From Vandammella animalimorsus (GTDB taxonomy: Bacteria > Pseudomonadota > Gammaproteobacteria > Burkholderiales > Burkholderiaceae_C), in contig NZ_NSJB01000004.1 in the NCBI RefSeq assembly GCF_002285265.1, forward strand, positions 62,001 through 126,000: 64,000 bases of DNA. Direction: 5' to 3'. A program made the position numbers and the translations under genes. Of this stretch, positions 1 through 64,000 are shown one piece after another (position 1 is the first letter of the stretch; each line of letters starts with the position of its first letter). The notes below the pieces were generated by a model. The model saw nothing but the letters and a program-made list of their open reading frames with translations. It ran no database searches and was not told the DNA's origin.

Positions 1-869
1 TCGTGGCCGTCATCGGCCTGAACCTGGCGGCCATCCCGATCAAGAACATGGCCAGCAACAATTTCGAGAGTTGGATGCAGGCCCTGACCTTCGTCTGCGT
101 GGCCCTGGTGGCCGTGTTCACGCGCGGCATGCTGCAGCGCCTGCTGATCCTGGTCGGGCTGGTCATCGCCAGCCTGTGCTACATCGCCCTGACCAACGGC
201 CTGGACCTGGGCAAGCCGGTGGATTTCAGCGGCATCGCCAATGCCGCCTGGTTCGGCCTGCCCAGCCTGACCGCCCCGGTCTTCGACAGCAAGGCCATGC
301 TGTTGATCGCGCCGGTGGCCATCATCCTGGTGGCCGAGAACCTGGGCCACATCAAGGCCGTCACCGCCATGACCGGGCGCAACATCGACCAGTACATGGG
401 CCGGGCCTTCATCGGCGATGGCGTGGCCACCATGGTCAGCGCCAGCGTGGGTGGCACCGGCGTGACCACCTATGCCGAAAACATCGGCGTCATGGCCGCC
501 ACGCGCATCTACTCCACGGCCATCTTCCTCGTGGCCGCCGCAGCGGCCATCCTGCTGGGCTTCTCGCCCAAGTTCGGCGAAGTCATCCGCGCCATCCCGG
601 TGCCGGTCATGGGCGGCGTCTCCATCGTGGTGTTCGGCCTGATCGCCATCGCCGGGGCGAAGATCTGGGTCGACAACCGCGTGGACTTCTCCCAGAACAA
701 AAACCTGCTGGTGGCGGCCATCACGCTGATCCTGGGCACGGGCGACTTCACGCTGCACTTTGGCAGCTTCGCCATGGCCGGCATCGGCACCGCCACCTTC
801 GGCGCCATCGTGCTGTACGCCCTGCTCAACCGTGCCGAGCCCGACCCGCGCCAGGGCGGCGCGCAATAA
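1..869 (+). CDS. Uracil/xanthine permease (NCS2 family), 3' part
   Basis: The reading frame is open from the left edge, so the 5' part of the gene lies outside the window; about 289 codons remain. The product is an inner-membrane proton symporter for a nucleobase. The visible part is strongly hydrophobic, with about seven membrane segments. It keeps two NCS2 signatures: AENLGH, matching the substrate-binding Glu/His helix of UraA, and TTYAENIGVMAATR, matching the second substrate-site Glu helix. The TTYAENIGV form is closer to uracil (UraA/RutG) than to xanthine permeases, but the substrate is inferred. No pyrimidine catabolism genes follow; the next gene is 138 bp away and unrelated. Confidence 0.85.
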   Translation, partial: VAVIGLNLAAIPIKNMASNNFESWMQALTFVCVALVAVFTRGMLQRLLILVGLVIASLCYIALTNGLDLGKPVDFSGIANAAWFGLPSLTAPVFDSKAMLLIAPVAIILVAENLGHIKAVTAMTGRNIDQYMGRAFIGDGVATMVSASVGGTGVTTYAENIGVMAATRIYSTAIFLVAAAAAILLGFSPKFGEVIRAIPVPVMGGVSIVVFGLIAIAGAKIWVDNRVDFSQNKNLLVAAITLILGTGDFTLHFGSFAMAGIGTATFGAIVLYALLNRAEPDPRQGGAQ

Positions 870-1007
870 GCCACCAGCGCCTGGCCGCCGCCGTGACACC
901 CCGGTCATCGCCTGCGGCCATGGCGCACGCGGCCTGCGGCACAATCGGCGCCGCAGCACGCCGTGTTGCCTCATGCCACCGCCACCCTCTTGCAAAGGCC
1001 CCTGCCC

Positions 1008-1592
1008 ATGACCCGGGTTTTGATGATCGACAACTACGACAGCTTCACCTACAACATCGTGCAGTACTTTGGGGAGCTCGGCGCCGAGGTGGGGGTGTTT
1101 CGCAACGATGAGATCGAGCTGGCCGGCATCGAGGCCTGGGCGCCGCAGCGGCTGGTGATCTCGCCCGGCCCATCATCGCCCGCGCAAGCGGGCATTTCCG
1201 TGGCGGCCATCGAGCATTTCGCGGGCCAGCTGCCGATCCTGGGCGTGTGCCTGGGCCACCAGAGCATTGGCGCAGCCTTTGGCGGCCAGATCGTGCGTGC
1301 GCAGCAGCTCATGCACGGCAAGACCAGCGTCATCACCACCGACGAGCGCGGCGTGTTCGCAGACCTGCCGCGGCAATTCACCGTCAACCGCTACCACTCG
1401 CTGGCCATCGAGCGCAGCAGCCTGCCCGAAGTGCTGGAGATCTCCGCCTGGGCCGAGGACGGCGAAATCATGGGCGTGCGCCACCGCACGCTGTCCATCG
1501 AAGGGGTGCAGTTCCACCCCGAGTCCATCCTCACCGAACACGGCCACGCCATGCTGCGCAACTTCCTCGAAAGGCCCTGGCAGCCCGCCTGA
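1008..1592 (+). CDS. trpG: Glutamine amidotransferase, anthranilate/aminodeoxychorismate synthase component II
   Basis: The 194-residue protein is a class I glutamine amidotransferase that releases ammonia from glutamine for anthranilate synthase (tryptophan) or aminodeoxychorismate synthase (folate). The catalytic triad is visible: the nucleophile Cys in GVCLGHQS and the His and Glu in QFHPES. The N-terminus [16 protein letters not shown] is the classic TrpG/PabA start, which fixes the ATG at 1008; an upstream in-frame start at 963 would add an atypical leader. No trpE, trpD, trpC or pabB gene is adjacent, so the sequence cannot decide between a trpG role, a pabA role or an amphibolic subunit serving both. 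Confidence 0.88.
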
Positions 1593-1670
1593 GCCCAGGC
1601 CCGCCCCCAGCCCGCGAAGCGCGCGGCCTGCGTCATCTTTTTGTCAAGAATCCTTTTTACATTTCGCCCC

Positions 1671-2702
<1,032 letters not shown>

Positions 2703-2759
2703 TCCTTGCACGCGCCCTGCTCTTTCATCTGCCATCCACAAGACCAAGGAGATCGATTC

Positions 2760-4064
2760 ATGCTGAGAAAGACTTTTTTGCGCCGCAGTGCGGCCTTCGT
2801 GGCCGCAGCCCTGGCCGGCGCACTGCTTGGCGGCGGCGCCGCACAGGCACAAGCGCAGGTTGAAGTGCCGTTTTACTTCCCGGTGGCCGTGGGCGGGCCC
2901 ATCACCAAGATCATCGACGGCTATGCCGCCGACTTCATGAAGGAGCACCCCGGCATTCTGGTCAAGCCGATCTACGCTGGCACTTACCAGGAAACCATCG
3001 TCAAGGCGCTGACCGCGCACAAGTCGGGCACGCCGCCGGTGACCTCGGTGCTGCTGTCCACCGACATGTTCACGCTGATCGACGAGGACGCCATCGTGCC
3101 CTTCGACGACTTCGCCAAAAGCGAGGCCGAGCAGCAATGGCTCAAGAGCTTTTATCCGGCCTTCATGCTCAACAGCCAGACCGGCGGCAAGACCTGGGGC
3201 GTGCCCTTCCAGCGCTCCACCGTGGTGATGTACTGGAACAAGCAGGCCTTCAAGGAGGCCGGGCTGGACCCTGAGCAGCCGCCCACCACCTGGGCCGAGC
3301 TCAAGGACATGGCCGCCAAGCTGACGAAGAAGGACGCCTCGGGCAAGGTCACCCAATACGGCGTGCAAATCCCCTCCAGCGGCTTTCCGTACTGGCTGTT
3401 CCAAACCCTCTCGACCACCAACGGCGTAATCCTGGCCAACGACACGGGCAACCAGGTGCGCTTTGACGATCCCAAGGTGATCGAGGCGCTGCAATACTGG
3501 GTCGATCTGGGCAAGAGCGGCGTGCACCCGCAGGGCGTGATCGAATGGGGCACCACGCCCAAGGACTTCTTCGAGAAGAAGGCCGCCATCATCTACACCA
3601 CCACTGGCAACCTGACCAACATCCGCAACAACGCCCCGTTCGAATTTGGCGTGGCCATGATCCCAGGCAATGCGCGCAAGGGCTCGCCCACAGGCGGCGG
3701 CAATTTCTATCTGTTCAAAAAGTCCACGCCCGAGCAGCAAAAGGCCGCCTTCGAGTTCATCCACTGGATGACCCAGCCCGAGCGCGCCGCACAGTGGAGC
3801 ATCGACACCGGCTATGTGGCCACCAGCGCCGCCGCCTACGACACGCCACAGCTCAAGCAATACACGGCCGACTTCCCGCCCGCCCTGGTCGCGCGCGACC
3901 AACTGCCGCACGCCGTGGCCGAGTTCTCCACACACGACAACCAGCGCGTGACCAAGGCCCTCAACGACGGCCTGCAGGCAGCCCTGACAGGCACCAAGAC
4001 GCCCGAGCAGGCCATGAAGGACGCCCAGCGCGAAGCCACCCGCCTGCTGCGCGGCTACCAGTAA
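2760..4064 (+). CDS. ugpB: Glycerol-3-phosphate ABC transporter periplasmic binding protein UgpB
   Basis: The 434-residue protein is an extracellular solute-binding protein of family 1. It begins with a Sec signal peptide (positive MLRKTFLRRS, then an Ala/Gly-rich core ending at about AQAQA). The start of the mature protein, EVPFYFPVAVGGPITKIIDGY, and the later GVPFQRSTVVMYWNKQAF and GGGNFYLF segments are typical of UgpB. Start ATG 2760 has a strong AAGGAG site seven bases upstream. It captures sn-glycerol-3-phosphate or its diesters in the periplasm and delivers them to UgpAE. It lies 57 bp after ugpC. Confidence 0.9.
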   Translation: MLRKTFLRRSAAFVAAALAGALLGGGAAQAQAQVEVPFYFPVAVGGPITKIIDGYAADFMKEHPGILVKPIYAGTYQETIVKALTAHKSGTPPVTSVLLSTDMFTLIDEDAIVPFDDFAKSEAEQQWLKSFYPAFMLNSQTGGKTWGVPFQRSTVVMYWNKQAFKEAGLDPEQPPTTWAELKDMAAKLTKKDASGKVTQYGVQIPSSGFPYWLFQTLSTTNGVILANDTGNQVRFDDPKVIEALQYWVDLGKSGVHPQGVIEWGTTPKDFFEKKAAIIYTTTGNLTNIRNNAPFEFGVAMIPGNARKGSPTGGGNFYLFKKSTPEQQKAAFEFIHWMTQPERAAQWSIDTGYVATSAAAYDTPQLKQYTADFPPALVARDQLPHAVAEFSTHDNQRVTKALNDGLQAALTGTKTPEQAMKDAQREATRLLRGYQ

Positions 4065-4174
4065 CCACCAGCACAGGCGCGCGCCCTTTCCGCGCACGCC
4101 ACACCCCAAGCGCCTTCGCCCGCCAGCGCCAGCCGCTGCGCAACGCGGGGGCGCTCTTTGCAAGGCCTTGCCCC

Positions 4175-5080
4175 ATGACCTCTCCTGCCGCGCACCACCG
4201 CGTGCCTTTTTCCAGCCGTCAGGCCATCCACGCCTGGTTGCTGCTGCTGCCTGCGCTGGCGCTGCTGGTGGCATTCACCCACTACCCGGCCGTACAAACG
4301 CTGATTGACAGCCTGTACTCCACCCCCAAGGGCGCGCGCGCCGCTGTCTGGGTCGGGGCGGAGAACTACCAGGTCATGCTCGACGACCCGGTGTTCTGGA
4401 CGGCCGTGCGCAACAACCTGTGGTTTGCCGCTGCCACCATTCCTTGCTCCATCGCGCTGGCGCTGTTGATGGCGCTGTGGGTCAACGAGCGCATCGCTGG
4501 CCGCGCCTTTTTGCGCATGGCCTACTTCACACCCACGGTGCTGCCCATGATTGCCGTGGCCAACATCTGGCTGTTCTTCTACACACCGCAGTACGGGCTG
4601 CTCGAACAAATCACCGGCGCACTGGGCCTGCCATCGCACAACTGGTTGGGCAGCCCCAACACGGCGCTGGGCGCCGTCACCGCGGTGGCGATCTGGAAGG
4701 AGGCTGGCTTCTTCATGATCTTTTACCTGGCCGCGCTGCAAACGCTCAACCCCAGCCTGCGCGAGGCCGCCGCCATCGAAGGCGCATCACGCTGGACCTT
4801 TTTCCGCCGCGTGCAATGGCCGCTGCTCATGCCCACCACGCTGTTCGTGCTGATCAACGCCTTCATCAACGCCTTCCGCATGGTCGATCACCTGTTCGTG
4901 CTCACACGCGGCGGGCCCAACAACGCCTCCACGCTGCTGCTGTACTACCTCTACGAAGTCGGCTTCAGCTTCTGGGACACGGCCTACGCCGCAGCCATCA
5001 CCGTGGTGCTGGTGGCCGTGCTGGCCGGTATCGCACTGCTGCAATTCTTCGTGCTCGACAAAAAGGTGCACTACCAATGA
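4175..5080 (+). CDS. ugpA: Glycerol-3-phosphate ABC transporter permease UgpA
   Basis: The 301-residue inner-membrane permease has six predicted membrane segments. Its EAA loop, REAAAIEGASRWTFFRRVQWPLL, docks with the ATPase. It pairs with UgpE to form the channel of the importer. Start ATG 4175 follows a 110-bp gap after ugpB; a longer in-frame extension upstream lacks membrane-protein character. The 3' end overlaps ugpE by four bases (ATGA), which suggests translational coupling. Confidence 0.9.
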   Translation: MTSPAAHHRVPFSSRQAIHAWLLLLPALALLVAFTHYPAVQTLIDSLYSTPKGARAAVWVGAENYQVMLDDPVFWTAVRNNLWFAAATIPCSIALALLMALWVNERIAGRAFLRMAYFTPTVLPMIAVANIWLFFYTPQYGLLEQITGALGLPSHNWLGSPNTALGAVTAVAIWKEAGFFMIFYLAALQTLNPSLREAAAIEGASRWTFFRRVQWPLLMPTTLFVLINAFINAFRMVDHLFVLTRGGPNNASTLLLYYLYEVGFSFWDTAYAAAITVVLVAVLAGIALLQFFVLDKKVHYQ

Positions 5081-5913
5081 GTACGCCTGCCACACACCAC
5101 TTGGCCTTCAACGAACCCAGCTGGCTGGACACTGTGGCCGCCTGGCTGCTGGCGCTGCTGTGGATCCTGCCACTGGCCTATGCCGTCTGGACGGCCTTTC
5201 ACCCCATCGAATACGCCACCCGTTTCGAGCTGCTGGCGCCGCTGACGCTGGAGAACTTCCGCCGCGCCTGGGCGGCAGCGCCCTTTGCGCGCTATTTGCT
5301 CAACACCACGCTGCTGGTGGCCATGATCCTGGCCGCGCAACTGGTGCTGGCCACGCTGGCGGCCTATGCCTTTGCGCGCTACCGCTTCCCGGGTCGCAAC
5401 CTGGCCTTCGCGTTGGTGCTGGTGCAGCTGATGATCATGCCCGACATCCTGCTGGTCGAAAACTACGAAACCATGGTGCGCCTGGGCCTGATGGACACGC
5501 TTTTGGCCATCGGCCTGCCCTATTTCGCCTCGGCCTTTGCCATCTTCTTGCTGCGCCAGACCTTCATGGGCATCCCCAAGGAGCTGGACGAGGCCGCGCG
5601 CGTCGAAGGCGCCAATGCCATGCAAACCCTGTGGCGCGTCTACGTGCCGCTGGCCAAACCGGTCTATACCGCCTTCGCACTGGTGTCGGTGAGCTTTCAC
5701 TGGAACAACTTCCTCTGGCCGCTGATCATCACCAACAGCCCCAATGCCCGCCCGCTGACCGTGGGCTTGCAGGTCTTTTCCTCAGTCGATCAAGGGGTGG
5801 ACTGGTCGATCATCACCGCCGCCACACTGCTCAGCTGCGCGCCGCTGCTGGTGGCCTTTTTGCTGTTTCAGCGCCAGTTCGTGCAAAGCTTCATGCGCGC
5901 CGGCATCAAATGA
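5077..5913 (+). CDS. ugpE: Glycerol-3-phosphate ABC transporter permease UgpE
   Basis: The 278-residue second permease has six predicted membrane segments and the EAA motif KELDEAARVEGANAMQTLWRVYVPLAKP. The length fits UgpE (about 280). It starts inside the ugpA stop codon (ATGA) and should be made in a fixed ratio with UgpA. The next gene, a phosphodiesterase-like enzyme, starts only 26 bp downstream and is probably cotranscribed. Confidence 0.9.
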   Translation: MSTPATHHLAFNEPSWLDTVAAWLLALLWILPLAYAVWTAFHPIEYATRFELLAPLTLENFRRAWAAAPFARYLLNTTLLVAMILAAQLVLATLAAYAFARYRFPGRNLAFALVLVQLMIMPDILLVENYETMVRLGLMDTLLAIGLPYFASAFAIFLLRQTFMGIPKELDEAARVEGANAMQTLWRVYVPLAKPVYTAFALVSVSFHWNNFLWPLIITNSPNARPLTVGLQVFSSVDQGVDWSIITAATLLSCAPLLVAFLLFQRQFVQSFMRAGIK

Positions 5914-5939
5914 CACAGAAGAAATAGGATTTGCCCCAC

Positions 5940-6812
5940 ATGCGACTGGTTACTTGGAACACCCAATGGTGCTGTGGGCTGGATGGGCAGGTCAGCGCGC
6001 AGCGCATCGTGGCCGGGGCGCAGGCCCTGGCCGGCGCGCAGGGCTTTGACGTGCTGTGCCTGCAGGAAATCGCCCAGGGCTACCCGCGCCTGCAAGGCGC
6101 CCCAGGCGACCAGCCCGCCGAGCTGGCCGCGCTGCTGCCGGGCTACCAGCTGTTCTTCGGCGCTGCCGTGGACGAATTCGGCCCCGAAGGCCAGCGCCAG
6201 CGCTTTGGCAACCTGATTGCCACGCGCCTGCCGGTGGCGCAGGTGGTGCACCACCGCCTGCCCTGGCCAGCCGATGCCGGCCTGCGCAGCATGCCGCGCC
6301 TGTGCACCGAGCTGACGCTGCTCAGCTCGGCGCTGGGCGCCGTGCGCGTCATGACCACGCATCTGGAGTACTACTCGGCGCGCCAGCGCATGGCCCAGGC
6401 GCTGGCGCTGCACGCGCTGCACCAGCAGGCCTGCGCGCTGGCCGCCGCAGCGCCGCTGGCCGACGACAGCGGCGGCCCCTTTCAGGCCAAGACGCACACG
6501 CCGCACGCCATCCTCTGCGGCGACTTCAACCTGGAGCCCGGCTCTCCCGAGTACGCCGCCATCATTGCCGCTCAAGCGCCTTCAGGCGCAGCGCCCTTGG
6601 ACAACCCGCTGTGCGACGCCTGGCCGCTGGTGCATGGCAGCCAGCCGCATGCGCCCACCTTCCGCCTGTTCGACCGCAGCTACGGCCCCGAGCCCGTGGC
6701 CTGCGATTTCGCCTTCGTCAGCCAATCGCTGGCCCCGCGCGTGCGCCAGCTGCAAATCGATGGCCACACCCGCGCCTCGGACCACCAGCCGCTGCTGCTG
6801 GTGCTGCAGTGA
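5940..6812 (+). CDS. Endonuclease/exonuclease/phosphatase (EEP) family protein, probable phosphodiesterase
   Basis: The 290-residue protein has the EEP fold. Motifs in order are MRLVTWNTQW (metal-binding Asn), CLQEIAQG (metal-ligand Glu), TTHLEYYS, CGDFNLEPGSPEY (catalytic Asp/Asn) and the terminal ASDHQPLLLVL (Asp-His pair). It has no signal peptide and is probably cytoplasmic. ATG 5940 is used because it starts directly at the first beta strand; a TTG at 5931 adds only three residues. It follows ugpE by 26 bp, where many organisms carry ugpQ, a glycerophosphodiester phosphodiesterase of a different fold. Hydrolysis of imported phosphodiesters is therefore a reasonable inference, but the substrate is not shown. 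The stop TGA is followed by GCGCCTGTGC, resembling the end of the dispersed repeat described elsewhere in the window. Confidence 0.82.
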   Translation: MRLVTWNTQWCCGLDGQVSAQRIVAGAQALAGAQGFDVLCLQEIAQGYPRLQGAPGDQPAELAALLPGYQLFFGAAVDEFGPEGQRQRFGNLIATRLPVAQVVHHRLPWPADAGLRSMPRLCTELTLLSSALGAVRVMTTHLEYYSARQRMAQALALHALHQQACALAAAAPLADDSGGPFQAKTHTPHAILCGDFNLEPGSPEYAAIIAAQAPSGAAPLDNPLCDAWPLVHGSQPHAPTFRLFDRSYGPEPVACDFAFVSQSLAPRVRQLQIDGHTRASDHQPLLLVLQ

Positions 6813-6833
6813 GCGCCTGTGCGCAGGCCGCGC

Positions 6834-6839
6834 TATAAT
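6834..6839 (+). promoter_or_regulatory. Probable -10 box for rpmB-rpmG
   Basis: A perfect TATAAT is followed at once by CGCGCG, a GC-rich discriminator. It lies 153 bp before rpmB and just after the upstream gene ends. No good -35 hexamer is visible at the usual distance. A GC-rich discriminator is typical of ribosomal-protein promoters under stringent control. Confidence 0.5.
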
Positions 6840-6992
6840 CGCGCGTTTTGCCGCATGCGCGCGGCGCGCCTTTGGGCCATTCTGGGCCTTTGAGCGGCGC
6901 CAAGCGCGGGGGATACCGCCACCCTGATATCTGGCGAGGTGAGGCACAGGCCGCCGCCCAGGCAGCCCTGCCGCAAATACAAGGAACATGCA

Positions 6993-7226
6993 ATGGCACG
7001 CGTATGTGAAGTCACGGGCAAGCGCCCGCAAGTGGGCAACAACGTCTCCCACGCCAATAACAAAACCAAGCGCCGCTTTCTGCCCAACCTGCAGTACAAG
7101 CGCTTCTGGGTCGAGAGCGAGAACCGCTGGGTGCGTCTGCGCGTCTCCAGCGCCGCACTGCGCCTGATCGACAAAAATGGCATCGAATCCGTACTGGCCG
7201 ACCTGCGCGCCCGCGGTCAAGCCTAA
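6993..7226 (+). CDS. rpmB: 50S ribosomal protein L28
   Basis: The 77-residue protein has the L28 opening [12 protein letters not shown] and the conserved core [19 protein letters not shown]. Its length matches the family (about 77). Start ATG 6993 lies at this motif; an in-frame extension to 6939 is not conserved-looking. It is part of the large ribosomal subunit. It forms an operon with rpmG, which begins 19 bp downstream, the usual proteobacterial pairing. Confidence 0.97.
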
Positions 7227-7245
7227 TCATTGAAGGAGTAACACC

Positions 7246-7416
7246 ATGGCATCCAAAGGCGGTCGCGACAAGATCAAGCTCGAATCCACAGCGGGCACAG
7301 GCCACTTCTACACCACCACCAAGAACAAGAAGACCACGCCGGACAAGCTCTCGTTCATGAAGTTTGACCCCAAGGCCCGCAAGCACGTGGAATACAAGGA
7401 AGTCAAGCTCAAGTAA
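7246..7416 (+). CDS. rpmG: 50S ribosomal protein L33
   Basis: The 56-residue protein starts [20 protein letters not shown] and contains [22 protein letters not shown], the standard L33 sequence. It is the cysteine-free form, with no CxxC zinc knuckle. An AAGGAG site sits eight bases before ATG 7246. It follows rpmB directly and ends shortly before a strong terminator. Confidence 0.97.
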
Positions 7417-7452
7417 GCCACCATGGCCTTGGCCATACTTGGCTTGCCCAGC

Positions 7453-7484
7453 AAAAAAGCCAGCGCATGCGCTGGCTTTTTTTG
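7453..7484. terminator. Bidirectional rho-independent terminator after rpmG
   Basis: A perfect 20-base palindrome, AGCCAGCGCATGCGCTGGCT (7458-7477), has an A-run on its left and a T-run on its right. It can end the rpmB-rpmG transcript on the plus strand and the phosphatase transcript coming from the minus strand, since the two genes converge here. Confidence 0.9.
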
Positions 7485-7528
7485 TGCCTGTCGCCCGCCC
7501 GCTTACCACCTGGCCGCGCCCAAAAGCA

Positions 7529-8305
7529 TCAAGGCTCCAGATAGCGCGCCTTGAGCTGCGCCAGCGCATCGGGCCCCAGACCCAGCACCTCGCGCAGATA
7601 CCGCGCGACGCTGCCGTGCTCGGCCTCGATCTGGCGTTGCGCGGCCTGCAGGAAATTGGGCGTCACGCGCCAGAGCACCTGCAGCACGCTCTCGGGCAGC
7701 GTGCCCGAGGGCTTGTAGGCTGGCGGCTGGTACAGCGCATTGGTCAGCAGGTAATCGTCCATGATGGCCTGGCGCGGCACGCCCAGGGCTTCGAGCAGCA
7801 AGGCGGCGGCAAAGCCGGTGCGGTCCTTGCCGGCGGTGCAGTGGAACACGAAGGGGCCCTCGTGCTGCAGCAAGGCGTCGAAAAAGGCGCGGAACTGCGG
7901 CGCATTGTGCTCGACGAAGGCCGCATAGGTCTGCTCCATCAGGTGGTGGGCCGAAGGCCCATCCAGCGCCGCGCCCTGCGCCAGCAGGCCTTGCAGGCTT
8001 TGCACCACCTGCGGCTCTATGGGAATGGCGATGCGCGTGAGCTGGTCAATCTGGTAGTCGTGGCGCAGGCGCTCGGCATCGCCGCGCAAGTCGATGCTGT
8101 GCCGCAGCCCCAGGGCCTGCAGGGTGTGCACATCCTCCTGGCTCAGGCTGGAGAGGCGGTCGGAGCGAAACAGCTGGCGCCAGCGCACCCGCCGGCCATC
8201 ACCAGTGGCATAACCGCCCAGATCGCGGAAATTGCTCGCCCCTTGCAAGGGGATGTGGCGCTGCGGCGCAGCACTGGGGGATGGGGCGGGGGCCGTGGTG
8301 CTCAT
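7529..8305 (-). CDS. Tyrosine/lipid phosphatase, PtpB-like
   Basis: The 258-residue protein is a cysteine-dependent phosphatase. The P-loop [10 protein letters not shown] (Cys156, Arg162) is the CX5R signature. The Lys and Asp inside the loop and the N-terminal NFRDLGGY motif place it in the Y_phosphatase3 family with mycobacterial PtpB and related phosphoinositide phosphatases. No signal peptide is visible; the N-terminus is short and Ala/Pro-rich. ATG 8305 is the first plausible start. It is divergent from gluQ, with about 115 bp between the two starts. The natural substrate is unknown. Confidence 0.87.
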
Positions 8306-8421
8306 GGGCGCATTGTTGCAGGGATTTCGTATCATCAGCCCATGCCTGCCTGCCACCTTTGCGACTCTGCCTTCATGCTCTTGCTCACCTGGCCACTGCC
8401 CTGCCTGGGGCTGCCGCTGCT

Positions 8422-9366
8422 GTGACGCCCACAACAGCACGGCGCTACGTCGGCCGTTTTGCCCCATCGCCCACCGGGCCCATGCACCTGGGCTCGGTGG
8501 TGGCCGCACTGGCCAGCTGGCTGGATGCCCGCGCCGCCAGTGCGCAAGGCCTGAGCGCGCAATGGCTGGTGCGCATCGAAGACCTGGACACCCAGCGCTG
8601 CTCAGCCCAGGCGGCGCAAACCATTTTGCAGCAGCTGCACGGCCTGGGCCTGGTGCCCGATGCGCCCGTGCAATGGCAATCCCAACGCCAGCGGCATTAC
8701 GAGCAGGCCCTGCAGACCTTGCAGGCCCAGGGGCGCGCCTATCCATGCAGCTGCACGCGCAAGGACATTGCCGCCGCCCAGCAGGCGCTGGGCGGCGACC
8801 GGCAGCGCTTTCAAACCCTGGTCTACCCGGGCACCTGCCGCCACCGGCCGGCCCACGACGGGCCCGTGCGCACCTGGCGTTTTCTGGTGCAACCGGGCTG
8901 CCCGGCCCATGGGCCGGGCAGCGCCCTGGTGCACTGGCAAGACCGGCGACTGGGGCCACAGCAGCAGGATGTGGCCCAGGCCGTGGGCGACTTTGCCCTG
9001 CTGCGCGGCGATGGCATGTGGAGCTACCAGATGGGCTGCGTGGTCGACGACGGTCTGCAAGGCGTCACGCACATCGTGCGCGGCGAGGATCTGGCCGACA
9101 ACACGGCGCGGCAAATCCTGCTGCAACAGGCCCTAGGCCACCCGCGCCCCAGCTACCTGCACGTGCCGCTGGCGCGCGATGCGCGGGGCGAAAAGCTCTC
9201 CAAGGGCAACCACGCCCCCAGCATCGACGCCAACGCCCCCTTGACTACGCTGCGCCAGGCCGCCCAGGTGCTGGGCCTGCCGCCGGGTGCTGGCGGGCAG
9301 CAGACCAGCGTCAGCGACGCCCTGGCCCACTGGACAGCCCTGTGGGCCCAGCGATATCCGCTGTAA
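8422..9366 (+). CDS. gluQ: Glutamyl-queuosine tRNA(Asp) synthetase
   Basis: The 314-residue protein is a truncated GluRS paralogue that attaches glutamate to the queuosine base in the tRNA(Asp) anticodon. It has the class I motif [13 protein letters not shown] and the KMSKS-like KLSKGN, and it lacks the anticodon-binding domain. A zinc site of the expected type is present: CSC, then Tyr and Cys in YPGTC. I choose GTG 8422, which gives [13 protein letters not shown]; longer in-frame starts reach back into the divergent phosphatase gene and are unlikely. The gene stands alone. Confidence 0.9.
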
Positions 9367-9453
9367 TCGCCAAGCACCAGCGGCGTGCCATGCCCATCTG
9401 GGCAACAGCGGGGCATCGCTCAAAAAAAACCGTAGGGCCATTGAACTTTCGCT

Positions 9454-9480
9454 TTAGCACTCTCTCTGAACGAGTGCTAA
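9454..9480. promoter_or_regulatory. CIRCE operator (HrcA binding site) upstream of rpoH
   Basis: The sequence is TTAGCACTC, nine bases, GAGTGCTAA, an exact match to the CIRCE consensus in both arm sequence and spacer length. It ends 65 bp before the rpoH ATG, and a TTGAAC resembling a -35 box lies just upstream at 9441. CIRCE is bound by the heat-shock repressor HrcA, so rpoH transcription here is very likely HrcA-controlled. The hrcA gene is not in the window. Confidence 0.95.
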
Positions 9481-9545
9481 CATAGCCGCCAATCTTTGCA
9501 AAAGCCCCAGGCCTTTGCAGCACCCCGAAAGGAACACCCCGCTAC

Positions 9546-10502
9546 ATGAGCACTGCCCGCACCGCCACATTGATGCCGAGCACCACGAGCGCCACCCAGT
9601 GGCCCGCCGTCTTGCCTGCGCTGGGCAATCTGGATGCGTACATCTCCGCCGTCAATCGCATGCCCATGCTCACCCCCGAGGAGGAGCGCCTGTATGCCCA
9701 GCGCCTGCGCCAGCACAACGACGTGGAGGCTGCCGGCCGGCTGGTGATGTCGCATCTGCGGGTCGTCGTGGCCGTCTCGCGCCAGTACCAGGGCTACGGG
9801 CTGCCCCAGGGCGATCTGATCCAGGAAGGCAACATCGGCCTGATGAAGGCCGTCAAGCGCTTTGACCCCGACCAGGGCGTGCGCCTGGTCAGCTACGCGC
9901 TGCACTGGATCAAGGCCGAGATCCACGAATACATCCTCAAGAACTGGCGCATGGTCAAGGTCGCCACGACCAAGGCCCAGCGCAAGCTGTTCTTCAACCT
10001 GCGCTCGCTCAAGCAGGAGCTCAAGGCCAACCAGGCCCTGAGCGACGGCGAGATCTACCGCGCCAGCCTGACCGAGCGCGAAATCGACCAGGTGGCCAGC
10101 CAGCTCAACGTCAAGCGCGAGGAAGTCATCGAGATGGAGACGCGCCTGGGCGGCGGCGATGTGCTGCTCGATCCGACGCCGCACGACGAGGACAGCCCCG
10201 GCATCGCCCCCATCGCCTACCTGAGCGACTACTCGCAAGAGCCCACCGCCGTGCTGGAAGCGCGCGAGCGCGACAGCCTGGCCACCGACGGCATCCAGAT
10301 GGCGCTGCAAACCCTGGACGAGCGCAGCCGCCGCATCGTTCAGGAGCGCTGGCTGAACGTCAACGACGACGGCTCCGGCGGCATGACCTTGCACGAGCTG
10401 GCCGATGAGTACGGCGTCAGCGCCGAGCGCATCCGCCAGATCGAAGTGGCCGCGATGAAGAAGATGAAAAAGGCCATGACGGCCAGTGCCGCCGCGCACT
10501 GA
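9546..10502 (+). CDS. rpoH: RNA polymerase sigma-32 factor RpoH
   Basis: The 318-residue heat-shock sigma factor has region 2 (GDLIQEGNIGLMKAVKRFDP), the RpoH box QRKLFFNLR that distinguishes sigma-32 from other sigma-70 members, and a region 4 helix-turn-helix (TLHELADEYGVSAERIRQIEVAAMKKMKKAM). The length is somewhat above the roughly 285 residues of E. coli RpoH, owing to an N-terminal extension. It directs chaperone and protease genes. A CIRCE element just upstream puts its transcription under HrcA as well as any sigma-32-specific control. Confidence 0.96.
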   Translation: MSTARTATLMPSTTSATQWPAVLPALGNLDAYISAVNRMPMLTPEEERLYAQRLRQHNDVEAAGRLVMSHLRVVVAVSRQYQGYGLPQGDLIQEGNIGLMKAVKRFDPDQGVRLVSYALHWIKAEIHEYILKNWRMVKVATTKAQRKLFFNLRSLKQELKANQALSDGEIYRASLTEREIDQVASQLNVKREEVIEMETRLGGGDVLLDPTPHDEDSPGIAPIAYLSDYSQEPTAVLEARERDSLATDGIQMALQTLDERSRRIVQERWLNVNDDGSGGMTLHELADEYGVSAERIRQIEVAAMKKMKKAMTASAAAH

Positions 10503-10655
10503 GCCCGCGCTCGAGCGCCTGTTCATCACTGCGGTGCAGGCGCCAACCAAACTTACATTTCTCTATCAGTTGCAACTGCCCGGCGGCACTACGATGGGCA
10601 CCCCTGAGACGGCGCGTCGCCGTTTCTGCTTTCCCATCCAAGAGGAGTTTCAGGA

Positions 10656-10940
10656 ATGAAAAAACTGCTGATCTGCACGCTGGTGGCCGGTGCCTTTGCC
10701 CCTGCATTTGCCGCCGATGCGGCCTGCACCGAATACAAGAGCCACATGGCCGAAACGATGAAGAAGGACGGCTCCTACTCCGAGCAGGCCATGAAAATCA
10801 TCGACGACCAAATCAACTCCGTGGGCGCCGATCAGCGCAGCGCCTTCTGCAAAAGCGCCCTGGAGAGCGTGAAGAACTCCGGCGCCGATGACAAGGACGA
10901 CGGCAAGGATGACGACAAGGACGATGACGACAAGAAGTGA
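10656..10940 (+). CDS. Small secreted protein with acidic Asp/Lys-rich tail, function unknown
   Basis: The 94-residue protein starts at ATG 10656 with an AGAGGAG site upstream. It has a clear Sec signal peptide (MKKLLICTLVAGAFAPAFAA) and a short helical domain with two cysteines (ACTEYKSH and AFCKSALES) that could form a disulfide. The last 20 residues are almost only Asp and Lys. The mature protein would be periplasmic or secreted, and the tail could bind divalent metal. It has its own terminator. I do not recognise the family and assign no function. Confidence 0.75.
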   Translation: MKKLLICTLVAGAFAPAFAADAACTEYKSHMAETMKKDGSYSEQAMKIIDDQINSVGADQRSAFCKSALESVKNSGADDKDDGKDDDKDDDDKK

Positions 10941-10987
10941 TCCCCGTTGAGGGCCTGTTCACCAGTCCAATCGGACCCACATCCTTG

Positions 10988-11020
10988 AAGGCGCAACCCA
11001 TTGGCGGGTTGCGCCTTTTC
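10988..11020 (+). terminator. Rho-independent terminator after the small secreted protein
   Basis: A 12-bp perfect stem, AAGGCGCAACCC paired with GGGTTGCGCCTT, has a six-base loop and is followed by TTTTCTTTT. It lies 48 bp after the stop codon of the small secreted protein. Confidence 0.9.
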
Positions 11021-11223
11021 TTTTGGCCCGCCCAGCTCGGCACTCCGCCGCTCCCCAGCGCAGGGCGGCGCGCTTCGGGCGCCAGTGTGCTTGGCCGATA
11101 ATGCGCAGTGCCTGCGCACGCCAATCGCGGCTGGGCACAACTGCAAGCGGCTGTTTCCGCCAAGGCCGATTCACCCTTGCCCGCATCGTTGCGGCCTTCA
11201 TGATTTTTTTCATCGTCCACCAC

Positions 11224-12246
11224 ATGAACGACTCCCGCCTTCCCCTCTCCCGTCGCCAACTGCTGCGCAGCAGCGCCCTGGGCCTGGCGGCCCTGCCAGG
11301 CCTGCACTGGCCACAGGCCAGCGCCACCGGCAATGCCCCCTGGCCCAGCCGCCCGGTGACGATGATGGTGGGCTTTCCCGGCGGCACCTCGCCAGATCTG
11401 ACAGCGCGCCTGCTGGCCGAGCATCTGGGCCAGTTTCTGGGCAATCGACAGCCGCTGGTGGTGGAAAACCGCCCCGGCGCAGGGGGCAACGTGGCCACGG
11501 CGGCGCTGGCGCGTGCCCGCGATGCGCACACCATTGGCGTGCTCATCAACGGCAACATGACCATCGCGCGCCTGCTCAACCCCAAGCTGGGCTTTGATCC
11601 ACACAAGGATTTGGCCCCCATCGCGCTGATCGGCACGGCCCCCTACGTGCTGACGGTGCATGCCGCACTGGCCAAGGATTTGAGCCCGGCGCAGTTCCTG
11701 GCCAAGGCACGCAAGGCAGGCAACCAGTGGAACTACGGCTCGCCCGGCATTGGCACGGTGGCCCACCTGGGCATGGAGCTGCTCAAGAGCCGCACCGGCA
11801 TCGACCCGGTGCACGTGCCCTACCAGGGCAATCCGCAGGCGCTGCAGGCCATCGTCAGCGGCGAGATTCAAATGGCCCTGCTGCCGCCGGCCACGGCGCT
11901 GGCGCAGCAAAAGGCCGGCACGGTGGCGCTGATCGGCATCACCAGCGCCGCGCGCAGCCCGCTGACCGGCGAGCTGCCCAGCCTGCAGGAGCTGGGCGTG
12001 CAGGGGCTGGATCTGGAGGTCTGGAATGCCGTGGCCGCACCGGCGCACATGCCCGAGGCCATCCAGGCGCAGCTGCGCGAGGCCGTGGGCAAGGCGCTGG
12101 CCCTGCCCGAGGTGCGGCAAAAGCTGCTGGCCCAGGGCTGGGTGGTGCAGGACACCAGCGTCGCCGCGCTGCGCCAGCGCATCGCCGCCGACACCCAGGC
12201 GCTGGGCGCCATCATCCGCGAGCAGGACATTCAGATTTCAGGCTGA
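11224..12246 (+). CDS. Tripartite tricarboxylate transporter (TctC/Bug) periplasmic binding protein
   Basis: The 340-residue protein is a Bug-family solute receptor. It has an N-terminal signal with Arg pair (LSRRQLLRSSALGLAAL), then the family hallmarks MVGFPGGTSPDLTARLLAEHL, VVENRPGAGGN, GSPGIGTVAHLGMELLKS and VPYQGNPQALQAIVSGEIQ. Bug proteins bind carboxylates or similar small molecules. I start at ATG 11224; an in-frame ATG at 11200 would give a hydrophobic stub before the signal. No TctA or TctB gene is next to it, so this is an orphan receptor, a common situation in Burkholderiales. The ligand is unknown. A hairpin without a T-run (12254-12277) follows the gene. Confidence 0.87.
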   Translation: MNDSRLPLSRRQLLRSSALGLAALPGLHWPQASATGNAPWPSRPVTMMVGFPGGTSPDLTARLLAEHLGQFLGNRQPLVVENRPGAGGNVATAALARARDAHTIGVLINGNMTIARLLNPKLGFDPHKDLAPIALIGTAPYVLTVHAALAKDLSPAQFLAKARKAGNQWNYGSPGIGTVAHLGMELLKSRTGIDPVHVPYQGNPQALQAIVSGEIQMALLPPATALAQQKAGTVALIGITSAARSPLTGELPSLQELGVQGLDLEVWNAVAAPAHMPEAIQAQLREAVGKALALPEVRQKLLAQGWVVQDTSVAALRQRIAADTQALGAIIREQDIQISG

Positions 12247-12370
12247 AGCTGCCGCGCCTGCCACGGCGCGCAGGCGCCACAGCTGCCTGAGCGATGCTTG
12301 CAGTGCAGCGCACATTGCGCCGCTGGAGGTTGCTGTGCAGGCGCGCTGGATGCGTGCAGGCCTTATGTGT

Positions 12371-12997
12371 TCAACGCCCCTGCAGCAGTTGGCGCACGTC
12401 GGCGGCAATCTGATCCACCGGCGTGCCATAGCGCACGTACAGGCGCAGGCGGCCCTGCGGGTCGTACATGTAGCCGGAGGCCGAGTGGTCGATGGTGTAG
12501 GTATCGGGCGTGCTGCCGGGCTTTTTCTCGTAAAAGACCTTGAAGTCGCGCGCCATGGCGGCGATTTGCTCGGCATTGCCCACCAGCGCCACGGCCTGCG
12601 GGTCGAAGCTTTCCATGTAGGCGCGCATCACCTCAGGGGTGTCGCGCTCGGGGTCGACCGTGACGAAGACGATTTGCAGCTTGTCGCCATCCTCACCCAG
12701 CAGCTTCTTGACCTCGGCCATCTCCAGCATGGTCGTGGGGCAAATGTCCGGGCATTGCGCAAAGCCGAAGTAGACGAACACCACCTTGCCGGCGAAATCG
12801 GCCAGGCTGCGCTGCTGGCCATGGGCATCGGGCATGGAAAAGCCCTTGGCATAGTCCACGCCGCTGATATCCAGCGCGTGGAACTTGGCCGCTGGCTCGC
12901 TGCCGGTACAGCCGGCCAGCCCCAGCATGGCCGCACCGGCCAGCGCAGCCGCCAGCAGCCGCGAACGCAGTGCGCGCACAGGCTTGCACGCCGTCAT
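12371..12997 (-). CDS. SCO1/SenC copper chaperone lipoprotein
   Basis: The 208-residue membrane-anchored thioredoxin-fold protein delivers copper to the CuA site of cytochrome c oxidase. The lipobox LAGC (Cys30) marks a lipoprotein. The copper ligands are visible as Cys82 and Cys86 in CPDIC and His171 in [13 protein letters not shown]. Start ATG 12997 overlaps the ctaB stop by four bases (ATGA). It is the last gene of the ctaA-ctaB-SCO operon. The oxidase subunit genes themselves are not adjacent. Confidence 0.9.
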
Positions 12998-13908
12998 AGG
13001 AGACCTCCAATTCTCAGGTAATGGTCGATGAGCAATGCAGCAAACACGCCGCTCAAGTGCCACAGGGACCAGCGGAACATGCGCCGCGCCAGCGCGTCCG
13101 AATAATCGCGCCACAGATACCAGCCATAAACGCAGAACACTGCGCAAAGCACGGCCGCCACAGCGGCATAGAACAGGCCGCTCATGCCCAAGGCCACCGG
13201 CAGCATGCAGGCGGCAAACAGCACCAGGGTGTAGAAAAAGGCCTGCATGGCCGTGTGGCGCGGGCCGTGCACGATGGGCATCATCGGCAGGCCCGATTGG
13301 CGGTAGTCCTCGATGCGGTACAGCGACAAGGCCCAGAAGTGCGGCGGCGTCCACAAAAAGATGATGAGAAACAGCACCAGGGCCTCGGCTCCAACCTCGC
13401 CGCGCATGGCCGCCCAGCCCAGCACCGGCGGCATGGCGCCGGATGCGCCGCCAATGACGATGTTCTGCGGCGTCATGGGCTTGAGCACGACGGTGTAGAT
13501 CACCGCATAGCCCACAAAGGTCGCCAGCGTCAGCCACATCGTCAAGGTGTTGACCGTCACCCACAGCAGCGCGCTGCCGGCCGTGCACAGCAGCGCGGAG
13601 AACACCAGCGCCTGCCAATCGGGCAGCTCGCCGCGCGCCGTGGGCCGCCAGGCGGTGCGCTTCATGCGCGCGTCGATGGTTTTCTCCACCAGGCAGTTGA
13701 AGGCCGCAGCGGCCGAGGCCACCATCCAAATGCCCAGGCCGGCCAGCACGATGCGCAGCATCTGCGCCCCATCGGGCACGGCGGGGATGGCCAGCAGCAT
13801 GCCGATCAGGGCGCAAAACACGATCAGCTGCACCACGCGCGGCTTGGTCAGCACCCAAAATTGCGACCAGCGCGAGCGCTGTGGCAGCGGCAAAGCGGCT
13901 CCATTCAT
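12994..13908 (-). CDS. ctaB: Protoheme IX farnesyltransferase (heme O synthase)
   Basis: The 304-residue polytopic membrane prenyltransferase (UbiA superfamily) adds a farnesyl group to heme b to form heme O. It has the first active-site region [16 protein letters not shown], where the usual first Asp position is Glu as is common in this subfamily, then [20 protein letters not shown], and the second motif [16 protein letters not shown]. About nine membrane segments are predicted. It overlaps ctaA upstream and the SCO1 gene downstream, each by four bases, so the three genes are translationally coupled. Confidence 0.94.
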
Positions 13909-15194
13909 GCCTGCCCCCTTTTCTTGCGGCGCGTATCGACCTGGCGGGCCAGGTTGGATTCGGTGAAAAGCGGCGTCGTCCCGCACACCGCCGCCATCTT
14001 CATGCTGGCCAGCACCCGCGTCAGCACCATGACCAGCGCCCCGGCGCCACCGGTGTGCAGCACCGCCACCAGCAAGGGCCAGTCCAGCAGCACGTTGGAC
14101 AAGCCCGTGAGCAACTGCAGCACCAGCAGCACCAGCAGCCATTGGGCCAGGCGACGCAATGGCGCGCTGTGCCGCCACAGCACCGCCACCAGCCAGCCCG
14201 CCAGCGCCAACAGCAGCAGCGCAAACAGGCGGTGCACGTAGTGGATGCCCACCAATGCCTCGAACGTGATCAGCCCGCCATCGCCCTGGTGGCCCAGCTC
14301 GCGCCAGATGGTAAAGCCCTGGCGCAAATCCATCTGCGGCCACCAGGCGCCGTTGCAATCAGGGAAGGTGCTGCAGGCCAGCACCGCGTAATTGGTGCTC
14401 ACCCAGCCGCCCAGCGCGATCTGCACGAACAGCGCCGCAAACACCAGCAGCGCCAGCAGCATGTGCCCAGGCCGCACCGGCGCGCGCCGGCGGCCCGTGA
14501 CGCGCTGCTGCCACCAGGCCGCCTGCAGCCCCAGCAGCGCCAGCAGCACCATGCCGCCCAGCAAATGCAAGGTCACGATGGCGGGGAAAAGCTTCATCGT
14601 CACCGTCCAGGCGCCAAACGCCCCTTGCAGGCACACCCAGGCCAGCGTCAGCGTGGGCCAGATGGGGTGCACCGGCTTGCTGCGCAGCGCCTGCGGCGCG
14701 CCATCGGCGCTGGCGGCATCCGGGCCATCGGCCAGCCGCTGCGCTGCCGGGGCGTCCTTGGCCTGGCGGCCCCAGCGAAGCCAGTACCGCCAGGCCAGCG
14801 CCGTCAGCACCACGATCAAGGCCCCCACGCCGGTGGCCAGATAGCGGTGCACCATCTCGATCCAGGCCTTCTTGTGCGTCACCGGGCCATCGGGCTGCGC
14901 CTGCTGCGCCGCGCTGATCTGCGCCTGCGCCCCCACCGGGCTGGCATGGCCGTAGCAGCCAGGCCAGTCCGGGCAGCCCAGGCCGGAGTCGGTCAAACGG
15001 GTGAAGGCGCCAAACATCACCAGGTCAAAAGTCAGCACCAGCGTCATCAGCGTCAGCGCATACATGACGCCGCGCGTGCCGCGCGCACGGTGGCGCCGCC
15101 AGACCCACAGCAAGGGCATGGCAGCCACAGCAGCCCCCACCAGCAGCAAATGCAGCAAGGGGCTCCAGTCGTATAAGGCGATGTCGGTATCCAT
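13905..15194 (-). CDS. ctaA: Heme A synthase
   Basis: The 429-residue integral membrane protein converts heme O to heme A for cytochrome c oxidase. It has the signature [13 protein letters not shown] and heme-ligand histidines in [27 protein letters not shown] and AVLHTGGAG. Eight membrane segments are predicted. It is longer than typical type 1 enzymes (about 340-390) because of a charged Ala-rich insert around residues 150-180. Start ATG 15194 is used; an ATG at 15206 would add four residues. It is the first gene of the operon with ctaB and SCO1. Confidence 0.92.
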
Positions 15195-15786
15195 GGCATG
15201 TCTCATGCCGCAGCGCCGGGTGCGCAGCGATGGCATCGCGCACCCGGCAGCGCAGCACCCGCTACCCAAGCGGCCAGCCCCCAAAGCCTTTGCTCAGGCG
15301 CTGGTTGCGCCTGCACAGCCGGCGGCGCTCGGCCCGGTTTGCGGGATTTGACGCAAGGCAGCTTCGCCGGCGCCCGGCCCATCGGCACCTGCATGCAGGA
15401 CGCAACCGGGCATACCCAGGCGCCATTGCAAATGCACTGGGCCAAGGCAAAACTGGGCGATCGGCGGAAAAAAGGCGCTATTTTGCCGCATTCCAGCCCA
15501 AGGCCATGCAGGCCTGGCAGCACCGGCCCCGCTTGCCCAAGGCCTTGCACAGCCAAGCCCTTGGATTGCGTGGGCCACGCATTGCATGGGTCGCGCCAGC
15601 GCCTGCCCAAAGTCTCTGCGCAGACGCCAACGGCGTAAAATCGCGCGTTTTTCTGGCCACTGGCAAGGCCCTGGCCGCCACGGCCGCCGGATGCCATTGC
15701 CCCAGGGGCTTGCGGCTTCGCGCCCAGGGCTTGCGCCTGGCGTGCAGCCGCACGCTTGACTGCATCCCCCGTTTTTCGCCCCCGCC
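15195..15786. other. 592-bp intergenic region between divergent ctaA and glyQ
   Basis: I find no convincing gene here; the open frames have no recognisable domains and biased composition. It holds the two divergent leaders. A perfect 10-bp inverted repeat, CCGGGTGCGC (15216-15225) and GCGCACCCGG (15238-15247), lies just upstream of ctaA and would form a strong hairpin in its leader. The glyQ promoter candidate lies at 15636. A short CAAAGCCTTTGCTCAGGCGC at about 15281 resembles the right arm of the dispersed repeat family. Confidence 0.6.
15636..15641 (+). promoter_or_regulatory. Probable -10 box for glyQ
   Basis: TAAAAT is followed directly by CGCGCG, the same -10 plus GC-rich discriminator layout as upstream of rpmB. 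It lies about 145 bp before the glyQ ATG. The -35 is not clear. Confidence 0.4.
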
Positions 15787-16707
15787 ATGCTCAGCTTCCA
15801 GCAAATCATCCTCAAACTACAGCAATACTGGGCCGACCAGGGCTGCGCCCTGCTGCAGCCCTACGACATGGAAGTGGGCGCGGGCACCAGCCACACCGCC
15901 ACCTTCCTGCGCGCCATCGGCCCCGAGCCGTGGAAGGCCGCCTACGTGCAGCCCAGCCGCCGCCCCAAGGACGGGCGCTATGGCGACAACCCCAACCGCC
16001 TGCAGCACTACTACCAGTACCAGGTGGTCTTGAAGCCCGCGCCGGCCAACATCCTCGACCTGTACCTGGGCAGCCTGCAGGCGCTGGGTTTTGACCTGAA
16101 GAAGAACGACATCCGCTTCGTCGAAGACGACTGGGAAAACCCCACGCTGGGCGCCTGGGGCCTGGGCTGGGAGGTCTGGCTCAACGGCATGGAGGTGACG
16201 CAGTTCACCTACTTCCAGCAGGTCGGCGGCATCGACTGCAAGCCCGCCACCGGCGAGATCACCTACGGCCTGGAGCGCCTGGCCATGTACCTGCAAGGGG
16301 TGGACAACGTCTACAACCTGGTCTGGACCGAGCAGCCCGACGGCACGCGCCTGACCTACGGCGACGTGTACCACCAAAACGAGGTGGAGCAGTCCACCTA
16401 CAACTTCGAGCACAGCGACGCGGACTTCCTGTTCACCGCCTTCGCCGCGCACGAAAAACAGGCCCAGCACCTGATGGCCGAGCAGCTGGCGCTGCCCGCC
16501 TATGAGCAGGTGCTCAAGGCCGCGCACACCTTCAACCTGCTGGATGCGCGCGGGGCCATCAGCGTGACCGAGCGCGCTGCCTACATCGGCCGCATCCGCA
16601 ACCTGGCGCGCGCTGTGGCGCAAAGCTATTACGACAGCCGCGCGCGCCTGGGCTTTCCGCTGGCGCCGCGCGAGTGGGTGGAGCAGATCGAGATCAAGGC
16701 CGCCTGA
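15787..16707 (+). CDS. glyQ: Glycyl-tRNA synthetase alpha subunit
   Basis: The 306-residue catalytic subunit belongs to the heterotetrameric bacterial GlyRS. It has the typical start [20 protein letters not shown], then [40 protein letters not shown] and [22 protein letters not shown]. The length matches the family (about 300). It charges glycine onto tRNA(Gly) together with GlyS. The glyS gene lies 1.1 kb downstream, separated by three small genes, which is unusual because glyQ and glyS are normally adjacent. Confidence 0.97.
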
Positions 16708-17027
16708 TGCCCCCGGCGCAAGACGGCGTGCGCGAAATCGCCATGCTCCAGGTGCGCCCTGGCCAGGCCACCGCCTTCGAGGCCGCCTTTGCCCAGGCGC
16801 AGGCCATCATCGCCGGCATGCCCGGCTACCTGGGGCATGAGCTGCAGCGCTGCCTGGAGCAGGAGCACCACTACCTGCTGCTCGTGCGCTGGCGCAACCT
16901 GCAAGACCACACCGAAGGCTTTCGCGGCTCGCCCCAATACCAGCAGTGGAAGGCCTTGCTGCACCACTTCTACGACCCTTTCCCCACCGTGCTGCATTAC
17001 CAGCGCGTGCTGGGCGAGGGCCTCTGA
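16707..17027 (+). CDS. Antibiotic biosynthesis monooxygenase (ABM) domain protein
   Basis: The 106-residue protein has the small ferredoxin-like ABM fold: an opening strand IAMLQVRPGQATAFEAAFAQA, then HELQRCLEQEHHYLLLVRWRNLQDHTEGFRGSPQYQQW and VLHYQRVL. Such proteins include quinol monooxygenases and heme-degrading enzymes; the substrate cannot be named. Its ATG shares one base with the glyQ stop (TGATG), so it is translationally coupled to glyQ. Confidence 0.75.
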   Translation: MPPAQDGVREIAMLQVRPGQATAFEAAFAQAQAIIAGMPGYLGHELQRCLEQEHHYLLLVRWRNLQDHTEGFRGSPQYQQWKALLHHFYDPFPTVLHYQRVLGEGL

Positions 17028-17054
17028 CGTATATACAATTGACCGTCACGTATA
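17026..17054. promoter_or_regulatory. Candidate operator of the toxin-antitoxin pair
   Basis: The 47 bp between the ABM gene and the antitoxin hold a perfect palindrome GTATATAC (17029-17036) and a direct repeat ACGTATA at 17027 and 17048, 21 bp apart, which places both on the same face of the helix. A TTGACC lies between them. Autoregulation by the AbrB-type antitoxin at such a site is expected, but it is inferred here. Confidence 0.45.
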
Positions 17055-17073
17055 AACCATCAGGGAGCCTGCC

Positions 17074-17343
17074 ATGCCAACCAGCCACGCCATGCAAACC
17101 CAGCTGAGCAAATGGGGCAACAGCACCGGCCTGCGCATCCCGGCCGAGCTGCTGGCCTATCTGGGCGGCGACAAGAACGCCAAGGTGGAAATCACCGGCC
17201 TGCCCACGGGCGGGCTGCTCATCAAGCCCGTGCAGCCGCCCCCGCAGAGCCGCGCTCAACTGGTGGCCAGGTTGCGCGCCTCGCACCGCAAGATGCCCAT
17301 GGGCACGTCTGTGGTACGCCAGATGCGGGATGAAGAGATATGA
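17074..17343 (+). CDS. AbrB/MazE-family antitoxin (VapB-like)
   Basis: The 89-residue protein carries a swapped-hairpin DNA-binding domain: QTQLSKWGNSTGLRIPAELLAYLG, then KVEITGLPTGGLLIKP. The C-terminal tail (residues 50-89) is basic and flexible, as expected for the toxin-neutralising part. ATG 17074 has an AGGGAG site six bases upstream; ATG 17092, closer to the domain, is an alternative. It overlaps the PIN toxin gene by four bases (ATGA). Confidence 0.87.
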   Translation: MPTSHAMQTQLSKWGNSTGLRIPAELLAYLGGDKNAKVEITGLPTGGLLIKPVQPPPQSRAQLVARLRASHRKMPMGTSVVRQMRDEEI

Positions 17344-17774
17344 CGCCGCCGCAGCGGGTGTATCTGGACACCAGCATCCTCATGGCGCTGGTGTGCAAGG
17401 AGCCCGAGTCCGAGCGCATCATGCAGTGGTACGAACGCACGCCTGACGCACTGATCAGCTCGCCCTGGCTGCACACCGAGCTGTGCAGCGCGCTGTCCGT
17501 CAAGCAACGCGCGCGGCAGCTCAGCCCGGCTGCGGCGCGCAAGGCCTACGCGCAGGGGCTGGAAGTGCTGGCCGACACGCAGAGCGTGGACATCACCCCC
17601 GCCGACTTCGACACCGCCGCGACGCTGTGCGCCGACGCCCGCGCCCGCCTTCGCGCCCCCGACGCCCTGCACCTGGCCGTGGCCGCGCGCAGCGGCTGCC
17701 AGGCGCTGGCCACGCTGGACGCCGACATGCAAAAAGCCGCCCGCAAGCTGGGCCTGCCGCCCATTGCCTTCTGA
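17340..17774 (+). CDS. PIN-domain ribonuclease toxin (VapC-like)
   Basis: The 144-residue PIN domain protein keeps the acidic metal-binding residues: Asp10 (VYLDTS), Glu47 (LHTELCSA), Asp108 (APDALHLA) and Asp127 or Asp129 (LDADM). VapC toxins cleave specific RNAs, usually tRNA or rRNA, in a Mg2+-dependent way. It is translationally coupled to the antitoxin by an ATGA overlap. It lies between glyQ and glyS, 21 bp before glyS. All catalytic residues are intact, so it appears functional. Confidence 0.9.
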   Translation: MTPPQRVYLDTSILMALVCKEPESERIMQWYERTPDALISSPWLHTELCSALSVKQRARQLSPAAARKAYAQGLEVLADTQSVDITPADFDTAATLCADARARLRAPDALHLAVAARSGCQALATLDADMQKAARKLGLPPIAF

Positions 17775-17795
17775 ACATCCGTCCCCCTTTTCTTC

Positions 17796-19943
17796 ATGAC
17801 CGCACACAACCTCCTCGTCGAACTCTTTGTCGAAGAACTGCCGCCCAAGGCGCTGAAAAAGCTGGGCGAGGCCTTTGCCGGCCAGCTGTTTGAGCAGCTC
17901 CAGGCCCTGGGCCTGACGGCGGCCGACTCGCGCGTCACCGCCTACGCCAGCCCGCGCCGCCTGGCCGCGCACATCACGCACGTGGCGGCCAAGGCGGCCG
18001 ACAAGCCGCTGCGCACCAAGCTCATGCCCGTCAGCGTGGGGCTGGATGCGAATGGCCAGCCCACGCCCGCGCTGCTGAAAAAACTGCAAGCCATCGGCGC
18101 CGGGCCCGAGGCCGTGGCGCAACTGCAGCGCGCCATGGACGGCAAGGCCGAGGCCTTGTTCTTCGACAGCGTGGCCACCGGCGCCACGCTGGACGTGGCC
18201 TTGCAAAAGGCGCTGCACGAGGCCATTGCCAAGCTGCCCATCCCCAAGGTCATGACCTACCAGCTGCACAGCGGCACCGCCCTGCCCGGCTGGGACAGCG
18301 TGCAATTCGTGCGCCCCGCGCACGGCCTGGTGGCCCTGCACGGCAGCGCCGTCGTGCCCGTCACCGCGCTGGGCCTGGCCGCCGGCCGCGCCACCCACGG
18401 CCACCGCTTCGAGGCGCAGCAAGACCCCATCGAACTGCCCGACGCCGACAGCTACGCCCGCCTGCTGCGCGAGAAAGGCGCCGTCATCGCCAGCTTTGAC
18501 GAGCGCCGCACCGACATCGCCGCCCAGCTTGCGGCTGCCGCCCAAAAAGCGGGCGCGGGCCTGAAGCCCATCGAAGACGAAGCCCTGCTCGACGAAGTCA
18601 CCGCGCTGGTCGAGCGCCCCCACGTGCTCACCTGCCAGTTTGAAAAAGAATTTCTGGACGTGCCGCAGGAATGCCTGATCCTGACCATGAAGGCCAACCA
18701 GAAATACTTTCCGCTGCTGGATGCGCAAGGCAGGCTCACGCACCAGTTCCTCGTGGTCAGCAACATCTGCCCCGAGGATGCCAGCGCCGTCACCGGCGGC
18801 AACGAGCGCGTGGTGCGCCCGCGCCTGGCCGATGCCAAGTTCTTCTTCGACACCGACCGCAAAAAGCCGCTGGAAAGCCGCGTCGAGGGCCTGGCCAAAG
18901 TCGTCTACCACAACAAACTGGGCACCCAGGGCGATCGCGTGCAGCGCGTGCGCGCCATCGCCAAAACCCTGGGTGAACACCTGGGCCCGCATTTGGGTGG
19001 CCCCGCGCTGGCCAAGGCCGCCGACCAGGCCGCCATGCTGGCCAAGGCCGATCTGCTCACCGACATGGTGGGCGAATTCCCCGAGCTGCAAGGCATCATG
19101 GGCGGCTACTACGCCCGCCACGACGGCCTGGGCGAAGACATCGCCCAAGCCATCGAAGACCACTACAAACCCCGCTTCGCCGGCGACGAGCTGCCGCGCG
19201 GCAACGTGGGCACCGTCGTCGCCCTGGCCGACAAGCTGGAAACCCTGGTCGGCATGTTCGGCATCGGCAACCTGCCCACCGGCGATAAGGATCCGTTTGC
19301 CCTGCGCCGCCACGCGCTGGGCGTGATCCGCATGCTGGTCGAAAAACGCCTGCCGCTGGACCTGCCCGCCACCGTGGCCAGCGCCGCCCAGGCCTTCGGC
19401 CCCCTGCTGCCCGATGCCGCCAAAAGCAACGCCCAGCTGCTGGCCTTCATCTACGAGCGCATCGCTGGCTACCTGCGCGAGCTGGGTGCCAGCGCGCAAG
19501 AGGCCGATGCCGTCATCGCCGCGCGCCCCATGTGGGGCGAAATGCCCCAGGCCCTGGCGGCAGTGCGCGCCTTCGCCAGGCTGCCCGAAGCCCCCGCGCT
19601 GGCCGCGGCCAACAAGCGCATCGGCAACATCCTCAAGAAAGCCGAGGCCGAAGGCGCGGTGGACGCGCATGTGAGCGACGTGCTGCTGCAAGAGCCTGCC
19701 GAACAAGCCCTGTTCGCCGCCATGCAGCAAGTGCTGCCCCAGGCCGAGCGCCAGTTCCAGGCCGGCGACTACACCGCCAGCCTGCAAACCCTGGCCCAGC
19801 TGCGCGCGCCGGTGGACGCCTTCTTCGACGGCGTCATGGTCAACGCCGAGCAAATGGACCTGCGCCTGAACCGCCTGGGCCTGCTCAAGATGCTGCACCA
19901 GGCCATGAACCGCGTGGCCGATCTGGCGCGGCTGGCTGGGTAA
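17796..19943 (+). CDS. glyS: Glycyl-tRNA synthetase beta subunit
   Basis: The 715-residue tRNA-binding subunit of GlyRS opens with NLLVELFVEELPPKALKKLG and contains YASPRRLAAHI, the HD-like region GLGEDIAQAIEDHY and GDKDPFALRRHALGVIR. The length is normal (about 690-720). It has only a 21-bp leader after the VapC-like gene, so it probably depends on transcription from the glyQ promoter through the toxin-antitoxin genes, or on the promoter of that module. Its TAA is followed by GCGCCTGCCG, resembling a dispersed-repeat end. Confidence 0.97.
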   Translation: MTAHNLLVELFVEELPPKALKKLGEAFAGQLFEQLQALGLTAADSRVTAYASPRRLAAHITHVAAKAADKPLRTKLMPVSVGLDANGQPTPALLKKLQAIGAGPEAVAQLQRAMDGKAEALFFDSVATGATLDVALQKALHEAIAKLPIPKVMTYQLHSGTALPGWDSVQFVRPAHGLVALHGSAVVPVTALGLAAGRATHGHRFEAQQDPIELPDADSYARLLREKGAVIASFDERRTDIAAQLAAAAQKAGAGLKPIEDEALLDEVTALVERPHVLTCQFEKEFLDVPQECLILTMKANQKYFPLLDAQGRLTHQFLVVSNICPEDASAVTGGNERVVRPRLADAKFFFDTDRKKPLESRVEGLAKVVYHNKLGTQGDRVQRVRAIAKTLGEHLGPHLGGPALAKAADQAAMLAKADLLTDMVGEFPELQGIMGGYYARHDGLGEDIAQAIEDHYKPRFAGDELPRGNVGTVVALADKLETLVGMFGIGNLPTGDKDPFALRRHALGVIRMLVEKRLPLDLPATVASAAQAFGPLLPDAAKSNAQLLAFIYERIAGYLRELGASAQEADAVIAARPMWGEMPQALAAVRAFARLPEAPALAAANKRIGNILKKAEAEGAVDAHVSDVLLQEPAEQALFAAMQQVLPQAERQFQAGDYTASLQTLAQLRAPVDAFFDGVMVNAEQMDLRLNRLGLLKMLHQAMNRVADLARLAG

Positions 19944-20262
19944 GCGCCTGCCGACGATTTCTCCGCACGCATCGCGGCCCGGCCAACGCACGGCGGCCTG
20001 CCTCATTGATTGGCCTGCGCCAAGGCTGCGCAAGGGGTTGCCCGACCCCTTGACGCTGCTCCAGCCGGCCCAGGCAAGGCCGCAGCCTGCACCTCTTAAC
20101 ATCATCCGGATTACCTCACGGCGACAGGCTTATTGGCGCGCGTGGGATTTTGTAACCAATTTTTAGTATAGGCTTGCGCCCCCGCAATCCAAGGTTCTTT
20201 TTCTGCGGCGCTGCTCAGGCAAGGGGCTGGCGTCTGGCTACACGGCTTTCAGGAGGTTTGAG
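19944..20262. other. 319-bp intergenic region between glyS and the CZB gene
   Basis: I see no gene or clear terminator. The right half is relatively AT-rich (around 20,130-20,175, with TTTTTAGTATAGG) and probably carries the promoter of the CZB-domain gene. A strong AGGAGG ribosome site precedes that gene. Confidence 0.5.
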
Positions 20263-20751
20263 ATGGGATTTTTCAGCCGCTTTTTTGGCACTGGCGACCG
20301 GGCAGATAAAAAACGCCCTGCCCAGCCCGATGCCGACGCCGGTGCGGAAGAGATGGGCCTGGACTCGCGCCTGGCGGCCCAGATCCTGGCGGAAATCGAC
20401 ATCGATACCGCCATCGCCGCACACGAGAACTGGAAGCTGCGCCTGCTCAACTATCTCGACGGCAAATCCGATGAAGACCTGCGGCCAGAAGTCATCTGCG
20501 AGGACGGCCGCTGCGACCTGGGCAAGTGGCTGCATGGCCCCGGGCGCGAAAGGCTGGGCAAGTATCCGGCGTTCACTGTGCTGGTGGCGCAGCACAAATA
20601 CTTTCACGTGCAGGCCTCCACAGTGGTGGCACAGGCCCAGAGCGGCAATGAGGCCGAAGCGCGCCGCGTGCTCAACGGCAGCTACCGGCTGGCATCCAAC
20701 CAGGTGGTGCTGATGCTCAAGGCGCTGAAGAAGGGCCTGGGCGTCAGGTAG
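20263..20751 (+). CDS. Stand-alone CZB (chemoreceptor zinc-binding) domain protein
   Basis: The 162-residue soluble protein has a CZB domain from about residue 40 to 155. The four expected zinc ligands are present: His54 (AAHENWK), Cys84 (RCDLGKWLHGPG), and His111 and His115 (QHKYFH). CZB domains sense zinc or redox state and are usually fused to chemoreceptors or diguanylate cyclases. Here the only extra sequence is a short, charged N-terminal segment starting MGFFSRFFGT. It may work by protein-protein contact with a chemotaxis or cyclic-di-GMP partner, which is not in the window. The start is fixed by AGGAGG nearby. Confidence 0.85.
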   Translation: MGFFSRFFGTGDRADKKRPAQPDADAGAEEMGLDSRLAAQILAEIDIDTAIAAHENWKLRLLNYLDGKSDEDLRPEVICEDGRCDLGKWLHGPGRERLGKYPAFTVLVAQHKYFHVQASTVVAQAQSGNEAEARRVLNGSYRLASNQVVLMLKALKKGLGVR

Positions 20752-20871
20752 GTTCGCGCCAGCCCTGGGCGCGAATACCGGCGTTGGATTCACAAAGGCG
20801 CAGCGGCCGGCAGGCAGATGTCAGCACTCCAGCGCGCCGCCACGGCCGGCCAGCCGCAGCTTGCTATGATC

Positions 20872-20880
20872 GCGGGTTGC
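20872..20880 (+). promoter_or_regulatory. Extended -10 promoter candidate for uvrA
   Basis: TGCTATGAT is an extended -10 element (TGn plus TATGAT), followed by a GC-rich discriminator. It lies 23 bp before ATG 20903, leaving only a short leader. This supports ATG 20903 over the TTG at 20888. I see no LexA box beside it. Confidence 0.45.
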
Positions 20881-20902
20881 ATTTTTCTTGCCCCTGGCCT
20901 GG

Positions 20903-24087
<3,185 letters not shown>

Positions 24088-24091
<4 letters not shown>

Positions 24092-24714
24092 ACAAGCCAC
24101 ACAGCCAGCCCGACAGCAGCAGCCACTTCGACGCCAGCGCCCGCGATTGGGACCAGCGCCCCATGTCCCAGCAGCTGGCCGCCGTCGCGCAGCGCCTGCT
24201 GCAGCAAGTGCCCTTTGCGCCGCACGAGTGGGTGCTGGACTTCGGCGCCGGCACCGGCCTGCTGGCCACGGCGATTGCGCCGCACGTGGCGCAGGTCACC
24301 GCCGTGGATCATTCGGCCAACATGCTGGCCGTGCTGCGTGAAAAAAATGTGAGCAACATCGACACCGTGCAGCAAGCCGGCCTGCAGGGCCTGCCGGCCG
24401 GCCACTACGACGCCATCGTCAGCTGCATGGCCTTGCACCACGTGCCCGACACCGCCGCGCTGCTGCAAGGCTGCGCCCAGGCCCTGCGGCCCGGCGGGCG
24501 CATCGCGCTGGTGGACCTGTACGCCGAGGACGGCAGCTTCCACGGCGACAACGCCGCCAAGGGCGTGCACCACCTGGGCTTCGATCCCCAGGCCCTGCAG
24601 GCCCTGACCCGGCAGGCCGGTTTCGAGCAGGTGCAGCTCGAAGAAATCCACCGCCTGACACACCGTAACGGGCGTGACTACCCGCTGTTTCTACTGACTG
24701 CCCGCCGCAGTTGA
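24088..24714 (+). CDS. Class I SAM-dependent methyltransferase
   Basis: The 208-residue protein has the SAM-binding motif [12 protein letters not shown], the acidic end of strand 2 (TAVDHS), then [15 protein letters not shown] and the post-motif [13 protein letters not shown]. The pattern is that of the Methyltransf_11 family. The substrate is unknown. Its ATG overlaps the uvrA stop (ATGA), so it is translated with uvrA, but no functional link is known to me. Confidence 0.87.
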
Positions 24715-24837
24715 AACTGGCTACACTGCGCCAGACGCGCGCGGGCCCCAACGTCAGAACCTGTGCAAAGAAGAACCTGCCGCATGGCAGGCATGCGGCC
24801 TGCGCACCGACCCACGCACGACGAGGAGGAAACACCG

Positions 24838-25614
24838 ATGAAGCCCTTGCTGACCTCGCTGGCCTGCGCCCTGGCCTTTGCCCTGCCTGGCGCCGCCGCT
24901 GCCAAGACCCTGAAAGTGGCCGTGGCCGCCGAGCCCTACCCGCCGATGTACTACCCCTCGCCCTCGGGCCAGTGGCAAGGCTTCGAGGTCGATCTGGCCC
25001 AGGCCGTGTGCAAGGCCGCCAAGCTCGATTGCGAAGTGACGGCCGTGGCCTGGGACGGGCTGATCCCCTCGCTCAACGGCGGCCACATCGACATGGTCAT
25101 GGCCTCGATGTCCATCACCGAAGAGCGTCGCAAGCAGATCGACTTTTCCAACAAGTACTACGACGTGCCGCCGCTGATCGTCTCGGCCAAGGAGGCGCCG
25201 GTGGACAAGAGCCCGGCCAGCTTCAAAGGCAAGACCATTGGCGTGCAGGTGGCCACCATCCATGCCGCCTACGCGCAAAAACACTTCGCGCCCGCTGGCG
25301 CCACGGTCAAGGTTTACCAGAACCAGGACGAGGCCAACAGCGATCTGGTCTCCGGCCGCGTGGACGCCACCATGGGCGACACCGACGCCATGCAGACCTT
25401 CCTCAAGAGCGAGGGCGGCAAAGCCTGCTGCGAAGCGCGCGGCAACCCCGAGCCCGACCCCGGCGTGCTCGGCCAGGGCGTGGGCATTGGCCTGCGCAAG
25501 GGCCAGGATGCGCTGCGCGAGCAGCTCAACGCCGCCATCAAGTCGCTGCGCGACAGCGGCGAATACCAGCGCATCGCGCAGAAATACTTCAGCTACGACG
25601 TCTACGGACAGTAA
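24838..25614 (+). CDS. Amino-acid-type ABC transporter periplasmic binding protein
   Basis: The 258-residue family 3 solute-binding protein has a Sec signal peptide ([22 protein letters not shown]). The mature part begins KTLKVAVAAEPYPPMYYPS and contains GFEVDLAQAVCKAAKLDCE, AWDGLIPSLNGGHIDMVMASMSITEERRKQIDFS and GKTIGVQVATIHAAY, all typical of Lys/Arg/Orn/His or opine binders. ATG 24838 has a GAGGAGGA site. Two permease genes follow. The ligand is unknown; the neighbouring amine-dehydrogenase-like gene suggests a nitrogen compound, by inference. Confidence 0.88.
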   Translation: MKPLLTSLACALAFALPGAAAAKTLKVAVAAEPYPPMYYPSPSGQWQGFEVDLAQAVCKAAKLDCEVTAVAWDGLIPSLNGGHIDMVMASMSITEERRKQIDFSNKYYDVPPLIVSAKEAPVDKSPASFKGKTIGVQVATIHAAYAQKHFAPAGATVKVYQNQDEANSDLVSGRVDATMGDTDAMQTFLKSEGGKACCEARGNPEPDPGVLGQGVGIGLRKGQDALREQLNAAIKSLRDSGEYQRIAQKYFSYDVYGQ

Positions 25615-25650
25615 GCCGCAGTGAGCCCATGAGCCCCCTGGCGCACGGCG

Positions 25651-26397
25651 ATGGATTTTCTCTCTGCGCTCCTGCCCGGCGTTGACTGGCGGCTGCTGGC
25701 CTATGCCCCGCCCGGCTGGGGCAAGGCGCTGCTGCAGGGCCTGCTCAATTCGCTGATCGTCGCCGGCGGCGGCTATGCGCTGGGCCTGCTGCTGGGCGTG
25801 GGCGGGGCCATGGCCAAGCTGCGCGGCGGGCCGCTGGCGCGCGATCTGGCCGAGGTCTACACCACCATCGTGCGCGGCATGCCCGAGCTGATCCTCATCC
25901 TGATCCTCTACTACCTGGGCACCGATCTGCTCAACCGCGTGCTGGCGCTGGCCGGCGTGGGGCGCGTGCAGGCCAGCGGCCTGGTCGCCGGCATTGCCGT
26001 CATCGCCATCGTGCAAGGCGCCTACGCCACCGAGGTCATCCGCGGCGCCATCCAGGCCATTGCGCCTGGCGAGCACGACGCCGCGCAGGCCTTTGGCATG
26101 AGCGCGCGCCAGGCGCTGTGGCGCATCACGCTGCCGGGCATGCTGCCCTTTGCCATCCCGGGCCTGGCCAATCTGTGGCTGATCGCCACCAAGGACACGG
26201 CCTTGCTGGCCGTGGCCGGCTTCACCGAGCTGACCCTGGCCACGCGCCAGGCCGCCGGCACGACCAAGGCCTACCTGCTGTTCTTCTGCGCCGCCGGGCT
26301 GCTCTACCTGGCCATCACCTTGCTGTCCAACCAGCTCTTTGCCGCGCTGGAGCGCCGCGCGCGCCGCGGCCAGCGCCCGGAGGCCGCGCGTGGCTGA
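25651..26397 (+). CDS. Amino-acid ABC transporter permease (HisQ-like)
   Basis: The 248-residue inner-membrane protein is a HisM/HisQ-type permease with TTIVRGMPELILILILYY and the ATPase-docking loop GAIQAIAPGEHDAAQAFGMSARQALWRITLPGMLP. About five membrane segments are predicted. It lies 36 bp after the binding protein and overlaps the next permease by eight bases. Confidence 0.88.
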   Translation: MDFLSALLPGVDWRLLAYAPPGWGKALLQGLLNSLIVAGGGYALGLLLGVGGAMAKLRGGPLARDLAEVYTTIVRGMPELILILILYYLGTDLLNRVLALAGVGRVQASGLVAGIAVIAIVQGAYATEVIRGAIQAIAPGEHDAAQAFGMSARQALWRITLPGMLPFAIPGLANLWLIATKDTALLAVAGFTELTLATRQAAGTTKAYLLFFCAAGLLYLAITLLSNQLFAALERRARRGQRPEAARG

Positions 26398-27193
26398 GCG
26401 CGCCGCACGCAGTGCCCAGCGCCAGGCCGCCGCCTTCTGGCAACCGCACCGGCGCGCCCTGGCCGCGCTGGCCCTGCTGGCGCTGGCGGCCATCGCCTGG
26501 CAAGGCCAATGGGCCTGGGTGCCGCAGTACGCCCGGGCGCTGCTGGCCGGCGTGGGCGTAAGCCTGGCCATGCTGGTCGGCAGCGTGGTGCTGGGCTTTG
26601 CCTTGGCGCTGCCGCTGGGCATTGCCCAGGCAGCCGGCCCTTGGTGGCTGCGCCTGCCCGCGCGCAGCTTTTGCACCATGATCCGCGGCACGCCGCTGCT
26701 GCTGCAGCTGTGGCTGGTCTATTACGGCCTGGGCTCGCTGTTTCCGCTGATCCCGGAAATCCGCGGCTCGGCGCTATGGCCTTATCTGCGCCAGGCCTGG
26801 CCCTACGGACTGTTTGCGCTGACCATCTCCTTTGCCGCCTACGTGGGCGAGGTCATGCGCGGCGCCTTTGCCGGCATGCCCCCAGGCGAGCTGGAGGCCG
26901 GCCGGGCCTGCGGCATGACGCGCTGGCAGGTCTGGCGCCGCATCTGGCTGCCGCGCGCCATCCAGCGCAGCCTGCCCACGCTGGCCGGCGAGACCGTGCT
27001 GCAGCTCAAGTCCACCCCGCTGGTGGCCACCATCACCGTGGTCGATGCCTATGGCGTCATCAACATGGTGCGCCAGAACACGCTGCTGACCTACGAGCCG
27101 CTGCTGCTGCTGGCGGGCATCTACCTGCTGCTCACGCTGGTGCTGGTGTTGCTGCTGCGGCGCCTGGAGCGCCGGCTGCAGCCCGCAGCCTGA
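26390..27193 (+). CDS. Amino-acid ABC transporter permease (HisM-like)
   Basis: The 267-residue protein is the second HisM/HisQ-type permease, with FCTMIRGTPLLLQLWLVYYG and the docking loop GAFAGMPPGELEAGRACGMTRWQVWRRIWLP. I choose GTG 26390, which overlaps the first permease by eight bases; an ATG at 26339 would add 17 Arg/Ala-rich residues. No gene for the ATP-binding subunit (HisP-like) follows; an oxidoreductase comes next. The importer must borrow an ATPase from elsewhere or be incomplete. Confidence 0.87.
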   Translation: MAERAARSAQRQAAAFWQPHRRALAALALLALAAIAWQGQWAWVPQYARALLAGVGVSLAMLVGSVVLGFALALPLGIAQAAGPWWLRLPARSFCTMIRGTPLLLQLWLVYYGLGSLFPLIPEIRGSALWPYLRQAWPYGLFALTISFAAYVGEVMRGAFAGMPPGELEAGRACGMTRWQVWRRIWLPRAIQRSLPTLAGETVLQLKSTPLVATITVVDAYGVINMVRQNTLLTYEPLLLLAGIYLLLTLVLVLLLRRLERRLQPAA

Positions 27194-27242
27194 GGCAACC
27201 CAAGAACAATCAAGAACACCCCACACAGCGCCCCCCTGCCCC

Positions 27243-29357
27243 ATGCGAGACCCCCGCTACGACATTCTTTTCGAGCCCGTACGCATCGGCCCCGTCACCA
27301 CCCGCAACCGCTTCTACCAGGTGCCCCATTGCAGCGGCATGGGGCACCGCTACCCGGCGGCCGAGCAAGGCCTGCGCCAGATCAAGGCCGAGGGCGGCTG
27401 GGGCGTGGTGAGCACGCAGGAGACCGAGATCCACCCCTCCTCGGACATCTCCCCCTCCAACCAGCAGCGCCTGTGGGACGAGCGCGACATCGGCCGCCTG
27501 CAGGCGCTGACCGAGGCCATTCACGCCCACGGCAGCCTGGCGGCCATCCAGCTGGCGCACAACGGCATCCACACCGCCAACCGCCTCAGCCGCATCGCCC
27601 CCTATGGCCCGGCCGACATGCTAGTGGACACCGAAGACCCGGTGCAGGCGCGCGCCATGGACAAGAGCGACATCCGCGCCTTTCGCCAATGGCACCGCGA
27701 CGCCGCGCTGCGCGCCAAGCGCGCCGGCTTTGACATCGTCTACGTCTACGCCGGGCACGACATGACGCTGCTGCAGCACTTCCTGCTCAAACGCTACAAC
27801 CAGCGCAGCGACGAATACGGCGGCAGCTTCGAAAATCGCCTGCGCCTGTTTCGCGAAGTGCTGGCCGACACCCGCGAGGCCGTGGGCGATGCCTGCGCCG
27901 TGGCCGTGCGCTTTGCCGTTGAGGAGCTGCTGGGCCAGGACGGCCTGACCCACGATGGCGAAGGCCGCGACGTCATCGCCGCGCTGGCCGACGAGCCCGA
28001 CCTGTGGGACGTGAACCTCTCCAACTGGGCCAACGACAGCCAGACCGCGCGCTTTGCGCAAGAAGGCTTTCAAGAGCCCTACATCGCCTTCGTCAAATCC
28101 CTCACGCGCAAACCCGTGGTCGGCGTGGGCCGCTACACCTCGCCCGACGCCATGGTGCGCGCCATCCGCAGCGGCATCCTCGACCTGGTGGGCGCAGCGC
28201 GCCCCTCCATTGCCGACCCCTTCCTGCCGCAGAAAATCGAGCAAGGCCGCATCGACGACATCCGCGAATGCATCGGCTGCAACATCTGCACCGCAGGCGA
28301 CAACACCGCCGCCCCCATGCGCTGCACGCAAAACCCCACCATCGGCGAAGAAGCGCGCAAAGGCTGGCACCCGGAAATCATCGCCCCGCTGCCGCGCCCG
28401 GCCTCGGTGCTCATCGTCGGCGGCGGCCCGGCCGGGCTGGAGGCCGCGCGCGCCCTGGCCCAGCGCGGCGCCGAGGTCACCATCGCCGATGCCGCGCGGC
28501 AATGGGGCGGGCGCGTCAGCCTGGAGGCGCGCCTGCCCGGCCTGGCCACCTGGGCGCGCGTGCGCGACTGGCGCCTGGGCCAGCTGCGCCAGGCCAGCAA
28601 CGTGCAGATGTACCTGGACAGCCCATTGAGCGCGCAGGACGTGCTCGCCTTCGGCATGGCCCACGTCGCCATCGCCACCGGCGCGCATTGGCGCTGCGAC
28701 GGCGTGGGCCGCGTGCACCGCCAGCCCCTGCCCTTTCTGGGCGGCGCCAACGCCGCGCGCGTGGTCGGCGTCGATGCCCTGCTCGAGCGCGGCGCGGCCG
28801 CCGTGCATGCCGCCCTGGCCGCCAACCATGCCCAGGGCGCGCCGACCCAAGGCCCCGTCGTCGTGTTCGACGACGACCGCTACTACATGGCCAGCGTGCT
28901 GGCCGAGCTGCTGGCGCGCGCCGGGCTGCAGGTGCACTTCGTCACCCCCGCGCCCATCGTCGCGCCCTGGAGCGAGCACACGCTGGAGCAGCCGCGCATC
29001 CACCGCCGCCTGCTGGAGCTGGGCGTGCACATCACCTTGCTGCACCAGCTGGCCGGCTGGCAGGGCGATCGGCTCGATCTGGCCTGCGTCTACAGCGGCC
29101 GCCTGCAGCCCATCGCCTGCGCCTGCCTGGTGCCCGTCACCGCCCGCCTGCCCAACCACGGCCTGTGGCAGGCCCTGCAAGCGGCCAGCCACAGCTGGGC
29201 CGAGCACGGCATCGCCAGCGTCGAGCGCATCGGCGACTGCCTGGCCCCCGGCATCATCGCCGCGGCCAACTACGCCGGCCATGCCTATGCCCGCAGCCTG
29301 TTGAGCGTGCAGGTCGCAGAAAGCGCCTGCGCCACTTCTTACGACGGCTATCGGTGA
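27243..29357 (+). CDS. Trimethylamine/dimethylamine dehydrogenase-family flavoprotein
   Basis: The 704-residue protein has an N-terminal old-yellow-enzyme barrel, a 4Fe-4S cluster and a C-terminal FAD/NAD-like module (VLIVGGGPAGLEAARALAQRG). It resembles trimethylamine dehydrogenase closely: QVPHCSGMG carries Cys30, the position of the covalent 6-S-cysteinyl-FMN link; KAEGGWGVVSTQ, GFDIVYVYAGHD, YGGSFENR and CARPSIADPFLPQK-like segments follow. The cluster cysteines are 343, 346, 349 and 361 (CIGCNIC, then MRC), with GEEARKGWHPE after them. The family oxidatively N-demethylates secondary or tertiary amines or reduces related compounds. Parts of the aromatic cage differ, so the substrate may not be trimethylamine. 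It sits between an ABC importer and a tctCBA system. Confidence 0.87.
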   Translation: MRDPRYDILFEPVRIGPVTTRNRFYQVPHCSGMGHRYPAAEQGLRQIKAEGGWGVVSTQETEIHPSSDISPSNQQRLWDERDIGRLQALTEAIHAHGSLAAIQLAHNGIHTANRLSRIAPYGPADMLVDTEDPVQARAMDKSDIRAFRQWHRDAALRAKRAGFDIVYVYAGHDMTLLQHFLLKRYNQRSDEYGGSFENRLRLFREVLADTREAVGDACAVAVRFAVEELLGQDGLTHDGEGRDVIAALADEPDLWDVNLSNWANDSQTARFAQEGFQEPYIAFVKSLTRKPVVGVGRYTSPDAMVRAIRSGILDLVGAARPSIADPFLPQKIEQGRIDDIRECIGCNICTAGDNTAAPMRCTQNPTIGEEARKGWHPEIIAPLPRPASVLIVGGGPAGLEAARALAQRGAEVTIADAARQWGGRVSLEARLPGLATWARVRDWRLGQLRQASNVQMYLDSPLSAQDVLAFGMAHVAIATGAHWRCDGVGRVHRQPLPFLGGANAARVVGVDALLERGAAAVHAALAANHAQGAPTQGPVVVFDDDRYYMASVLAELLARAGLQVHFVTPAPIVAPWSEHTLEQPRIHRRLLELGVHITLLHQLAGWQGDRLDLACVYSGRLQPIACACLVPVTARLPNHGLWQALQAASHSWAEHGIASVERIGDCLAPGIIAAANYAGHAYARSLLSVQVAESACATSYDGYR

Positions 29358-29442
29358 AATCCCTGCCTGTCAGCCATTGCCAGGGCTTTCAACAAGGAGT
29401 ATCAAGACAGGCTTTCAACCACAAGGTATTCAGGAGACCCAC

Positions 29443-30399
29443 ATGCAATTTCGCCGTTTCGTCAAGGCGGCCTTGGCCGCCACCGTGCTGTGCCTGGGCG
29501 CCGCGCAAGCGCAGGTCAACGTCATGCTGCCCGCCAACCCAGGCGGCGGCTGGGATGCGACCGGCCGCCAGTCCTTCCAGGCCATGAAGGAGGCCGGCTT
29601 CTATACCGGCACGGTCAACTTCAGCAACCGCGGCGGCGCCGGCGGCACCATTGGCCTGGCCGAGTTCCAGCGCGCGCAAAAGGGCAAGCCCGATGCCATG
29701 GCGGTGTTTGGCGCCATCACAGTGGGCTCCATCACCTTGAACCAATCGCCGGTGCAGCTGGCCAACTTCAAGCCCATTGCCCGCCTGACGGCCGAATACC
29801 TGGTGCTGGCCGTCAAGGCCGACTCCCCCTACCAGTCGCTGCAGGAGTTCGTCGCCGCGTTCAAGGCCAACCCGGGCGCCATGCCCGTGGGCGGCGGCTC
29901 GGCCGGCGGCGTCGATCACATTGCCCTGGCCCTGCTGGCCCAAAGCGCCGAGGTGCCGGTCTCGGCCATCAACTACATCCCCCAGGCAGGCGGCGCGGAT
30001 ACGGTCACGGGCATCGTCAACGGCACGCTCAAGGGCGGGATTTCCGGCATTTCTGAATTTCGCCAGTTTGCCCAGGCGGGCCGGGTGCGCATTCTGGGCA
30101 TCACCACGGCCGAGCGCATCAAAGCGGCGCCAGACATCCCCACCTTCAAGGAGCAGGGCTACGACGTGGAAATCGCCAACTGGCGCGGCATTCTGGGCGC
30201 GCCCGAGATGCCGCAGGCCAACCACCAGCAATGGGTGGAGCGCTTTGCCAAGCTCAATGCCTCGCCCCAATGGCAGGCAGTGCTGGAGCGCCAGGGCTGG
30301 GAGCCCTACTTCCTGCCAGGCGATGAGTTCGCCCGCTTCATCGAGGCCGAGACACTGCGCATCAACCAAATCCTGAAGGACGCAGGCCTGGCCCGATGA
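29443..30399 (+). CDS. tctC: Tripartite tricarboxylate transporter binding protein TctC
   Basis: The 318-residue periplasmic receptor has a signal peptide ending near AAQAQ, then VNVMLPANPGGGWDATGRQSFQAMK, VNFSNRGGAGGTIGL, GGGSAGGVDHIALALLA and YIPQAGGADTVTGIVNG. It binds a carboxylate and hands it to TctAB. ATG 29443 has a CAGGAG site. The leader contains an imperfect direct duplication (29385-29436). It begins a tctC-tctB-tctA operon and is probably cotranscribed with the dehydrogenase 85 bp upstream. The ligand is unknown. Confidence 0.9.
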   Translation: MQFRRFVKAALAATVLCLGAAQAQVNVMLPANPGGGWDATGRQSFQAMKEAGFYTGTVNFSNRGGAGGTIGLAEFQRAQKGKPDAMAVFGAITVGSITLNQSPVQLANFKPIARLTAEYLVLAVKADSPYQSLQEFVAAFKANPGAMPVGGGSAGGVDHIALALLAQSAEVPVSAINYIPQAGGADTVTGIVNGTLKGGISGISEFRQFAQAGRVRILGITTAERIKAAPDIPTFKEQGYDVEIANWRGILGAPEMPQANHQQWVERFAKLNASPQWQAVLERQGWEPYFLPGDEFARFIEAETLRINQILKDAGLAR

Positions 30400-30511
30400 G
30401 CCCAGCGCGGCAGCAGCGCGCAACGCTTGGGCCTGCCAGGCCCCGCCTGGCTGCATCGCCCCTTCAATGCGAGCGCCTTCAGCAAATGCACAGCCTCCAG
30501 GAGACGAGACG

Positions 30512-31000
30512 ATGACAACAACCCACAGCAGGCCGTGGTGGCTGGGCCTGGCGGTGCTGGCGCTGGGCGGCGTCTGCCTGTATTCGGCAGCGCAGCTGCC
30601 AGCCACGGCGCAGTACGCCAGCATCGGGCCGGGCATGGCCTTGATGGGCGTGGGCGGCGGCTTGCTGATCCTGGGCGTGCTGCTGCTGGTGCAGGTCGCC
30701 CAGGGCGTGGCGTTCGAGCCCGACGATGCGGAAAACGTGGACGCCAGCCGCCCCATGGACCGGCGCGCCTTCGTCACGGCATTGGTGGCCATTGCGCTGC
30801 CGGCGCTGTTGCTTCGCCCCCTGGGGCTGCCGCTGACGGCCATGCTCTCGTTCATGCTGGTGGCGCGGGCCCTGGGCTCGCGCCGCGTGGGCATGGATTT
30901 GCTCATCGGCCTGCTGCTGGGCAGCGCAGGCTGGTGGCTGTTTGGCTCGCTGGGGCTGCAGCTGGGCGATTTTCTGCCCCTCATGAGCAAGAGGGGCTGA
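30512..31000 (+). CDS. tctB: Tripartite tricarboxylate transporter small membrane subunit TctB
   Basis: The 162-residue protein has four predicted membrane segments, with a charged loop (about residues 70-90) after the second. This is the typical TctB layout, with low sequence conservation. ATG 30512 has a nearby GGAG site. It lies between tctC and tctA, with four bases before tctA, and works with TctA in the inner membrane. Confidence 0.88.
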
Positions 31001-31004
31001 AGCC

Positions 31005-32492
31005 ATGGACACCTTGCAACACCTGCTGCACGGCTTTTCCATCGCGCTCACGCCGGCCAATCTGGGCTGGGCCTTGCTGGGCTCGATCCTGGGCACGGCC
31101 ATTGGCATCCTGCCGGGCATTGGCCCGGCGCTGACCATTGCCTTGCTGCTGCCGGTGACGGTGTCGGTCGGGCCCGTGGCGGCCTTCATCATGTTTGCCG
31201 GCGTGTTCTACGGCGCCATGTATGGCGGCTCGACCACCTCCATCCTCATCAACACCCCTGGCGAGGCGGGCTCCATGATGACGGCGCTGGAGGGCAACAA
31301 GATGGCGCGGGCCGGCCGCGGCGCAGCCGCCCTGGCCACCGCGGCCATCGGCTCGTTCGTGGCCGGCACCATTGCCACGCTGGCGCTGACTTTTGCAGCG
31401 CCCGTGGTGGCGGAGCTGGCCTTCGTGCTGACGCCAGCGGATTTTTTTGCGCTCACCGTGCTTGCCTTCACGTCTGTGGCGGTGGTCATGGGGGCATCGC
31501 GGGTGCGGGGCTTCGTGTCCCTGTTCATCGGGCTGGCGCTGGGGCTGGTGGGCATCGATGCCATGACCGGCCAGCCCCGCATGACACTGGGCATGGCCGA
31601 GCTGCTCGATGGCGTGGAGCTGACGGTGGTGCTGGTGTCCGTATTCGCCGTGGGCGAGATCCTGTACGTGGCCAGCCGCTACCGCGCAGGCGACGAGCAC
31701 ATCATCCCCATCCAGGGCCAGGTCTTCATGACCAGGCAGGAATGGCGCCGCTCATGGAAGCCCTGGCTGCGCGGCACGGCGCTGGGCTTTCCCATGGGCG
31801 CCATTCCCGGCGGCGGCACCGAGATCCCGACCATGCTCTCCTACACGCTGGAGAAAAAACTCGCGGCCAAGCCAGAAGAGTTCGGCAAGGGGGCGATTGA
31901 GGGCGTGGCCGGCCCCGAGGCCGCCAACAATGCCGCCGCAGCCGGCGTCCTCGTGCCGCTGCTGACGCTGGGCTTGCCCACCTCGGCCACGGCCGCCATT
32001 TTGCTGGCCGCATTCCAGGGCTATGGCCTGCAGCCCGGCCCCTTTCTCTTCTCCAGCAATCCCGATCTGGTCTGGGGCCTGATCGCCTCGCTCTACATCG
32101 GCAACCTGATGCTGCTGGTGCTCAACCTGCCGCTGGTGGGCCTGTGGGTGCGGCTCTTGCTGATTCCCAAGCCGCAGCTGTACGCAGGCATTCTGGTGTT
32201 TGCCATGCTGGGCATCTGGGGCATCTCAGGCTCGGTATTCAACATGGCGCTGATGGCCGCGCTGGGGCTGCTCAGCTACGCCATGCGGGTGTATGGCTTT
32301 CCCATCGCGCCATTGCTCATCGGCATGATCCTGGCCCCAGTGGCCGAAACACAGCTGCGCACGGCGCTGGCCGCCGGGCAGGGGCATTTCAAGGTTTTGG
32401 TCGGCTCCCCGGTGTCCATCACATTCCTCACGCTGGCCTTGCTGACGCTGCTGGCCCCCATCCTGCTGCGCAGGTTGCGCAAGATGGCATGA
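31005..32492 (+). CDS. tctA: Tripartite tricarboxylate transporter large membrane subunit TctA
   Basis: The 495-residue polytopic protein has about twelve membrane segments. Family signatures are [80 protein letters not shown] and [38 protein letters not shown]. It is the cation-coupled channel subunit of the TTT system. The length matches the family (about 500). Confidence 0.95.
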
Positions 32493-32771
32493 CCTTGCGC
32501 GCGCCACCCGCACGGCCCGCACTGCCCGCACCAGCAGCGCGTCTGTGCTCTTCCATCTCTGCGCCGCCTGCCCTCCAAACCCTCGCGCACCGCGCTCGCC
32601 CCAGGTCGGAGTGGATGCGCCGCGGCGGCTTGCACGGCCAGCGCCCAGGCCGCGTTTGCGCGCTTGCCGCACCCGGCCTTCCATAGAATGGCGCTCGCCC
32701 AAGCCCTGGGCAGCCGCGCGCCATCTTGCGATCGGCACTTCACTTCACCGTTTTTCCGCTCTGCGCAACCC

Positions 32772-33269
32772 ATGTCCCAACACTCCACCGCACCCCGCGT
32801 CGAAGCCAACACCGTGGTCACCATCCGCTACCGCATCGACGATGCCAAAGGCCGGCCCATGCAGGCCAAGGCCGAGCAAGTCGCCTACCTGCACGGCGGC
32901 TACGACAACCTGCTGCCCAAGATCGAGGCGGCCCTGCAGGGCCAGGCCGTGGGCCATGCCACCACCATCGACCTGCCGCCTGGCGACGGCTTTGGCCAGC
33001 GCGACGAAAACCTGGTGCTCACCATCGACAAATCCGAGCTTGCGCCTGGCACCAAAGTCGGCGGCCAAGTCCAGCGCCCCGGCCCCGATGGCGCGCCCCA
33101 GCTGCTGCGCGTGGCCAAGATCAAGGGCCAGCAAGTGCAGCTCGACGGCAACCACCCGCTGGCTGGCCAACACGTGCGCTTCGTGGTGCGCATCCTGGCC
33201 ATCCGCCCTGCCACACCCGAGGAAATCCAGCACCGCCACGCCCATGGCGCGCACGGCCACCAGCACTGA
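32772..33269 (+). CDS. FKBP-type peptidyl-prolyl isomerase, SlyD-like
   Basis: The 165-residue cytosolic isomerase and chaperone opens with NTVVTIRYRIDDAKG and has the SlyD hallmarks YLHGGYDNLLPKIEAALQGQAVGH and GDGFGQRDENLV, with an insert-in-flap domain in the middle. It ends in a histidine-rich tail (HRHAHGAHGHQH) that probably binds nickel or zinc, as in SlyD. ATG 32772 lies at the conserved start; an upstream in-frame extension to 32664 has no support. The stop TGA is the first three bases of a dispersed-repeat end. Confidence 0.9.
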   Translation: MSQHSTAPRVEANTVVTIRYRIDDAKGRPMQAKAEQVAYLHGGYDNLLPKIEAALQGQAVGHATTIDLPPGDGFGQRDENLVLTIDKSELAPGTKVGGQVQRPGPDGAPQLLRVAKIKGQQVQLDGNHPLAGQHVRFVVRILAIRPATPEEIQHRHAHGAHGHQH

Positions 33270-33294
33270 GCGCCTGTGCAACATCTCGGCGCGA
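33267..33294 (+). repeat. Solo arm of the dispersed fold-back repeat
   Basis: The TGA of the SlyD-like gene runs straight into GCGCCTGTGCAACATCTCGG and CGCGA, which matches the left arm of the long repeat copies (GAGCCTGTTCAAAATCTCGG, CGCGA). The 219 bp from here to 33513 hold no gene that I can support. Confidence 0.6.
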
Positions 33295-33513
33295 GTCGGC
33301 GAAAGCTGGCGCAGGCCCGCGCCACTCAGACGAAATCACGCACGCCCCATCCGCAGAGCATGGAAGGCGCCGTGATTTTCGAGCCGCTGGCGCGTTTTGC
33401 CGTTGCCTGCCAAGGCGACACCAAACACCATTGCCGCTATGGCCGGTGCGCTGTGGGGCGCACGCTGCAGCGCCAGCGCCACACTGACACAGCAATGCCA
33501 TGGCCCCAACCCT

Positions 33514-33704
33514 CAGAGCCTGTTGGGAACTTCAGTGCGGGTGAGCGAGAAGTGGCTCTGGGATGGGCTGCAAGGCGCCACCTTGCGTGCGCCTGGCAGC
33601 CATGGCGCAGCTATACAGCCATGACGAGGCTTTGCGGGCGCCGCAGACCGCAGCAATCGCCCTCATTGCCTGCCACGCAAAGCCTTTGCGCAGGCGCTGC
33701 TCAG
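33514..33704. repeat. Long copy of the dispersed fold-back repeat
   Basis: This copy is about 190 bp. It starts CAGAGCCTGTTGGGAACTTC and ends near GCAGGCGCTGCTCA. It shares long blocks with the copy at 46360: GAGAAG or AAGAAG followed by GATGGGC and GCAAGGCGCC, then GCAGCCATGGC, then GCGAGG or ACGAGG and CTTTGCGGGCGCC. Internal palindromes give it a fold-back character. Its right end supplies the stop codon of the minus-strand TonB receptor gene (33701-33703). Confidence 0.8.
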
Positions 33705-35914
33705 AACTCATAGTTCACGCGCACCATGAACGAGCGCGGCTCGCCCGGCATGTGGGAATTGCGCCAGTACTGCTTGTCGGCCAGGTTTTGTACGGCGAAG
33801 ACTGCTTGCAGGTCCGGCGCAATGCGCCAACCCAGCAGGGCGTCAAAGCGTGTGTAGCCGGCGATGGCCGTGTCATAGCTGGCTGGCGGGTTGGGGTAGC
33901 GCTTGCCTGTGTGCGCGCTGCTGAGCTCGGCAAACCATTGGCTGGCAGGGGCTACGTAGCGCACGGCCAGGCCGGCCTGACGACGGCTGGCGCCCGAGAG
34001 GTAACGGCCTTCGCGTTTGGGGTTGCCTGCGTCTTGCACGATCTTGGGCGACATCAGGCCCAGGGAGGCTCGTACATGCCAATGCGCATTGATCTGCCCG
34101 GTCAGACTGAAATCGATGCCCCTCGTGCGGTGCAGGCCGGCGACTTCGTAGCGATCGGGGTCATTGACCGGATCGGGCTGGTAGCGGATGTTGTGCTTGC
34201 TGAGCTGGTAGAACGCCAGGGTGCTGCTCAAGCGTCTGTCCAGCCATTCGCTTTTGATGCCGACTTCGATTTGCTTGTTGTATTGCGGCTCGCTGTCGAG
34301 TTTGGCGGGATTGCTGCGCAGGGTGAGCAAGTAACCGTTTCCGCCCAGCGGCGAGAAGCTGCGCGACCAGGAGGCGTAGAGGTTGTGATCGGGGTGGGGC
34401 GTCCAGACCAGGCCGGCGCTGGGGCTGAAGCTGGAGCCTTCAAAGTCGTGCGCGCCATAGCGGCTGAGCCTGAAGCCGTAGTCGTAGCGGTCGTAGCGCC
34501 CGCCCAGGGCGAGCTTGAGCGCAGGCGTCAGCTCGATGACGTCATTGAACAACAGCGCATGCGCGCGCGAGCTGTACTGGCTGTGCCCGCCGCCGGGCAC
34601 CAGGCGGTGTGTGTTGGCGGGCCAACCGGCCCGATCGTGCGGGTTGACGCCAAAGCGTGTGCTGAACAAGAGCGCGCCCGAGTCGCCTTCGTTGCGTTCA
34701 TCGGTGAAGTCGTAGCCGAGCATCAGGCGGTGGCGCAGCGGCCCGGTCTTGAACTGGCCATGCAGCGCCAGGCTGTTGCTGAGGGTGCGCTGCGTCTGGT
34801 CCACCCAGGAGTAATTGGGGTTGAACAGACCGCTGGCGGCGTTGTAGCTGCCCAGATAAAAGTGGTCGAAGTCGTGGTGTTGCGCGAGCCAGCCCAAGGT
34901 CCATTCCAGACGCCAGTCGGGCAGCATCTGGTATTGCAACTTGGAGCTGGCCATGCGCATGGTGTTGTCGATGTAGTCGCCAGGGCGGGCAAAGCCGTAG
35001 TTAAAGCGCAGCCCCATGGCGTCGTATTCGTTCTTGACTGGGCCGCGATCGGGAACGTACCAGCGGTTCTCCCAGGTGTACTGCCCTTCCCATTGCAGGC
35101 GGCGGTCGGTCGAGCGCCAGAGCACGCTGGGCGAGAGCAGCTTGTTGCGGTTCTTGATCAGGGGGCGGAAGGAATGGCCGCGGTCAAAATCGGCATTCAG
35201 GCGCACGGCCAGTTGCTCGCCAATGACACGGTTGAAATCCAACGCCGCGCCGCGGCGGCCCCAACTGCCGGCACGCAGACTGGCGCTGCTGTGGGCGTCA
35301 AAGCTGGCCTTCTTGCTGACCATGTTGACGACGCCGCCGCCTTGGCTGCGCCCATACAGCACCGAGGCCGGGCCTTTGAGGATTTCGATGCGCTCGACGT
35401 TGGAGGTGCTGCGGCGGAAATTGCCGCCGGTGCGAATGCCGTCGCGGTAGATATCGCCCATGTCGGCATCGAAGCCGCGGATAAGAATGCTGTCGTACCA
35501 GGCGCCATAGCCGGCATCCACGCCAGCGACGCCTTCGAGCATTTGCCCCAGGTCCTGGTAGCCGTGCTCGCGGTTGGCCTGCATGTCCACCGTCTCGATG
35601 GTGAAGGGCGTGTCTTTGGCGTCGATGTCGGCGCGGCTCACGCTGGCGCGCTGCGGGCGTACGTAAGCCTGCGTATCGGCCTGAGGCACGGCCGACGAGC
35701 CTGTGATCTCGACAGCAGGCAGCTCCTCAGCCTTGGGAGCTGCGGCCGGGACATCTTCCACAACCGCCTGACGCACCCTTGGCGCTGGCAGGCTTTGCCC
35801 TGCAGACTGGGCCGCAGCCGGAACGGCACAACAGGCCAATGCACCCAGCACCGCCGCACACACCAGCGTGTGTTCGACCAAGCAAGGCATGTGGTCAACC
35901 CTGGAAAAACTCAT
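33701..35914 (-). CDS. TonB-dependent siderophore receptor
   Basis: The 737-residue outer-membrane receptor has a signal peptide (to about residue 36), a linker with a TonB-box-like segment (ELPAVEITGS), a plug domain with DTPFTIETVD, IRGFDADMGDIYRDG and VERIEILKGPASVLYGRSQGGGVVNMVSKK, and a 22-strand barrel ending in Phe (VRVNYEF). The plug motifs fit the ferric siderophore subgroup (FhuA/FoxA-like). No secretin-like N-terminal signalling domain is present, so sigma/anti-sigma control is not expected. A Fur box is not obvious upstream. A hairpin with stem GCCCAC/GTGGGC (36034-36053) lies about 120 bp upstream. The siderophore is unknown. Confidence 0.92.
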   Translation of the reverse strand: MSFSRVDHMPCLVEHTLVCAAVLGALACCAVPAAAQSAGQSLPAPRVRQAVVEDVPAAAPKAEELPAVEITGSSAVPQADTQAYVRPQRASVSRADIDAKDTPFTIETVDMQANREHGYQDLGQMLEGVAGVDAGYGAWYDSILIRGFDADMGDIYRDGIRTGGNFRRSTSNVERIEILKGPASVLYGRSQGGGVVNMVSKKASFDAHSSASLRAGSWGRRGAALDFNRVIGEQLAVRLNADFDRGHSFRPLIKNRNKLLSPSVLWRSTDRRLQWEGQYTWENRWYVPDRGPVKNEYDAMGLRFNYGFARPGDYIDNTMRMASSKLQYQMLPDWRLEWTLGWLAQHHDFDHFYLGSYNAASGLFNPNYSWVDQTQRTLSNSLALHGQFKTGPLRHRLMLGYDFTDERNEGDSGALLFSTRFGVNPHDRAGWPANTHRLVPGGGHSQYSSRAHALLFNDVIELTPALKLALGGRYDRYDYGFRLSRYGAHDFEGSSFSPSAGLVWTPHPDHNLYASWSRSFSPLGGNGYLLTLRSNPAKLDSEPQYNKQIEVGIKSEWLDRRLSSTLAFYQLSKHNIRYQPDPVNDPDRYEVAGLHRTRGIDFSLTGQINAHWHVRASLGLMSPKIVQDAGNPKREGRYLSGASRRQAGLAVRYVAPASQWFAELSSAHTGKRYPNPPASYDTAIAGYTRFDALLGWRIAPDLQAVFAVQNLADKQYWRNSHMPGEPRSFMVRVNYEF

Positions 35915-36153
35915 GGCTCCATCTCCACTTGAGAGTCAATGCATCAACAAACGCATCCATTAAGGTGGCTGCGGCAACTTCTCGTGGGTGGGGCAATATT
36001 GAGGAATTTCAGATGGCCTTAATGGTCCGTCTTGCCCACATTTTTTAGTGGGCGCAAATCATACAGTGACGCAAAACCAAAGAAATGCTTGCCAGGCCTG
36101 GGCTTGGCAAAATTTCTCAGCCAGGCATGGCATGCAACAACATGGGCCTACAC

Positions 36154-36188
36154 AAAGAAAAAGGCCGCAACCTTACGGGTGCGGCCTT
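36154..36188 (-). terminator. Terminator of the lectin/IPTL-CTERM gene
   Basis: Reading the minus strand, a stem AAGGCCGCACCC pairs with GGTTGCGGCCTT (one mismatch) around a short loop and is followed by TTTTTCTTT. It lies about 20 bp after the stop codon. Confidence 0.85.
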
Positions 36189-36207
36189 CTGTGTGATGGT
36201 GTTCACA

Positions 36208-38979
36208 TCACTGGCGCTGGCGGCGGCGCAGGCCAAACACACCCAGCAGTGCGCTCAGGCTCAGCAGCGACCAGAGGTTGAGTGCCGGCACAGGCACAGT
36301 CGAAGGCAACACCAGGGCCTGTACATTCAAGCGCACCGTGGCTCGCAGGCAGGGGGCTGTGCCGCCTGGGCCGGTGCACATCTGGTAGTCGAAGCTCACC
36401 GCGCCAGTGAAGCCTTGCACAGGCGTGAAGGTGAAGCTGCCATCGGCCTTGAACTCCAGCGCGCCCTGGGTTGCAGGATCAGGCTCCGTGCCGGGCACCA
36501 GCGAGAACACTGCATTGGGCGGCGCGACATCGTTGATACCGACATTGCCCTTGATCGGCTGACCAGGAGCCCCCGTGAACTCGTCCGGCTGAACCGCTGG
36601 GGTGCTTGACACCTTGATGGTCACGCTCGTGTCTGCGCTGCAATGCGTGCCTGCCTCGTTGCAGACCTTGTAGCTGAAGGTGGCGTCACCGACGAAACCC
36701 TGCGCAGGCGTAAAGCTGAAGGTGCCATCCGGGTTGACCGTGGCCGTGCCGTTCGTGGCGCTGCCGGGCACCAGCGAGAACTTGGCGTTGCTCGGCTTGT
36801 CGTCGTTGGCGCCCAGGTTGCGCGATGCATCGACGGGCAGCTCAGTGTTCGGCGCCGTGCTGTAGCTGTCGGCAGTGGCCTTGGGGTTGACCTTGACGGT
36901 CACTGTGGCCTCAGCACAGGGATCGGTACCGCCGGGGCCAGAGCACACCTCGTAGGTGAAGCTGGCATCGCCCGAGAAGCCCTGCGCGGGCGTGAAGGTG
37001 TACGTTCCGTCAGGATTGACCATGGCCGTGCCCTGCGCCGCGTTCGGGGCGGTCTTGAGCTTGTAGGTCGCGCCTGCTGGCACTGTGTCGTTGGCCTTCA
37101 GATTGCCATTGACTGGCTGGTCCACCGTGGTTGTGGCGCTGTCGCCCTGCACCTGTGGCACTGTGGCGCTGACTTTCACCGTCACGCTCGTGTCTGCGCT
37201 GCAGTGCGTGCCTGCCTCGTTGCAGACCTTGTAGCTGAAGGTGGCGTCACCGACGAAGTCCTGTGCAGGCTTGAAGCTGAAGGTGCCATCCTGCTCGACC
37301 GTGGCCGTGCCTTGCGCAGCCGCAGGCGGCATCACCAGCGAGAACTTGGCATTGTTCGGCTTGTCGTCGTTGGCGCCCAGGTTGCGCGATGCATCGACGG
37401 GCAGCTCGGTGTTCAGCGCCGTGCTGTAGCTGTCGGTCGTGGCCTTGGGGTTGACCTTGACGGTCACCGTGGCTTCAGCACAGGGATCGGTACCGCCGGG
37501 GCCAGAGCACACCTCGTAGGTGAAGCTGGCATCGCCCGAGAAGCCTGCCGCCGGCGTGAAGGTGTAGGTGCCATCGGGATTGACCGTGGCCGTGCCCTGC
37601 GCCGCGTTCGGGGCGGTCTTGAGCTTGTAGGTCGCGCCCGCTGGCACCGTGTCATTGTCCTTCAGGTTGCCATTGACTGGCTGGCCCACTGTGGTCGTGG
37701 CTGCGTCCGGCTGTGCATTGGGGCCCACCACCACGGTCGCTACAGCCGTTTTGCAGTTGGCCGGGTTGGTGGCTGGCTGGTTGCAGACTTTGTAGGTAAA
37801 AGTGGCATCGCCAGCAAAGTCGGCCGCAGGCTCGAAACTGAAGCTGCCATCGCCATTGACAGTGGCTGTGCCACCGGTGACCTGGCCTTCCAGCGAGTAC
37901 ACGGCCCCGGGCAGGATGCCCAAGTCGTTGGCGCCCAGGGCATTGGGGGCGTCGGCGGCCACGTTCAGGGCTTGCCCATGGGGCGTGCTGTAGCTGTCGG
38001 ACGTTGCCTCCAGCTGCGCCTGGCGCACCGTCAGGTTGCGGATTTCATGGTGGTTGATGGCGCCGCCGGTGCTGGAGCTGAAGCCCATTTTGAAGGTGGC
38101 TGGCAAAGCAGCCATGCCATCGACAGGATCGCCATTGGCCTGCGTCAGCGGCAGCTGATCGACGATGGTCTGGCCTTCGAGAATGACCGTCAGCTTGACC
38201 TCCGGGCCCGGTGTGATGACGATGCGCACATTTTTGGCGCCATCGCGACTGCCCGTGAAGATCGTCGTATCGGGTGGCGGCATCGTCGGCATCTTGTTGT
38301 GCAGCAGCTTGAAGCCGGTGGTTTGGTTCTGCACATCGCCAGGCGCAAAGCCCCGCAGGTGCCCGGAGCCGCGCACCGCAACCCGATGCTGAAGACGATC
38401 GCATACCGTCACATTCGGGCCCACTTCGCAAACCCCAAATGTGGGATGGGAGAAGTTGCCGTATTCGTCAAAGCCAATGCCGACGTAACCGCTTTTGACC
38501 CCGGCCCCGTAATTCCCCCAGGAATAGCCCAGGCTGCCGCCGCGAGCGCCAACCACCGGGTCGGCCTCTGCGCCGTCGATCAGGTAGAAGGTGAAGCCGT
38601 CCCCGCCCTGGCCACTGTTCGTGCCCCAGGTGGCGTACTGGAAGCTCACATCCACACCCTTGCTGGAGCTGAATGCTTGTTTGTACAAGGCCGTTCCCGC
38701 TTGTGCCGCAGCCGCCTTGGTCAGGCGCAGCCAGCCTTCGCCGGGCGCATCTATGCCGCCAGGTGCGGCCGTCAGCACGGCAGGGTCAGACGCAGTGCCT
38801 CCAACAGGCCCCAGCAGGCTCCAGTCGGGCGCTGTTGCATTGCGAAAGGTTTCATCAATACTCAGCGGCGGCGTTTGTGCATGCACGGCACCCGCCACGC
38901 CCAGCAAGGCCAGGGCCGCGCCCCAGTGCCAGTGCATGGGCCGCTGCCCTGTAGGTTCTGATTTCTCGGCAGAAGGCAT
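36208..38979 (-). CDS. Surface protein: lectin-like domain, six Ig-like repeats, IPTL-CTERM anchor
   Basis: The 923-residue exported protein has a signal peptide (to about residue 35), then an L-type lectin-like domain (about 40-320; GDGFTFYLIDG, GSLGYSWGNYGAGVKSGYVG, GFDEYGNFS). Six Ig-like or cadherin-like repeats of roughly 90-95 residues follow, each with GTATVNPDGT(Y/F)(T/S)F(T)PA and GDA(S/T)F(S)Y(K/E)VC. The last 30 residues (VPALNLWS, hydrophobic helix, RRRQRQ) match the IPTL-CTERM sorting signal, which in known systems is processed by an exosortase-type enzyme. ATG 38979 has AGGAGA at the right distance; ATG 38994 is less likely. Each repeat has a Cys pair. A role in adhesion or matrix building is inferred. 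Confidence 0.85.
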   Translation of the reverse strand: MPSAEKSEPTGQRPMHWHWGAALALLGVAGAVHAQTPPLSIDETFRNATAPDWSLLGPVGGTASDPAVLTAAPGGIDAPGEGWLRLTKAAAAQAGTALYKQAFSSSKGVDVSFQYATWGTNSGQGGDGFTFYLIDGAEADPVVGARGGSLGYSWGNYGAGVKSGYVGIGFDEYGNFSHPTFGVCEVGPNVTVCDRLQHRVAVRGSGHLRGFAPGDVQNQTTGFKLLHNKMPTMPPPDTTIFTGSRDGAKNVRIVITPGPEVKLTVILEGQTIVDQLPLTQANGDPVDGMAALPATFKMGFSSSTGGAINHHEIRNLTVRQAQLEATSDSYSTPHGQALNVAADAPNALGANDLGILPGAVYSLEGQVTGGTATVNGDGSFSFEPAADFAGDATFTYKVCNQPATNPANCKTAVATVVVGPNAQPDAATTTVGQPVNGNLKDNDTVPAGATYKLKTAPNAAQGTATVNPDGTYTFTPAAGFSGDASFTYEVCSGPGGTDPCAEATVTVKVNPKATTDSYSTALNTELPVDASRNLGANDDKPNNAKFSLVMPPAAAQGTATVEQDGTFSFKPAQDFVGDATFSYKVCNEAGTHCSADTSVTVKVSATVPQVQGDSATTTVDQPVNGNLKANDTVPAGATYKLKTAPNAAQGTAMVNPDGTYTFTPAQGFSGDASFTYEVCSGPGGTDPCAEATVTVKVNPKATADSYSTAPNTELPVDASRNLGANDDKPSNAKFSLVPGSATNGTATVNPDGTFSFTPAQGFVGDATFSYKVCNEAGTHCSADTSVTIKVSSTPAVQPDEFTGAPGQPIKGNVGINDVAPPNAVFSLVPGTEPDPATQGALEFKADGSFTFTPVQGFTGAVSFDYQMCTGPGGTAPCLRATVRLNVQALVLPSTVPVPALNLWSLLSLSALLGVFGLRRRQRQ
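36601..37705 (-). repeat. Segmental duplication of about 560 bp inside the IPTL-CTERM gene
   Basis: Repeats 2+3 and 4+5 of the protein are almost identical at DNA level. For example, GCAGACCTTGTAGCTGAAGG occurs at about 36661 and 37221, and CAGCACAGGGATCGGTACCG at 36912 and 37476. A two-domain unit of about 560 bp has therefore been duplicated in tandem. Confidence 0.85.
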
Positions 38980-39143
38980 GGCTGATCTCCTCATGAAAAA
39001 TGGCTGGGCGCAGGCAAGGTTTGTCTGCGCCCCAAAGATTCTGGATACGTTCGGACACCGATTGTATTTCCAGATTTGCGTTTCAGTTATCGATACAACT
39101 ATTTGTTTTCAAAAATAATTTTCCAGGTTTTTCTGTTTGGCGC

Positions 39144-39350
39144 TCAGTGCAGTTTGCACAAGCGGCTGTCGCCGGTGGCGCGCAGCACCTTGCCCTGCAT
39201 GTCACAGAGGATGAGCATGGACTGCCTGCTGGCCAGCCACTTCTGCGCCTGCTTAAGCACCGGGTCGGCCACACACAGCAGTTCAGCGCTTTGCAATAAG
39301 AGCTCAAGCCTGGCCTGCAGGTCCAGCACCTGAGTGCGGGCCGATTGCAC
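39144..39350 (-). pseudogene. Possible remnant of a sigma-54 activator (AcoR-like) N-terminal region
   Basis: This short 68-codon frame includes LLCVADPVLKQAQKWLASRQ and SMLILCDMQGKVLRATGD. It resembles the segment in AcoR-type activators where a helix leads into a GAF/PAS-like strand (VLLTDADGVIL). No ATPase or DNA-binding part follows. It would be a decayed fragment or a small unrelated gene. The likeness was judged by eye only. The rest of the 584 bp between the IPTL-CTERM gene and sitA holds only the operator-like dyads described separately. Confidence 0.3.
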
Positions 39351-39442
39351 GGGCGCCTGCTGTGTGTCCTGGGGCTGTGCCTGCTGTGCTTCTCCGCCTC
39401 TGCATGCGCTCGCTGCCCATGCCGCATGGCAGCCCCAGGCGG

Positions 39443-39489
39443 TATAGCGGCAGCTATATTAGAATGGATTAGCACTGGCTATACAGTGC
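39443..39489. promoter_or_regulatory. Two operator-like dyads upstream of sitABCD
   Basis: The first dyad is TATAGC-GGCA-GCTATA (39443-39458) and the second is GCACTG-GCTATA-CAGTGC (39472-39489). Both are perfect inverted repeats, share GCTATA, and lie in a short AT-richer patch 75-120 bp before sitA. This is the expected place for a metal-responsive repressor (MntR-, Fur- or Mur-type); the actual regulator is not identified. Confidence 0.6.
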
Positions 39490-39563
39490 CACAGCCAGCC
39501 ACAAGCCAGCCATACACGGCGCCGTCGCGCGCGTCTGTCCATTTCTTTTTCCAAGAGCTGCCG

Positions 39564-40550
39564 ATGTCTGAATCCCTCGTTTTCCCCTTCTTCATCCGTG
39601 GCCTGCAGGGCTTGCCCAGCCTGTTGCAGCGCCTGCGCCGCATGCCCTGGCTGCTGGCCGCGCTGTTGCTCAGTGGCCTGTGCGCCAGCAGCGCCGCGCT
39701 GGCGCAATCGCAACCGGCGGCGGCCCCTGACAAGAAGTTCAAGGTTGTCACCACCTTCACCATCATTGCCGACATGGCCCGCAATGTGGCTGGCGATGCG
39801 GCCACGGTCGAGTCCATCACCAAGCCGGGCGCGGAAATCCACGGCTACCAGCCCACGCCGGGCGATCTGGTGCGGGCCCAGGGCGCGCAGTTGATTCTGT
39901 GGAACGGGCTGAACCTGGAGTCCTGGTTCGAGCGCTTCTACCAGCGCCTCGATGGCGTGCCCAGCGCCGTCGTCTCCAAGGGCGTGACGCCGATCGACAT
40001 CGCCCAGGGGCCGTATGCCGGCAAGCCCAACCCACACGCCTGGATGTCGCCCGCGGCCGCCATGGTCTATGTGGACAACATCCGCGATGCGCTGGTGCAG
40101 CACGACCCGGCCCATGCCGCCACCTACACGGCCAATGCCAATGCCTACAAGCAGCGCATCGAGGCGGCCATCGCACCGATCCGCAGCACGCTGGAGCAAC
40201 TGCCCCAGGAGCGCCGCTGGCTGGTCAGCAGCGAGGGGGCGTTCAGCTATCTGGCGCGCGACTTCGGCCTGCGCGAGCTGTACCTATGGCCCATCAACGC
40301 CGACCAACAAGGCACGCCGCAGCAGGTGCGCCGCGTCATCGACGCCGTGCGCGAGCACAAGATCCCGGCGATCTTCAGCGAGAGCACGATTTCCCCGGCG
40401 CCGGCGCAGCAGGTGGCGCGCGAGGCCGGCATCCACTACGGCGGCGTGCTGTACGTGGATTCGCTGACCGAGGCCGACGGCCCGGTGCCCACCTACCTGG
40501 ACCTGCTGCGCGTGACCAGCGAAACCATTGCCAAGGGCCTGACACCGTGA
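39564..40550 (+). CDS. sitA: Manganese/iron ABC transporter binding protein SitA
   Basis: The 328-residue cluster A-I metal receptor has metal ligands visible as His93 (EIHGYQPTP), His158 (KPNPHAWMSP), Glu224 (SSEGAF) and Asp299 (LYVDSL). The combination ITKPGAEIHGYQPTPGD and LILWNGLNLESWFERF is typical of SitA (Mn2+/Fe2+) and not of ZnuA, which has a His-rich loop that is absent here. The N-terminus carries about 25 residues before the hydrophobic signal core; a start at the internal Met before PWLLAALLL is possible. Its stop overlaps the GTG of the next gene. Confidence 0.9.
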   Translation: MSESLVFPFFIRGLQGLPSLLQRLRRMPWLLAALLLSGLCASSAALAQSQPAAAPDKKFKVVTTFTIIADMARNVAGDAATVESITKPGAEIHGYQPTPGDLVRAQGAQLILWNGLNLESWFERFYQRLDGVPSAVVSKGVTPIDIAQGPYAGKPNPHAWMSPAAAMVYVDNIRDALVQHDPAHAATYTANANAYKQRIEAAIAPIRSTLEQLPQERRWLVSSEGAFSYLARDFGLRELYLWPINADQQGTPQQVRRVIDAVREHKIPAIFSESTISPAPAQQVAREAGIHYGGVLYVDSLTEADGPVPTYLDLLRVTSETIAKGLTP

Positions 40551-41551
40551 GCGCCCAACGCCAGCCCCTGCCCGCCACCGAGGCCATCGAGAACATGGCC
40601 GTAGCCGAGGCCGCACCACCGGCCGTGGCCGCGCCTGCGCCGCAGGCCGCCGCGCCCGGCAGCGATGGCAGCGGCATTGCCGTGCATGGGCTGCGCATCA
40701 CCTACCGCAATGGCACCACGGCGCTGCACGACGCCAGCTTCGAAACACCCACCGGCAGCATCACCGCGCTGGTGGGCGTCAACGGCAGCGGCAAGTCCAC
40801 GCTGTTCAAGGCCATCATGGGTTTTCTGCGCCCGGTGCAAGGCCAGGTACGGGTGCTGGGCATGCCGGTGCAGCAGGCGCTGCGCCGCAACCTGATCGCC
40901 TACGTGCCGCAAAGCGAGGAGCTGGACTGGAACTTCCCGGTGCTGGTCGAGGACGTGGTGATGATGGGCCGCTACGGCCACATGGGCTTTTTGCGCCGCC
41001 CCAGCGCCGCCGATCACGCTGCGGTGCACGAGGCGCTCTCGCGCGTGGACCTGCTGGCGCAGCGCAAGCGCCAGATCGGCGAGCTCTCGGGCGGGCAGAA
41101 AAAACGCGTCTTCCTGGCGCGGGCGCTGGCCCAGCAGGCGCGCGTCATCTTGCTGGACGAGCCCTTCACCGGCGTGGACGTCAAGACCGAGGAGGCCATC
41201 ATCGCGCTGCTGCGCACGCTGCAGCGCGAAGGCCGGGTGATGCTGGTGTCCACGCACAACCTGGGCAGCGTGCCCGAGTTCTGCGACCGCACCGTGCTCA
41301 TCAAGGGCACGGTGCTGGCCTCGGGCCCGACGGCCGAGGTCTTCACCCACGAGAACCTGGCGCGCGCCTTCGGTGGCTTGCTGCGCCACTTCGATCTGCC
41401 GCAGGCGCACGGCGGCGGCAGCGGCGCCATCGTCGGCATCATGACCGACGACGAGCGCCCGCTGGTGCTGGTCGATGGCCGCACCAGCGTGCGCGGCCTG
41501 CCACAGCCGGGCAGCGCCAGCCGGACCCAGCCCCAGGAGTCGCAGCCATGA
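40547..41551 (+). CDS. sitB: Manganese/iron ABC transporter ATPase SitB
   Basis: The 334-residue ATPase has Walker A GVNGSGKST, signature LSGGQKKR, Walker B VILLDEP and H-loop STHN. It has an Ala/Pro-rich N-terminal extension and a C-terminal tail of about 55 residues beyond the usual domain. GTG 40547 overlaps the sitA stop (GTGA); ATG 40595 is the alternative and would remove most of the extension. It powers SitCD. Confidence 0.9.
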   Translation: MSAQRQPLPATEAIENMAVAEAAPPAVAAPAPQAAAPGSDGSGIAVHGLRITYRNGTTALHDASFETPTGSITALVGVNGSGKSTLFKAIMGFLRPVQGQVRVLGMPVQQALRRNLIAYVPQSEELDWNFPVLVEDVVMMGRYGHMGFLRRPSAADHAAVHEALSRVDLLAQRKRQIGELSGGQKKRVFLARALAQQARVILLDEPFTGVDVKTEEAIIALLRTLQREGRVMLVSTHNLGSVPEFCDRTVLIKGTVLASGPTAEVFTHENLARAFGGLLRHFDLPQAHGGGSGAIVGIMTDDERPLVLVDGRTSVRGLPQPGSASRTQPQESQP

Positions 41552-42441
41552 GCGACGCCGCCGGCCTGCTGCCGCTGCTGCTGGAGCCCTTTGGCTACGC
41601 CTACATGCGCAATGCCATGCTGGTGACGGCGCTGATTGGCGCGGTCTGCGCCTTTTTGTCCTGCTTTCTGATGCTCAAGGGCTGGTCGCTGATCGGCGAT
41701 GCGCTCTCGCACGCCATCGTGCCCGGCGTGGCGGGCGCCTATCTGCTGGGCCTGCCGTTCTCGCTGGGCGCGTTCTTCTCCGGCGCGCTGGCCGCCGGCG
41801 CCATGGTGCTGCTGCGCCAGCGCACGGCCCTCAAGGAGGATGTGGTCATCGGCCTGGTCTTCACGCTGTTCTTCGGCCTGGGGCTGTTCATGATCTCGCT
41901 CTGGCCCAGCCGCGTGGATTTGCAAAGCATTGCGCTGGGCAATGTGCTGGCCATCACCTGGGGCGATACCGTGCAGATCCTGCTCATTGGCGGCGTCACG
42001 CTGCTGGTGCTGCTGCTCAAGTGGAAGGACTGGATGCTGCTGTTCTTCGATGAGGGCCACGCGCGCAGCGTGGGCCTGCGCCCGGCGCCGCTCAAGCTGC
42101 TGTTCTTCGCGCTGCTGGCCGCCAGCAGCGTGGCCGCCATGCAGGCCGTGGGGGCGCTGCTGGTGATCGCACTGATCGTCACCCCCGGCGCCACGGCCTA
42201 CCTGCTCAGCGACCGCTTCGGCCGCGTCATCGCCATCGCCGTGGCGCTGGGCGCCGGCAGCAGCCTGGCCGGGGCCTATGCCAGTTATTTCCTCGACGGC
42301 GCCACCGGCGCGGTCATCGTGCTGCTGCAAACGGCACTGTTTCTGCTGGCCTTCGTCTTTGCACCCAAGCACGGCCTGCTGGCCGCCCGGCAGCGCAGGC
42401 AGCGCCCGCCGCCCGGCGCGCAGCAAGGGGGGCGGCCATGA
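41548..42441 (+). CDS. sitC: Manganese/iron ABC transporter permease SitC
   Basis: The 297-residue member of the ABC-3 permease family has about eight membrane segments, with the typical segments LKGWSLIGDALSHAIVPGVAGAYLLG and VGALLVIALIVTPGATAYLL. It begins within the sitB stop (ATGA) and ends within the sitD start (ATGA). Confidence 0.92.
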   Translation: MSDAAGLLPLLLEPFGYAYMRNAMLVTALIGAVCAFLSCFLMLKGWSLIGDALSHAIVPGVAGAYLLGLPFSLGAFFSGALAAGAMVLLRQRTALKEDVVIGLVFTLFFGLGLFMISLWPSRVDLQSIALGNVLAITWGDTVQILLIGGVTLLVLLLKWKDWMLLFFDEGHARSVGLRPAPLKLLFFALLAASSVAAMQAVGALLVIALIVTPGATAYLLSDRFGRVIAIAVALGAGSSLAGAYASYFLDGATGAVIVLLQTALFLLAFVFAPKHGLLAARQRRQRPPPGAQQGGRP

Positions 42442-43271
42442 CGCTGGAGCTGTTGCTGCAACCGCTGCAGTTCGACTTCATGCGCCAGGCGCTGCTGATC
42501 GCGGCCATCGTCGCCGTGCCCACGGCGCTGCTGTCCTGCCTGCTGGTCGTCAAGGGCTGGGCGCTGCTGGGCGATGCCATCGCCCATGCCGTGTTCCCGG
42601 GCGTGGTGCTGGCCTACCTGCTGGGCCTGCCGCTGGCCGCCGGGGCCTTTGCCGCCGGGCTGTTCTGCGCCGCCGCCACGGGCTACGTGCACCGCAACAG
42701 CCGCATCAAGCAGGATACGGTCATGGGCGTGGTGTTCTCCGGCCTGTTCGCGCTGGGGCTGCTGCTGCACGGCTGGGTGCGCAGCAACGTGCACCTGGAG
42801 CACATCCTCTTTGGCGACCCGCTGGGCGTGCTGCCTGCCGATCTGTGGCAGGCCGGCGCCATTGCGCTGGGCATCAGCGCCTGGATGGCACTCAAATGGC
42901 GCGACCTGCTGCTGCACGCCTTCGACCCGGTGCAGGCGCACACCATGGGCCTGCGCTGCACGCTGCTGCACTACAGCCTGCTGATGGCCGTCTCGCTGGC
43001 CGTGGTGGCCAGCCTCAAGGCCGTGGGGCTGGTGCTGGCCATTGCGCTGCTGATCGCGCCGGGCGCCACTGCCTTGCTGCTGGTGCGCACCTTTGGCCGC
43101 ATGCTGCTGCTGGCCTGCGCCATCGCCGTGGCCGCCGCGCTGCTGGGCGTGTACCTGAGCTTCTTGCTCGACAGCGCGCCTGCCCCTACCATCGTGCTTT
43201 TGCTGGGGGCCTTCTTCCTCATCGCGCTGGGCTGCTCGGCCTGGCGGGGTGAGCGCAGGCAACAGGCCTGA
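42438..43271 (+). CDS. sitD: Manganese/iron ABC transporter permease SitD
   Basis: The 277-residue second ABC-3 permease is homologous to SitC (VVKGWALLGDAIAHAVFPGVVLAYLLG; VGLVLAIALLIAPGATALLL). It is the last gene of the tightly coupled sitABCD operon, in which all junctions are four-base overlaps. Confidence 0.92.
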   Translation: MTLELLLQPLQFDFMRQALLIAAIVAVPTALLSCLLVVKGWALLGDAIAHAVFPGVVLAYLLGLPLAAGAFAAGLFCAAATGYVHRNSRIKQDTVMGVVFSGLFALGLLLHGWVRSNVHLEHILFGDPLGVLPADLWQAGAIALGISAWMALKWRDLLLHAFDPVQAHTMGLRCTLLHYSLLMAVSLAVVASLKAVGLVLAIALLIAPGATALLLVRTFGRMLLLACAIAVAAALLGVYLSFLLDSAPAPTIVLLLGAFFLIALGCSAWRGERRQQA

Positions 43272-43367
43272 GAGCCACTCATCCCCAGGCATCCAGGCCC
43301 TGCAGCCTGCGCATGCCACAGCCCAACACGAGCGCAGCGGCCCTGCGCAACAACAGCACTGCATGCC

Positions 43368-44276
43368 ATGACACCAGACCTGATCGTCTACAAGACCATG
43401 CCCGAATGGACGCAGAGCACCATTCCCACGGGCTTCATGCGCAACCACAACACCAAGGAGGGCACCTGGGCGCAGCTGCAAGTGCTGCAAGGCTCGCTGG
43501 ACTTTGCCCTGACCAGCGCCAGCGGCCAGGTGCTGCAGAGCTTCACCTTCACGCCACAACAGCAGCCGCCGCTGATTGCGCCGCAGCAATGGCACCGCAT
43601 CGTCGCAGCCAGCGCCGACGTGCGCTGCCAGCTGCGCTTTCTCTGCACGCGCGAGGACTATTTCGCCAAAAAGCACCGGCTCACGCGCACCCATTCGGAG
43701 CTGATCGAAGCCTTTGGGCAGCTGCAATTGCCCGCGCAGGCGCGCGCCCTGGACGTGGGCTGCGGCCGCGGACGCAACAGCCTGTACCTGGCTTTGCAAG
43801 GCCTGCAGGTGCAGGCGCTGGACCACGACACCGAGGCGCTGCAGCAGCTGGCCGAGCTGGCCCGCCAAGAAGGCCTGCAGGCGCAATTGCAATGGCAAGA
43901 GCTCGATCTGAACCAGGCCGCCAGCCAGCCGCTGATCGACCCTGCAGGCCAGTACGACCTCGTGCTGTGCACCGTGGTGCTGATGTTCCTGCAGCCGCAG
44001 GCCGTGCCTGCGCTGCTGGCCCAGATGCAGGCCGCCACGGCCCCTGGGGGCTACCACCTCATCGTCTGCGCCATGGACAGCGCCGACTACCCCTGCACGC
44101 AGCCATTTCCCTTCACCTTCCGCGCCGGTGAGCTGCGCGCCCACTACGCCGACTGGCAGCTGCTCAAGTACAACGAAGACCTGGGCCATTTGCACAAAAA
44201 CGACGCCAACGGCCAGCCCATTGCCATGCGCTTTGCCACGCTGCTGGCCCGCAAACCGCACAGCCAGGCGGGCTGA
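43368..44276 (+). CDS. tehB: Tellurite-resistance SAM methyltransferase TehB with DUF1971 domain
   Basis: The 302-residue protein has two parts. Residues 1-100 form a cupin-like DUF1971 domain (YKTMPEWTQSTIPTGFMRNHNTKEGTW; WHRIVAAS). The rest is a TehB methyltransferase with the SAM motif ALDVGCGRGRNSLYLALQG and YDLVLCTVVLMFL. TehB detoxifies tellurite and selenium compounds by methylation in a SAM-dependent way. The fused form occurs in several proteobacteria. It is a single gene 97 bp after sitD. Confidence 0.9.
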   Translation: MTPDLIVYKTMPEWTQSTIPTGFMRNHNTKEGTWAQLQVLQGSLDFALTSASGQVLQSFTFTPQQQPPLIAPQQWHRIVAASADVRCQLRFLCTREDYFAKKHRLTRTHSELIEAFGQLQLPAQARALDVGCGRGRNSLYLALQGLQVQALDHDTEALQQLAELARQEGLQAQLQWQELDLNQAASQPLIDPAGQYDLVLCTVVLMFLQPQAVPALLAQMQAATAPGGYHLIVCAMDSADYPCTQPFPFTFRAGELRAHYADWQLLKYNEDLGHLHKNDANGQPIAMRFATLLARKPHSQAG

Positions 44277-44398
44277 GATTCTGCCCCTGGCAGGCGGGAA
44301 CTTTTGCGCGACAGCGCCAATCAACCGGCGATGCGCTGCCACCAGGCAGTGCCTGAGCGCCTGCTCTCACATCCCCCACCGCGCCTTCAATCGCCACC

Positions 44399-44962
44399 AT
44401 GCCTGCTGCCGCCCCCACCCATTACGCCCGCCCGGCCATCTGGCTGCACTGGCTGCTGGCCCTGTCCATCGTGGCCGTATTCGGCCTTGGGCTGTACATG
44501 GTGCAGCTGCCCTTTTCGCCGCAAAAGCTCAAGCTCATCAATTGGCACAAATGGGCCGGCGTGGTGATTCTGGCGCTGTCTGCCCTGCGCCTGCTGGTAC
44601 GCCTGCTGTGGCGGCCGCCAGCCCTGCCGCCGGCCATGCTGCGCCACATGCCGCACTGGCAGCGGCTGGCCCACCACGGCGTGCACCACGCGCTGTACCT
44701 GCTGTTCTTTGCCGTGCCGCTGCTGGGCTGGGCCTACAGCTCGGCGGCGGGCTTTCCCATCGTGCTGTTCGGCCAACTGCCGCTGCCCGACTGGGTGGCC
44801 GCCGACCCGCAGCTGGCCCAGCGCATCAAGCCCTGGCACCAGTGGTCGGCATTTGCGCTGATCGGCCTGGTCAGCCTGCACGTGCTGGCGGCCTGCAAGC
44901 ACCATTTCATCGACCGCGATGGCCTGCTGCGGCGCATGTGGCCGGGCCGGCCTGCCCCCTGA
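44399..44962 (+). CDS. Cytochrome b561
   Basis: The 187-residue diheme membrane protein has four segments. The heme-ligand histidines are in RPAIWLHWLLAL, NWHKWAGV, HHGVHHALYLLFF and GLVSLHVLAACKHHF. It moves electrons from quinol or superoxide within the inner membrane. It is followed 70 bp later by two YceI genes, a common pairing. Confidence 0.9.
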   Translation: MPAAAPTHYARPAIWLHWLLALSIVAVFGLGLYMVQLPFSPQKLKLINWHKWAGVVILALSALRLLVRLLWRPPALPPAMLRHMPHWQRLAHHGVHHALYLLFFAVPLLGWAYSSAAGFPIVLFGQLPLPDWVAADPQLAQRIKPWHQWSAFALIGLVSLHVLAACKHHFIDRDGLLRRMWPGRPAP

Positions 44963-45032
44963 ACGCTGCTGCGCCGCCCAGGCCGCGCGGCCCGCCACAA
45001 AAGCCGGCATTTTTTCCTAGAGGAGTTCCTGC

Positions 45033-45605
45033 ATGACCAAAACCCTTGCACTGCTGAGCGCAGCCGCGCTGGGCTGCAGCCTGGCGCCTGCGGCCTGGGC
45101 GCAACAGAAGCTGCTGGCCCAGCACAGCCGCATCGAGTTCACTTTCGAGCAATTGGGCGTGCCCGTGACCGGGCACTTCAAGGCCTTTGAGGGCGAGATC
45201 GCCCTCAAGCTTGACGACCTGCCCGCCAGCGACCTGCACCTGGATGTGGACACCGGCAGCGCCACGCTGGGCGACGCACAGACCGATGCGGAACTGCGCA
45301 AAGCCGCCTGGTTCGACACTGCAGCCTTCCCCAAGGCGCGCTTTGCCCTCGACAAGCTCCAGGCCACGGGCAAGAACGAGTACCAGGCCCATGGCACGCT
45401 GACCATCAAGAACATCAGCCACCCCGTGCAGGTGCCCGTGCGGCTGGAGGCGACCAACGGCCACGCCATGGCCCGCGGCAGCTTCACCATCGAGCGCCTG
45501 CCCTACCAGGTCGGCTCCGGCGAATGGAGCGACACCTCGGTGGTCGCCAACCCGGTGCGCGTGCAGTTTCAACTGGCCATCGAAGGCCTGAATGCCGCCC
45601 AATGA
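45033..45605 (+). CDS. YceI-family periplasmic protein
   Basis: The 190-residue protein has a signal peptide ending at AWAQ, then a lipocalin-like YceI barrel (LLAQHSRIEFTFEQLGVPVTGHFKAFEGEIAL; AHGTLTIKNISHPVQVPVRL). YceI proteins bind isoprenoid quinone-like lipids, and their genes are often next to cytochrome b561 genes, as here. AGAGGAG lies upstream of ATG 45033. The exact role is unknown. Confidence 0.9.
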   Translation: MTKTLALLSAAALGCSLAPAAWAQQKLLAQHSRIEFTFEQLGVPVTGHFKAFEGEIALKLDDLPASDLHLDVDTGSATLGDAQTDAELRKAAWFDTAAFPKARFALDKLQATGKNEYQAHGTLTIKNISHPVQVPVRLEATNGHAMARGSFTIERLPYQVGSGEWSDTSVVANPVRVQFQLAIEGLNAAQ

Positions 45606-45693
45606 ACACGCCCAGCAGGCCCGCAGTGCTGCGCAAGCAGGCAAGCAAGGGCCGCTGGATTTTTACCCGCCCCCATCGACAGGAGATTTCCCC

Positions 45694-46284
45694 ATGCGTT
45701 CACGCTCCCTCACGCTTGCCGCCGCCAGCGCCGCGGCCCTGCTGTGTCTGGCCGCGCCGGCACAGGCGGCCAGCTACACCATCGACCCCAATCACACCTT
45801 CGTGACTTTCGAGATCGACCACAACGGCACCTCCACCAACCGCGGGCGTTTCGACAAAGTGCAGGGCAGCATCGAGTTCGACCGCGATGCCAAGACCGGC
45901 CAGGCCGACATCAGTGTCGACATGCGCTCCATCAACACCGGCACGCCCGGCTTTGACAAGCACCTGCAATCGGCCGATGTCTTCAACGCTGAGCAATTTG
46001 CCACGGCGCGCTTTGTCAGCGAGCGTTTCGTCTTCGAGGACAACGGCAAAATCAACGAAATCCACGGCCAGCTCACGCTGCTGGGCCAGACCCACCCGGT
46101 GACCATCGAGGCCGAGCGCTTCAACTGCTACGCCAACCGCATGCTGCAAGGCCGCGAGACCTGCGGCGGCGACTTCGAGCTGAGCATCGACCGCACCCGC
46201 TGGGGCCTGAACTACGCCACCCAATACGGCGCCGCCAAAGACGTGAAGATCATCATCCAGATCGAGGCGGCCAAGGCAAAGTAA
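45694..46284 (+). CDS. YceI-family periplasmic protein (second copy)
   Basis: The 196-residue protein has a signal peptide ending at AQA and the YceI core SYTIDPNHTFVTFEIDHNG, MRSINTGTPGFDKHLQSADVFNAEQFATARFVS and GQLTLLGQTHPVTIEAERFNCY. It is diverged from the upstream YceI, which is a different subtype, so it is not a recent duplicate. ATG 45694 follows AGGAG. It has two cysteines (NCY and ETCGG) that could form a disulfide. Confidence 0.92.
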   Translation: MRSRSLTLAAASAAALLCLAAPAQAASYTIDPNHTFVTFEIDHNGTSTNRGRFDKVQGSIEFDRDAKTGQADISVDMRSINTGTPGFDKHLQSADVFNAEQFATARFVSERFVFEDNGKINEIHGQLTLLGQTHPVTIEAERFNCYANRMLQGRETCGGDFELSIDRTRWGLNYATQYGAAKDVKIIIQIEAAKAK

Positions 46285-46359
46285 GCACGCTGCGCCACAG
46301 GGCAGGCCGCGGCCGGCCTCTTGCAGATCGGGCGCAGGCCCGGGGCGCACAAGCGCTCA

Positions 46360-46543
46360 CAGAGCCTGTTCAAAATCTCGGCGCGAGGGGGCAAGAAGCG
46401 GTTTGGAAGATGGGCCGCAAGGCGCCTGCCCTGCGCACACCTCGCAGCCATGGCCGCAAAACCATGGCGAGGCTTTGCGGGCGCCACAGAGCGCCCAAAT
46501 CCACTTTCTTGCCAGCCGTGCAAAGAGCTTGAGCAGGCACTCA
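46360..46543. repeat. Long copy of the dispersed fold-back repeat
   Basis: The copy starts CAGAGCCTGTTCAAAATCTC and ends GAGCAGGCACTCA. The right arm, read on the other strand (GTGCCTGCTCAAGCTC, then GGCAAGAAAGTGGATTTGG), matches the left arm (GAGCCTGTTCAAAATCTC, then GGCAAGAAGCGGTTTGG), so the whole unit is a long imperfect inverted repeat. The centre has nested palindromes such as GCCATGG with CCATGGC. Its right end provides the stop of the IS110 fragment. Confidence 0.85.
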
Positions 46544-46948
46544 GGCGGCCAACGGCACAGGCGTGGCCAGGGCGGCGCGCCAGGCCTGGGTGTGCAGGCC
46601 ATACAGCGCCAGCACGTGGCTGTCGATGCGCTCGCGCTGGCAGCGGATGCCCAACACCGTGCGGGCAAACAGGCGAGCCTTTTGCTGATCGACACGGGCC
46701 ACGCGCACCCCGACGACGCGCAAGGCCAACTCCACGGCCTCATTGCCCCTGGCCTCGCCAGACAAGGTGACGTGCATTTTGTTGAAGGCCATGGCCGGCC
46801 AGTTCTGGCGCAACCAGCCCAGCAGGTGATCTGCCCCACGCACTTGGCCACTGACCGCCTTGGGGTTTTGTTCGAGCTGACCAGGCTGGTGGTGCACGGC
46901 ACAGCAGTCGAGCCCTGCATCGGCCACATCAATTCCCAGATACAACAT
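46541..46948 (-). pseudogene. Truncated IS110-family transposase
   Basis: This 135-codon N-terminal fragment starts with MLYLGIDVADAGLDCCAVHH, matching the first acidic motif of the IS110 DEDD nuclease domain. It continues with GADHLLGWLRQNWP, a degenerate VTLSGEARGNEAVELAL in place of the conserved MEATG region, and RIDSHVLALYGLHTQAWRAAL. The C-terminal transposase part, with the serine motif, is missing. The frame ends inside the adjacent repeat. It is a dead insertion-sequence remnant. Confidence 0.8.
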
Positions 46949-47475
46949 GACAGCGCATCCTTTCCTCTGCGCCTGTGCAAGATCTCGGCGCGATGGGGCC
47001 AGAGATCGTGAACAGGCTTTCCCAGACTCTGAACGCCCGCATCACCTGGTGTGCGGGCCTCTCACTTCCTTGAAGACCAGCGCCGCAGCCATCGCATCTT
47101 GCAACAAAGCCCTGCAAACCATTGCAGCCTCTTTGCTGATGCGCCCACTACGGCACCGGCACCCTGTCCCTGCAGGCGGCATGGACTGCAACCTGCGGAG
47201 CCACGGAGTGTGGCGAGGCCATAGTTTGCAATTTTTTTAAATTATTTTGCGATTAATTGACATTCCACTAGGGCTTTCACACAGTGAACGCTTCCATGAG
47301 TTAGGGAAAGTCCGCACCAGCGCAGTGTTGCCGTGAGCGCTGCGGATCGGGGGATGGGGTGCAAGGCACGCGCCGGCGGCCATGGCCCCAGCCATTGCAA
47401 GAGCAAGCAACGCAGCAGGCTGCCCGGGAGAGGCCGCAAATGCACTCGGCGCGGCGATCCGCGCAGGCCCTGCTT
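46949..47475. other. 527-bp region without a supported gene
   Basis: The left part holds a short hairpin copy of the dispersed repeat (46971-47017). The middle has an unusually AT-rich stretch (about 47228-47262, TTTTTTTAAATTATTTTGCG) unlike its surroundings. The right part has no recognisable gene. The whole interval, with the IS110 remnant, looks like decayed mobile DNA. Confidence 0.5.
46971..47017. repeat. Short hairpin copy of the dispersed repeat
   Basis: GCCTGTGCAAGATCTC (46971-46986) pairs with GAGATCGTGAACAGGC (47002-47017) with two mismatches around a 15-base loop. Both arms are variants of the long-copy arm GAGCCTGTTCAAAATCTC. This is a minimal form made of the two ends only. Confidence 0.8.
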
Positions 47476-50313
47476 TCAGGCGGGCCGGCCCCGCCCCGCC
47501 GCAGGCCCGCCCAGCGGCACGACGCGCGTGGCATCTGGCATGCCGTCATCGTTGAAGTGGGTCTGCAAATCCACTTCCAGCCTGCCCAGCAGGCTGTCCT
47601 GGCCGGCTACGGCCTTTGCGGCCTTTGCATCAGTCGCAGCCTCGGCCTGTGGCATGGCCTTGGGCGGCAGGGGCGAATGCACCGTCAAAAGCTCTTCTGG
47701 CGGCTGGTATTGAGTCAAGGCCACGCGGGTGGCGCGCAGCATCAGCCCTTCTTGGTCCAAGGGCACCAGCAGGCCGGCATCGAAGTAGGCCGCCAGCGTG
47801 CGCAATTTCAGCAGACAGCTGCGGCCATCGGCAGCCAACAGCACGTGCAGATGCCGCTGCTTGCTGTGCCAGACGTATTGCATGCGCACGGCCACGGGGT
47901 CTGCCTCCGGCGCCCGCTGGGTCATCAGGTCGAAGGACTCGCCCACCGTGCGCGTGCGCGCCCATTCGAGCACTTGTGGGCTCAGTGGCCGCGGCTGCGC
48001 GGGCTCTTCCAGCACGATCAGACCGGCCAGCTCCACGCCCAGCATCAGCTCGACGTTCTCACGGCTGAGGGGGATGTCGTCCACTTCATCATGGCCAATG
48101 AAGTTCTCCAGATTTTCCAGGCGTGCCGAAACCTGCTTGAGCTGATCGGCAGGAATGGGTTTGGAGCGCGCCAGAAAGGCCTCCTGCACCCAGGCATTGA
48201 CCTGCTCAATCATGGCCTGCTGCGCCATGTCCACCACGCCCACCAGGGCCAGGCCCTGGCGCAGCCGCTGCAGCAGCGCAGGCAGGGCCTGTGCCACGCG
48301 CCTGCGTTCGGACTTGCTGGACTTGGCGCTGCAGGCCCACATCAGCAAGGCCGCGGCGCGCTTGAAGCGCAGGGTTTCCTGGCCTTTGACGCCTTCGCGC
48401 ACGGCGCAGACGGCCAGCACCTCGGCCCAGGTCTTGAAGAGAAAGCTGCGCGCTTCCTCACGGATGGGCAGATCCTGCAGCATCTTGCGCAGCTCGATGG
48501 TGAACTTGACCAGCAAGGTTTCCTTCTCCTCCACCTGCTGCGCCACGGACATGGCCTTGCCCGCCAGTTGGTTCTCGGAGAGGAATTTCTGCAAAAAGCG
48601 CTCGAACTCGGTCAGCGCCAGCTGGAACACTTTCACGCCCATGTCCGGGTACTGCTCGATGGTCTGCACGATGCGGCGCAGCTCCTGCTCCAGCGCACTG
48701 CCCTGGAAGTTGGCGCCGTCAAAGCCCATGGCCGCACTGCCCATGCGGTCGATGAGGCGGCGCACGGTGTGGTCCATGTCGGTAAAGAAGCTCGGATCGG
48801 CCAACGCAATGCGCAGCACCGGCACCTGCAGGCGGGCGAACAGCACGCGCACGGCCGATGGCACGCGGTCTTCGGACAGCACACTCTGGAACATCAAGGC
48901 CACCAGCTCGATGATGGCTTTTTCGTTGGGTTGCTCGGCCCCCTCCTTGATGACCTGGGACTGCTGCAGCGCCAGCTGCGCCACCTGGGCGCTGGCCACG
49001 GGCGAGGACTTCTGGAATGCGGTCTGCGCCTGCACGTCCTTGAGCTGTTCGACAACCTGGGCCTGCTGCACCTGCATGACTTGCATCAGCCGCGGCGTCA
49101 GCACAGTCGGCTGGGTCTCGGGCACATCGCCATTGGCGGTCACGCCCGGCGAGGCCTGCACCGCATCGCCGACGACGTAGGCCATGCGCGTGAGCACATC
49201 GTGCTGCAAGGCCTGCACCTGCTGCAGCGCCGGTTGGCCAAAGCGCGCCTGCGGCGCCTGCAGCACCGGCCCCACAGGCAGCGGTGCACCGGGCACGAGA
49301 ATCTGCGGCGCCAAAAATTCCGCCGCCGGCACGGCTTCGCCAGCGACCACGGCCTGCGCAGCGGCCACGGCAGGGCCACCCATCACGACCTGGCCAGGCG
49401 CAGCAGCGCCGTCCCCGCCGGCCACCGCACCGCCAGCAACCACGCCCATGGGCGTCGCCACCGCCCCTGCCGCCGTCCCTGCCACCGGCATGGCCCCCGC
49501 TGGCGCATGCACCACGGCCCCTGCAGGCACCATGTGCTGATAGGCTGGCGCGCCGGCCATCACGGCGCCTGGCACCATGGGCATGGCCACCGGCACCTGC
49601 GCTGCCGCGGGCTGGGGCGCAGCCGGCCCCTGGCCTCTGGAGGCGGCTGCATCCTGCAAGGGCGCAGGGGCCGAGATGGGCTTGATGCCAATGCCCCGCT
49701 CTTCCAGAAAGACGTTGCTGGCTTTGTAGGCCTGCAGCAGCAGGGCTGCCCATTCCTTGGTGATGCCCTCCATGACCCAGGTAAAGCAGGCCTGGGGCAG
49801 GCCGGCGCGGCGCCAGGCATCGACCAGGTTCTCGGCCACCTGCGTCGGCTGCACGGGGTCGTTGGGATCGAGGCGCTGGTACTCCAGCTGCAGCAGGCGC
49901 TTGCGCAGTTCGGTAAAGCCCGGATCCACCTTCTCGGCCACCTGCATGCTCATGCGCGAGGAGGCAATCAGGCCTTCGATGGCGTCGTCGCTGATGAGCT
50001 GCAGATCGTCGATGTCTGCCAGGCCTTCGAGCGAGCGGCGCTTTTTCACCGGCACGGGATCGACAAAGGCCGTGCGCCAGGTGTCCAGCAGGCCCTGGGC
50101 CCAGCTGCGCCGCTGCAGCACATAGTCCTGGTACCAGGTCTGGATGGGCACCGAGGGCGCGTTCAGGTCGCGGAAATCGCTGTCGCTGAAGGCTTCGAAG
50201 CGCTGCACCACCAGCCGGTCCAGCTCGGGGATGCTGGTGCACAGGCTTTGCAGGAAGTGCTGCCTGGCCATTTTGGCCAGGGTTTCGGAGTCGTTCGGAT
50301 TGGGGGTATCCAT
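47476..50313 (-). CDS. DUF1631 family protein with low-complexity insert
   Basis: The 945-residue protein belongs to the DUF1631 family of beta- and gammaproteobacteria, whose role is not established to my knowledge. The N-terminal part (about 1-220; ARQHFLQSLCTSIPELDRLV, GLPQACFTWVMEGITKEW) and the C-terminal two thirds (VALMFQSVLSEDRVPSAVRVLFARLQVPVLRIALADPSFF; HPVRRLIDRMG-like VRRLIDRMGSAAMGF) look conserved. Between them lies an insert of about 150 residues made of Ala, Gly, Pro, Val and Met with no charged core. There is no signal peptide or membrane segment. ATG 50313 is preceded by GAGGGA; a TTG at 50337 is less likely. It is a single gene. Confidence 0.85.
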   Translation of the reverse strand: MDTPNPNDSETLAKMARQHFLQSLCTSIPELDRLVVQRFEAFSDSDFRDLNAPSVPIQTWYQDYVLQRRSWAQGLLDTWRTAFVDPVPVKKRRSLEGLADIDDLQLISDDAIEGLIASSRMSMQVAEKVDPGFTELRKRLLQLEYQRLDPNDPVQPTQVAENLVDAWRRAGLPQACFTWVMEGITKEWAALLLQAYKASNVFLEERGIGIKPISAPAPLQDAAASRGQGPAAPQPAAAQVPVAMPMVPGAVMAGAPAYQHMVPAGAVVHAPAGAMPVAGTAAGAVATPMGVVAGGAVAGGDGAAAPGQVVMGGPAVAAAQAVVAGEAVPAAEFLAPQILVPGAPLPVGPVLQAPQARFGQPALQQVQALQHDVLTRMAYVVGDAVQASPGVTANGDVPETQPTVLTPRLMQVMQVQQAQVVEQLKDVQAQTAFQKSSPVASAQVAQLALQQSQVIKEGAEQPNEKAIIELVALMFQSVLSEDRVPSAVRVLFARLQVPVLRIALADPSFFTDMDHTVRRLIDRMGSAAMGFDGANFQGSALEQELRRIVQTIEQYPDMGVKVFQLALTEFERFLQKFLSENQLAGKAMSVAQQVEEKETLLVKFTIELRKMLQDLPIREEARSFLFKTWAEVLAVCAVREGVKGQETLRFKRAAALLMWACSAKSSKSERRRVAQALPALLQRLRQGLALVGVVDMAQQAMIEQVNAWVQEAFLARSKPIPADQLKQVSARLENLENFIGHDEVDDIPLSRENVELMLGVELAGLIVLEEPAQPRPLSPQVLEWARTRTVGESFDLMTQRAPEADPVAVRMQYVWHSKQRHLHVLLAADGRSCLLKLRTLAAYFDAGLLVPLDQEGLMLRATRVALTQYQPPEELLTVHSPLPPKAMPQAEAATDAKAAKAVAGQDSLLGRLEVDLQTHFNDDGMPDATRVVPLGGPAAGRGRPA

Positions 50314-50451
50314 GCCGCGATCCCTCAGGATGTTCAAAGACAGCTGCCGCCGCCCCGCAAATGCAGCCCCGCCCTGCTCGCTGCGCCCCTCAGAAGCGGT
50401 TCAAAGGCCTCGGGCAAACCTTGCCTGAGCAGGGCCGGGGTGGTGGCGACT

Positions 50452-51402
50452 TTACACCACGGCGCCCGCGTTGGGGTCGTTGGGGTTGGCGCTGCTCTTG
50501 CCTGGCTTGATCAGGTCCTCGCGCTTGACGCCCATCCACAGCACCAGGCCCGAGCCAACGAAGATCGACGAGTACACGCCAAACACGATGCCGATGGTCA
50601 GCGCCAGCGCAAAATAATGCAGGCTGGGGCCGCCAAAGAACAGCATGCACAGCACCATGGCCTCGGTCGAGGCGTGGGTGATGACCGTGCGGCTCATGGT
50701 GCTGGTGATGGCGTGGTCCAGCACCTGCTGCGTCGTCATCTTGCGGTGCTTGCGGAACATCTCCCGCACCCGGTCGAAGATCACCACCACCTCGTTGACG
50801 GAATAGCCAAAGACGGCCAGCACGCCAGCCAGCACCGCCAGCGAGAACTCCCACTGGAAGAAGGAGAAAAAGCCCAGGATGATGACCACGTCGTGCAAGT
50901 TGGCGATGATGGCCGCCAGGCCGAACTTCCACTCGAAGCGCAGCGCCAGGTAGATGGTGATGCCCAGCGCCACGAACAGCAGCGCCAGCAGGCCCTTTTC
51001 CGTGAGCTCGTCGCCAATTTGCGGGCCGACGAACTCGTTACGCAGCAATTGCACGCCCGGCTCGGTCTTTTGCAGCTCGGCCAGCACCTGCGCGCTTTGC
51101 TGGTCGGCGCTGGCGCCCTCGCGCGCCGGCAGGCGGATGAGCACATCGCGCGCCGTGCCGATGTTCTGCACCTGCACATCGCTGTAGCCCATGCCGCCTA
51201 CGCGCGCGCGCACCTGCTCCAGGTCGGCCGCCTGCGGGTATTGCACCTGCATTACGGTGCCGCCGGTGAACTCAACCGACAGATTCAGGCCCTTGGTGGC
51301 CAGAAAGAACACCGAGAGCACGAACAACACGATGGACACGATGTTGAACACCAACACGTGCCGCATGAAGGGGATGTCTCGCTTGATCTTGAAAAATTCC
51401 AT
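50452..51402 (-). CDS. secF: Preprotein translocase subunit SecF
   Basis: The 316-residue membrane component of the SecDF-YajC accessory complex uses the proton gradient to help protein export. It has six membrane segments, a periplasmic P4 domain after the first (LSVEFTGGTVMQVQY), and the family signature FGYSVNEVVVIFDRVREMFRKHR. It lies 11 bp after secD in the same operon. Confidence 0.96.
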   Translation of the reverse strand: MEFFKIKRDIPFMRHVLVFNIVSIVLFVLSVFFLATKGLNLSVEFTGGTVMQVQYPQAADLEQVRARVGGMGYSDVQVQNIGTARDVLIRLPAREGASADQQSAQVLAELQKTEPGVQLLRNEFVGPQIGDELTEKGLLALLFVALGITIYLALRFEWKFGLAAIIANLHDVVIILGFFSFFQWEFSLAVLAGVLAVFGYSVNEVVVIFDRVREMFRKHRKMTTQQVLDHAITSTMSRTVITHASTEAMVLCMLFFGGPSLHYFALALTIGIVFGVYSSIFVGSGLVLWMGVKREDLIKPGKSSANPNDPNAGAVV

Positions 51403-51413
51403 GCTGCTCTCCC

Positions 51414-53354
51414 TCAGACGCGCTGTTCAGGTTGCTTGGGGGCCGATGACGCCAGCGCCGTCGTGCCAGCACTGGTGGCAGACGCTGCAGGGGCATCCGC
51501 CTCGGGCCGCCAGACCTGGCCGATGGAGATGGACTTCAGGCGCTTGCGCCGGCCATACCAGAGGTTGACCAGGCCGCGCGAGAAGAACACCGCCGAGAAC
51601 ATGCTGGTGAGCACGCCAATGCAATGCACCACGGCAAAGCCGCGCACCGGGCCATGGCCGAAGGCCAGCAGCGCAAAGCCCGCAATCAGTGTGGTGACGT
51701 TGGAGTCCAGAATCGTCGCCCAGGCGCGCTCATAGCCGGCGTGGATGGCCGCCTGCGGCGAGGCGCCGGCGCGCAGCTCCTCGCGGATGCGCTCGTTGAT
51801 CAGCACGTTCGAGTCGATCGCCACGCCCAGCGCCAGCGCCATCGCGGCAATGCCCGGCAGCGTCAAGGTGGCCTGCAGCATGGACAGCACGGCCAGCAGC
51901 AGCAGCACGTTGACCACCAGCGACAGCGAGGAGAACACGCCGAACATCATGTAATAGGCGCACATGAAAGCCACGATCAGCAGCATGCCCCACAGCACGC
52001 TTTGCTGGCCGCGCTCGATGTTCTCCTGGCCCAGGCTGGGGCCGATGGTGTATTCCTCGATGATTTCCATCGGCGCGGCCAGTGCGCCCGAGCGCAGCAG
52101 CACGGCCACTTCATTGGCCTCGCGCGTGGTCATGGAGCCGGAGATCTGCACGCGGCCGCCTGCGATTTCCTGGCGGATCACCGGCGCGGTCACGACCGTG
52201 CCCCGGCCACGCTCGAACAGGATGATGGCCATGCGCTTGCCCACGTTCTCGCGCGAGACATCGCGGAAGATGCGCGCGCCGGGCCCGTCGAACTCCAGGT
52301 TGACCACGGGCATGTTGCCGCGCTGGGTGTCAAAGCCCGGCTGGGCATCGATGAGGTTCTCGCCGGTGAGCACGACCTGACGCTGCACGATGACGCGCTG
52401 GCCTTCGGCATCGTTGAAGACTTCCGAGCCGAACGGCACGGGCCCTCTGCCGCTCTCGGCCGCGCGGCCTTCGGTGGATTCGTCCACCATGCGCACCTGC
52501 AGCGTGGCCGTGCGGCCAATCATGCGCTTGGCCTGGGCCACGTCCTGTACGCCCGGCAGCTGCACGACGATGCGGCTGTTGCCCTCCTGCTGGATCACCG
52601 GCTCGGCCACGCCCAACTCGTTGACGCGATTGTGCAGCGTGGTGATGTTCTGCTTGAGAGCCTGCTCCTGGATGTGCTTGACGGCCTCGGGCGTGAACAC
52701 CAGGCGCAGCTTGGCATCGCTGGAGGCCGCGGCATCGGGCGTCAGATCACGGAAATGGTCGGCCACGACGTTGCGGATCAGCTCGCCATCTTGCGGGTTG
52801 CGCAGCGTGATGTCGATGGCCTGGCCATCACGGCGCAGGCCGCCGTGGCGGATGTTGCGTTCGCGCAAGGCCGTGCGCAGGCCGCTGAGCAAGGCCTCGC
52901 TGCGCTGCACCAGCGCCCCGTCCATGTCCACCTGCAAGGTGAAGTGCACCCCGCCGCGCAGATCCAGCCCCAGGTACATCGGCTTGGCATGGATGGCTTG
53001 CAGCCAGCCCGGGGTGCGCGAGAGCAGGTTCAGCGCCACCGAGTAGTCCGGCTGGTTCTCATCGGGCACCAGTGCTGCGGCGATGGCATCGCGCGCCGGC
53101 ACCTGCGCATCCTGCGTATGCAGGCGCACGCGCAGCGACTGGGCGTCGCGCTCCATGCTCTTGGGCTCGATCTGCTGCTTTTGCAGCACGTTGAGCACGC
53201 GCGCCTGCAGCGCATCGTCAATGGGCACGTCATCGCGCAGCGAAGCGACCTGGACGGCGTAGTCCTCGCCAAAAATATTGGGCAGCGTGTAGAGCAGCCC
53301 AACGACCAACGCAATCGCCATGATTGCGTATTTCCATAAGGGATAGCGGTTCAT
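51414..53354 (-). CDS. secD: Preprotein translocase subunit SecD
   Basis: The 646-residue partner of SecF has an N-terminal membrane segment (MNRYPLWKYAIMAIALVVGLLYTLPNIFGEDYAVQV), a large periplasmic P1 domain (YLGLDLRGGVHFTLQVDMD; ELGVAEPVIQQEGNSRIVVQLPGVQD), and five further membrane segments with GIAAMALALGVAIDSNVLINERIREEL. The length is typical (about 615-650). It follows yajC, but about 230 bp of repeat-containing DNA separates the two genes. Confidence 0.96.
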   Translation of the reverse strand: MNRYPLWKYAIMAIALVVGLLYTLPNIFGEDYAVQVASLRDDVPIDDALQARVLNVLQKQQIEPKSMERDAQSLRVRLHTQDAQVPARDAIAAALVPDENQPDYSVALNLLSRTPGWLQAIHAKPMYLGLDLRGGVHFTLQVDMDGALVQRSEALLSGLRTALRERNIRHGGLRRDGQAIDITLRNPQDGELIRNVVADHFRDLTPDAAASSDAKLRLVFTPEAVKHIQEQALKQNITTLHNRVNELGVAEPVIQQEGNSRIVVQLPGVQDVAQAKRMIGRTATLQVRMVDESTEGRAAESGRGPVPFGSEVFNDAEGQRVIVQRQVVLTGENLIDAQPGFDTQRGNMPVVNLEFDGPGARIFRDVSRENVGKRMAIILFERGRGTVVTAPVIRQEIAGGRVQISGSMTTREANEVAVLLRSGALAAPMEIIEEYTIGPSLGQENIERGQQSVLWGMLLIVAFMCAYYMMFGVFSSLSLVVNVLLLLAVLSMLQATLTLPGIAAMALALGVAIDSNVLINERIREELRAGASPQAAIHAGYERAWATILDSNVTTLIAGFALLAFGHGPVRGFAVVHCIGVLTSMFSAVFFSRGLVNLWYGRRKRLKSISIGQVWRPEADAPAASATSAGTTALASSAPKQPEQRV

Positions 53355-53440
53355 GATCGTCCTATATCCAAGTCACAGTCGCTGCAGGGCGCAAAACATG
53401 CGCCCCATGGGCCCAGCGCAGTGTGTCGTCGCCACCAGGG

Positions 53441-53586
53441 GCTTGGTCAAAATCTCTGCGCAGCCGGTGATGAAGCGGATTGGGGCCGGCTGCGCCACCT
53501 GTAAGACGCCGCGCATCAAACGCCTTGCGGCCACCCAAACCGCTTCTTGCCCACACTCGCACCAAGAGCGCGAGCAGGCTCTTACG
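53441..53586. repeat. Long copy of the dispersed fold-back repeat, inverted, within the yajC-secDF operon
   Basis: Read on the minus strand it begins TAAGAGCCTGCTCGCGCTC, continues GGCAAGAAGCGGTTTGGG and GGCCGCAAGGCG as in the 46360 copy, and ends GAGATTTTGACCAAGC. The plus-strand left end is GCTTGGTCAAAATCTC. The first three bases, TAA, are the yajC stop codon. A further inverted pair (CAGCCGG and CCGGCTG) sits near the secD side. Confidence 0.8.
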
Positions 53587-53923
53587 CGGCGTTCTTGTCC
53601 CAGGTGCCCTTGGGCAGCACTTGGCCCACGGCCGAGCGCTGCACCTGGATTTCCACGCCCTGGGCCACTTCCAGGTGGATCCATTGATCGCTCAGGCGGC
53701 TGACGCGGCCAACGATGCCCCCGGCGGTGGTCACCTCATCGCCCTTGGCCAGCGCGTCGATCATGGCGCGGTGCTCTTTTTGGCGCTTCATCTGCGGGCG
53801 GATCATGATGAAGTACAGCACCACGAACATCAGCACCAAAGGCAGGATGCCCGACAGCAGGGACTGACCGCCTGCGGCAGGGGCCACCGCAGGGGCCGTT
53901 TGGGCAAAAGCAACAGAAATCAT
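53582..53923 (-). CDS. yajC: Preprotein translocase subunit YajC
   Basis: The 113-residue single-span membrane protein has a short periplasmic N-terminus, one membrane segment (LLSGILPLVLMFVVLYFIMIRPQ) and the cytoplasmic domain signature MKRQKEHRAMIDALAKGDEVTTAGGIVGRV. It ends in the normal LPKGTW region, so it is not truncated although its stop lies in the repeat. It is the first gene of the yajC-secD-secF operon. Confidence 0.95.
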   Translation of the reverse strand: MISVAFAQTAPAVAPAAGGQSLLSGILPLVLMFVVLYFIMIRPQMKRQKEHRAMIDALAKGDEVTTAGGIVGRVSRLSDQWIHLEVAQGVEIQVQRSAVGQVLPKGTWDKNAA

Positions 53924-54520
53924 GGCAACAAACTCCGAAAGAAAAACAGCCAAAAAAACAAACCTGCGGGCGCCAATGGCCACGCCCGCTGCGCCAGGGG
54001 CGGGCCGGCCGCGCCCTGGACGGACAAGCCACATGCAGGGCCGCAGCCGAAAATGCAAGGCGCACAACCGACAGCAAAAGAAAGGCGGCAAAAACCGCCG
54101 CGTCACGTGCACTGCGGATCGGGATGGGGGCAGCAAGGCAGGCCCGCCGCCGCCGTGGCTTGCCCACGAGCGGCCGGCGCGGCGCCCGCGCCCCGATCGC
54201 CCAGGTGCGCGAGCAGCGGCTGCGCACAGCCCACTCTGCCCAAAACCCGCCATTGTATGCGCCAGCACACTGGGGCAATGGGCAGCGGGCACAGAGGGGC
54301 TGGGGCCATGAGCGCCCCACACGCAGGCCCTTGCGCAGGGCGCCTCCATGCGCGGCAGGGCATGCCTGCCATGGCCATTGGCGATGGCAGCGCGGCAAGC
54401 ACGCGGCCCCCCCTGGGCGCCTGGCAGATGTTTGATAATGCGCCGCTTTGCACGGCCTGCCCCCGCAACGCAGCGATGGCATGCGGCAGTGGGCGGCAAG
54501 GCATCAAAGAGAACAACACC
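53924..54520. other. 597-bp divergent intergenic region between yajC and the CoA-transferase gene
   Basis: No supported gene. The yajC side is A-rich on the plus strand (53931-53965), a likely promoter and leader. A GATAAT followed by GCGCCGC at 54434, about 85 bp before the CoA-transferase start, is a -10 candidate for that gene. The middle is very GC-rich with no clear pattern. The queA/tgt genes often found upstream of yajC are absent. Confidence 0.5.
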
Positions 54521-55744
54521 ATGCAAGCAAGCAAGCAGAGCGAAAACGCCGCCACGCCCGGGGTTTTGCACGGCGTGCGCGTCGTCGAGATGGGCCAGCT
54601 CATTGCCGGGCCGTTTTGTGGCAAGACGCTGGGCGATTTTGGCGCCGAGGTCATCAAGATCGAGCCGCCCGGCAGCGGCGACCCCTTGCGCAACTGGCGC
54701 TTGATCAAGGATGGCACCTCCGTCTGGTGGCAGGTGCAGTCGCGCAACAAGCGTTCGCTGGCGCTGGATCTGCGCCAGCGCGAGGGGCAGGACATCGCCC
54801 GCCGCCTGATTGCCGAGGCCGATGTGCTGATCGAGAACTTCCGCCCCGGCACGCTGGAGGGCTGGGGAATGTCGCCCGAGCAGCTGCACGCGCTCAACCC
54901 AGGGCTGGTGATTTTGCGCATCTCCGGCTACGGGCAAAGCGGGCCGTACCGCGACCGGCCAGGCTTTGGCGTGATCGGCGAATCCATGGGCGGGCTGCGC
55001 CAGCTCACGGGCGAGCCCGGCCGCGTGCCGGTGCGCTGCGGCATCTCCATCGGCGATACGCTGGCGGCGCTGCACGGCACCATTGGCGTGCTGCTGGCGC
55101 TCTACCACCACAAGGTCCATGGCGGCCCGGGCCAGGTCATCGACGTGGCGCTGCACGAGGCCGTGTTCAACTGCATGGAAAGCCTGATCCCCGAATACAG
55201 CGCATTCGGCGCCGTGCGCGAGGCCGCCGGCAGCGCGCTGCCCGGCATTGCGCCATCGAACGCCTACCCCTGCCGCGATGGCTGGGTGCTGGTGGCCGGC
55301 AATGGCGACAGCATCTTCAAGCGCCTGATGCAGGCCATCGGCCGCAGCGATCTGGGCGAGGATGCGGCGCTGGCGCACAACGCCGGGCGTGTGGCGCGCG
55401 TGGCCGAGATCGATGCCGCCATCGGCGCCTGGACGGCGCCGCGCAGTGTGGCCGAGGTCCTGCAGGCGCTGGAGGCCGCCCAGGTGCCCGCCGGCAAGGT
55501 CTACACCGCCCGCGACATTGCCGAAGACCCGCACTACCAGGCGCGCGGCATGCTGCTGGAGCAGACCACGCGCGATGGCTATACGCTGACGGTGCCCGGC
55601 ATCGTGCCCAAGCTCTCGGCCACGCCCGGCGGCATCCGCCACAGCGCCCCCAGGCTGGGCGACGACACCGACGCCGTGCTGCGCGAGCTGGGCCTGACGC
55701 CCCAGCAGTGCGCCGCGCTGCGGGAAAAAGGCATCGTGCAATAA
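54521..55744 (+). CDS. CaiB/BaiF family (class III) CoA-transferase
   Basis: The 407-residue protein has the family motifs VVEMGQLIAGPFCGKTLGDFGAEVIKIEPP, RNKRSLALDLRQREGQ, ADVLIENFRPGTLEGWGM and ISGYGQSGPYRDRPGFGVIGESMGG, with the likely catalytic Asp in ISIGDTLAALHG. These enzymes move CoA between carboxylic acids. The substrate is unknown. A TctC-type receptor gene follows 77 bp later, a pairing often seen in Burkholderiales, which suggests uptake and activation of the same organic acid (inference). Confidence 0.92.
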   Translation: MQASKQSENAATPGVLHGVRVVEMGQLIAGPFCGKTLGDFGAEVIKIEPPGSGDPLRNWRLIKDGTSVWWQVQSRNKRSLALDLRQREGQDIARRLIAEADVLIENFRPGTLEGWGMSPEQLHALNPGLVILRISGYGQSGPYRDRPGFGVIGESMGGLRQLTGEPGRVPVRCGISIGDTLAALHGTIGVLLALYHHKVHGGPGQVIDVALHEAVFNCMESLIPEYSAFGAVREAAGSALPGIAPSNAYPCRDGWVLVAGNGDSIFKRLMQAIGRSDLGEDAALAHNAGRVARVAEIDAAIGAWTAPRSVAEVLQALEAAQVPAGKVYTARDIAEDPHYQARGMLLEQTTRDGYTLTVPGIVPKLSATPGGIRHSAPRLGDDTDAVLRELGLTPQQCAALREKGIVQ

Positions 55745-55821
55745 AAACATCGTCAACCACGCCGGGCGGCACACGCCCCGCGCCCCGACTTTTCCTATCC
55801 ACCATCACAAGGAGACACCGC

Positions 55822-56811
55822 ATGATCTCTTGCACAACCACATCTGCCAGCCGCTGGCTGCTGGCTGGCGCCGCACTGGGCCTGGCCACGCTGGGCCAGG
55901 CCTGGGCGCAGGACTATCCAGCACGACAAGCCATCACGCTGGTGGTGCCCGCCTCGCCCGGCGGTACCACCGATCTGGCCGGCCGCATGCTGGCCCAGCC
56001 GCTGGGCCAGGTATTGGGGCAGTCTGTCGTGGTAGACAACAAGGCCGGCGGCAGCGGCGCCATTGCCGCCAATCTGGTGCGCCGCGCAGCAGCCGATGGC
56101 TACACGCTGCTGATGCAGTACTCGGGCTTTCACGTCATCACCCCGCACGTGACCGCCGCGCCGCAGTGGCAGCAAAGCGACTTCATCCCCGTGACCAGCG
56201 TGCTGGCAGCGCCGCAAATCGTCGTGGTGCGCGCCGACCTGCCGGTCAAGAACCTGCAGGAGCTCATTGCCTATGCCAAGGCCAACCCGGGCAAGCTCAA
56301 CTACGCCTCCTCGGGCAATGGCTCGCTGCAGCACGTCACCGGCGTGCAATTGGAGCAGCAGGCCGGCATCCAGATGGTGCATGTGCCCTACAAGGGCACG
56401 GGTCCGGCGCTGCAGGATCTGCTGGGCGGCCAGGTGGACCTGACTTTTGGCACGGCGCCGCCTTTCGTGCCCCATGTGCAATCGGGCCGCCTGCGCGTGC
56501 TGGCCGTCACCGGCAGCGAACGCCTGCCCAGCCTGCCCGATGCGCCCACCACGGCAGAGGCGGGCTACCCAGGCGTGAACGCCTCCTCCTGGTTTGGGGT
56601 GTTCGCGCCAGCGGGCACGCCCCAGCCCGTGATCGACAAACTGGCTGCCAGCATCGAACAGGTGGTCTCCGAGCCCGCCTTTGCACAAAGCGCCCTGCAG
56701 CAAGGGGCCAAGGCCGATTTCAGCGCCCCGGCCGCCTTTGCCAAGCGCGTGCAAAACGATTACGCCACTTGGGCCGGCATCGTCAAGTCGGCAGGCATCA
56801 CGGCCCAATAA
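55822..56811 (+). CDS. Tripartite tricarboxylate transporter (TctC/Bug) periplasmic binding protein
   Basis: The 329-residue receptor has a signal peptide ending at AWAQ, then YPARQAITLVVPASPGGTTDLAGRMLA, VVVDNKAGGSGAIAANLV, LNYASSGNGSLQHVTGVQLEQQAGIQMVHVPYKGTGPALQDLLGGQVDLTFG and TTAEAGYPGVNASSWFGVFAPAGTP. It is preceded by AAGGAG. It has no TctAB partner nearby and is probably cotranscribed with the CoA-transferase. The ligand is unknown, presumably a carboxylate. Confidence 0.92.
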   Translation: MISCTTTSASRWLLAGAALGLATLGQAWAQDYPARQAITLVVPASPGGTTDLAGRMLAQPLGQVLGQSVVVDNKAGGSGAIAANLVRRAAADGYTLLMQYSGFHVITPHVTAAPQWQQSDFIPVTSVLAAPQIVVVRADLPVKNLQELIAYAKANPGKLNYASSGNGSLQHVTGVQLEQQAGIQMVHVPYKGTGPALQDLLGGQVDLTFGTAPPFVPHVQSGRLRVLAVTGSERLPSLPDAPTTAEAGYPGVNASSWFGVFAPAGTPQPVIDKLAASIEQVVSEPAFAQSALQQGAKADFSAPAAFAKRVQNDYATWAGIVKSAGITAQ

Positions 56812-56876
56812 CAACCAACGGTGACAGCAGCGGGGGCGCAGCCGGCACCCATGCCCCCACAAAGGCCAGTCCCTCC

Positions 56877-56900
56877 GCAATAGGGCAATAGGGCAATAGG
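56877..56900 (+). repeat. Three perfect 8-bp tandem repeats
   Basis: GCAATAGG occurs three times without a break in the intergenic DNA after the TctC gene. It is a possible slippage site. Confidence 0.95.
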
Positions 56901-56966
56901 ACTGGTCGGTGTGCCGCCCCCACAGAAGCTGCCACTGCAACTGTGACCCGGCACAGCCCCCAAAAC

Positions 56967-57014
56967 GATGGCCTTGGGCACAACAGACGCGGCGCCCAAG
57001 GCCATCATTTTTTG
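56967..57014. terminator. Terminator between the convergent TctC and pilD genes
   Basis: A 13-bp perfect stem, GATGGCCTTGGGC paired with GCCCAAGGCCATC, has a 14-base loop, with ATTTTTT on its right side and AAAA on its left. It fits the plus-strand TctC transcript best and may also stop the pilD transcript. Confidence 0.88.
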
Positions 57015-57041
57015 TAGGCTACGGAGCCTGCAAGACGCCTC

Positions 57042-57920
57042 TCAGAAACCCATCAGCCCGTTCAGCCAACCATTCACCCGCTCAGGCGTACACCACAAAA
57101 CCAATAAGCCCGCGCCACCAAGGAAAGGGCCGTAAGGGATATAGCCGCCTTCGCGCAGGCCTTGACGCAATTTGAGCACCACGCCCACCACGGCCCCCAA
57201 CAAGGACGAGGCCAACACAATGGGCAACACCGCCCCAGCCCCCAGCCAGGCGCCCAGGGCCGCCAGCAGCTTGAAGTCGCCGTGGCCCATCCCCTCTTTC
57301 TTGGTCACCAGCTTGAACAGCATGGCGATCGACCAAAGCGACAAATACCCCACGGCCGCCCCGAGCACCGACTGGCGCAGCGGCACGGCAATCAGCCCTG
57401 CCCAAGAGGCCATCAACCCCGCCCACAGCAAGGGCAGCGTCAGGGAGTCGGGCAGCAAGGTCGTGTCCCAGTCGATCAGAATCAGGGCAATCAAGACCGC
57501 ACAGAAAAGCGCCCAGGCCGCAGCCGTCCAGCTCACGCCCCACTGATGGCCGCAAAACGCAAACGCGGCCGCCGTCGCCAGCTCCACCAAGGGGTAGCGC
57601 ATGCCAATCGGCGTTTTGCACGCCCTGCAACGCCCGCGCAGCAGCAGATAACTGAGCACCGGGACATTTTCCAGCGCAGAAACAGGGTGCCCGCAGGCCC
57701 GGCAGCGCGAACGTGGCGTCACCAGATTGAATGGCGTCGTATCCCCAGCGGCATCATCGGGCAGCCCGACCCCCTGCTCACGCAGAAAAGCCACGCTGTC
57801 ATGCCGCCAGGCTCGCTGCAGCATGACAGGCAGCCGGTACACCACCACATTGAGAAAGCTGCCGATGAGCAGACCCGAGAGGGCAAAGATCAGCGTCGCC
57901 GCCCAGGCATCCAAAGCCAT
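57042..57920 (-). CDS. pilD: Prepilin leader peptidase and N-methyltransferase PilD
   Basis: The 292-residue inner-membrane aspartic protease cleaves and methylates type IV prepilins and pseudopilins. It has two CxxC pairs (CRACGHP and CRACKTP) of the methyltransferase zinc region, and the catalytic Asp residues in LIDWDTTLLPD and GMGHGDFKLLAALGAW. Its ATG shares one base with the pilC stop (TGATG). It is the last gene of pilB-pilC-pilD; coaE and zapD, which commonly follow in relatives, are not here. Confidence 0.95.
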   Translation of the reverse strand: MALDAWAATLIFALSGLLIGSFLNVVVYRLPVMLQRAWRHDSVAFLREQGVGLPDDAAGDTTPFNLVTPRSRCRACGHPVSALENVPVLSYLLLRGRCRACKTPIGMRYPLVELATAAAFAFCGHQWGVSWTAAAWALFCAVLIALILIDWDTTLLPDSLTLPLLWAGLMASWAGLIAVPLRQSVLGAAVGYLSLWSIAMLFKLVTKKEGMGHGDFKLLAALGAWLGAGAVLPIVLASSLLGAVVGVVLKLRQGLREGGYIPYGPFLGGAGLLVLWCTPERVNGWLNGLMGF

Positions 57921-59161
57921 CAAACCACCTGCCCCAGCTTGAAGATCGGCAAGTACATGGCCACCACAATGCCACCAATCAATGTACCCAACACCACGAT
58001 GATGATGGGCTCCATCAAGGAGGACAGACCCTCCACCTTGGCGTCCACCTCGGCCTCGTAATAATCGGCCGCCTTGGACAGCATGTGATCCAGCGAACCC
58101 GATTCCTCGCCAATGGCCGTCATTTGCAGCACCATGGATGGGAACACATTGGCGCTGGTCATCGCCGCCGTGAGGCTGGTGCCGGTGGCCACCTCTTTTT
58201 GAATCTCTTCCGTGGCCTTGCGGTACACATAATTGCCCGATGCCCCGCCCACAGCATCGAGCGACTCCACCAGCGGCACCCCGGCCGCAAACATGGTGGA
58301 GAGTGTGCGCGTCCAGCGCGCAATGCTGGACATGTTCACCAACTCACCAAAAATCGGCAGTTTCAGCAAAGTGCGATCGACGAATATCTGCACTTTCTCA
58401 TTGCGGCGCCAGGCCTGGTAGGCGAAATAGCCCCCAGCTCCAAGGACGATAGCAATTAGCCAAAACCATTTCACGATGAAGTCACTCATCCCCATGACCA
58501 TCAAGGTAGGCGCTGGCAAATCTGCTCCAAAGCTAGAAAACACCTCCTTAAAGGCCGGGATCACCCAAATCATGATCACTGTCAACACCACCGCAGCAAC
58601 CACCAGCACTGCAATGGGATACATCAGCGCTGACTTGATCTTTGACTTAAGGGCTTCAATCTTCTCCATGTAGGTGGCCAAGCGGTCCAACAGATCTTCC
58701 AGAATACCTGCGGCCTCACCCGCCTCAACCAAGTTGCAGTAGAGATTATCAAAATACAGTGGGTATTTTCGGAATGCCGCACTCAAGGGACTGCCGCTTT
58801 CCACATCGGCCTTGATGTTGTTGAGCAAACGGGTGACATTGGGGTTGGGGTTGCCTCGCGCCACGATATCGAACGACTGCAGCAATGGCACGCCAGCGCG
58901 CATCATGGTGGCCAATTGGCGCGTAAAGACGGCAATATCACGGCCCTTGATCTTTTTGCCGGATTTCATGCGGCGCTTCTTGATCTTGGTCGCGAAAATC
59001 CCTTGGCGGCGCAGGCTGGCCCGCACCTGGTTCTCGCCCGCGGCCATCATTTCCCCACGCACTACGCGGGCGTTGCGATCCTTGCCTTCCCATTCATAAA
59101 GAAATGACTTGGTGGCGCTTTTGGTTTTGCCTTTGCTTGCAGCCGCAGTAGTGGTTGCCAT
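57920..59161 (-). CDS. pilC: Type IV pilus inner-membrane platform protein PilC
   Basis: The 413-residue GspF-type platform protein has two GspF repeats (FTRQLATMMRAGVPLLQSFDIVARG and RWTRTLSTMFAAGVPLVESLDAVGG) and three membrane segments (about residues 175, 225 and 385). It couples the PilB motor to pilus assembly. It starts 30 bp after pilB. The length is typical (about 405). Confidence 0.96.
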   Translation of the reverse strand: MATTTAAASKGKTKSATKSFLYEWEGKDRNARVVRGEMMAAGENQVRASLRRQGIFATKIKKRRMKSGKKIKGRDIAVFTRQLATMMRAGVPLLQSFDIVARGNPNPNVTRLLNNIKADVESGSPLSAAFRKYPLYFDNLYCNLVEAGEAAGILEDLLDRLATYMEKIEALKSKIKSALMYPIAVLVVAAVVLTVIMIWVIPAFKEVFSSFGADLPAPTLMVMGMSDFIVKWFWLIAIVLGAGGYFAYQAWRRNEKVQIFVDRTLLKLPIFGELVNMSSIARWTRTLSTMFAAGVPLVESLDAVGGASGNYVYRKATEEIQKEVATGTSLTAAMTSANVFPSMVLQMTAIGEESGSLDHMLSKAADYYEAEVDAKVEGLSSLMEPIIIVVLGTLIGGIVVAMYLPIFKLGQVV

Positions 59162-59191
59162 GATTTCTAGCCCTCGTTGTTATGCAGAGAA

Positions 59192-60922
59192 TTATTCATT
59201 GGTCACAGCCAGCACTTCTTCCAGAGAAGTCACGCCCAGCTTGACTTTTTGCAGCCCGGACTGGCGCAGTGTGCGCACGCCTTCTTTTTCTGCCTGCTCC
59301 TGAATTTCGATGGCAGAGCCGTCGTTGAGGATGATGCGCTGGATCTCCTCACTGATGGGCATCACCTGATAAATACCCACCCGCCCCTTGTAGCCGTTGT
59401 TGCACGCCGAGCAGCCCACCGGCTTGTAAGGCACCCAGGAGCCGTCGAGATCGTCGTAATTGAAACCGGCATCAATCAAGGCATCCACCGGGATATCGGT
59501 CTCTTCCTTGCACTGATTGCACAGGCGACGCGCCAGGCGCTGCGCAGTGATCAGAATCACGCTGGATGCGATATTGAAGGGGGCAATGCCCATGTTGCGC
59601 AAGCGCGTCAATGTGGTCGGGGCATCGTTGGTGTGCAGCGTGGACAAGACCAAGTGCCCGGTTTGGGCGGCCTTGATGGCGATGTCCGCCGTTTCCAGGT
59701 CACGAATCTCACCGACCATGATGATGTCGGGATCTTGGCGCAAAAACGATTTCAGGGCCGCCGCAAACGTCAAACCAGCCTTTTCATTGACGTTGACCTG
59801 ATTCACGCCAGGCAGGTTGATTTCCGAGGGGTCTTCCGCCGTCGAGATATTCACCCCTGGCTTGTTCAACAGGTTCAGGCAGGTGTACAGGGACACCGTT
59901 TTACCCGAGCCAGTTGGCCCGGTCACCAGCACCATGCCATAGGGCCGCTCGATGGCCGTAAGCAGGCGCTCCTTTTCGATCGGCTCGTAGCCCAGCGCAT
60001 CGATGCCGATTTTGGCGTTGCTGGAGTCCAGAATACGAATGACGATTTTCTCGCCAAACAGTGTGGGCAAGGTACTGACACGAAAATCGATGGATTTGCC
60101 ACCGATGCGCATTTTGGTTCGGCCATCCTGCGGAATGCGCTTTTCTGCAATGTCCAGCCGTGAAATCACCTTGATCCGCGATGCCAGGCGCTCCTTGATG
60201 GCAACAGGCGGCGCAGCATATTCACGCAGCTCGCCGTCAATGCGAAAGCGCACACGGTAATTGAATTCATACGGCTCGAAATGCAGATCCGAAGCCCCCA
60301 GACGGTAGGCATCGATGATCATTTTGTGCAGAAACCGTACGACAGGAGCGTCCTCTGCGTCACTGGCAGCATCACCCGCCCCGTCTTCCGCCACTTCTTC
60401 AACAGCACCATCGAGCTCATCGAACTGGAAGTCCGAAGATTGGCCATCCAGTGCGTTGGCCTTGGCCAGCTCATCGAGCAAGGCTGCGACCTTGTCGTGC
60501 GCGGCCACCAGCCATTCGATGGAGGCCTGGGTGGCAAATTTGAGCTTTTCCGCCGTATCGCGATTGCTGGGGTCGGCGCTGGCGACGATCAGCCGATTCT
60601 GGCGCTTGCCCAGCACAATCACTTTGTAGGACAGGCACAGCTTCAAATCCAGCAGATCGGCCGGCAGTCGCATGGCATCGACGGCGCCCAGATCAATATA
60701 GGGCACGGCAAAAACATCCGAAATGGTTTTTGCCGCCTGGGTGGCTGACAGAACGTTGCCTTCGACCAGTGCACTGAGAAAGTCACGCCCTTCGTTGCGG
60801 GCACGCTGCAGTGTGGTATCCACCTGCTCCTGCGTCAGCTGCTTGGCAACCAGAAACGCCCTTGCAACGCTGGGCACGACCAGTTCGGCAGTGGCTTTTT
60901 TGGTGAGGTCTTCAGTGGCCAT
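59192..60922 (-). CDS. pilB: Type IV pilus assembly ATPase PilB
   Basis: The 576-residue hexameric secretion-type ATPase drives pilus extension. It has an N-terminal GspE-N domain, Walker A GPTGSGKT, Asp box and Walker B (DPDIIMVGEIRD), His box (HLVLSTLHTNDA) and a tetracysteine zinc site (CNQC and CSAC). The length is typical (about 570). It is the first gene of the pilBCD operon. The 288 bp upstream, shared with the divergent M23 peptidase gene, contain both promoters but no clear motif. Confidence 0.97.
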   Translation of the reverse strand: MATEDLTKKATAELVVPSVARAFLVAKQLTQEQVDTTLQRARNEGRDFLSALVEGNVLSATQAAKTISDVFAVPYIDLGAVDAMRLPADLLDLKLCLSYKVIVLGKRQNRLIVASADPSNRDTAEKLKFATQASIEWLVAAHDKVAALLDELAKANALDGQSSDFQFDELDGAVEEVAEDGAGDAASDAEDAPVVRFLHKMIIDAYRLGASDLHFEPYEFNYRVRFRIDGELREYAAPPVAIKERLASRIKVISRLDIAEKRIPQDGRTKMRIGGKSIDFRVSTLPTLFGEKIVIRILDSSNAKIGIDALGYEPIEKERLLTAIERPYGMVLVTGPTGSGKTVSLYTCLNLLNKPGVNISTAEDPSEINLPGVNQVNVNEKAGLTFAAALKSFLRQDPDIIMVGEIRDLETADIAIKAAQTGHLVLSTLHTNDAPTTLTRLRNMGIAPFNIASSVILITAQRLARRLCNQCKEETDIPVDALIDAGFNYDDLDGSWVPYKPVGCSACNNGYKGRVGIYQVMPISEEIQRIILNDGSAIEIQEQAEKEGVRTLRQSGLQKVKLGVTSLEEVLAVTNE

Positions 60923-61210
60923 TTGTCAGCGACACGGTGTGGGGTTTCAAAATGAAAATGCGGCAGCAGCGAGCAGATCGGTCTGTGCAGTGTATCGGAT
61001 TTCCGTACAAGTGGTTACGTTTGCCCCAGGGTAATCCCCAGCAAACGTTAACTATTCTTATCCTGTTGTTTTTTCAGCAGATTTGCGGGCATGCTCGCCA
61101 GGCAGGCGACATGGGCATGTTCTGCGCTTTCAGCTCGCGCAGCGCAGGCGATGGGCCTACACTGGCTGCCGCCAGCCAATCCCGGATAGTGCCCCTACCG
61201 ACATCTGCCT

Positions 61211-62128
61211 ATGCCACCCATGCACCCTCCCTCCATATCGACCTCACGCCAGCTGCGCAAGACTGCGCCGGCCACGTCACGCCCGCACCGCTGGCTCACT
61301 GCCTGGCTGCTGGCCATGCCACTGCTGGGCGGCGCCACGCTGGCACAAACACCCCCCGCAGGCACAGGCGCCGGGGCGCTGCGCTTTCCCGCCAGCGTTC
61401 AGCAGGGCTCCATGGTGATCGGCCGCGTACTCGCTGGCAGCCATGTGCAATACCGGGGCCGGGTGCTGCGCACCACCAGCTATGGCACGGTCGTGTTCGG
61501 CGTGGGCCGCAATGAGCCAGGCCCGGCGATTGTGCAGGTGCGCACTCCCGATGGCCGCCAGCTGACGGCCACAGTTCAGGTCACGGCGCGCGACTGGCCC
61601 ACCGAATACGTCAAGGGGGTGCCGCCCAAAACGGCCAGCCCCAAAGGGGAACTTGCCGAGCGCATCAAGCGCGAGCAGGCCCAGGTCACCGCCGCGCGCC
61701 AGCGCGACGACGATCGCGCCGATTTTGCCCAGCCCTTCATCTGGCCCGTCAAGGGGCGCATCAGCGGGCGCTTTGGCAACGCGCGCGTCTACAACGGCAT
61801 CCCCAGTGGCAGCGGCCACTCGGGCATGGACATCGCCGCCCCCACCGGCACACCGGTCAAAGCGCCCGCTGGCGGCATCGTCACCTTTGCCAACCCCAAT
61901 CTGTTCCTGACCGGCGGCACGCTGCTGATCGACCACGGCTTTGGCATCAGCTCCAATTTCCTGCACCTCTCGCGCATCGACGTGCAGGTCGGCCAGCGCG
62001 TCGAACAAGGGCAGGTCATCGCCGCCGTCGGCGCCACCGGGCGCGCCACCGGGCCGCATCTGCACTGGGGCATGAACTGGTTCGATGTGCGCCTGGATCC
62101 GCTGCTGGTGCTGGAGCGCAAGCCGTAA
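61211..62128 (+). CDS. M23 family metallopeptidase (LytM domain)
   Basis: The 305-residue exported murein hydrolase has a positively charged N-terminus with a hydrophobic segment (WLTAWLLAMPLLGGATLAQ), a beta-rich middle domain (about 55-130), and a C-terminal M23 domain with zinc-site motifs GHSGMDIAAPTGTPV and GPHLHWGMNWF. The conserved residues are present, so the enzyme should be active on peptidoglycan cross-links. Its stop overlaps the rimI start (TAATG). Confidence 0.92.
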   Translation: MPPMHPPSISTSRQLRKTAPATSRPHRWLTAWLLAMPLLGGATLAQTPPAGTGAGALRFPASVQQGSMVIGRVLAGSHVQYRGRVLRTTSYGTVVFGVGRNEPGPAIVQVRTPDGRQLTATVQVTARDWPTEYVKGVPPKTASPKGELAERIKREQAQVTAARQRDDDRADFAQPFIWPVKGRISGRFGNARVYNGIPSGSGHSGMDIAAPTGTPVKAPAGGIVTFANPNLFLTGGTLLIDHGFGISSNFLHLSRIDVQVGQRVEQGQVIAAVGATGRATGPHLHWGMNWFDVRLDPLLVLERKP

Positions 62129-62652
62129 TGCCCCCTGCCAGCGCAGACCCCATGGCCACCCCCACTCCAGCGGCCGGCTGCCACTGGCGCGCCATGGCCC
62201 CGGACGATCTGGATACCGTGCTGCCCATCGAACAGGCCAGCCACAGCCACCCCTGGAGCCGAGGCAACTTCGCAGACTCCATCGCCACAGGCTTTTACAT
62301 GCCTTGCCTGTGGCAAGAGCAGCGCCTGCTGGGCTATCTGGTGGCCATGCCCGGGGTGGACGAGGCACACCTGCTCAACCTCACCGTCGCCCCGGCCTGC
62401 CGCGGCCTGGGCTTGGGCCGCCTGCTGCTGCAGGCGCTGGAGCTCTGGGCCCTGCGCCAGCGCGCCGCCCAGCTGTGGCTGGAAGTGCGGCAAGGCAACA
62501 CCCGCGCCCAGGCCGTTTATGCGGCGGCGGGCTACCAGAGCATCGCTGTGCGCAAGCACTATTACCCGCTCGACGGCCAGCGGCGCGAGCACGCCATCGT
62601 GATGTGCAAATCCTTGGCCATGGCGCCAGCCCCTGCCGCCGAATGCGGTTAG
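62128..62652 (+). CDS. rimI: Ribosomal-protein-alanine N-acetyltransferase RimI
   Basis: The 174-residue GNAT acetyltransferase acetylates the N-terminus of ribosomal protein S18. It has IEQASHSHPWSRGNFADSI, the acetyl-CoA loop LTVAPACRGLGLGRLLLQAL and EVRQGNTRAQAVYAAAGYQS. It overlaps the peptidase gene by one base. In many relatives tsaB precedes rimI; here an M23 peptidase takes that place. Its TAG stop lies at the first bases of a short dispersed repeat. Confidence 0.93.
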   Translation: MPPASADPMATPTPAAGCHWRAMAPDDLDTVLPIEQASHSHPWSRGNFADSIATGFYMPCLWQEQRLLGYLVAMPGVDEAHLLNLTVAPACRGLGLGRLLLQALELWALRQRAAQLWLEVRQGNTRAQAVYAAAGYQSIAVRKHYYPLDGQRREHAIVMCKSLAMAPAPAAECG

Positions 62653-62715
62653 AGCGTGTTATGCACTTTGCCCCGCGCGCGAGTCGCAGCGCCGCACCTT
62701 TGAACGGGCTCTTAC
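62649..62715. repeat. Short repeat with inverted ends between rimI and the next gene
   Basis: It starts TTAGAGCGTGTTATGCACTT and ends CCTTTGAACGGGCTCTTAC. The ends are imperfect inverted copies (TAGAGCGTGTT and, on the other strand, TAAGAGCCCGTT). It resembles the outer ends of the longer repeat family but has a different middle. Confidence 0.65.
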
Positions 62716-62767
62716 AATCGGCCGCCGTCTTTCGCCTCCCTGTTCACCCCCTTTTTTGCCCTTGGCC

Positions 62768-63613
62768 ATGCCCAGCCGCCCCGACAGCGCCAGCCCCCCC
62801 TGGCTGGATGCCCGACGCCACGCCATGCTGCAGGCCATGGGGGCAGATCCATGGTGGCTCGGGCCGCCCACGCATGCGCCCGCAACAGAGCGCATCCCGG
62901 CAAACGCCGTGCTGCGCGGCCCTGAGGGCATGCCCGCAGCCGCTGCTGAGCCGGCCATGGCCGCGCCGCCCGCGCCCAGTAGGCCCACGGTGCCGGCCAG
63001 CGCCCCTCATGGCGTGTCGCCCGCCCCCGCCCGCTCAGCCCGCCCCCCTCTTGCGCGGGCTGCCGCAGCGCCCCAAACCCGGCCACCGGCCACAGCCCAT
63101 GCCGCCGGCCCCCCCGGCGCCACGGTGCTCACGCCTGCCGCACCACTGTTCCCGCCTGAGGCCGGCCAGGCGGCCCACGCCAGCTGCAACTGCCTGCTGG
63201 TCGTGGACGACTTGCGCCCGCTCGGGCCCGAGCACGATGCCGCGCTGACGCTGCTGCACAACATGGTGCGCGCCATGGGCCTGGCGCACAGCCCGGGACT
63301 GTGGTGCAGCTGGGCGCAGCGCCCTGCGGGCGAGCCGCAGCCCCAGGGGCATCAGGATTGGTCCTTGCAGGCCTGGCTGGCGCAGCAGCGCCCGGCCGTC
63401 ATCCTGGCCCTGGGCCTGAGCAGCGCCCAGCACCTGTTGGGCCAATCGCTGCCGCTGGGGGCGCTGCGCAAAACCCGGCACCAATTCGGCGGCACGGCAT
63501 TGGTGGTCAGCTACAGCCCCGCCTACCTGCTGCGCGCCGCACACGCCAAGCGCGATGCCTGGCGCGACCTGCAAGGCGCCATGCAACTGCTGCAGGCGCA
63601 GGCGCCGGGCTAA
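62768..63613 (+). CDS. Degenerate uracil-DNA-glycosylase-like protein
   Basis: The 281-residue protein falls into two parts. Residues 1-140 are low-complexity, rich in Ala and Pro, with WLDARRHAMLQAMGADPWW near the start. The C-terminal part looks like the UDG fold of family 4 (PAVILALGLSSAQHLLGQS, LRKTRHQFGGTALVVSYSPAYLLRAAHAKRDAWRDLQGAM). The cluster cysteines of family 4 enzymes are absent, the first motif (GEAPG) is replaced by VVDDLRP, and the catalytic-site HPAYLLR is SPAYLLR. Glycosylase activity is therefore doubtful. It lies next to rimI, where E. coli has holD, the psi subunit of DNA polymerase III. ATG 62768 is used. Confidence 0.65.
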   Translation: MPSRPDSASPPWLDARRHAMLQAMGADPWWLGPPTHAPATERIPANAVLRGPEGMPAAAAEPAMAAPPAPSRPTVPASAPHGVSPAPARSARPPLARAAAAPQTRPPATAHAAGPPGATVLTPAAPLFPPEAGQAAHASCNCLLVVDDLRPLGPEHDAALTLLHNMVRAMGLAHSPGLWCSWAQRPAGEPQPQGHQDWSLQAWLAQQRPAVILALGLSSAQHLLGQSLPLGALRKTRHQFGGTALVVSYSPAYLLRAAHAKRDAWRDLQGAMQLLQAQAPG

Positions 63614-63643
63614 AACGCCAGCTCGCGCGCCTGCCGCCAATGT

Positions 63644-63649
63644 CATAAT
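63644..63649 (+). promoter_or_regulatory. Probable -10 box for corA
   Basis: CATAAT is followed by CGCGCGC, the same arrangement as at rpmB and glyQ. It lies 120 bp before the corA ATG. The -35 is not clear. Confidence 0.4.
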
Positions 63650-63768
63650 CGCGCGCTGTTGCGCAACGGCTCCTGGGCTGAGTTTGAGAGGACAGGCTCT
63701 GAAAGCCCCACCCCAGCCACCACCTTCGCCCCTTCCCGCAACCCGTCACGCCGCAATGGAGCGCCCCG

Positions 63769-64000
63769 ATGCTCAATGTCTTCGTCCTGGTCAATGGCCG
63801 CCTGGTGCAAAAGGACATCGAAACCCTGCATGACCTGACCCAGTTCCAGCCCGTCTGGGTGGACATGGAATCGCCCACGCAGGAGGAAAAGCTCTGGATC
63901 AAGCAGCATTTTTCCTTGCACATTCCGGACGATGCGGTGGACGACGACATCGAGGAATCGGCGCGCTTTTACGAGGAAGACAACGGCGAGCTGCACATCC
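63769..64000 (+). CDS. corA: Magnesium/cobalt transporter CorA, 5' part
   Basis: Only the first 77 codons are in the window; the gene runs off the right edge. The visible cytoplasmic domain (MLNVFVLVNGRLVQ; LTQFQPVWVDMESPTQEEKLWIKQHF; IPDDAVDDDIEESARFYEED) matches the N-terminal funnel domain of CorA transporters. The membrane region with GMN is not seen. ATG 63769 gives the family-typical start. Confidence 0.85.
   Translation, partial: MLNVFVLVNGRLVQKDIETLHDLTQFQPVWVDMESPTQEEKLWIKQHFSLHIPDDAVDDDIEESARFYEEDNGELHI

Follow-up and report, generated by a model that had tools for sequence, protein, structure and literature searches.

In a 64,000-nucleotide stretch of the Vandammella animalimorsus genome (the window), the edges of fold-back repeats coincide with the stop codons of several genes. 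This locus raises the question of what the repeats are, and how a repeat can occupy a stop codon. A sequence-only reading of the window had described one dispersed family that re-uses stops rather than truncating proteins. The family is a MITE, and its new features are a conserved core and exchangeable ends. The relevant features of the window are listed below in window coordinates.

33267..33300, plus strand: remnant with the left arm only (33269-33300), preceded by TGA at 33267-33269
33513..33703, plus strand: degenerate full-length copy at about 33516-33700, bordered by TCA at 33513-33515 (left) and at 33701-33703 (right)
46357..46543, plus strand: best copy of the window, at about 46362-46540; the left TCA (46357-46359) is followed by two extra bases, and the right TCA is 46541-46543
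46541..46948, minus strand: IS110-like transposase fragment between two copies, a weak assignment (PF01548, E = 0.08)
46969..47017, plus strand: short form in which two end repeats face each other, without the core
53440..53584, minus strand: degenerate copy in inverted orientation, with TTA 53582-53584 as the minus-strand stop of yajC
62649..62714, plus strand: mixed-end copy (62652-62711) flanked by TTA at either end; its boundary falls within the TAG stop codon of rimI, 62650-62652

The repeat family is real. When the window was searched pairwise with two fresh copies and the 46360 copy as queries, five of the six forms named earlier were recovered: 46361-46541 (E = 7e-35), 53441-53582 (both arms, inverted, E = 2e-9), 33515-33698 (E = 8e-9; 73% to the 46360 copy), 33269-33300 (E = 4e-6), and 46971-47003 (E = 1e-6 to 5e-5). 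In the sixth form, 62649-62715, the match was confined to the last 16 nt (E = 0.34). Only the right end matched because the left end belongs to a second end family: the left end agrees in 20 of 20 letters with GAGCGTGTTATGCACTTTGC, and the right end in 13 of 18 with the first family. The arm GCCTGTTCAAAATCTC, allowing up to three mismatches, gave seven matches in the window against 0.35 in shuffled sequences; five lie within the named copies, and those at 15601 and 41882 lie outside them. The fold-back described for the 46360 copy was reproduced by single-stranded DNA folding (z = -2.5), and a fresh copy outside the window gave z = -8.2. With the 46360 copy as query, 63 pieces of its own genome (3.1 Mb, 22 contigs) were aligned at E ≤ 10.

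Re-use of the stop had been proposed for at least five genes of the window, and this stood for some of them. The right TCA of the 33513 copy is the minus-strand stop of a TonB-receptor gene (TonB barrel and Plug domains), and TTA 53582-53584 is that of yajC; both genes are backed by Pfam. The case of rimI (GNAT domains) also stood, in a straddling form, in which the TAG stop is made of the TA of the target and the first G of the element. TCA 46541-46543 is the stop of the IS110-like fragment. The identities given as "SlyD-like" (E = 0.05) and "IS110 fragment" (E = 0.08) are weak, with scores below the curated cut-offs. The weaker matches claimed at 6810 (after EEP), 10513, 10948, and 19941 (after glyS) did not hold up: their best agreement is 10-12 of 18-20 letters, and they are missing from both the arm-pattern and the pairwise results.

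The fresh copies are about 161 bp long, start with a perfect GAGCCTGTTC, and finish with its reverse complement. The 19-nt end, with up to two mismatches, has 73 matches in the own genome and none for the reversed control. Identical 3-bp flanks were found in 15 of 30 own copies, and 14 of these 15 are TNA. In the sister genomes G005, G007, and G009, 29 of 37 copies have identical flanks, 28 of them TNA. Comparison with orthologous loci was made within the genus at 7 of 14 prepared sites. Clean empty sites with a single TNA were found at two of them (L007 and L008), each in two relatives. L002 and L009 are also contiguous in relatives but less clean, as the L002 relative retains part of the right end and the L009 flank is diverged. 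The remaining three (L003, L005, and L010) are filled in G007, and copies of the own genome and of G007 are up to 99% alike. No match was found in phages. Six plasmid records matched, and in none of them does an annotation lie under the match.

A candidate for the autonomous partner was found in the sister genomes, as elements of 841-848 bp with GARCCTGTTCAAAATCTT or near variants at their ends. The 18-bp ends are common to the MITE and this IS, with 1-4 mismatches. The IS has two overlapping ORFs, which bear DUF4096 (PF13340) and DDE_Tnp_1 (PF01609), and is therefore assigned to the IS5 family; within it, the IS is probably IS427/IS1031-like. Among the nine listed IS copies having both flanks, six show identical TNA (L104-L107, L089, and the internally deleted L093), and three do not (L083, L097, and L102). 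Copy L090 repeats L083. Proteins with PF13340 occur in 7 of 10 genomes of the genus. A search of the own genome with PF01609 and PF13340 gave no match to either; as judged by these two families, the own copies have no resident transposase and therefore are probably stranded.

Thus, end repeats matching an autonomous IS, a TNA duplication like that of the IS, and empty sites, which mark a MITE of an IS5 element, are all present. The interior does not appear to be a deletion derivative of the IS: by eye, the likeness in the first 45 bases ends after the end repeat. Such a derivation is not required of every MITE. From these sequence comparisons, the copies are very probably a MITE that is moved in trans by a TNA-targeting DDE transposase of the IS5 family and that carries a conserved core, M, between exchangeable ends.

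The imperfect palindromes, and the inverted pairs that they form in the long form of the element, would also suit a REP/REPIN system in which a RAYT (Y1) transposase drives the movement. This is extremely improbable here, given the DDE-type ends and the TNA duplications. Furthermore, Y1_Tnp was unmatched in the own genome, G005, G007, G008, and G009, which are the element-richest genomes, whereas it does match in the five other genomes of the genus, and the GTAG or CGTC tag is absent by reading of the motif. RAYT-driven movement was rejected on the absence of a co-resident Y1_Tnp gene from the five element-rich genomes.

The duplicated TNA offers a simple link to stop codons. Of the four TNA triplets, TAA and TGA are stop codons as they stand, and TTA and TCA become these two codons when read on the opposite strand. 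Because every duplicated TNA is a stop on one strand, insertion into a stop codon leaves the protein unchanged. The duplication regenerates the stop codon, in agreement with the earlier proposal of re-use rather than truncation. At L007 and L009, comparison with relatives indicated that the stop codon was present before the insertion. The suggestion of a MITE with stop-codon-like target choice also held, in that the target is TNA, which is duplicated, and about half of the copies lie exactly on a stop codon.

The preference for gene 3' ends was borne out by counts. In 16 of 29 own copies, the TNA is exactly the codon that ends an ORF of 134 aa or more whose coding score is 29 or higher (L022, one end of which belongs to the other family, was left out of the 29). 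The 134-aa cut-off was chosen after the list had been seen, and a cut-off of 60 aa gave the same 16 copies. Pfam domains were found in 13 of the 16 ORFs, including CinA, PurD, TonB barrel, MFS, creatininase, and exonuclease VII. The null was taken from TNA sites in non-coding parts of the window: stops are found at 51 of 248 by our own gene calls (p = 4e-5), and the same ORF test at window TNA sites gave 47 of 221 (p = 7e-5), or 53 of 221 with the 60-aa cut-off (p = 3e-4). The 13 Pfam-backed copies alone gave p = 0.004. An earlier count by gene calling on joined flanks (8 stop, 12 coding, and 17 intergenic of 37) was crude and was replaced by the exact-stop test and Pfam.

The bias extends to the sister genomes, where 19 of 37 copies are at an exact stop. 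When recognised repeats of one insertion or gene were removed, 14 of 32 remained (p = 0.003 against 51/248; p = 0.011 against 53/221). The five dropped copies are L287 and L308, which share flanks with own copies, L281, which sits at the gene end also occupied by L013, and L312 and L313, which repeat L304 and L303; the non-stop copies of this set were screened for repeats against own copies only. In contrast, none of 11 copies of the autonomous IS is at an exact stop (Fisher p about 0.001; 11 of 13 copies, as L081 and L087 have no testable flank). Since the IS has the same ends, target choice by the transposase alone does not explain the stop bias, on a small sample from sister genomes. Selection over time is a likely added cause.

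The centre of the element leads beyond this family. M is the apex hairpin of the fold-back element, about 50 nt long, and is not private to the MITE family. Its motif reads GTTG-C(stem a)-CYYG-(stem b)-CTGCG-(stem a')-GCGCCTTG. In other genera of the family, the matches cover the central part only and lie within repeats with other ends. A pattern scan of 84,980 species gave at least 117 stretches with the core; among the 80 of these that were listed, about 59 have Burkholderiales names, and the rest are from other proteobacteria, one Lujinxingia, and some metagenome bins. With a covariance model, M was found in 53 of 276 genomes of the class, and with a broader model in 65 of 299 sampled genomes of the Pseudomonadota, 30 of them outside the class; both counts include the own genome and were obtained within the phylum at E ≤ 0.001 per genome, for which the chance expectation, roughly calibrated, is far below one genome, and no more than a few. 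In longer elements of about 255-270 bp, the motif can occur twice, once on each strand, with the two occurrences separated by a small hairpin, and both strands were matched in 10 of 74 loci. It should be mentioned that this wide sharing of the core among elements with different ends was unforeseen in the sequence-only reading.

The ends around M fall into several types. Those seen repeatedly are GAGCCTGTTC (with TNA duplicated), GAAGNTGTGAACGAATCC (TGA), and GGCAACGCTGAACAAGTC (CTAG), and further GGATGCTCTGCACGAATC-like (CTAG, TTAA), TGTRNTGT-like (CTAG), and AT-rich GTAACGCATAAAAAATAAAT ends (TAA). The end finder placed ends for 74 of 82 cores; only repeatedly seen types are named here because several placements fall inside longer palindromes. 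Autonomous partners of two other end types were sought by pattern in G013, G014, and four named genomes, with the positions read by eye; MITE-sized pairs were found and no IS-sized pair. In the own genome, the second end GAGCGTGTTATGCACTTTGC has 26 matches, against none for the control, and in one case flanks a copy of 160 bp, which lies between two TGAs and contains a core-like hairpin with 4 mismatches to the pattern. Two mixed-end copies occur in this genome. One is the window copy 62652-62711, and the other, G000:C1:146690-146830, agrees in 17 of 18 letters with the first end and in 18 of 20 with the second and has TTA on both sides. These copies are the best hint as to the manner of end exchange.

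The structure of M is supported by covariation. In 90 motif sequences, 92% of cells pair, and both-sided changes were counted in 211 cells against 14-35 with the partners slid, although the alignment was fitted to a model already holding the structure, which favours it. M might nevertheless be functionless, a passenger spread by recombination among MITEs. The near-identity of cores between sister species (up to 99%) fits such a passenger, as do the mixed-end copies, which imply that parts recombine. Nevertheless, compensated stem changes and fixed unpaired blocks across the phylum are not expected of a drifting passenger, and we consider this reading unlikely.

If M is functional, its level of action has to be considered. 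In the three inner pairs of stem a, Watson-Crick pairs were counted 186 times, G-T 3 times, and A-C 8 times. Stem a alone suggests pairing at the DNA level, by what is a weak test on sequences; stem b (G-T 17, A-C 11) and two near-invariant pairs of the motif, G-U in 81 of 89 and U-G in 87 of 90 sequences, do not point so. These pairs, together with the G-T excess of stem b, would rather suit an M that works as RNA, which terminates, stabilises, or is cut at gene 3' ends, so that copies at stops are kept for that action. Transcripts with Correia elements are described as cut by RNase III in the consulted part of PMC10969869. An RNA role would also account for the contrast between the MITE, about half of whose copies directly follow a stop codon, and the IS with the same ends (0/11). 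In addition, the GAAGNTGTGAACGAATCC ends are flanked by TGA, not TCA, in the orientation of the core, and several loci of this type lie behind the stop of a gene in sense orientation. The core and the stop-sharing gene are on the same strand in 9 own copies and on opposite strands in 6 (15 of the 16 copies; L019 was left out), with 13 and 6 in the sister-genome copies. This same-strand excess (22 to 12, p = 0.12) is slight, however, and stem a has no G-T excess.

A clean T-run terminator is likewise absent. A scan of one fresh copy gave three terminator-like sites in 601 bases against 0.8 expected, and one of the three is the core's own stem followed by TGCGTTTTGC, which is not a clean T-run; transcription termination was thus a weak candidate and was set aside. 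No window match to Rfam reached a gathering score. When eight loci were searched up to E = 5, the five matches obtained were all below gathering scores, and none was on the core. With this evidence on the two sides, action of M as RNA seems doubtful. A cis role of M is favoured, and a DNA hairpin is more likely than RNA.

The proposed MITE mechanism may be described as follows. An IS5-family transposase of the two-ORF kind would move the MITE in trans, using TNA as the target and duplicating it. Insertion at the stop codon of a gene would leave the stop on the gene side and the protein intact. In a compact GC-rich genome, stop sites might be among the few harmless targets, and selection would concentrate the surviving copies there. 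The ends seem to be replaced one arm at a time, since mixed-end copies exist. The core would persist through some cis action, whichever transposase supplies the ends.

A wider proposal is put forward tentatively, as possible rather than probable. M may be a single old cis-acting DNA hairpin module, spread through the Pseudomonadota by any DDE transposase recognising its current ends, which would be swapped arm by arm and then matched by arm-to-arm copying. M would then be the enduring unit on which selection acts, and the MITE ends would be disposable adaptors, in a bacterial counterpart of CORE-SINEs, and a putative protein would read the conserved unpaired bases.

The MITE reading gives a simple account of how a mobile element occupies stop codons harmlessly, and the rule is open to checking in any genome that has TNA-targeting IS5 elements. 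In addition, MITEs that are usually classed separately because their ends differ can have a single conserved core in common, a finding that would alter their classification. The spread of M suggests that about one in five sampled genomes of the phylum carries a cis-acting hairpin not recognised before. In the literature searched, which included few subscription journals, no title or abstract was found that dealt with one core shared by elements whose ends differ, or with MITEs of this kind re-using stops. A search within the review PMC10969869 gave no occurrence of the words "stop codon".

The elements resemble the bacterial MITEs Correia/NEMIS, RUP, and MITEAba12 in being small and non-coding, with terminal inverted repeats shared with an IS, a target duplication, and a mostly intergenic location, as described in the parts consulted of PMC2229807, PMC6382973, and PMC10969869. 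Unlike in those MITEs as described there, the centre here is a covarying hairpin that also occurs in elements with unrelated ends. ISPsp10, of the IS5 family and IS427 group, is described as inserting just upstream of TAA, so that the target supplies the stop (PMC4133298); like the IS partner here, it has two ORFs, and a stop codon is at its target. The difference, from the same description, is that the IS's own ORF lacks a stop and TA is duplicated (PMC4133298), whereas here a non-coding element re-uses host stops and TNA is duplicated.

QMITE2, compared by description only, is similar in having a stable stem with a diverging tip in alpha- and gammaproteobacteria and in overlapping gene 3' ends, and it is an IS1111 target; in alphaproteobacteria, the stem is described as being without terminal repeats (PMC5896051). 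It differs in its direct repeats of 7-9 bp, which are unique to each copy, and in a small form that is termed a REP element (PMC5896051). REPIN and REP palindromes are alike in forming inverted pairs of imperfect palindromes, as far as the consulted parts of PMC3116915 and PMC3733652 describe them. Compared with those systems, the element-rich genomes here are without RAYT, and the elements have DDE ends and TNA duplications. Outside bacteria, the CORE-SINEs of eukaryotes are like the M elements in that their central domain is conserved, while their ends are exchangeable and make use of different borrowed enzymes. CORE-SINEs are RNA retroposons, whereas the elements described here are DNA fold-backs.

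The Y1_Tnp domain of RAYT, the transposase of REP/REPIN systems, gave no match in any of the five element-rich genomes when ten genomes of the genus were searched. It was matched in all five of the others, among which copies of the element are found in G004 only (13 copies).

Among the matches listed, the core is present under labels outside Pseudomonadota: in Lujinxingia vulgaris (L149), in a metagenome bin labelled Bacteroidetes (L115, L136, L143, L154, L168 and L176), and in a metagenome bin labelled Clostridiales (L129 and L152); some of these loci have AT-rich ends. The labels of the bins are possibly binning errors. The genome of Ramlibacter rhizophilus (G317), the source of L170, contains another family of inverted repeats, whose members measure about 121 bp and have the ends GAAGGTGTGAATGAATCT and GAAGGTGTGAAGGAATCG.

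One genome of the genus and the window each contain a further feature:
L104:2281-2546 (G009): element with two hairpins, belonging to the second end family and adjoining the autonomous IS
Window 36208-38994, minus strand: 928-aa ORF with internal direct repeats

In the former, TTA is located at the junction common to the IS and the two-hairpin element, and TAA borders the element on the side away from the IS. The repeats in the ORF are spaced by about 564 bp and are up to 94% alike.

At 46541-47017 of the window, two MITE copies flank the IS110-like fragment. Hairpins of this sort may be targets for IS110 relatives, because IS1111 is described in PMC5896051 as inserting into QMITE2, a published MITE with a stable stem.
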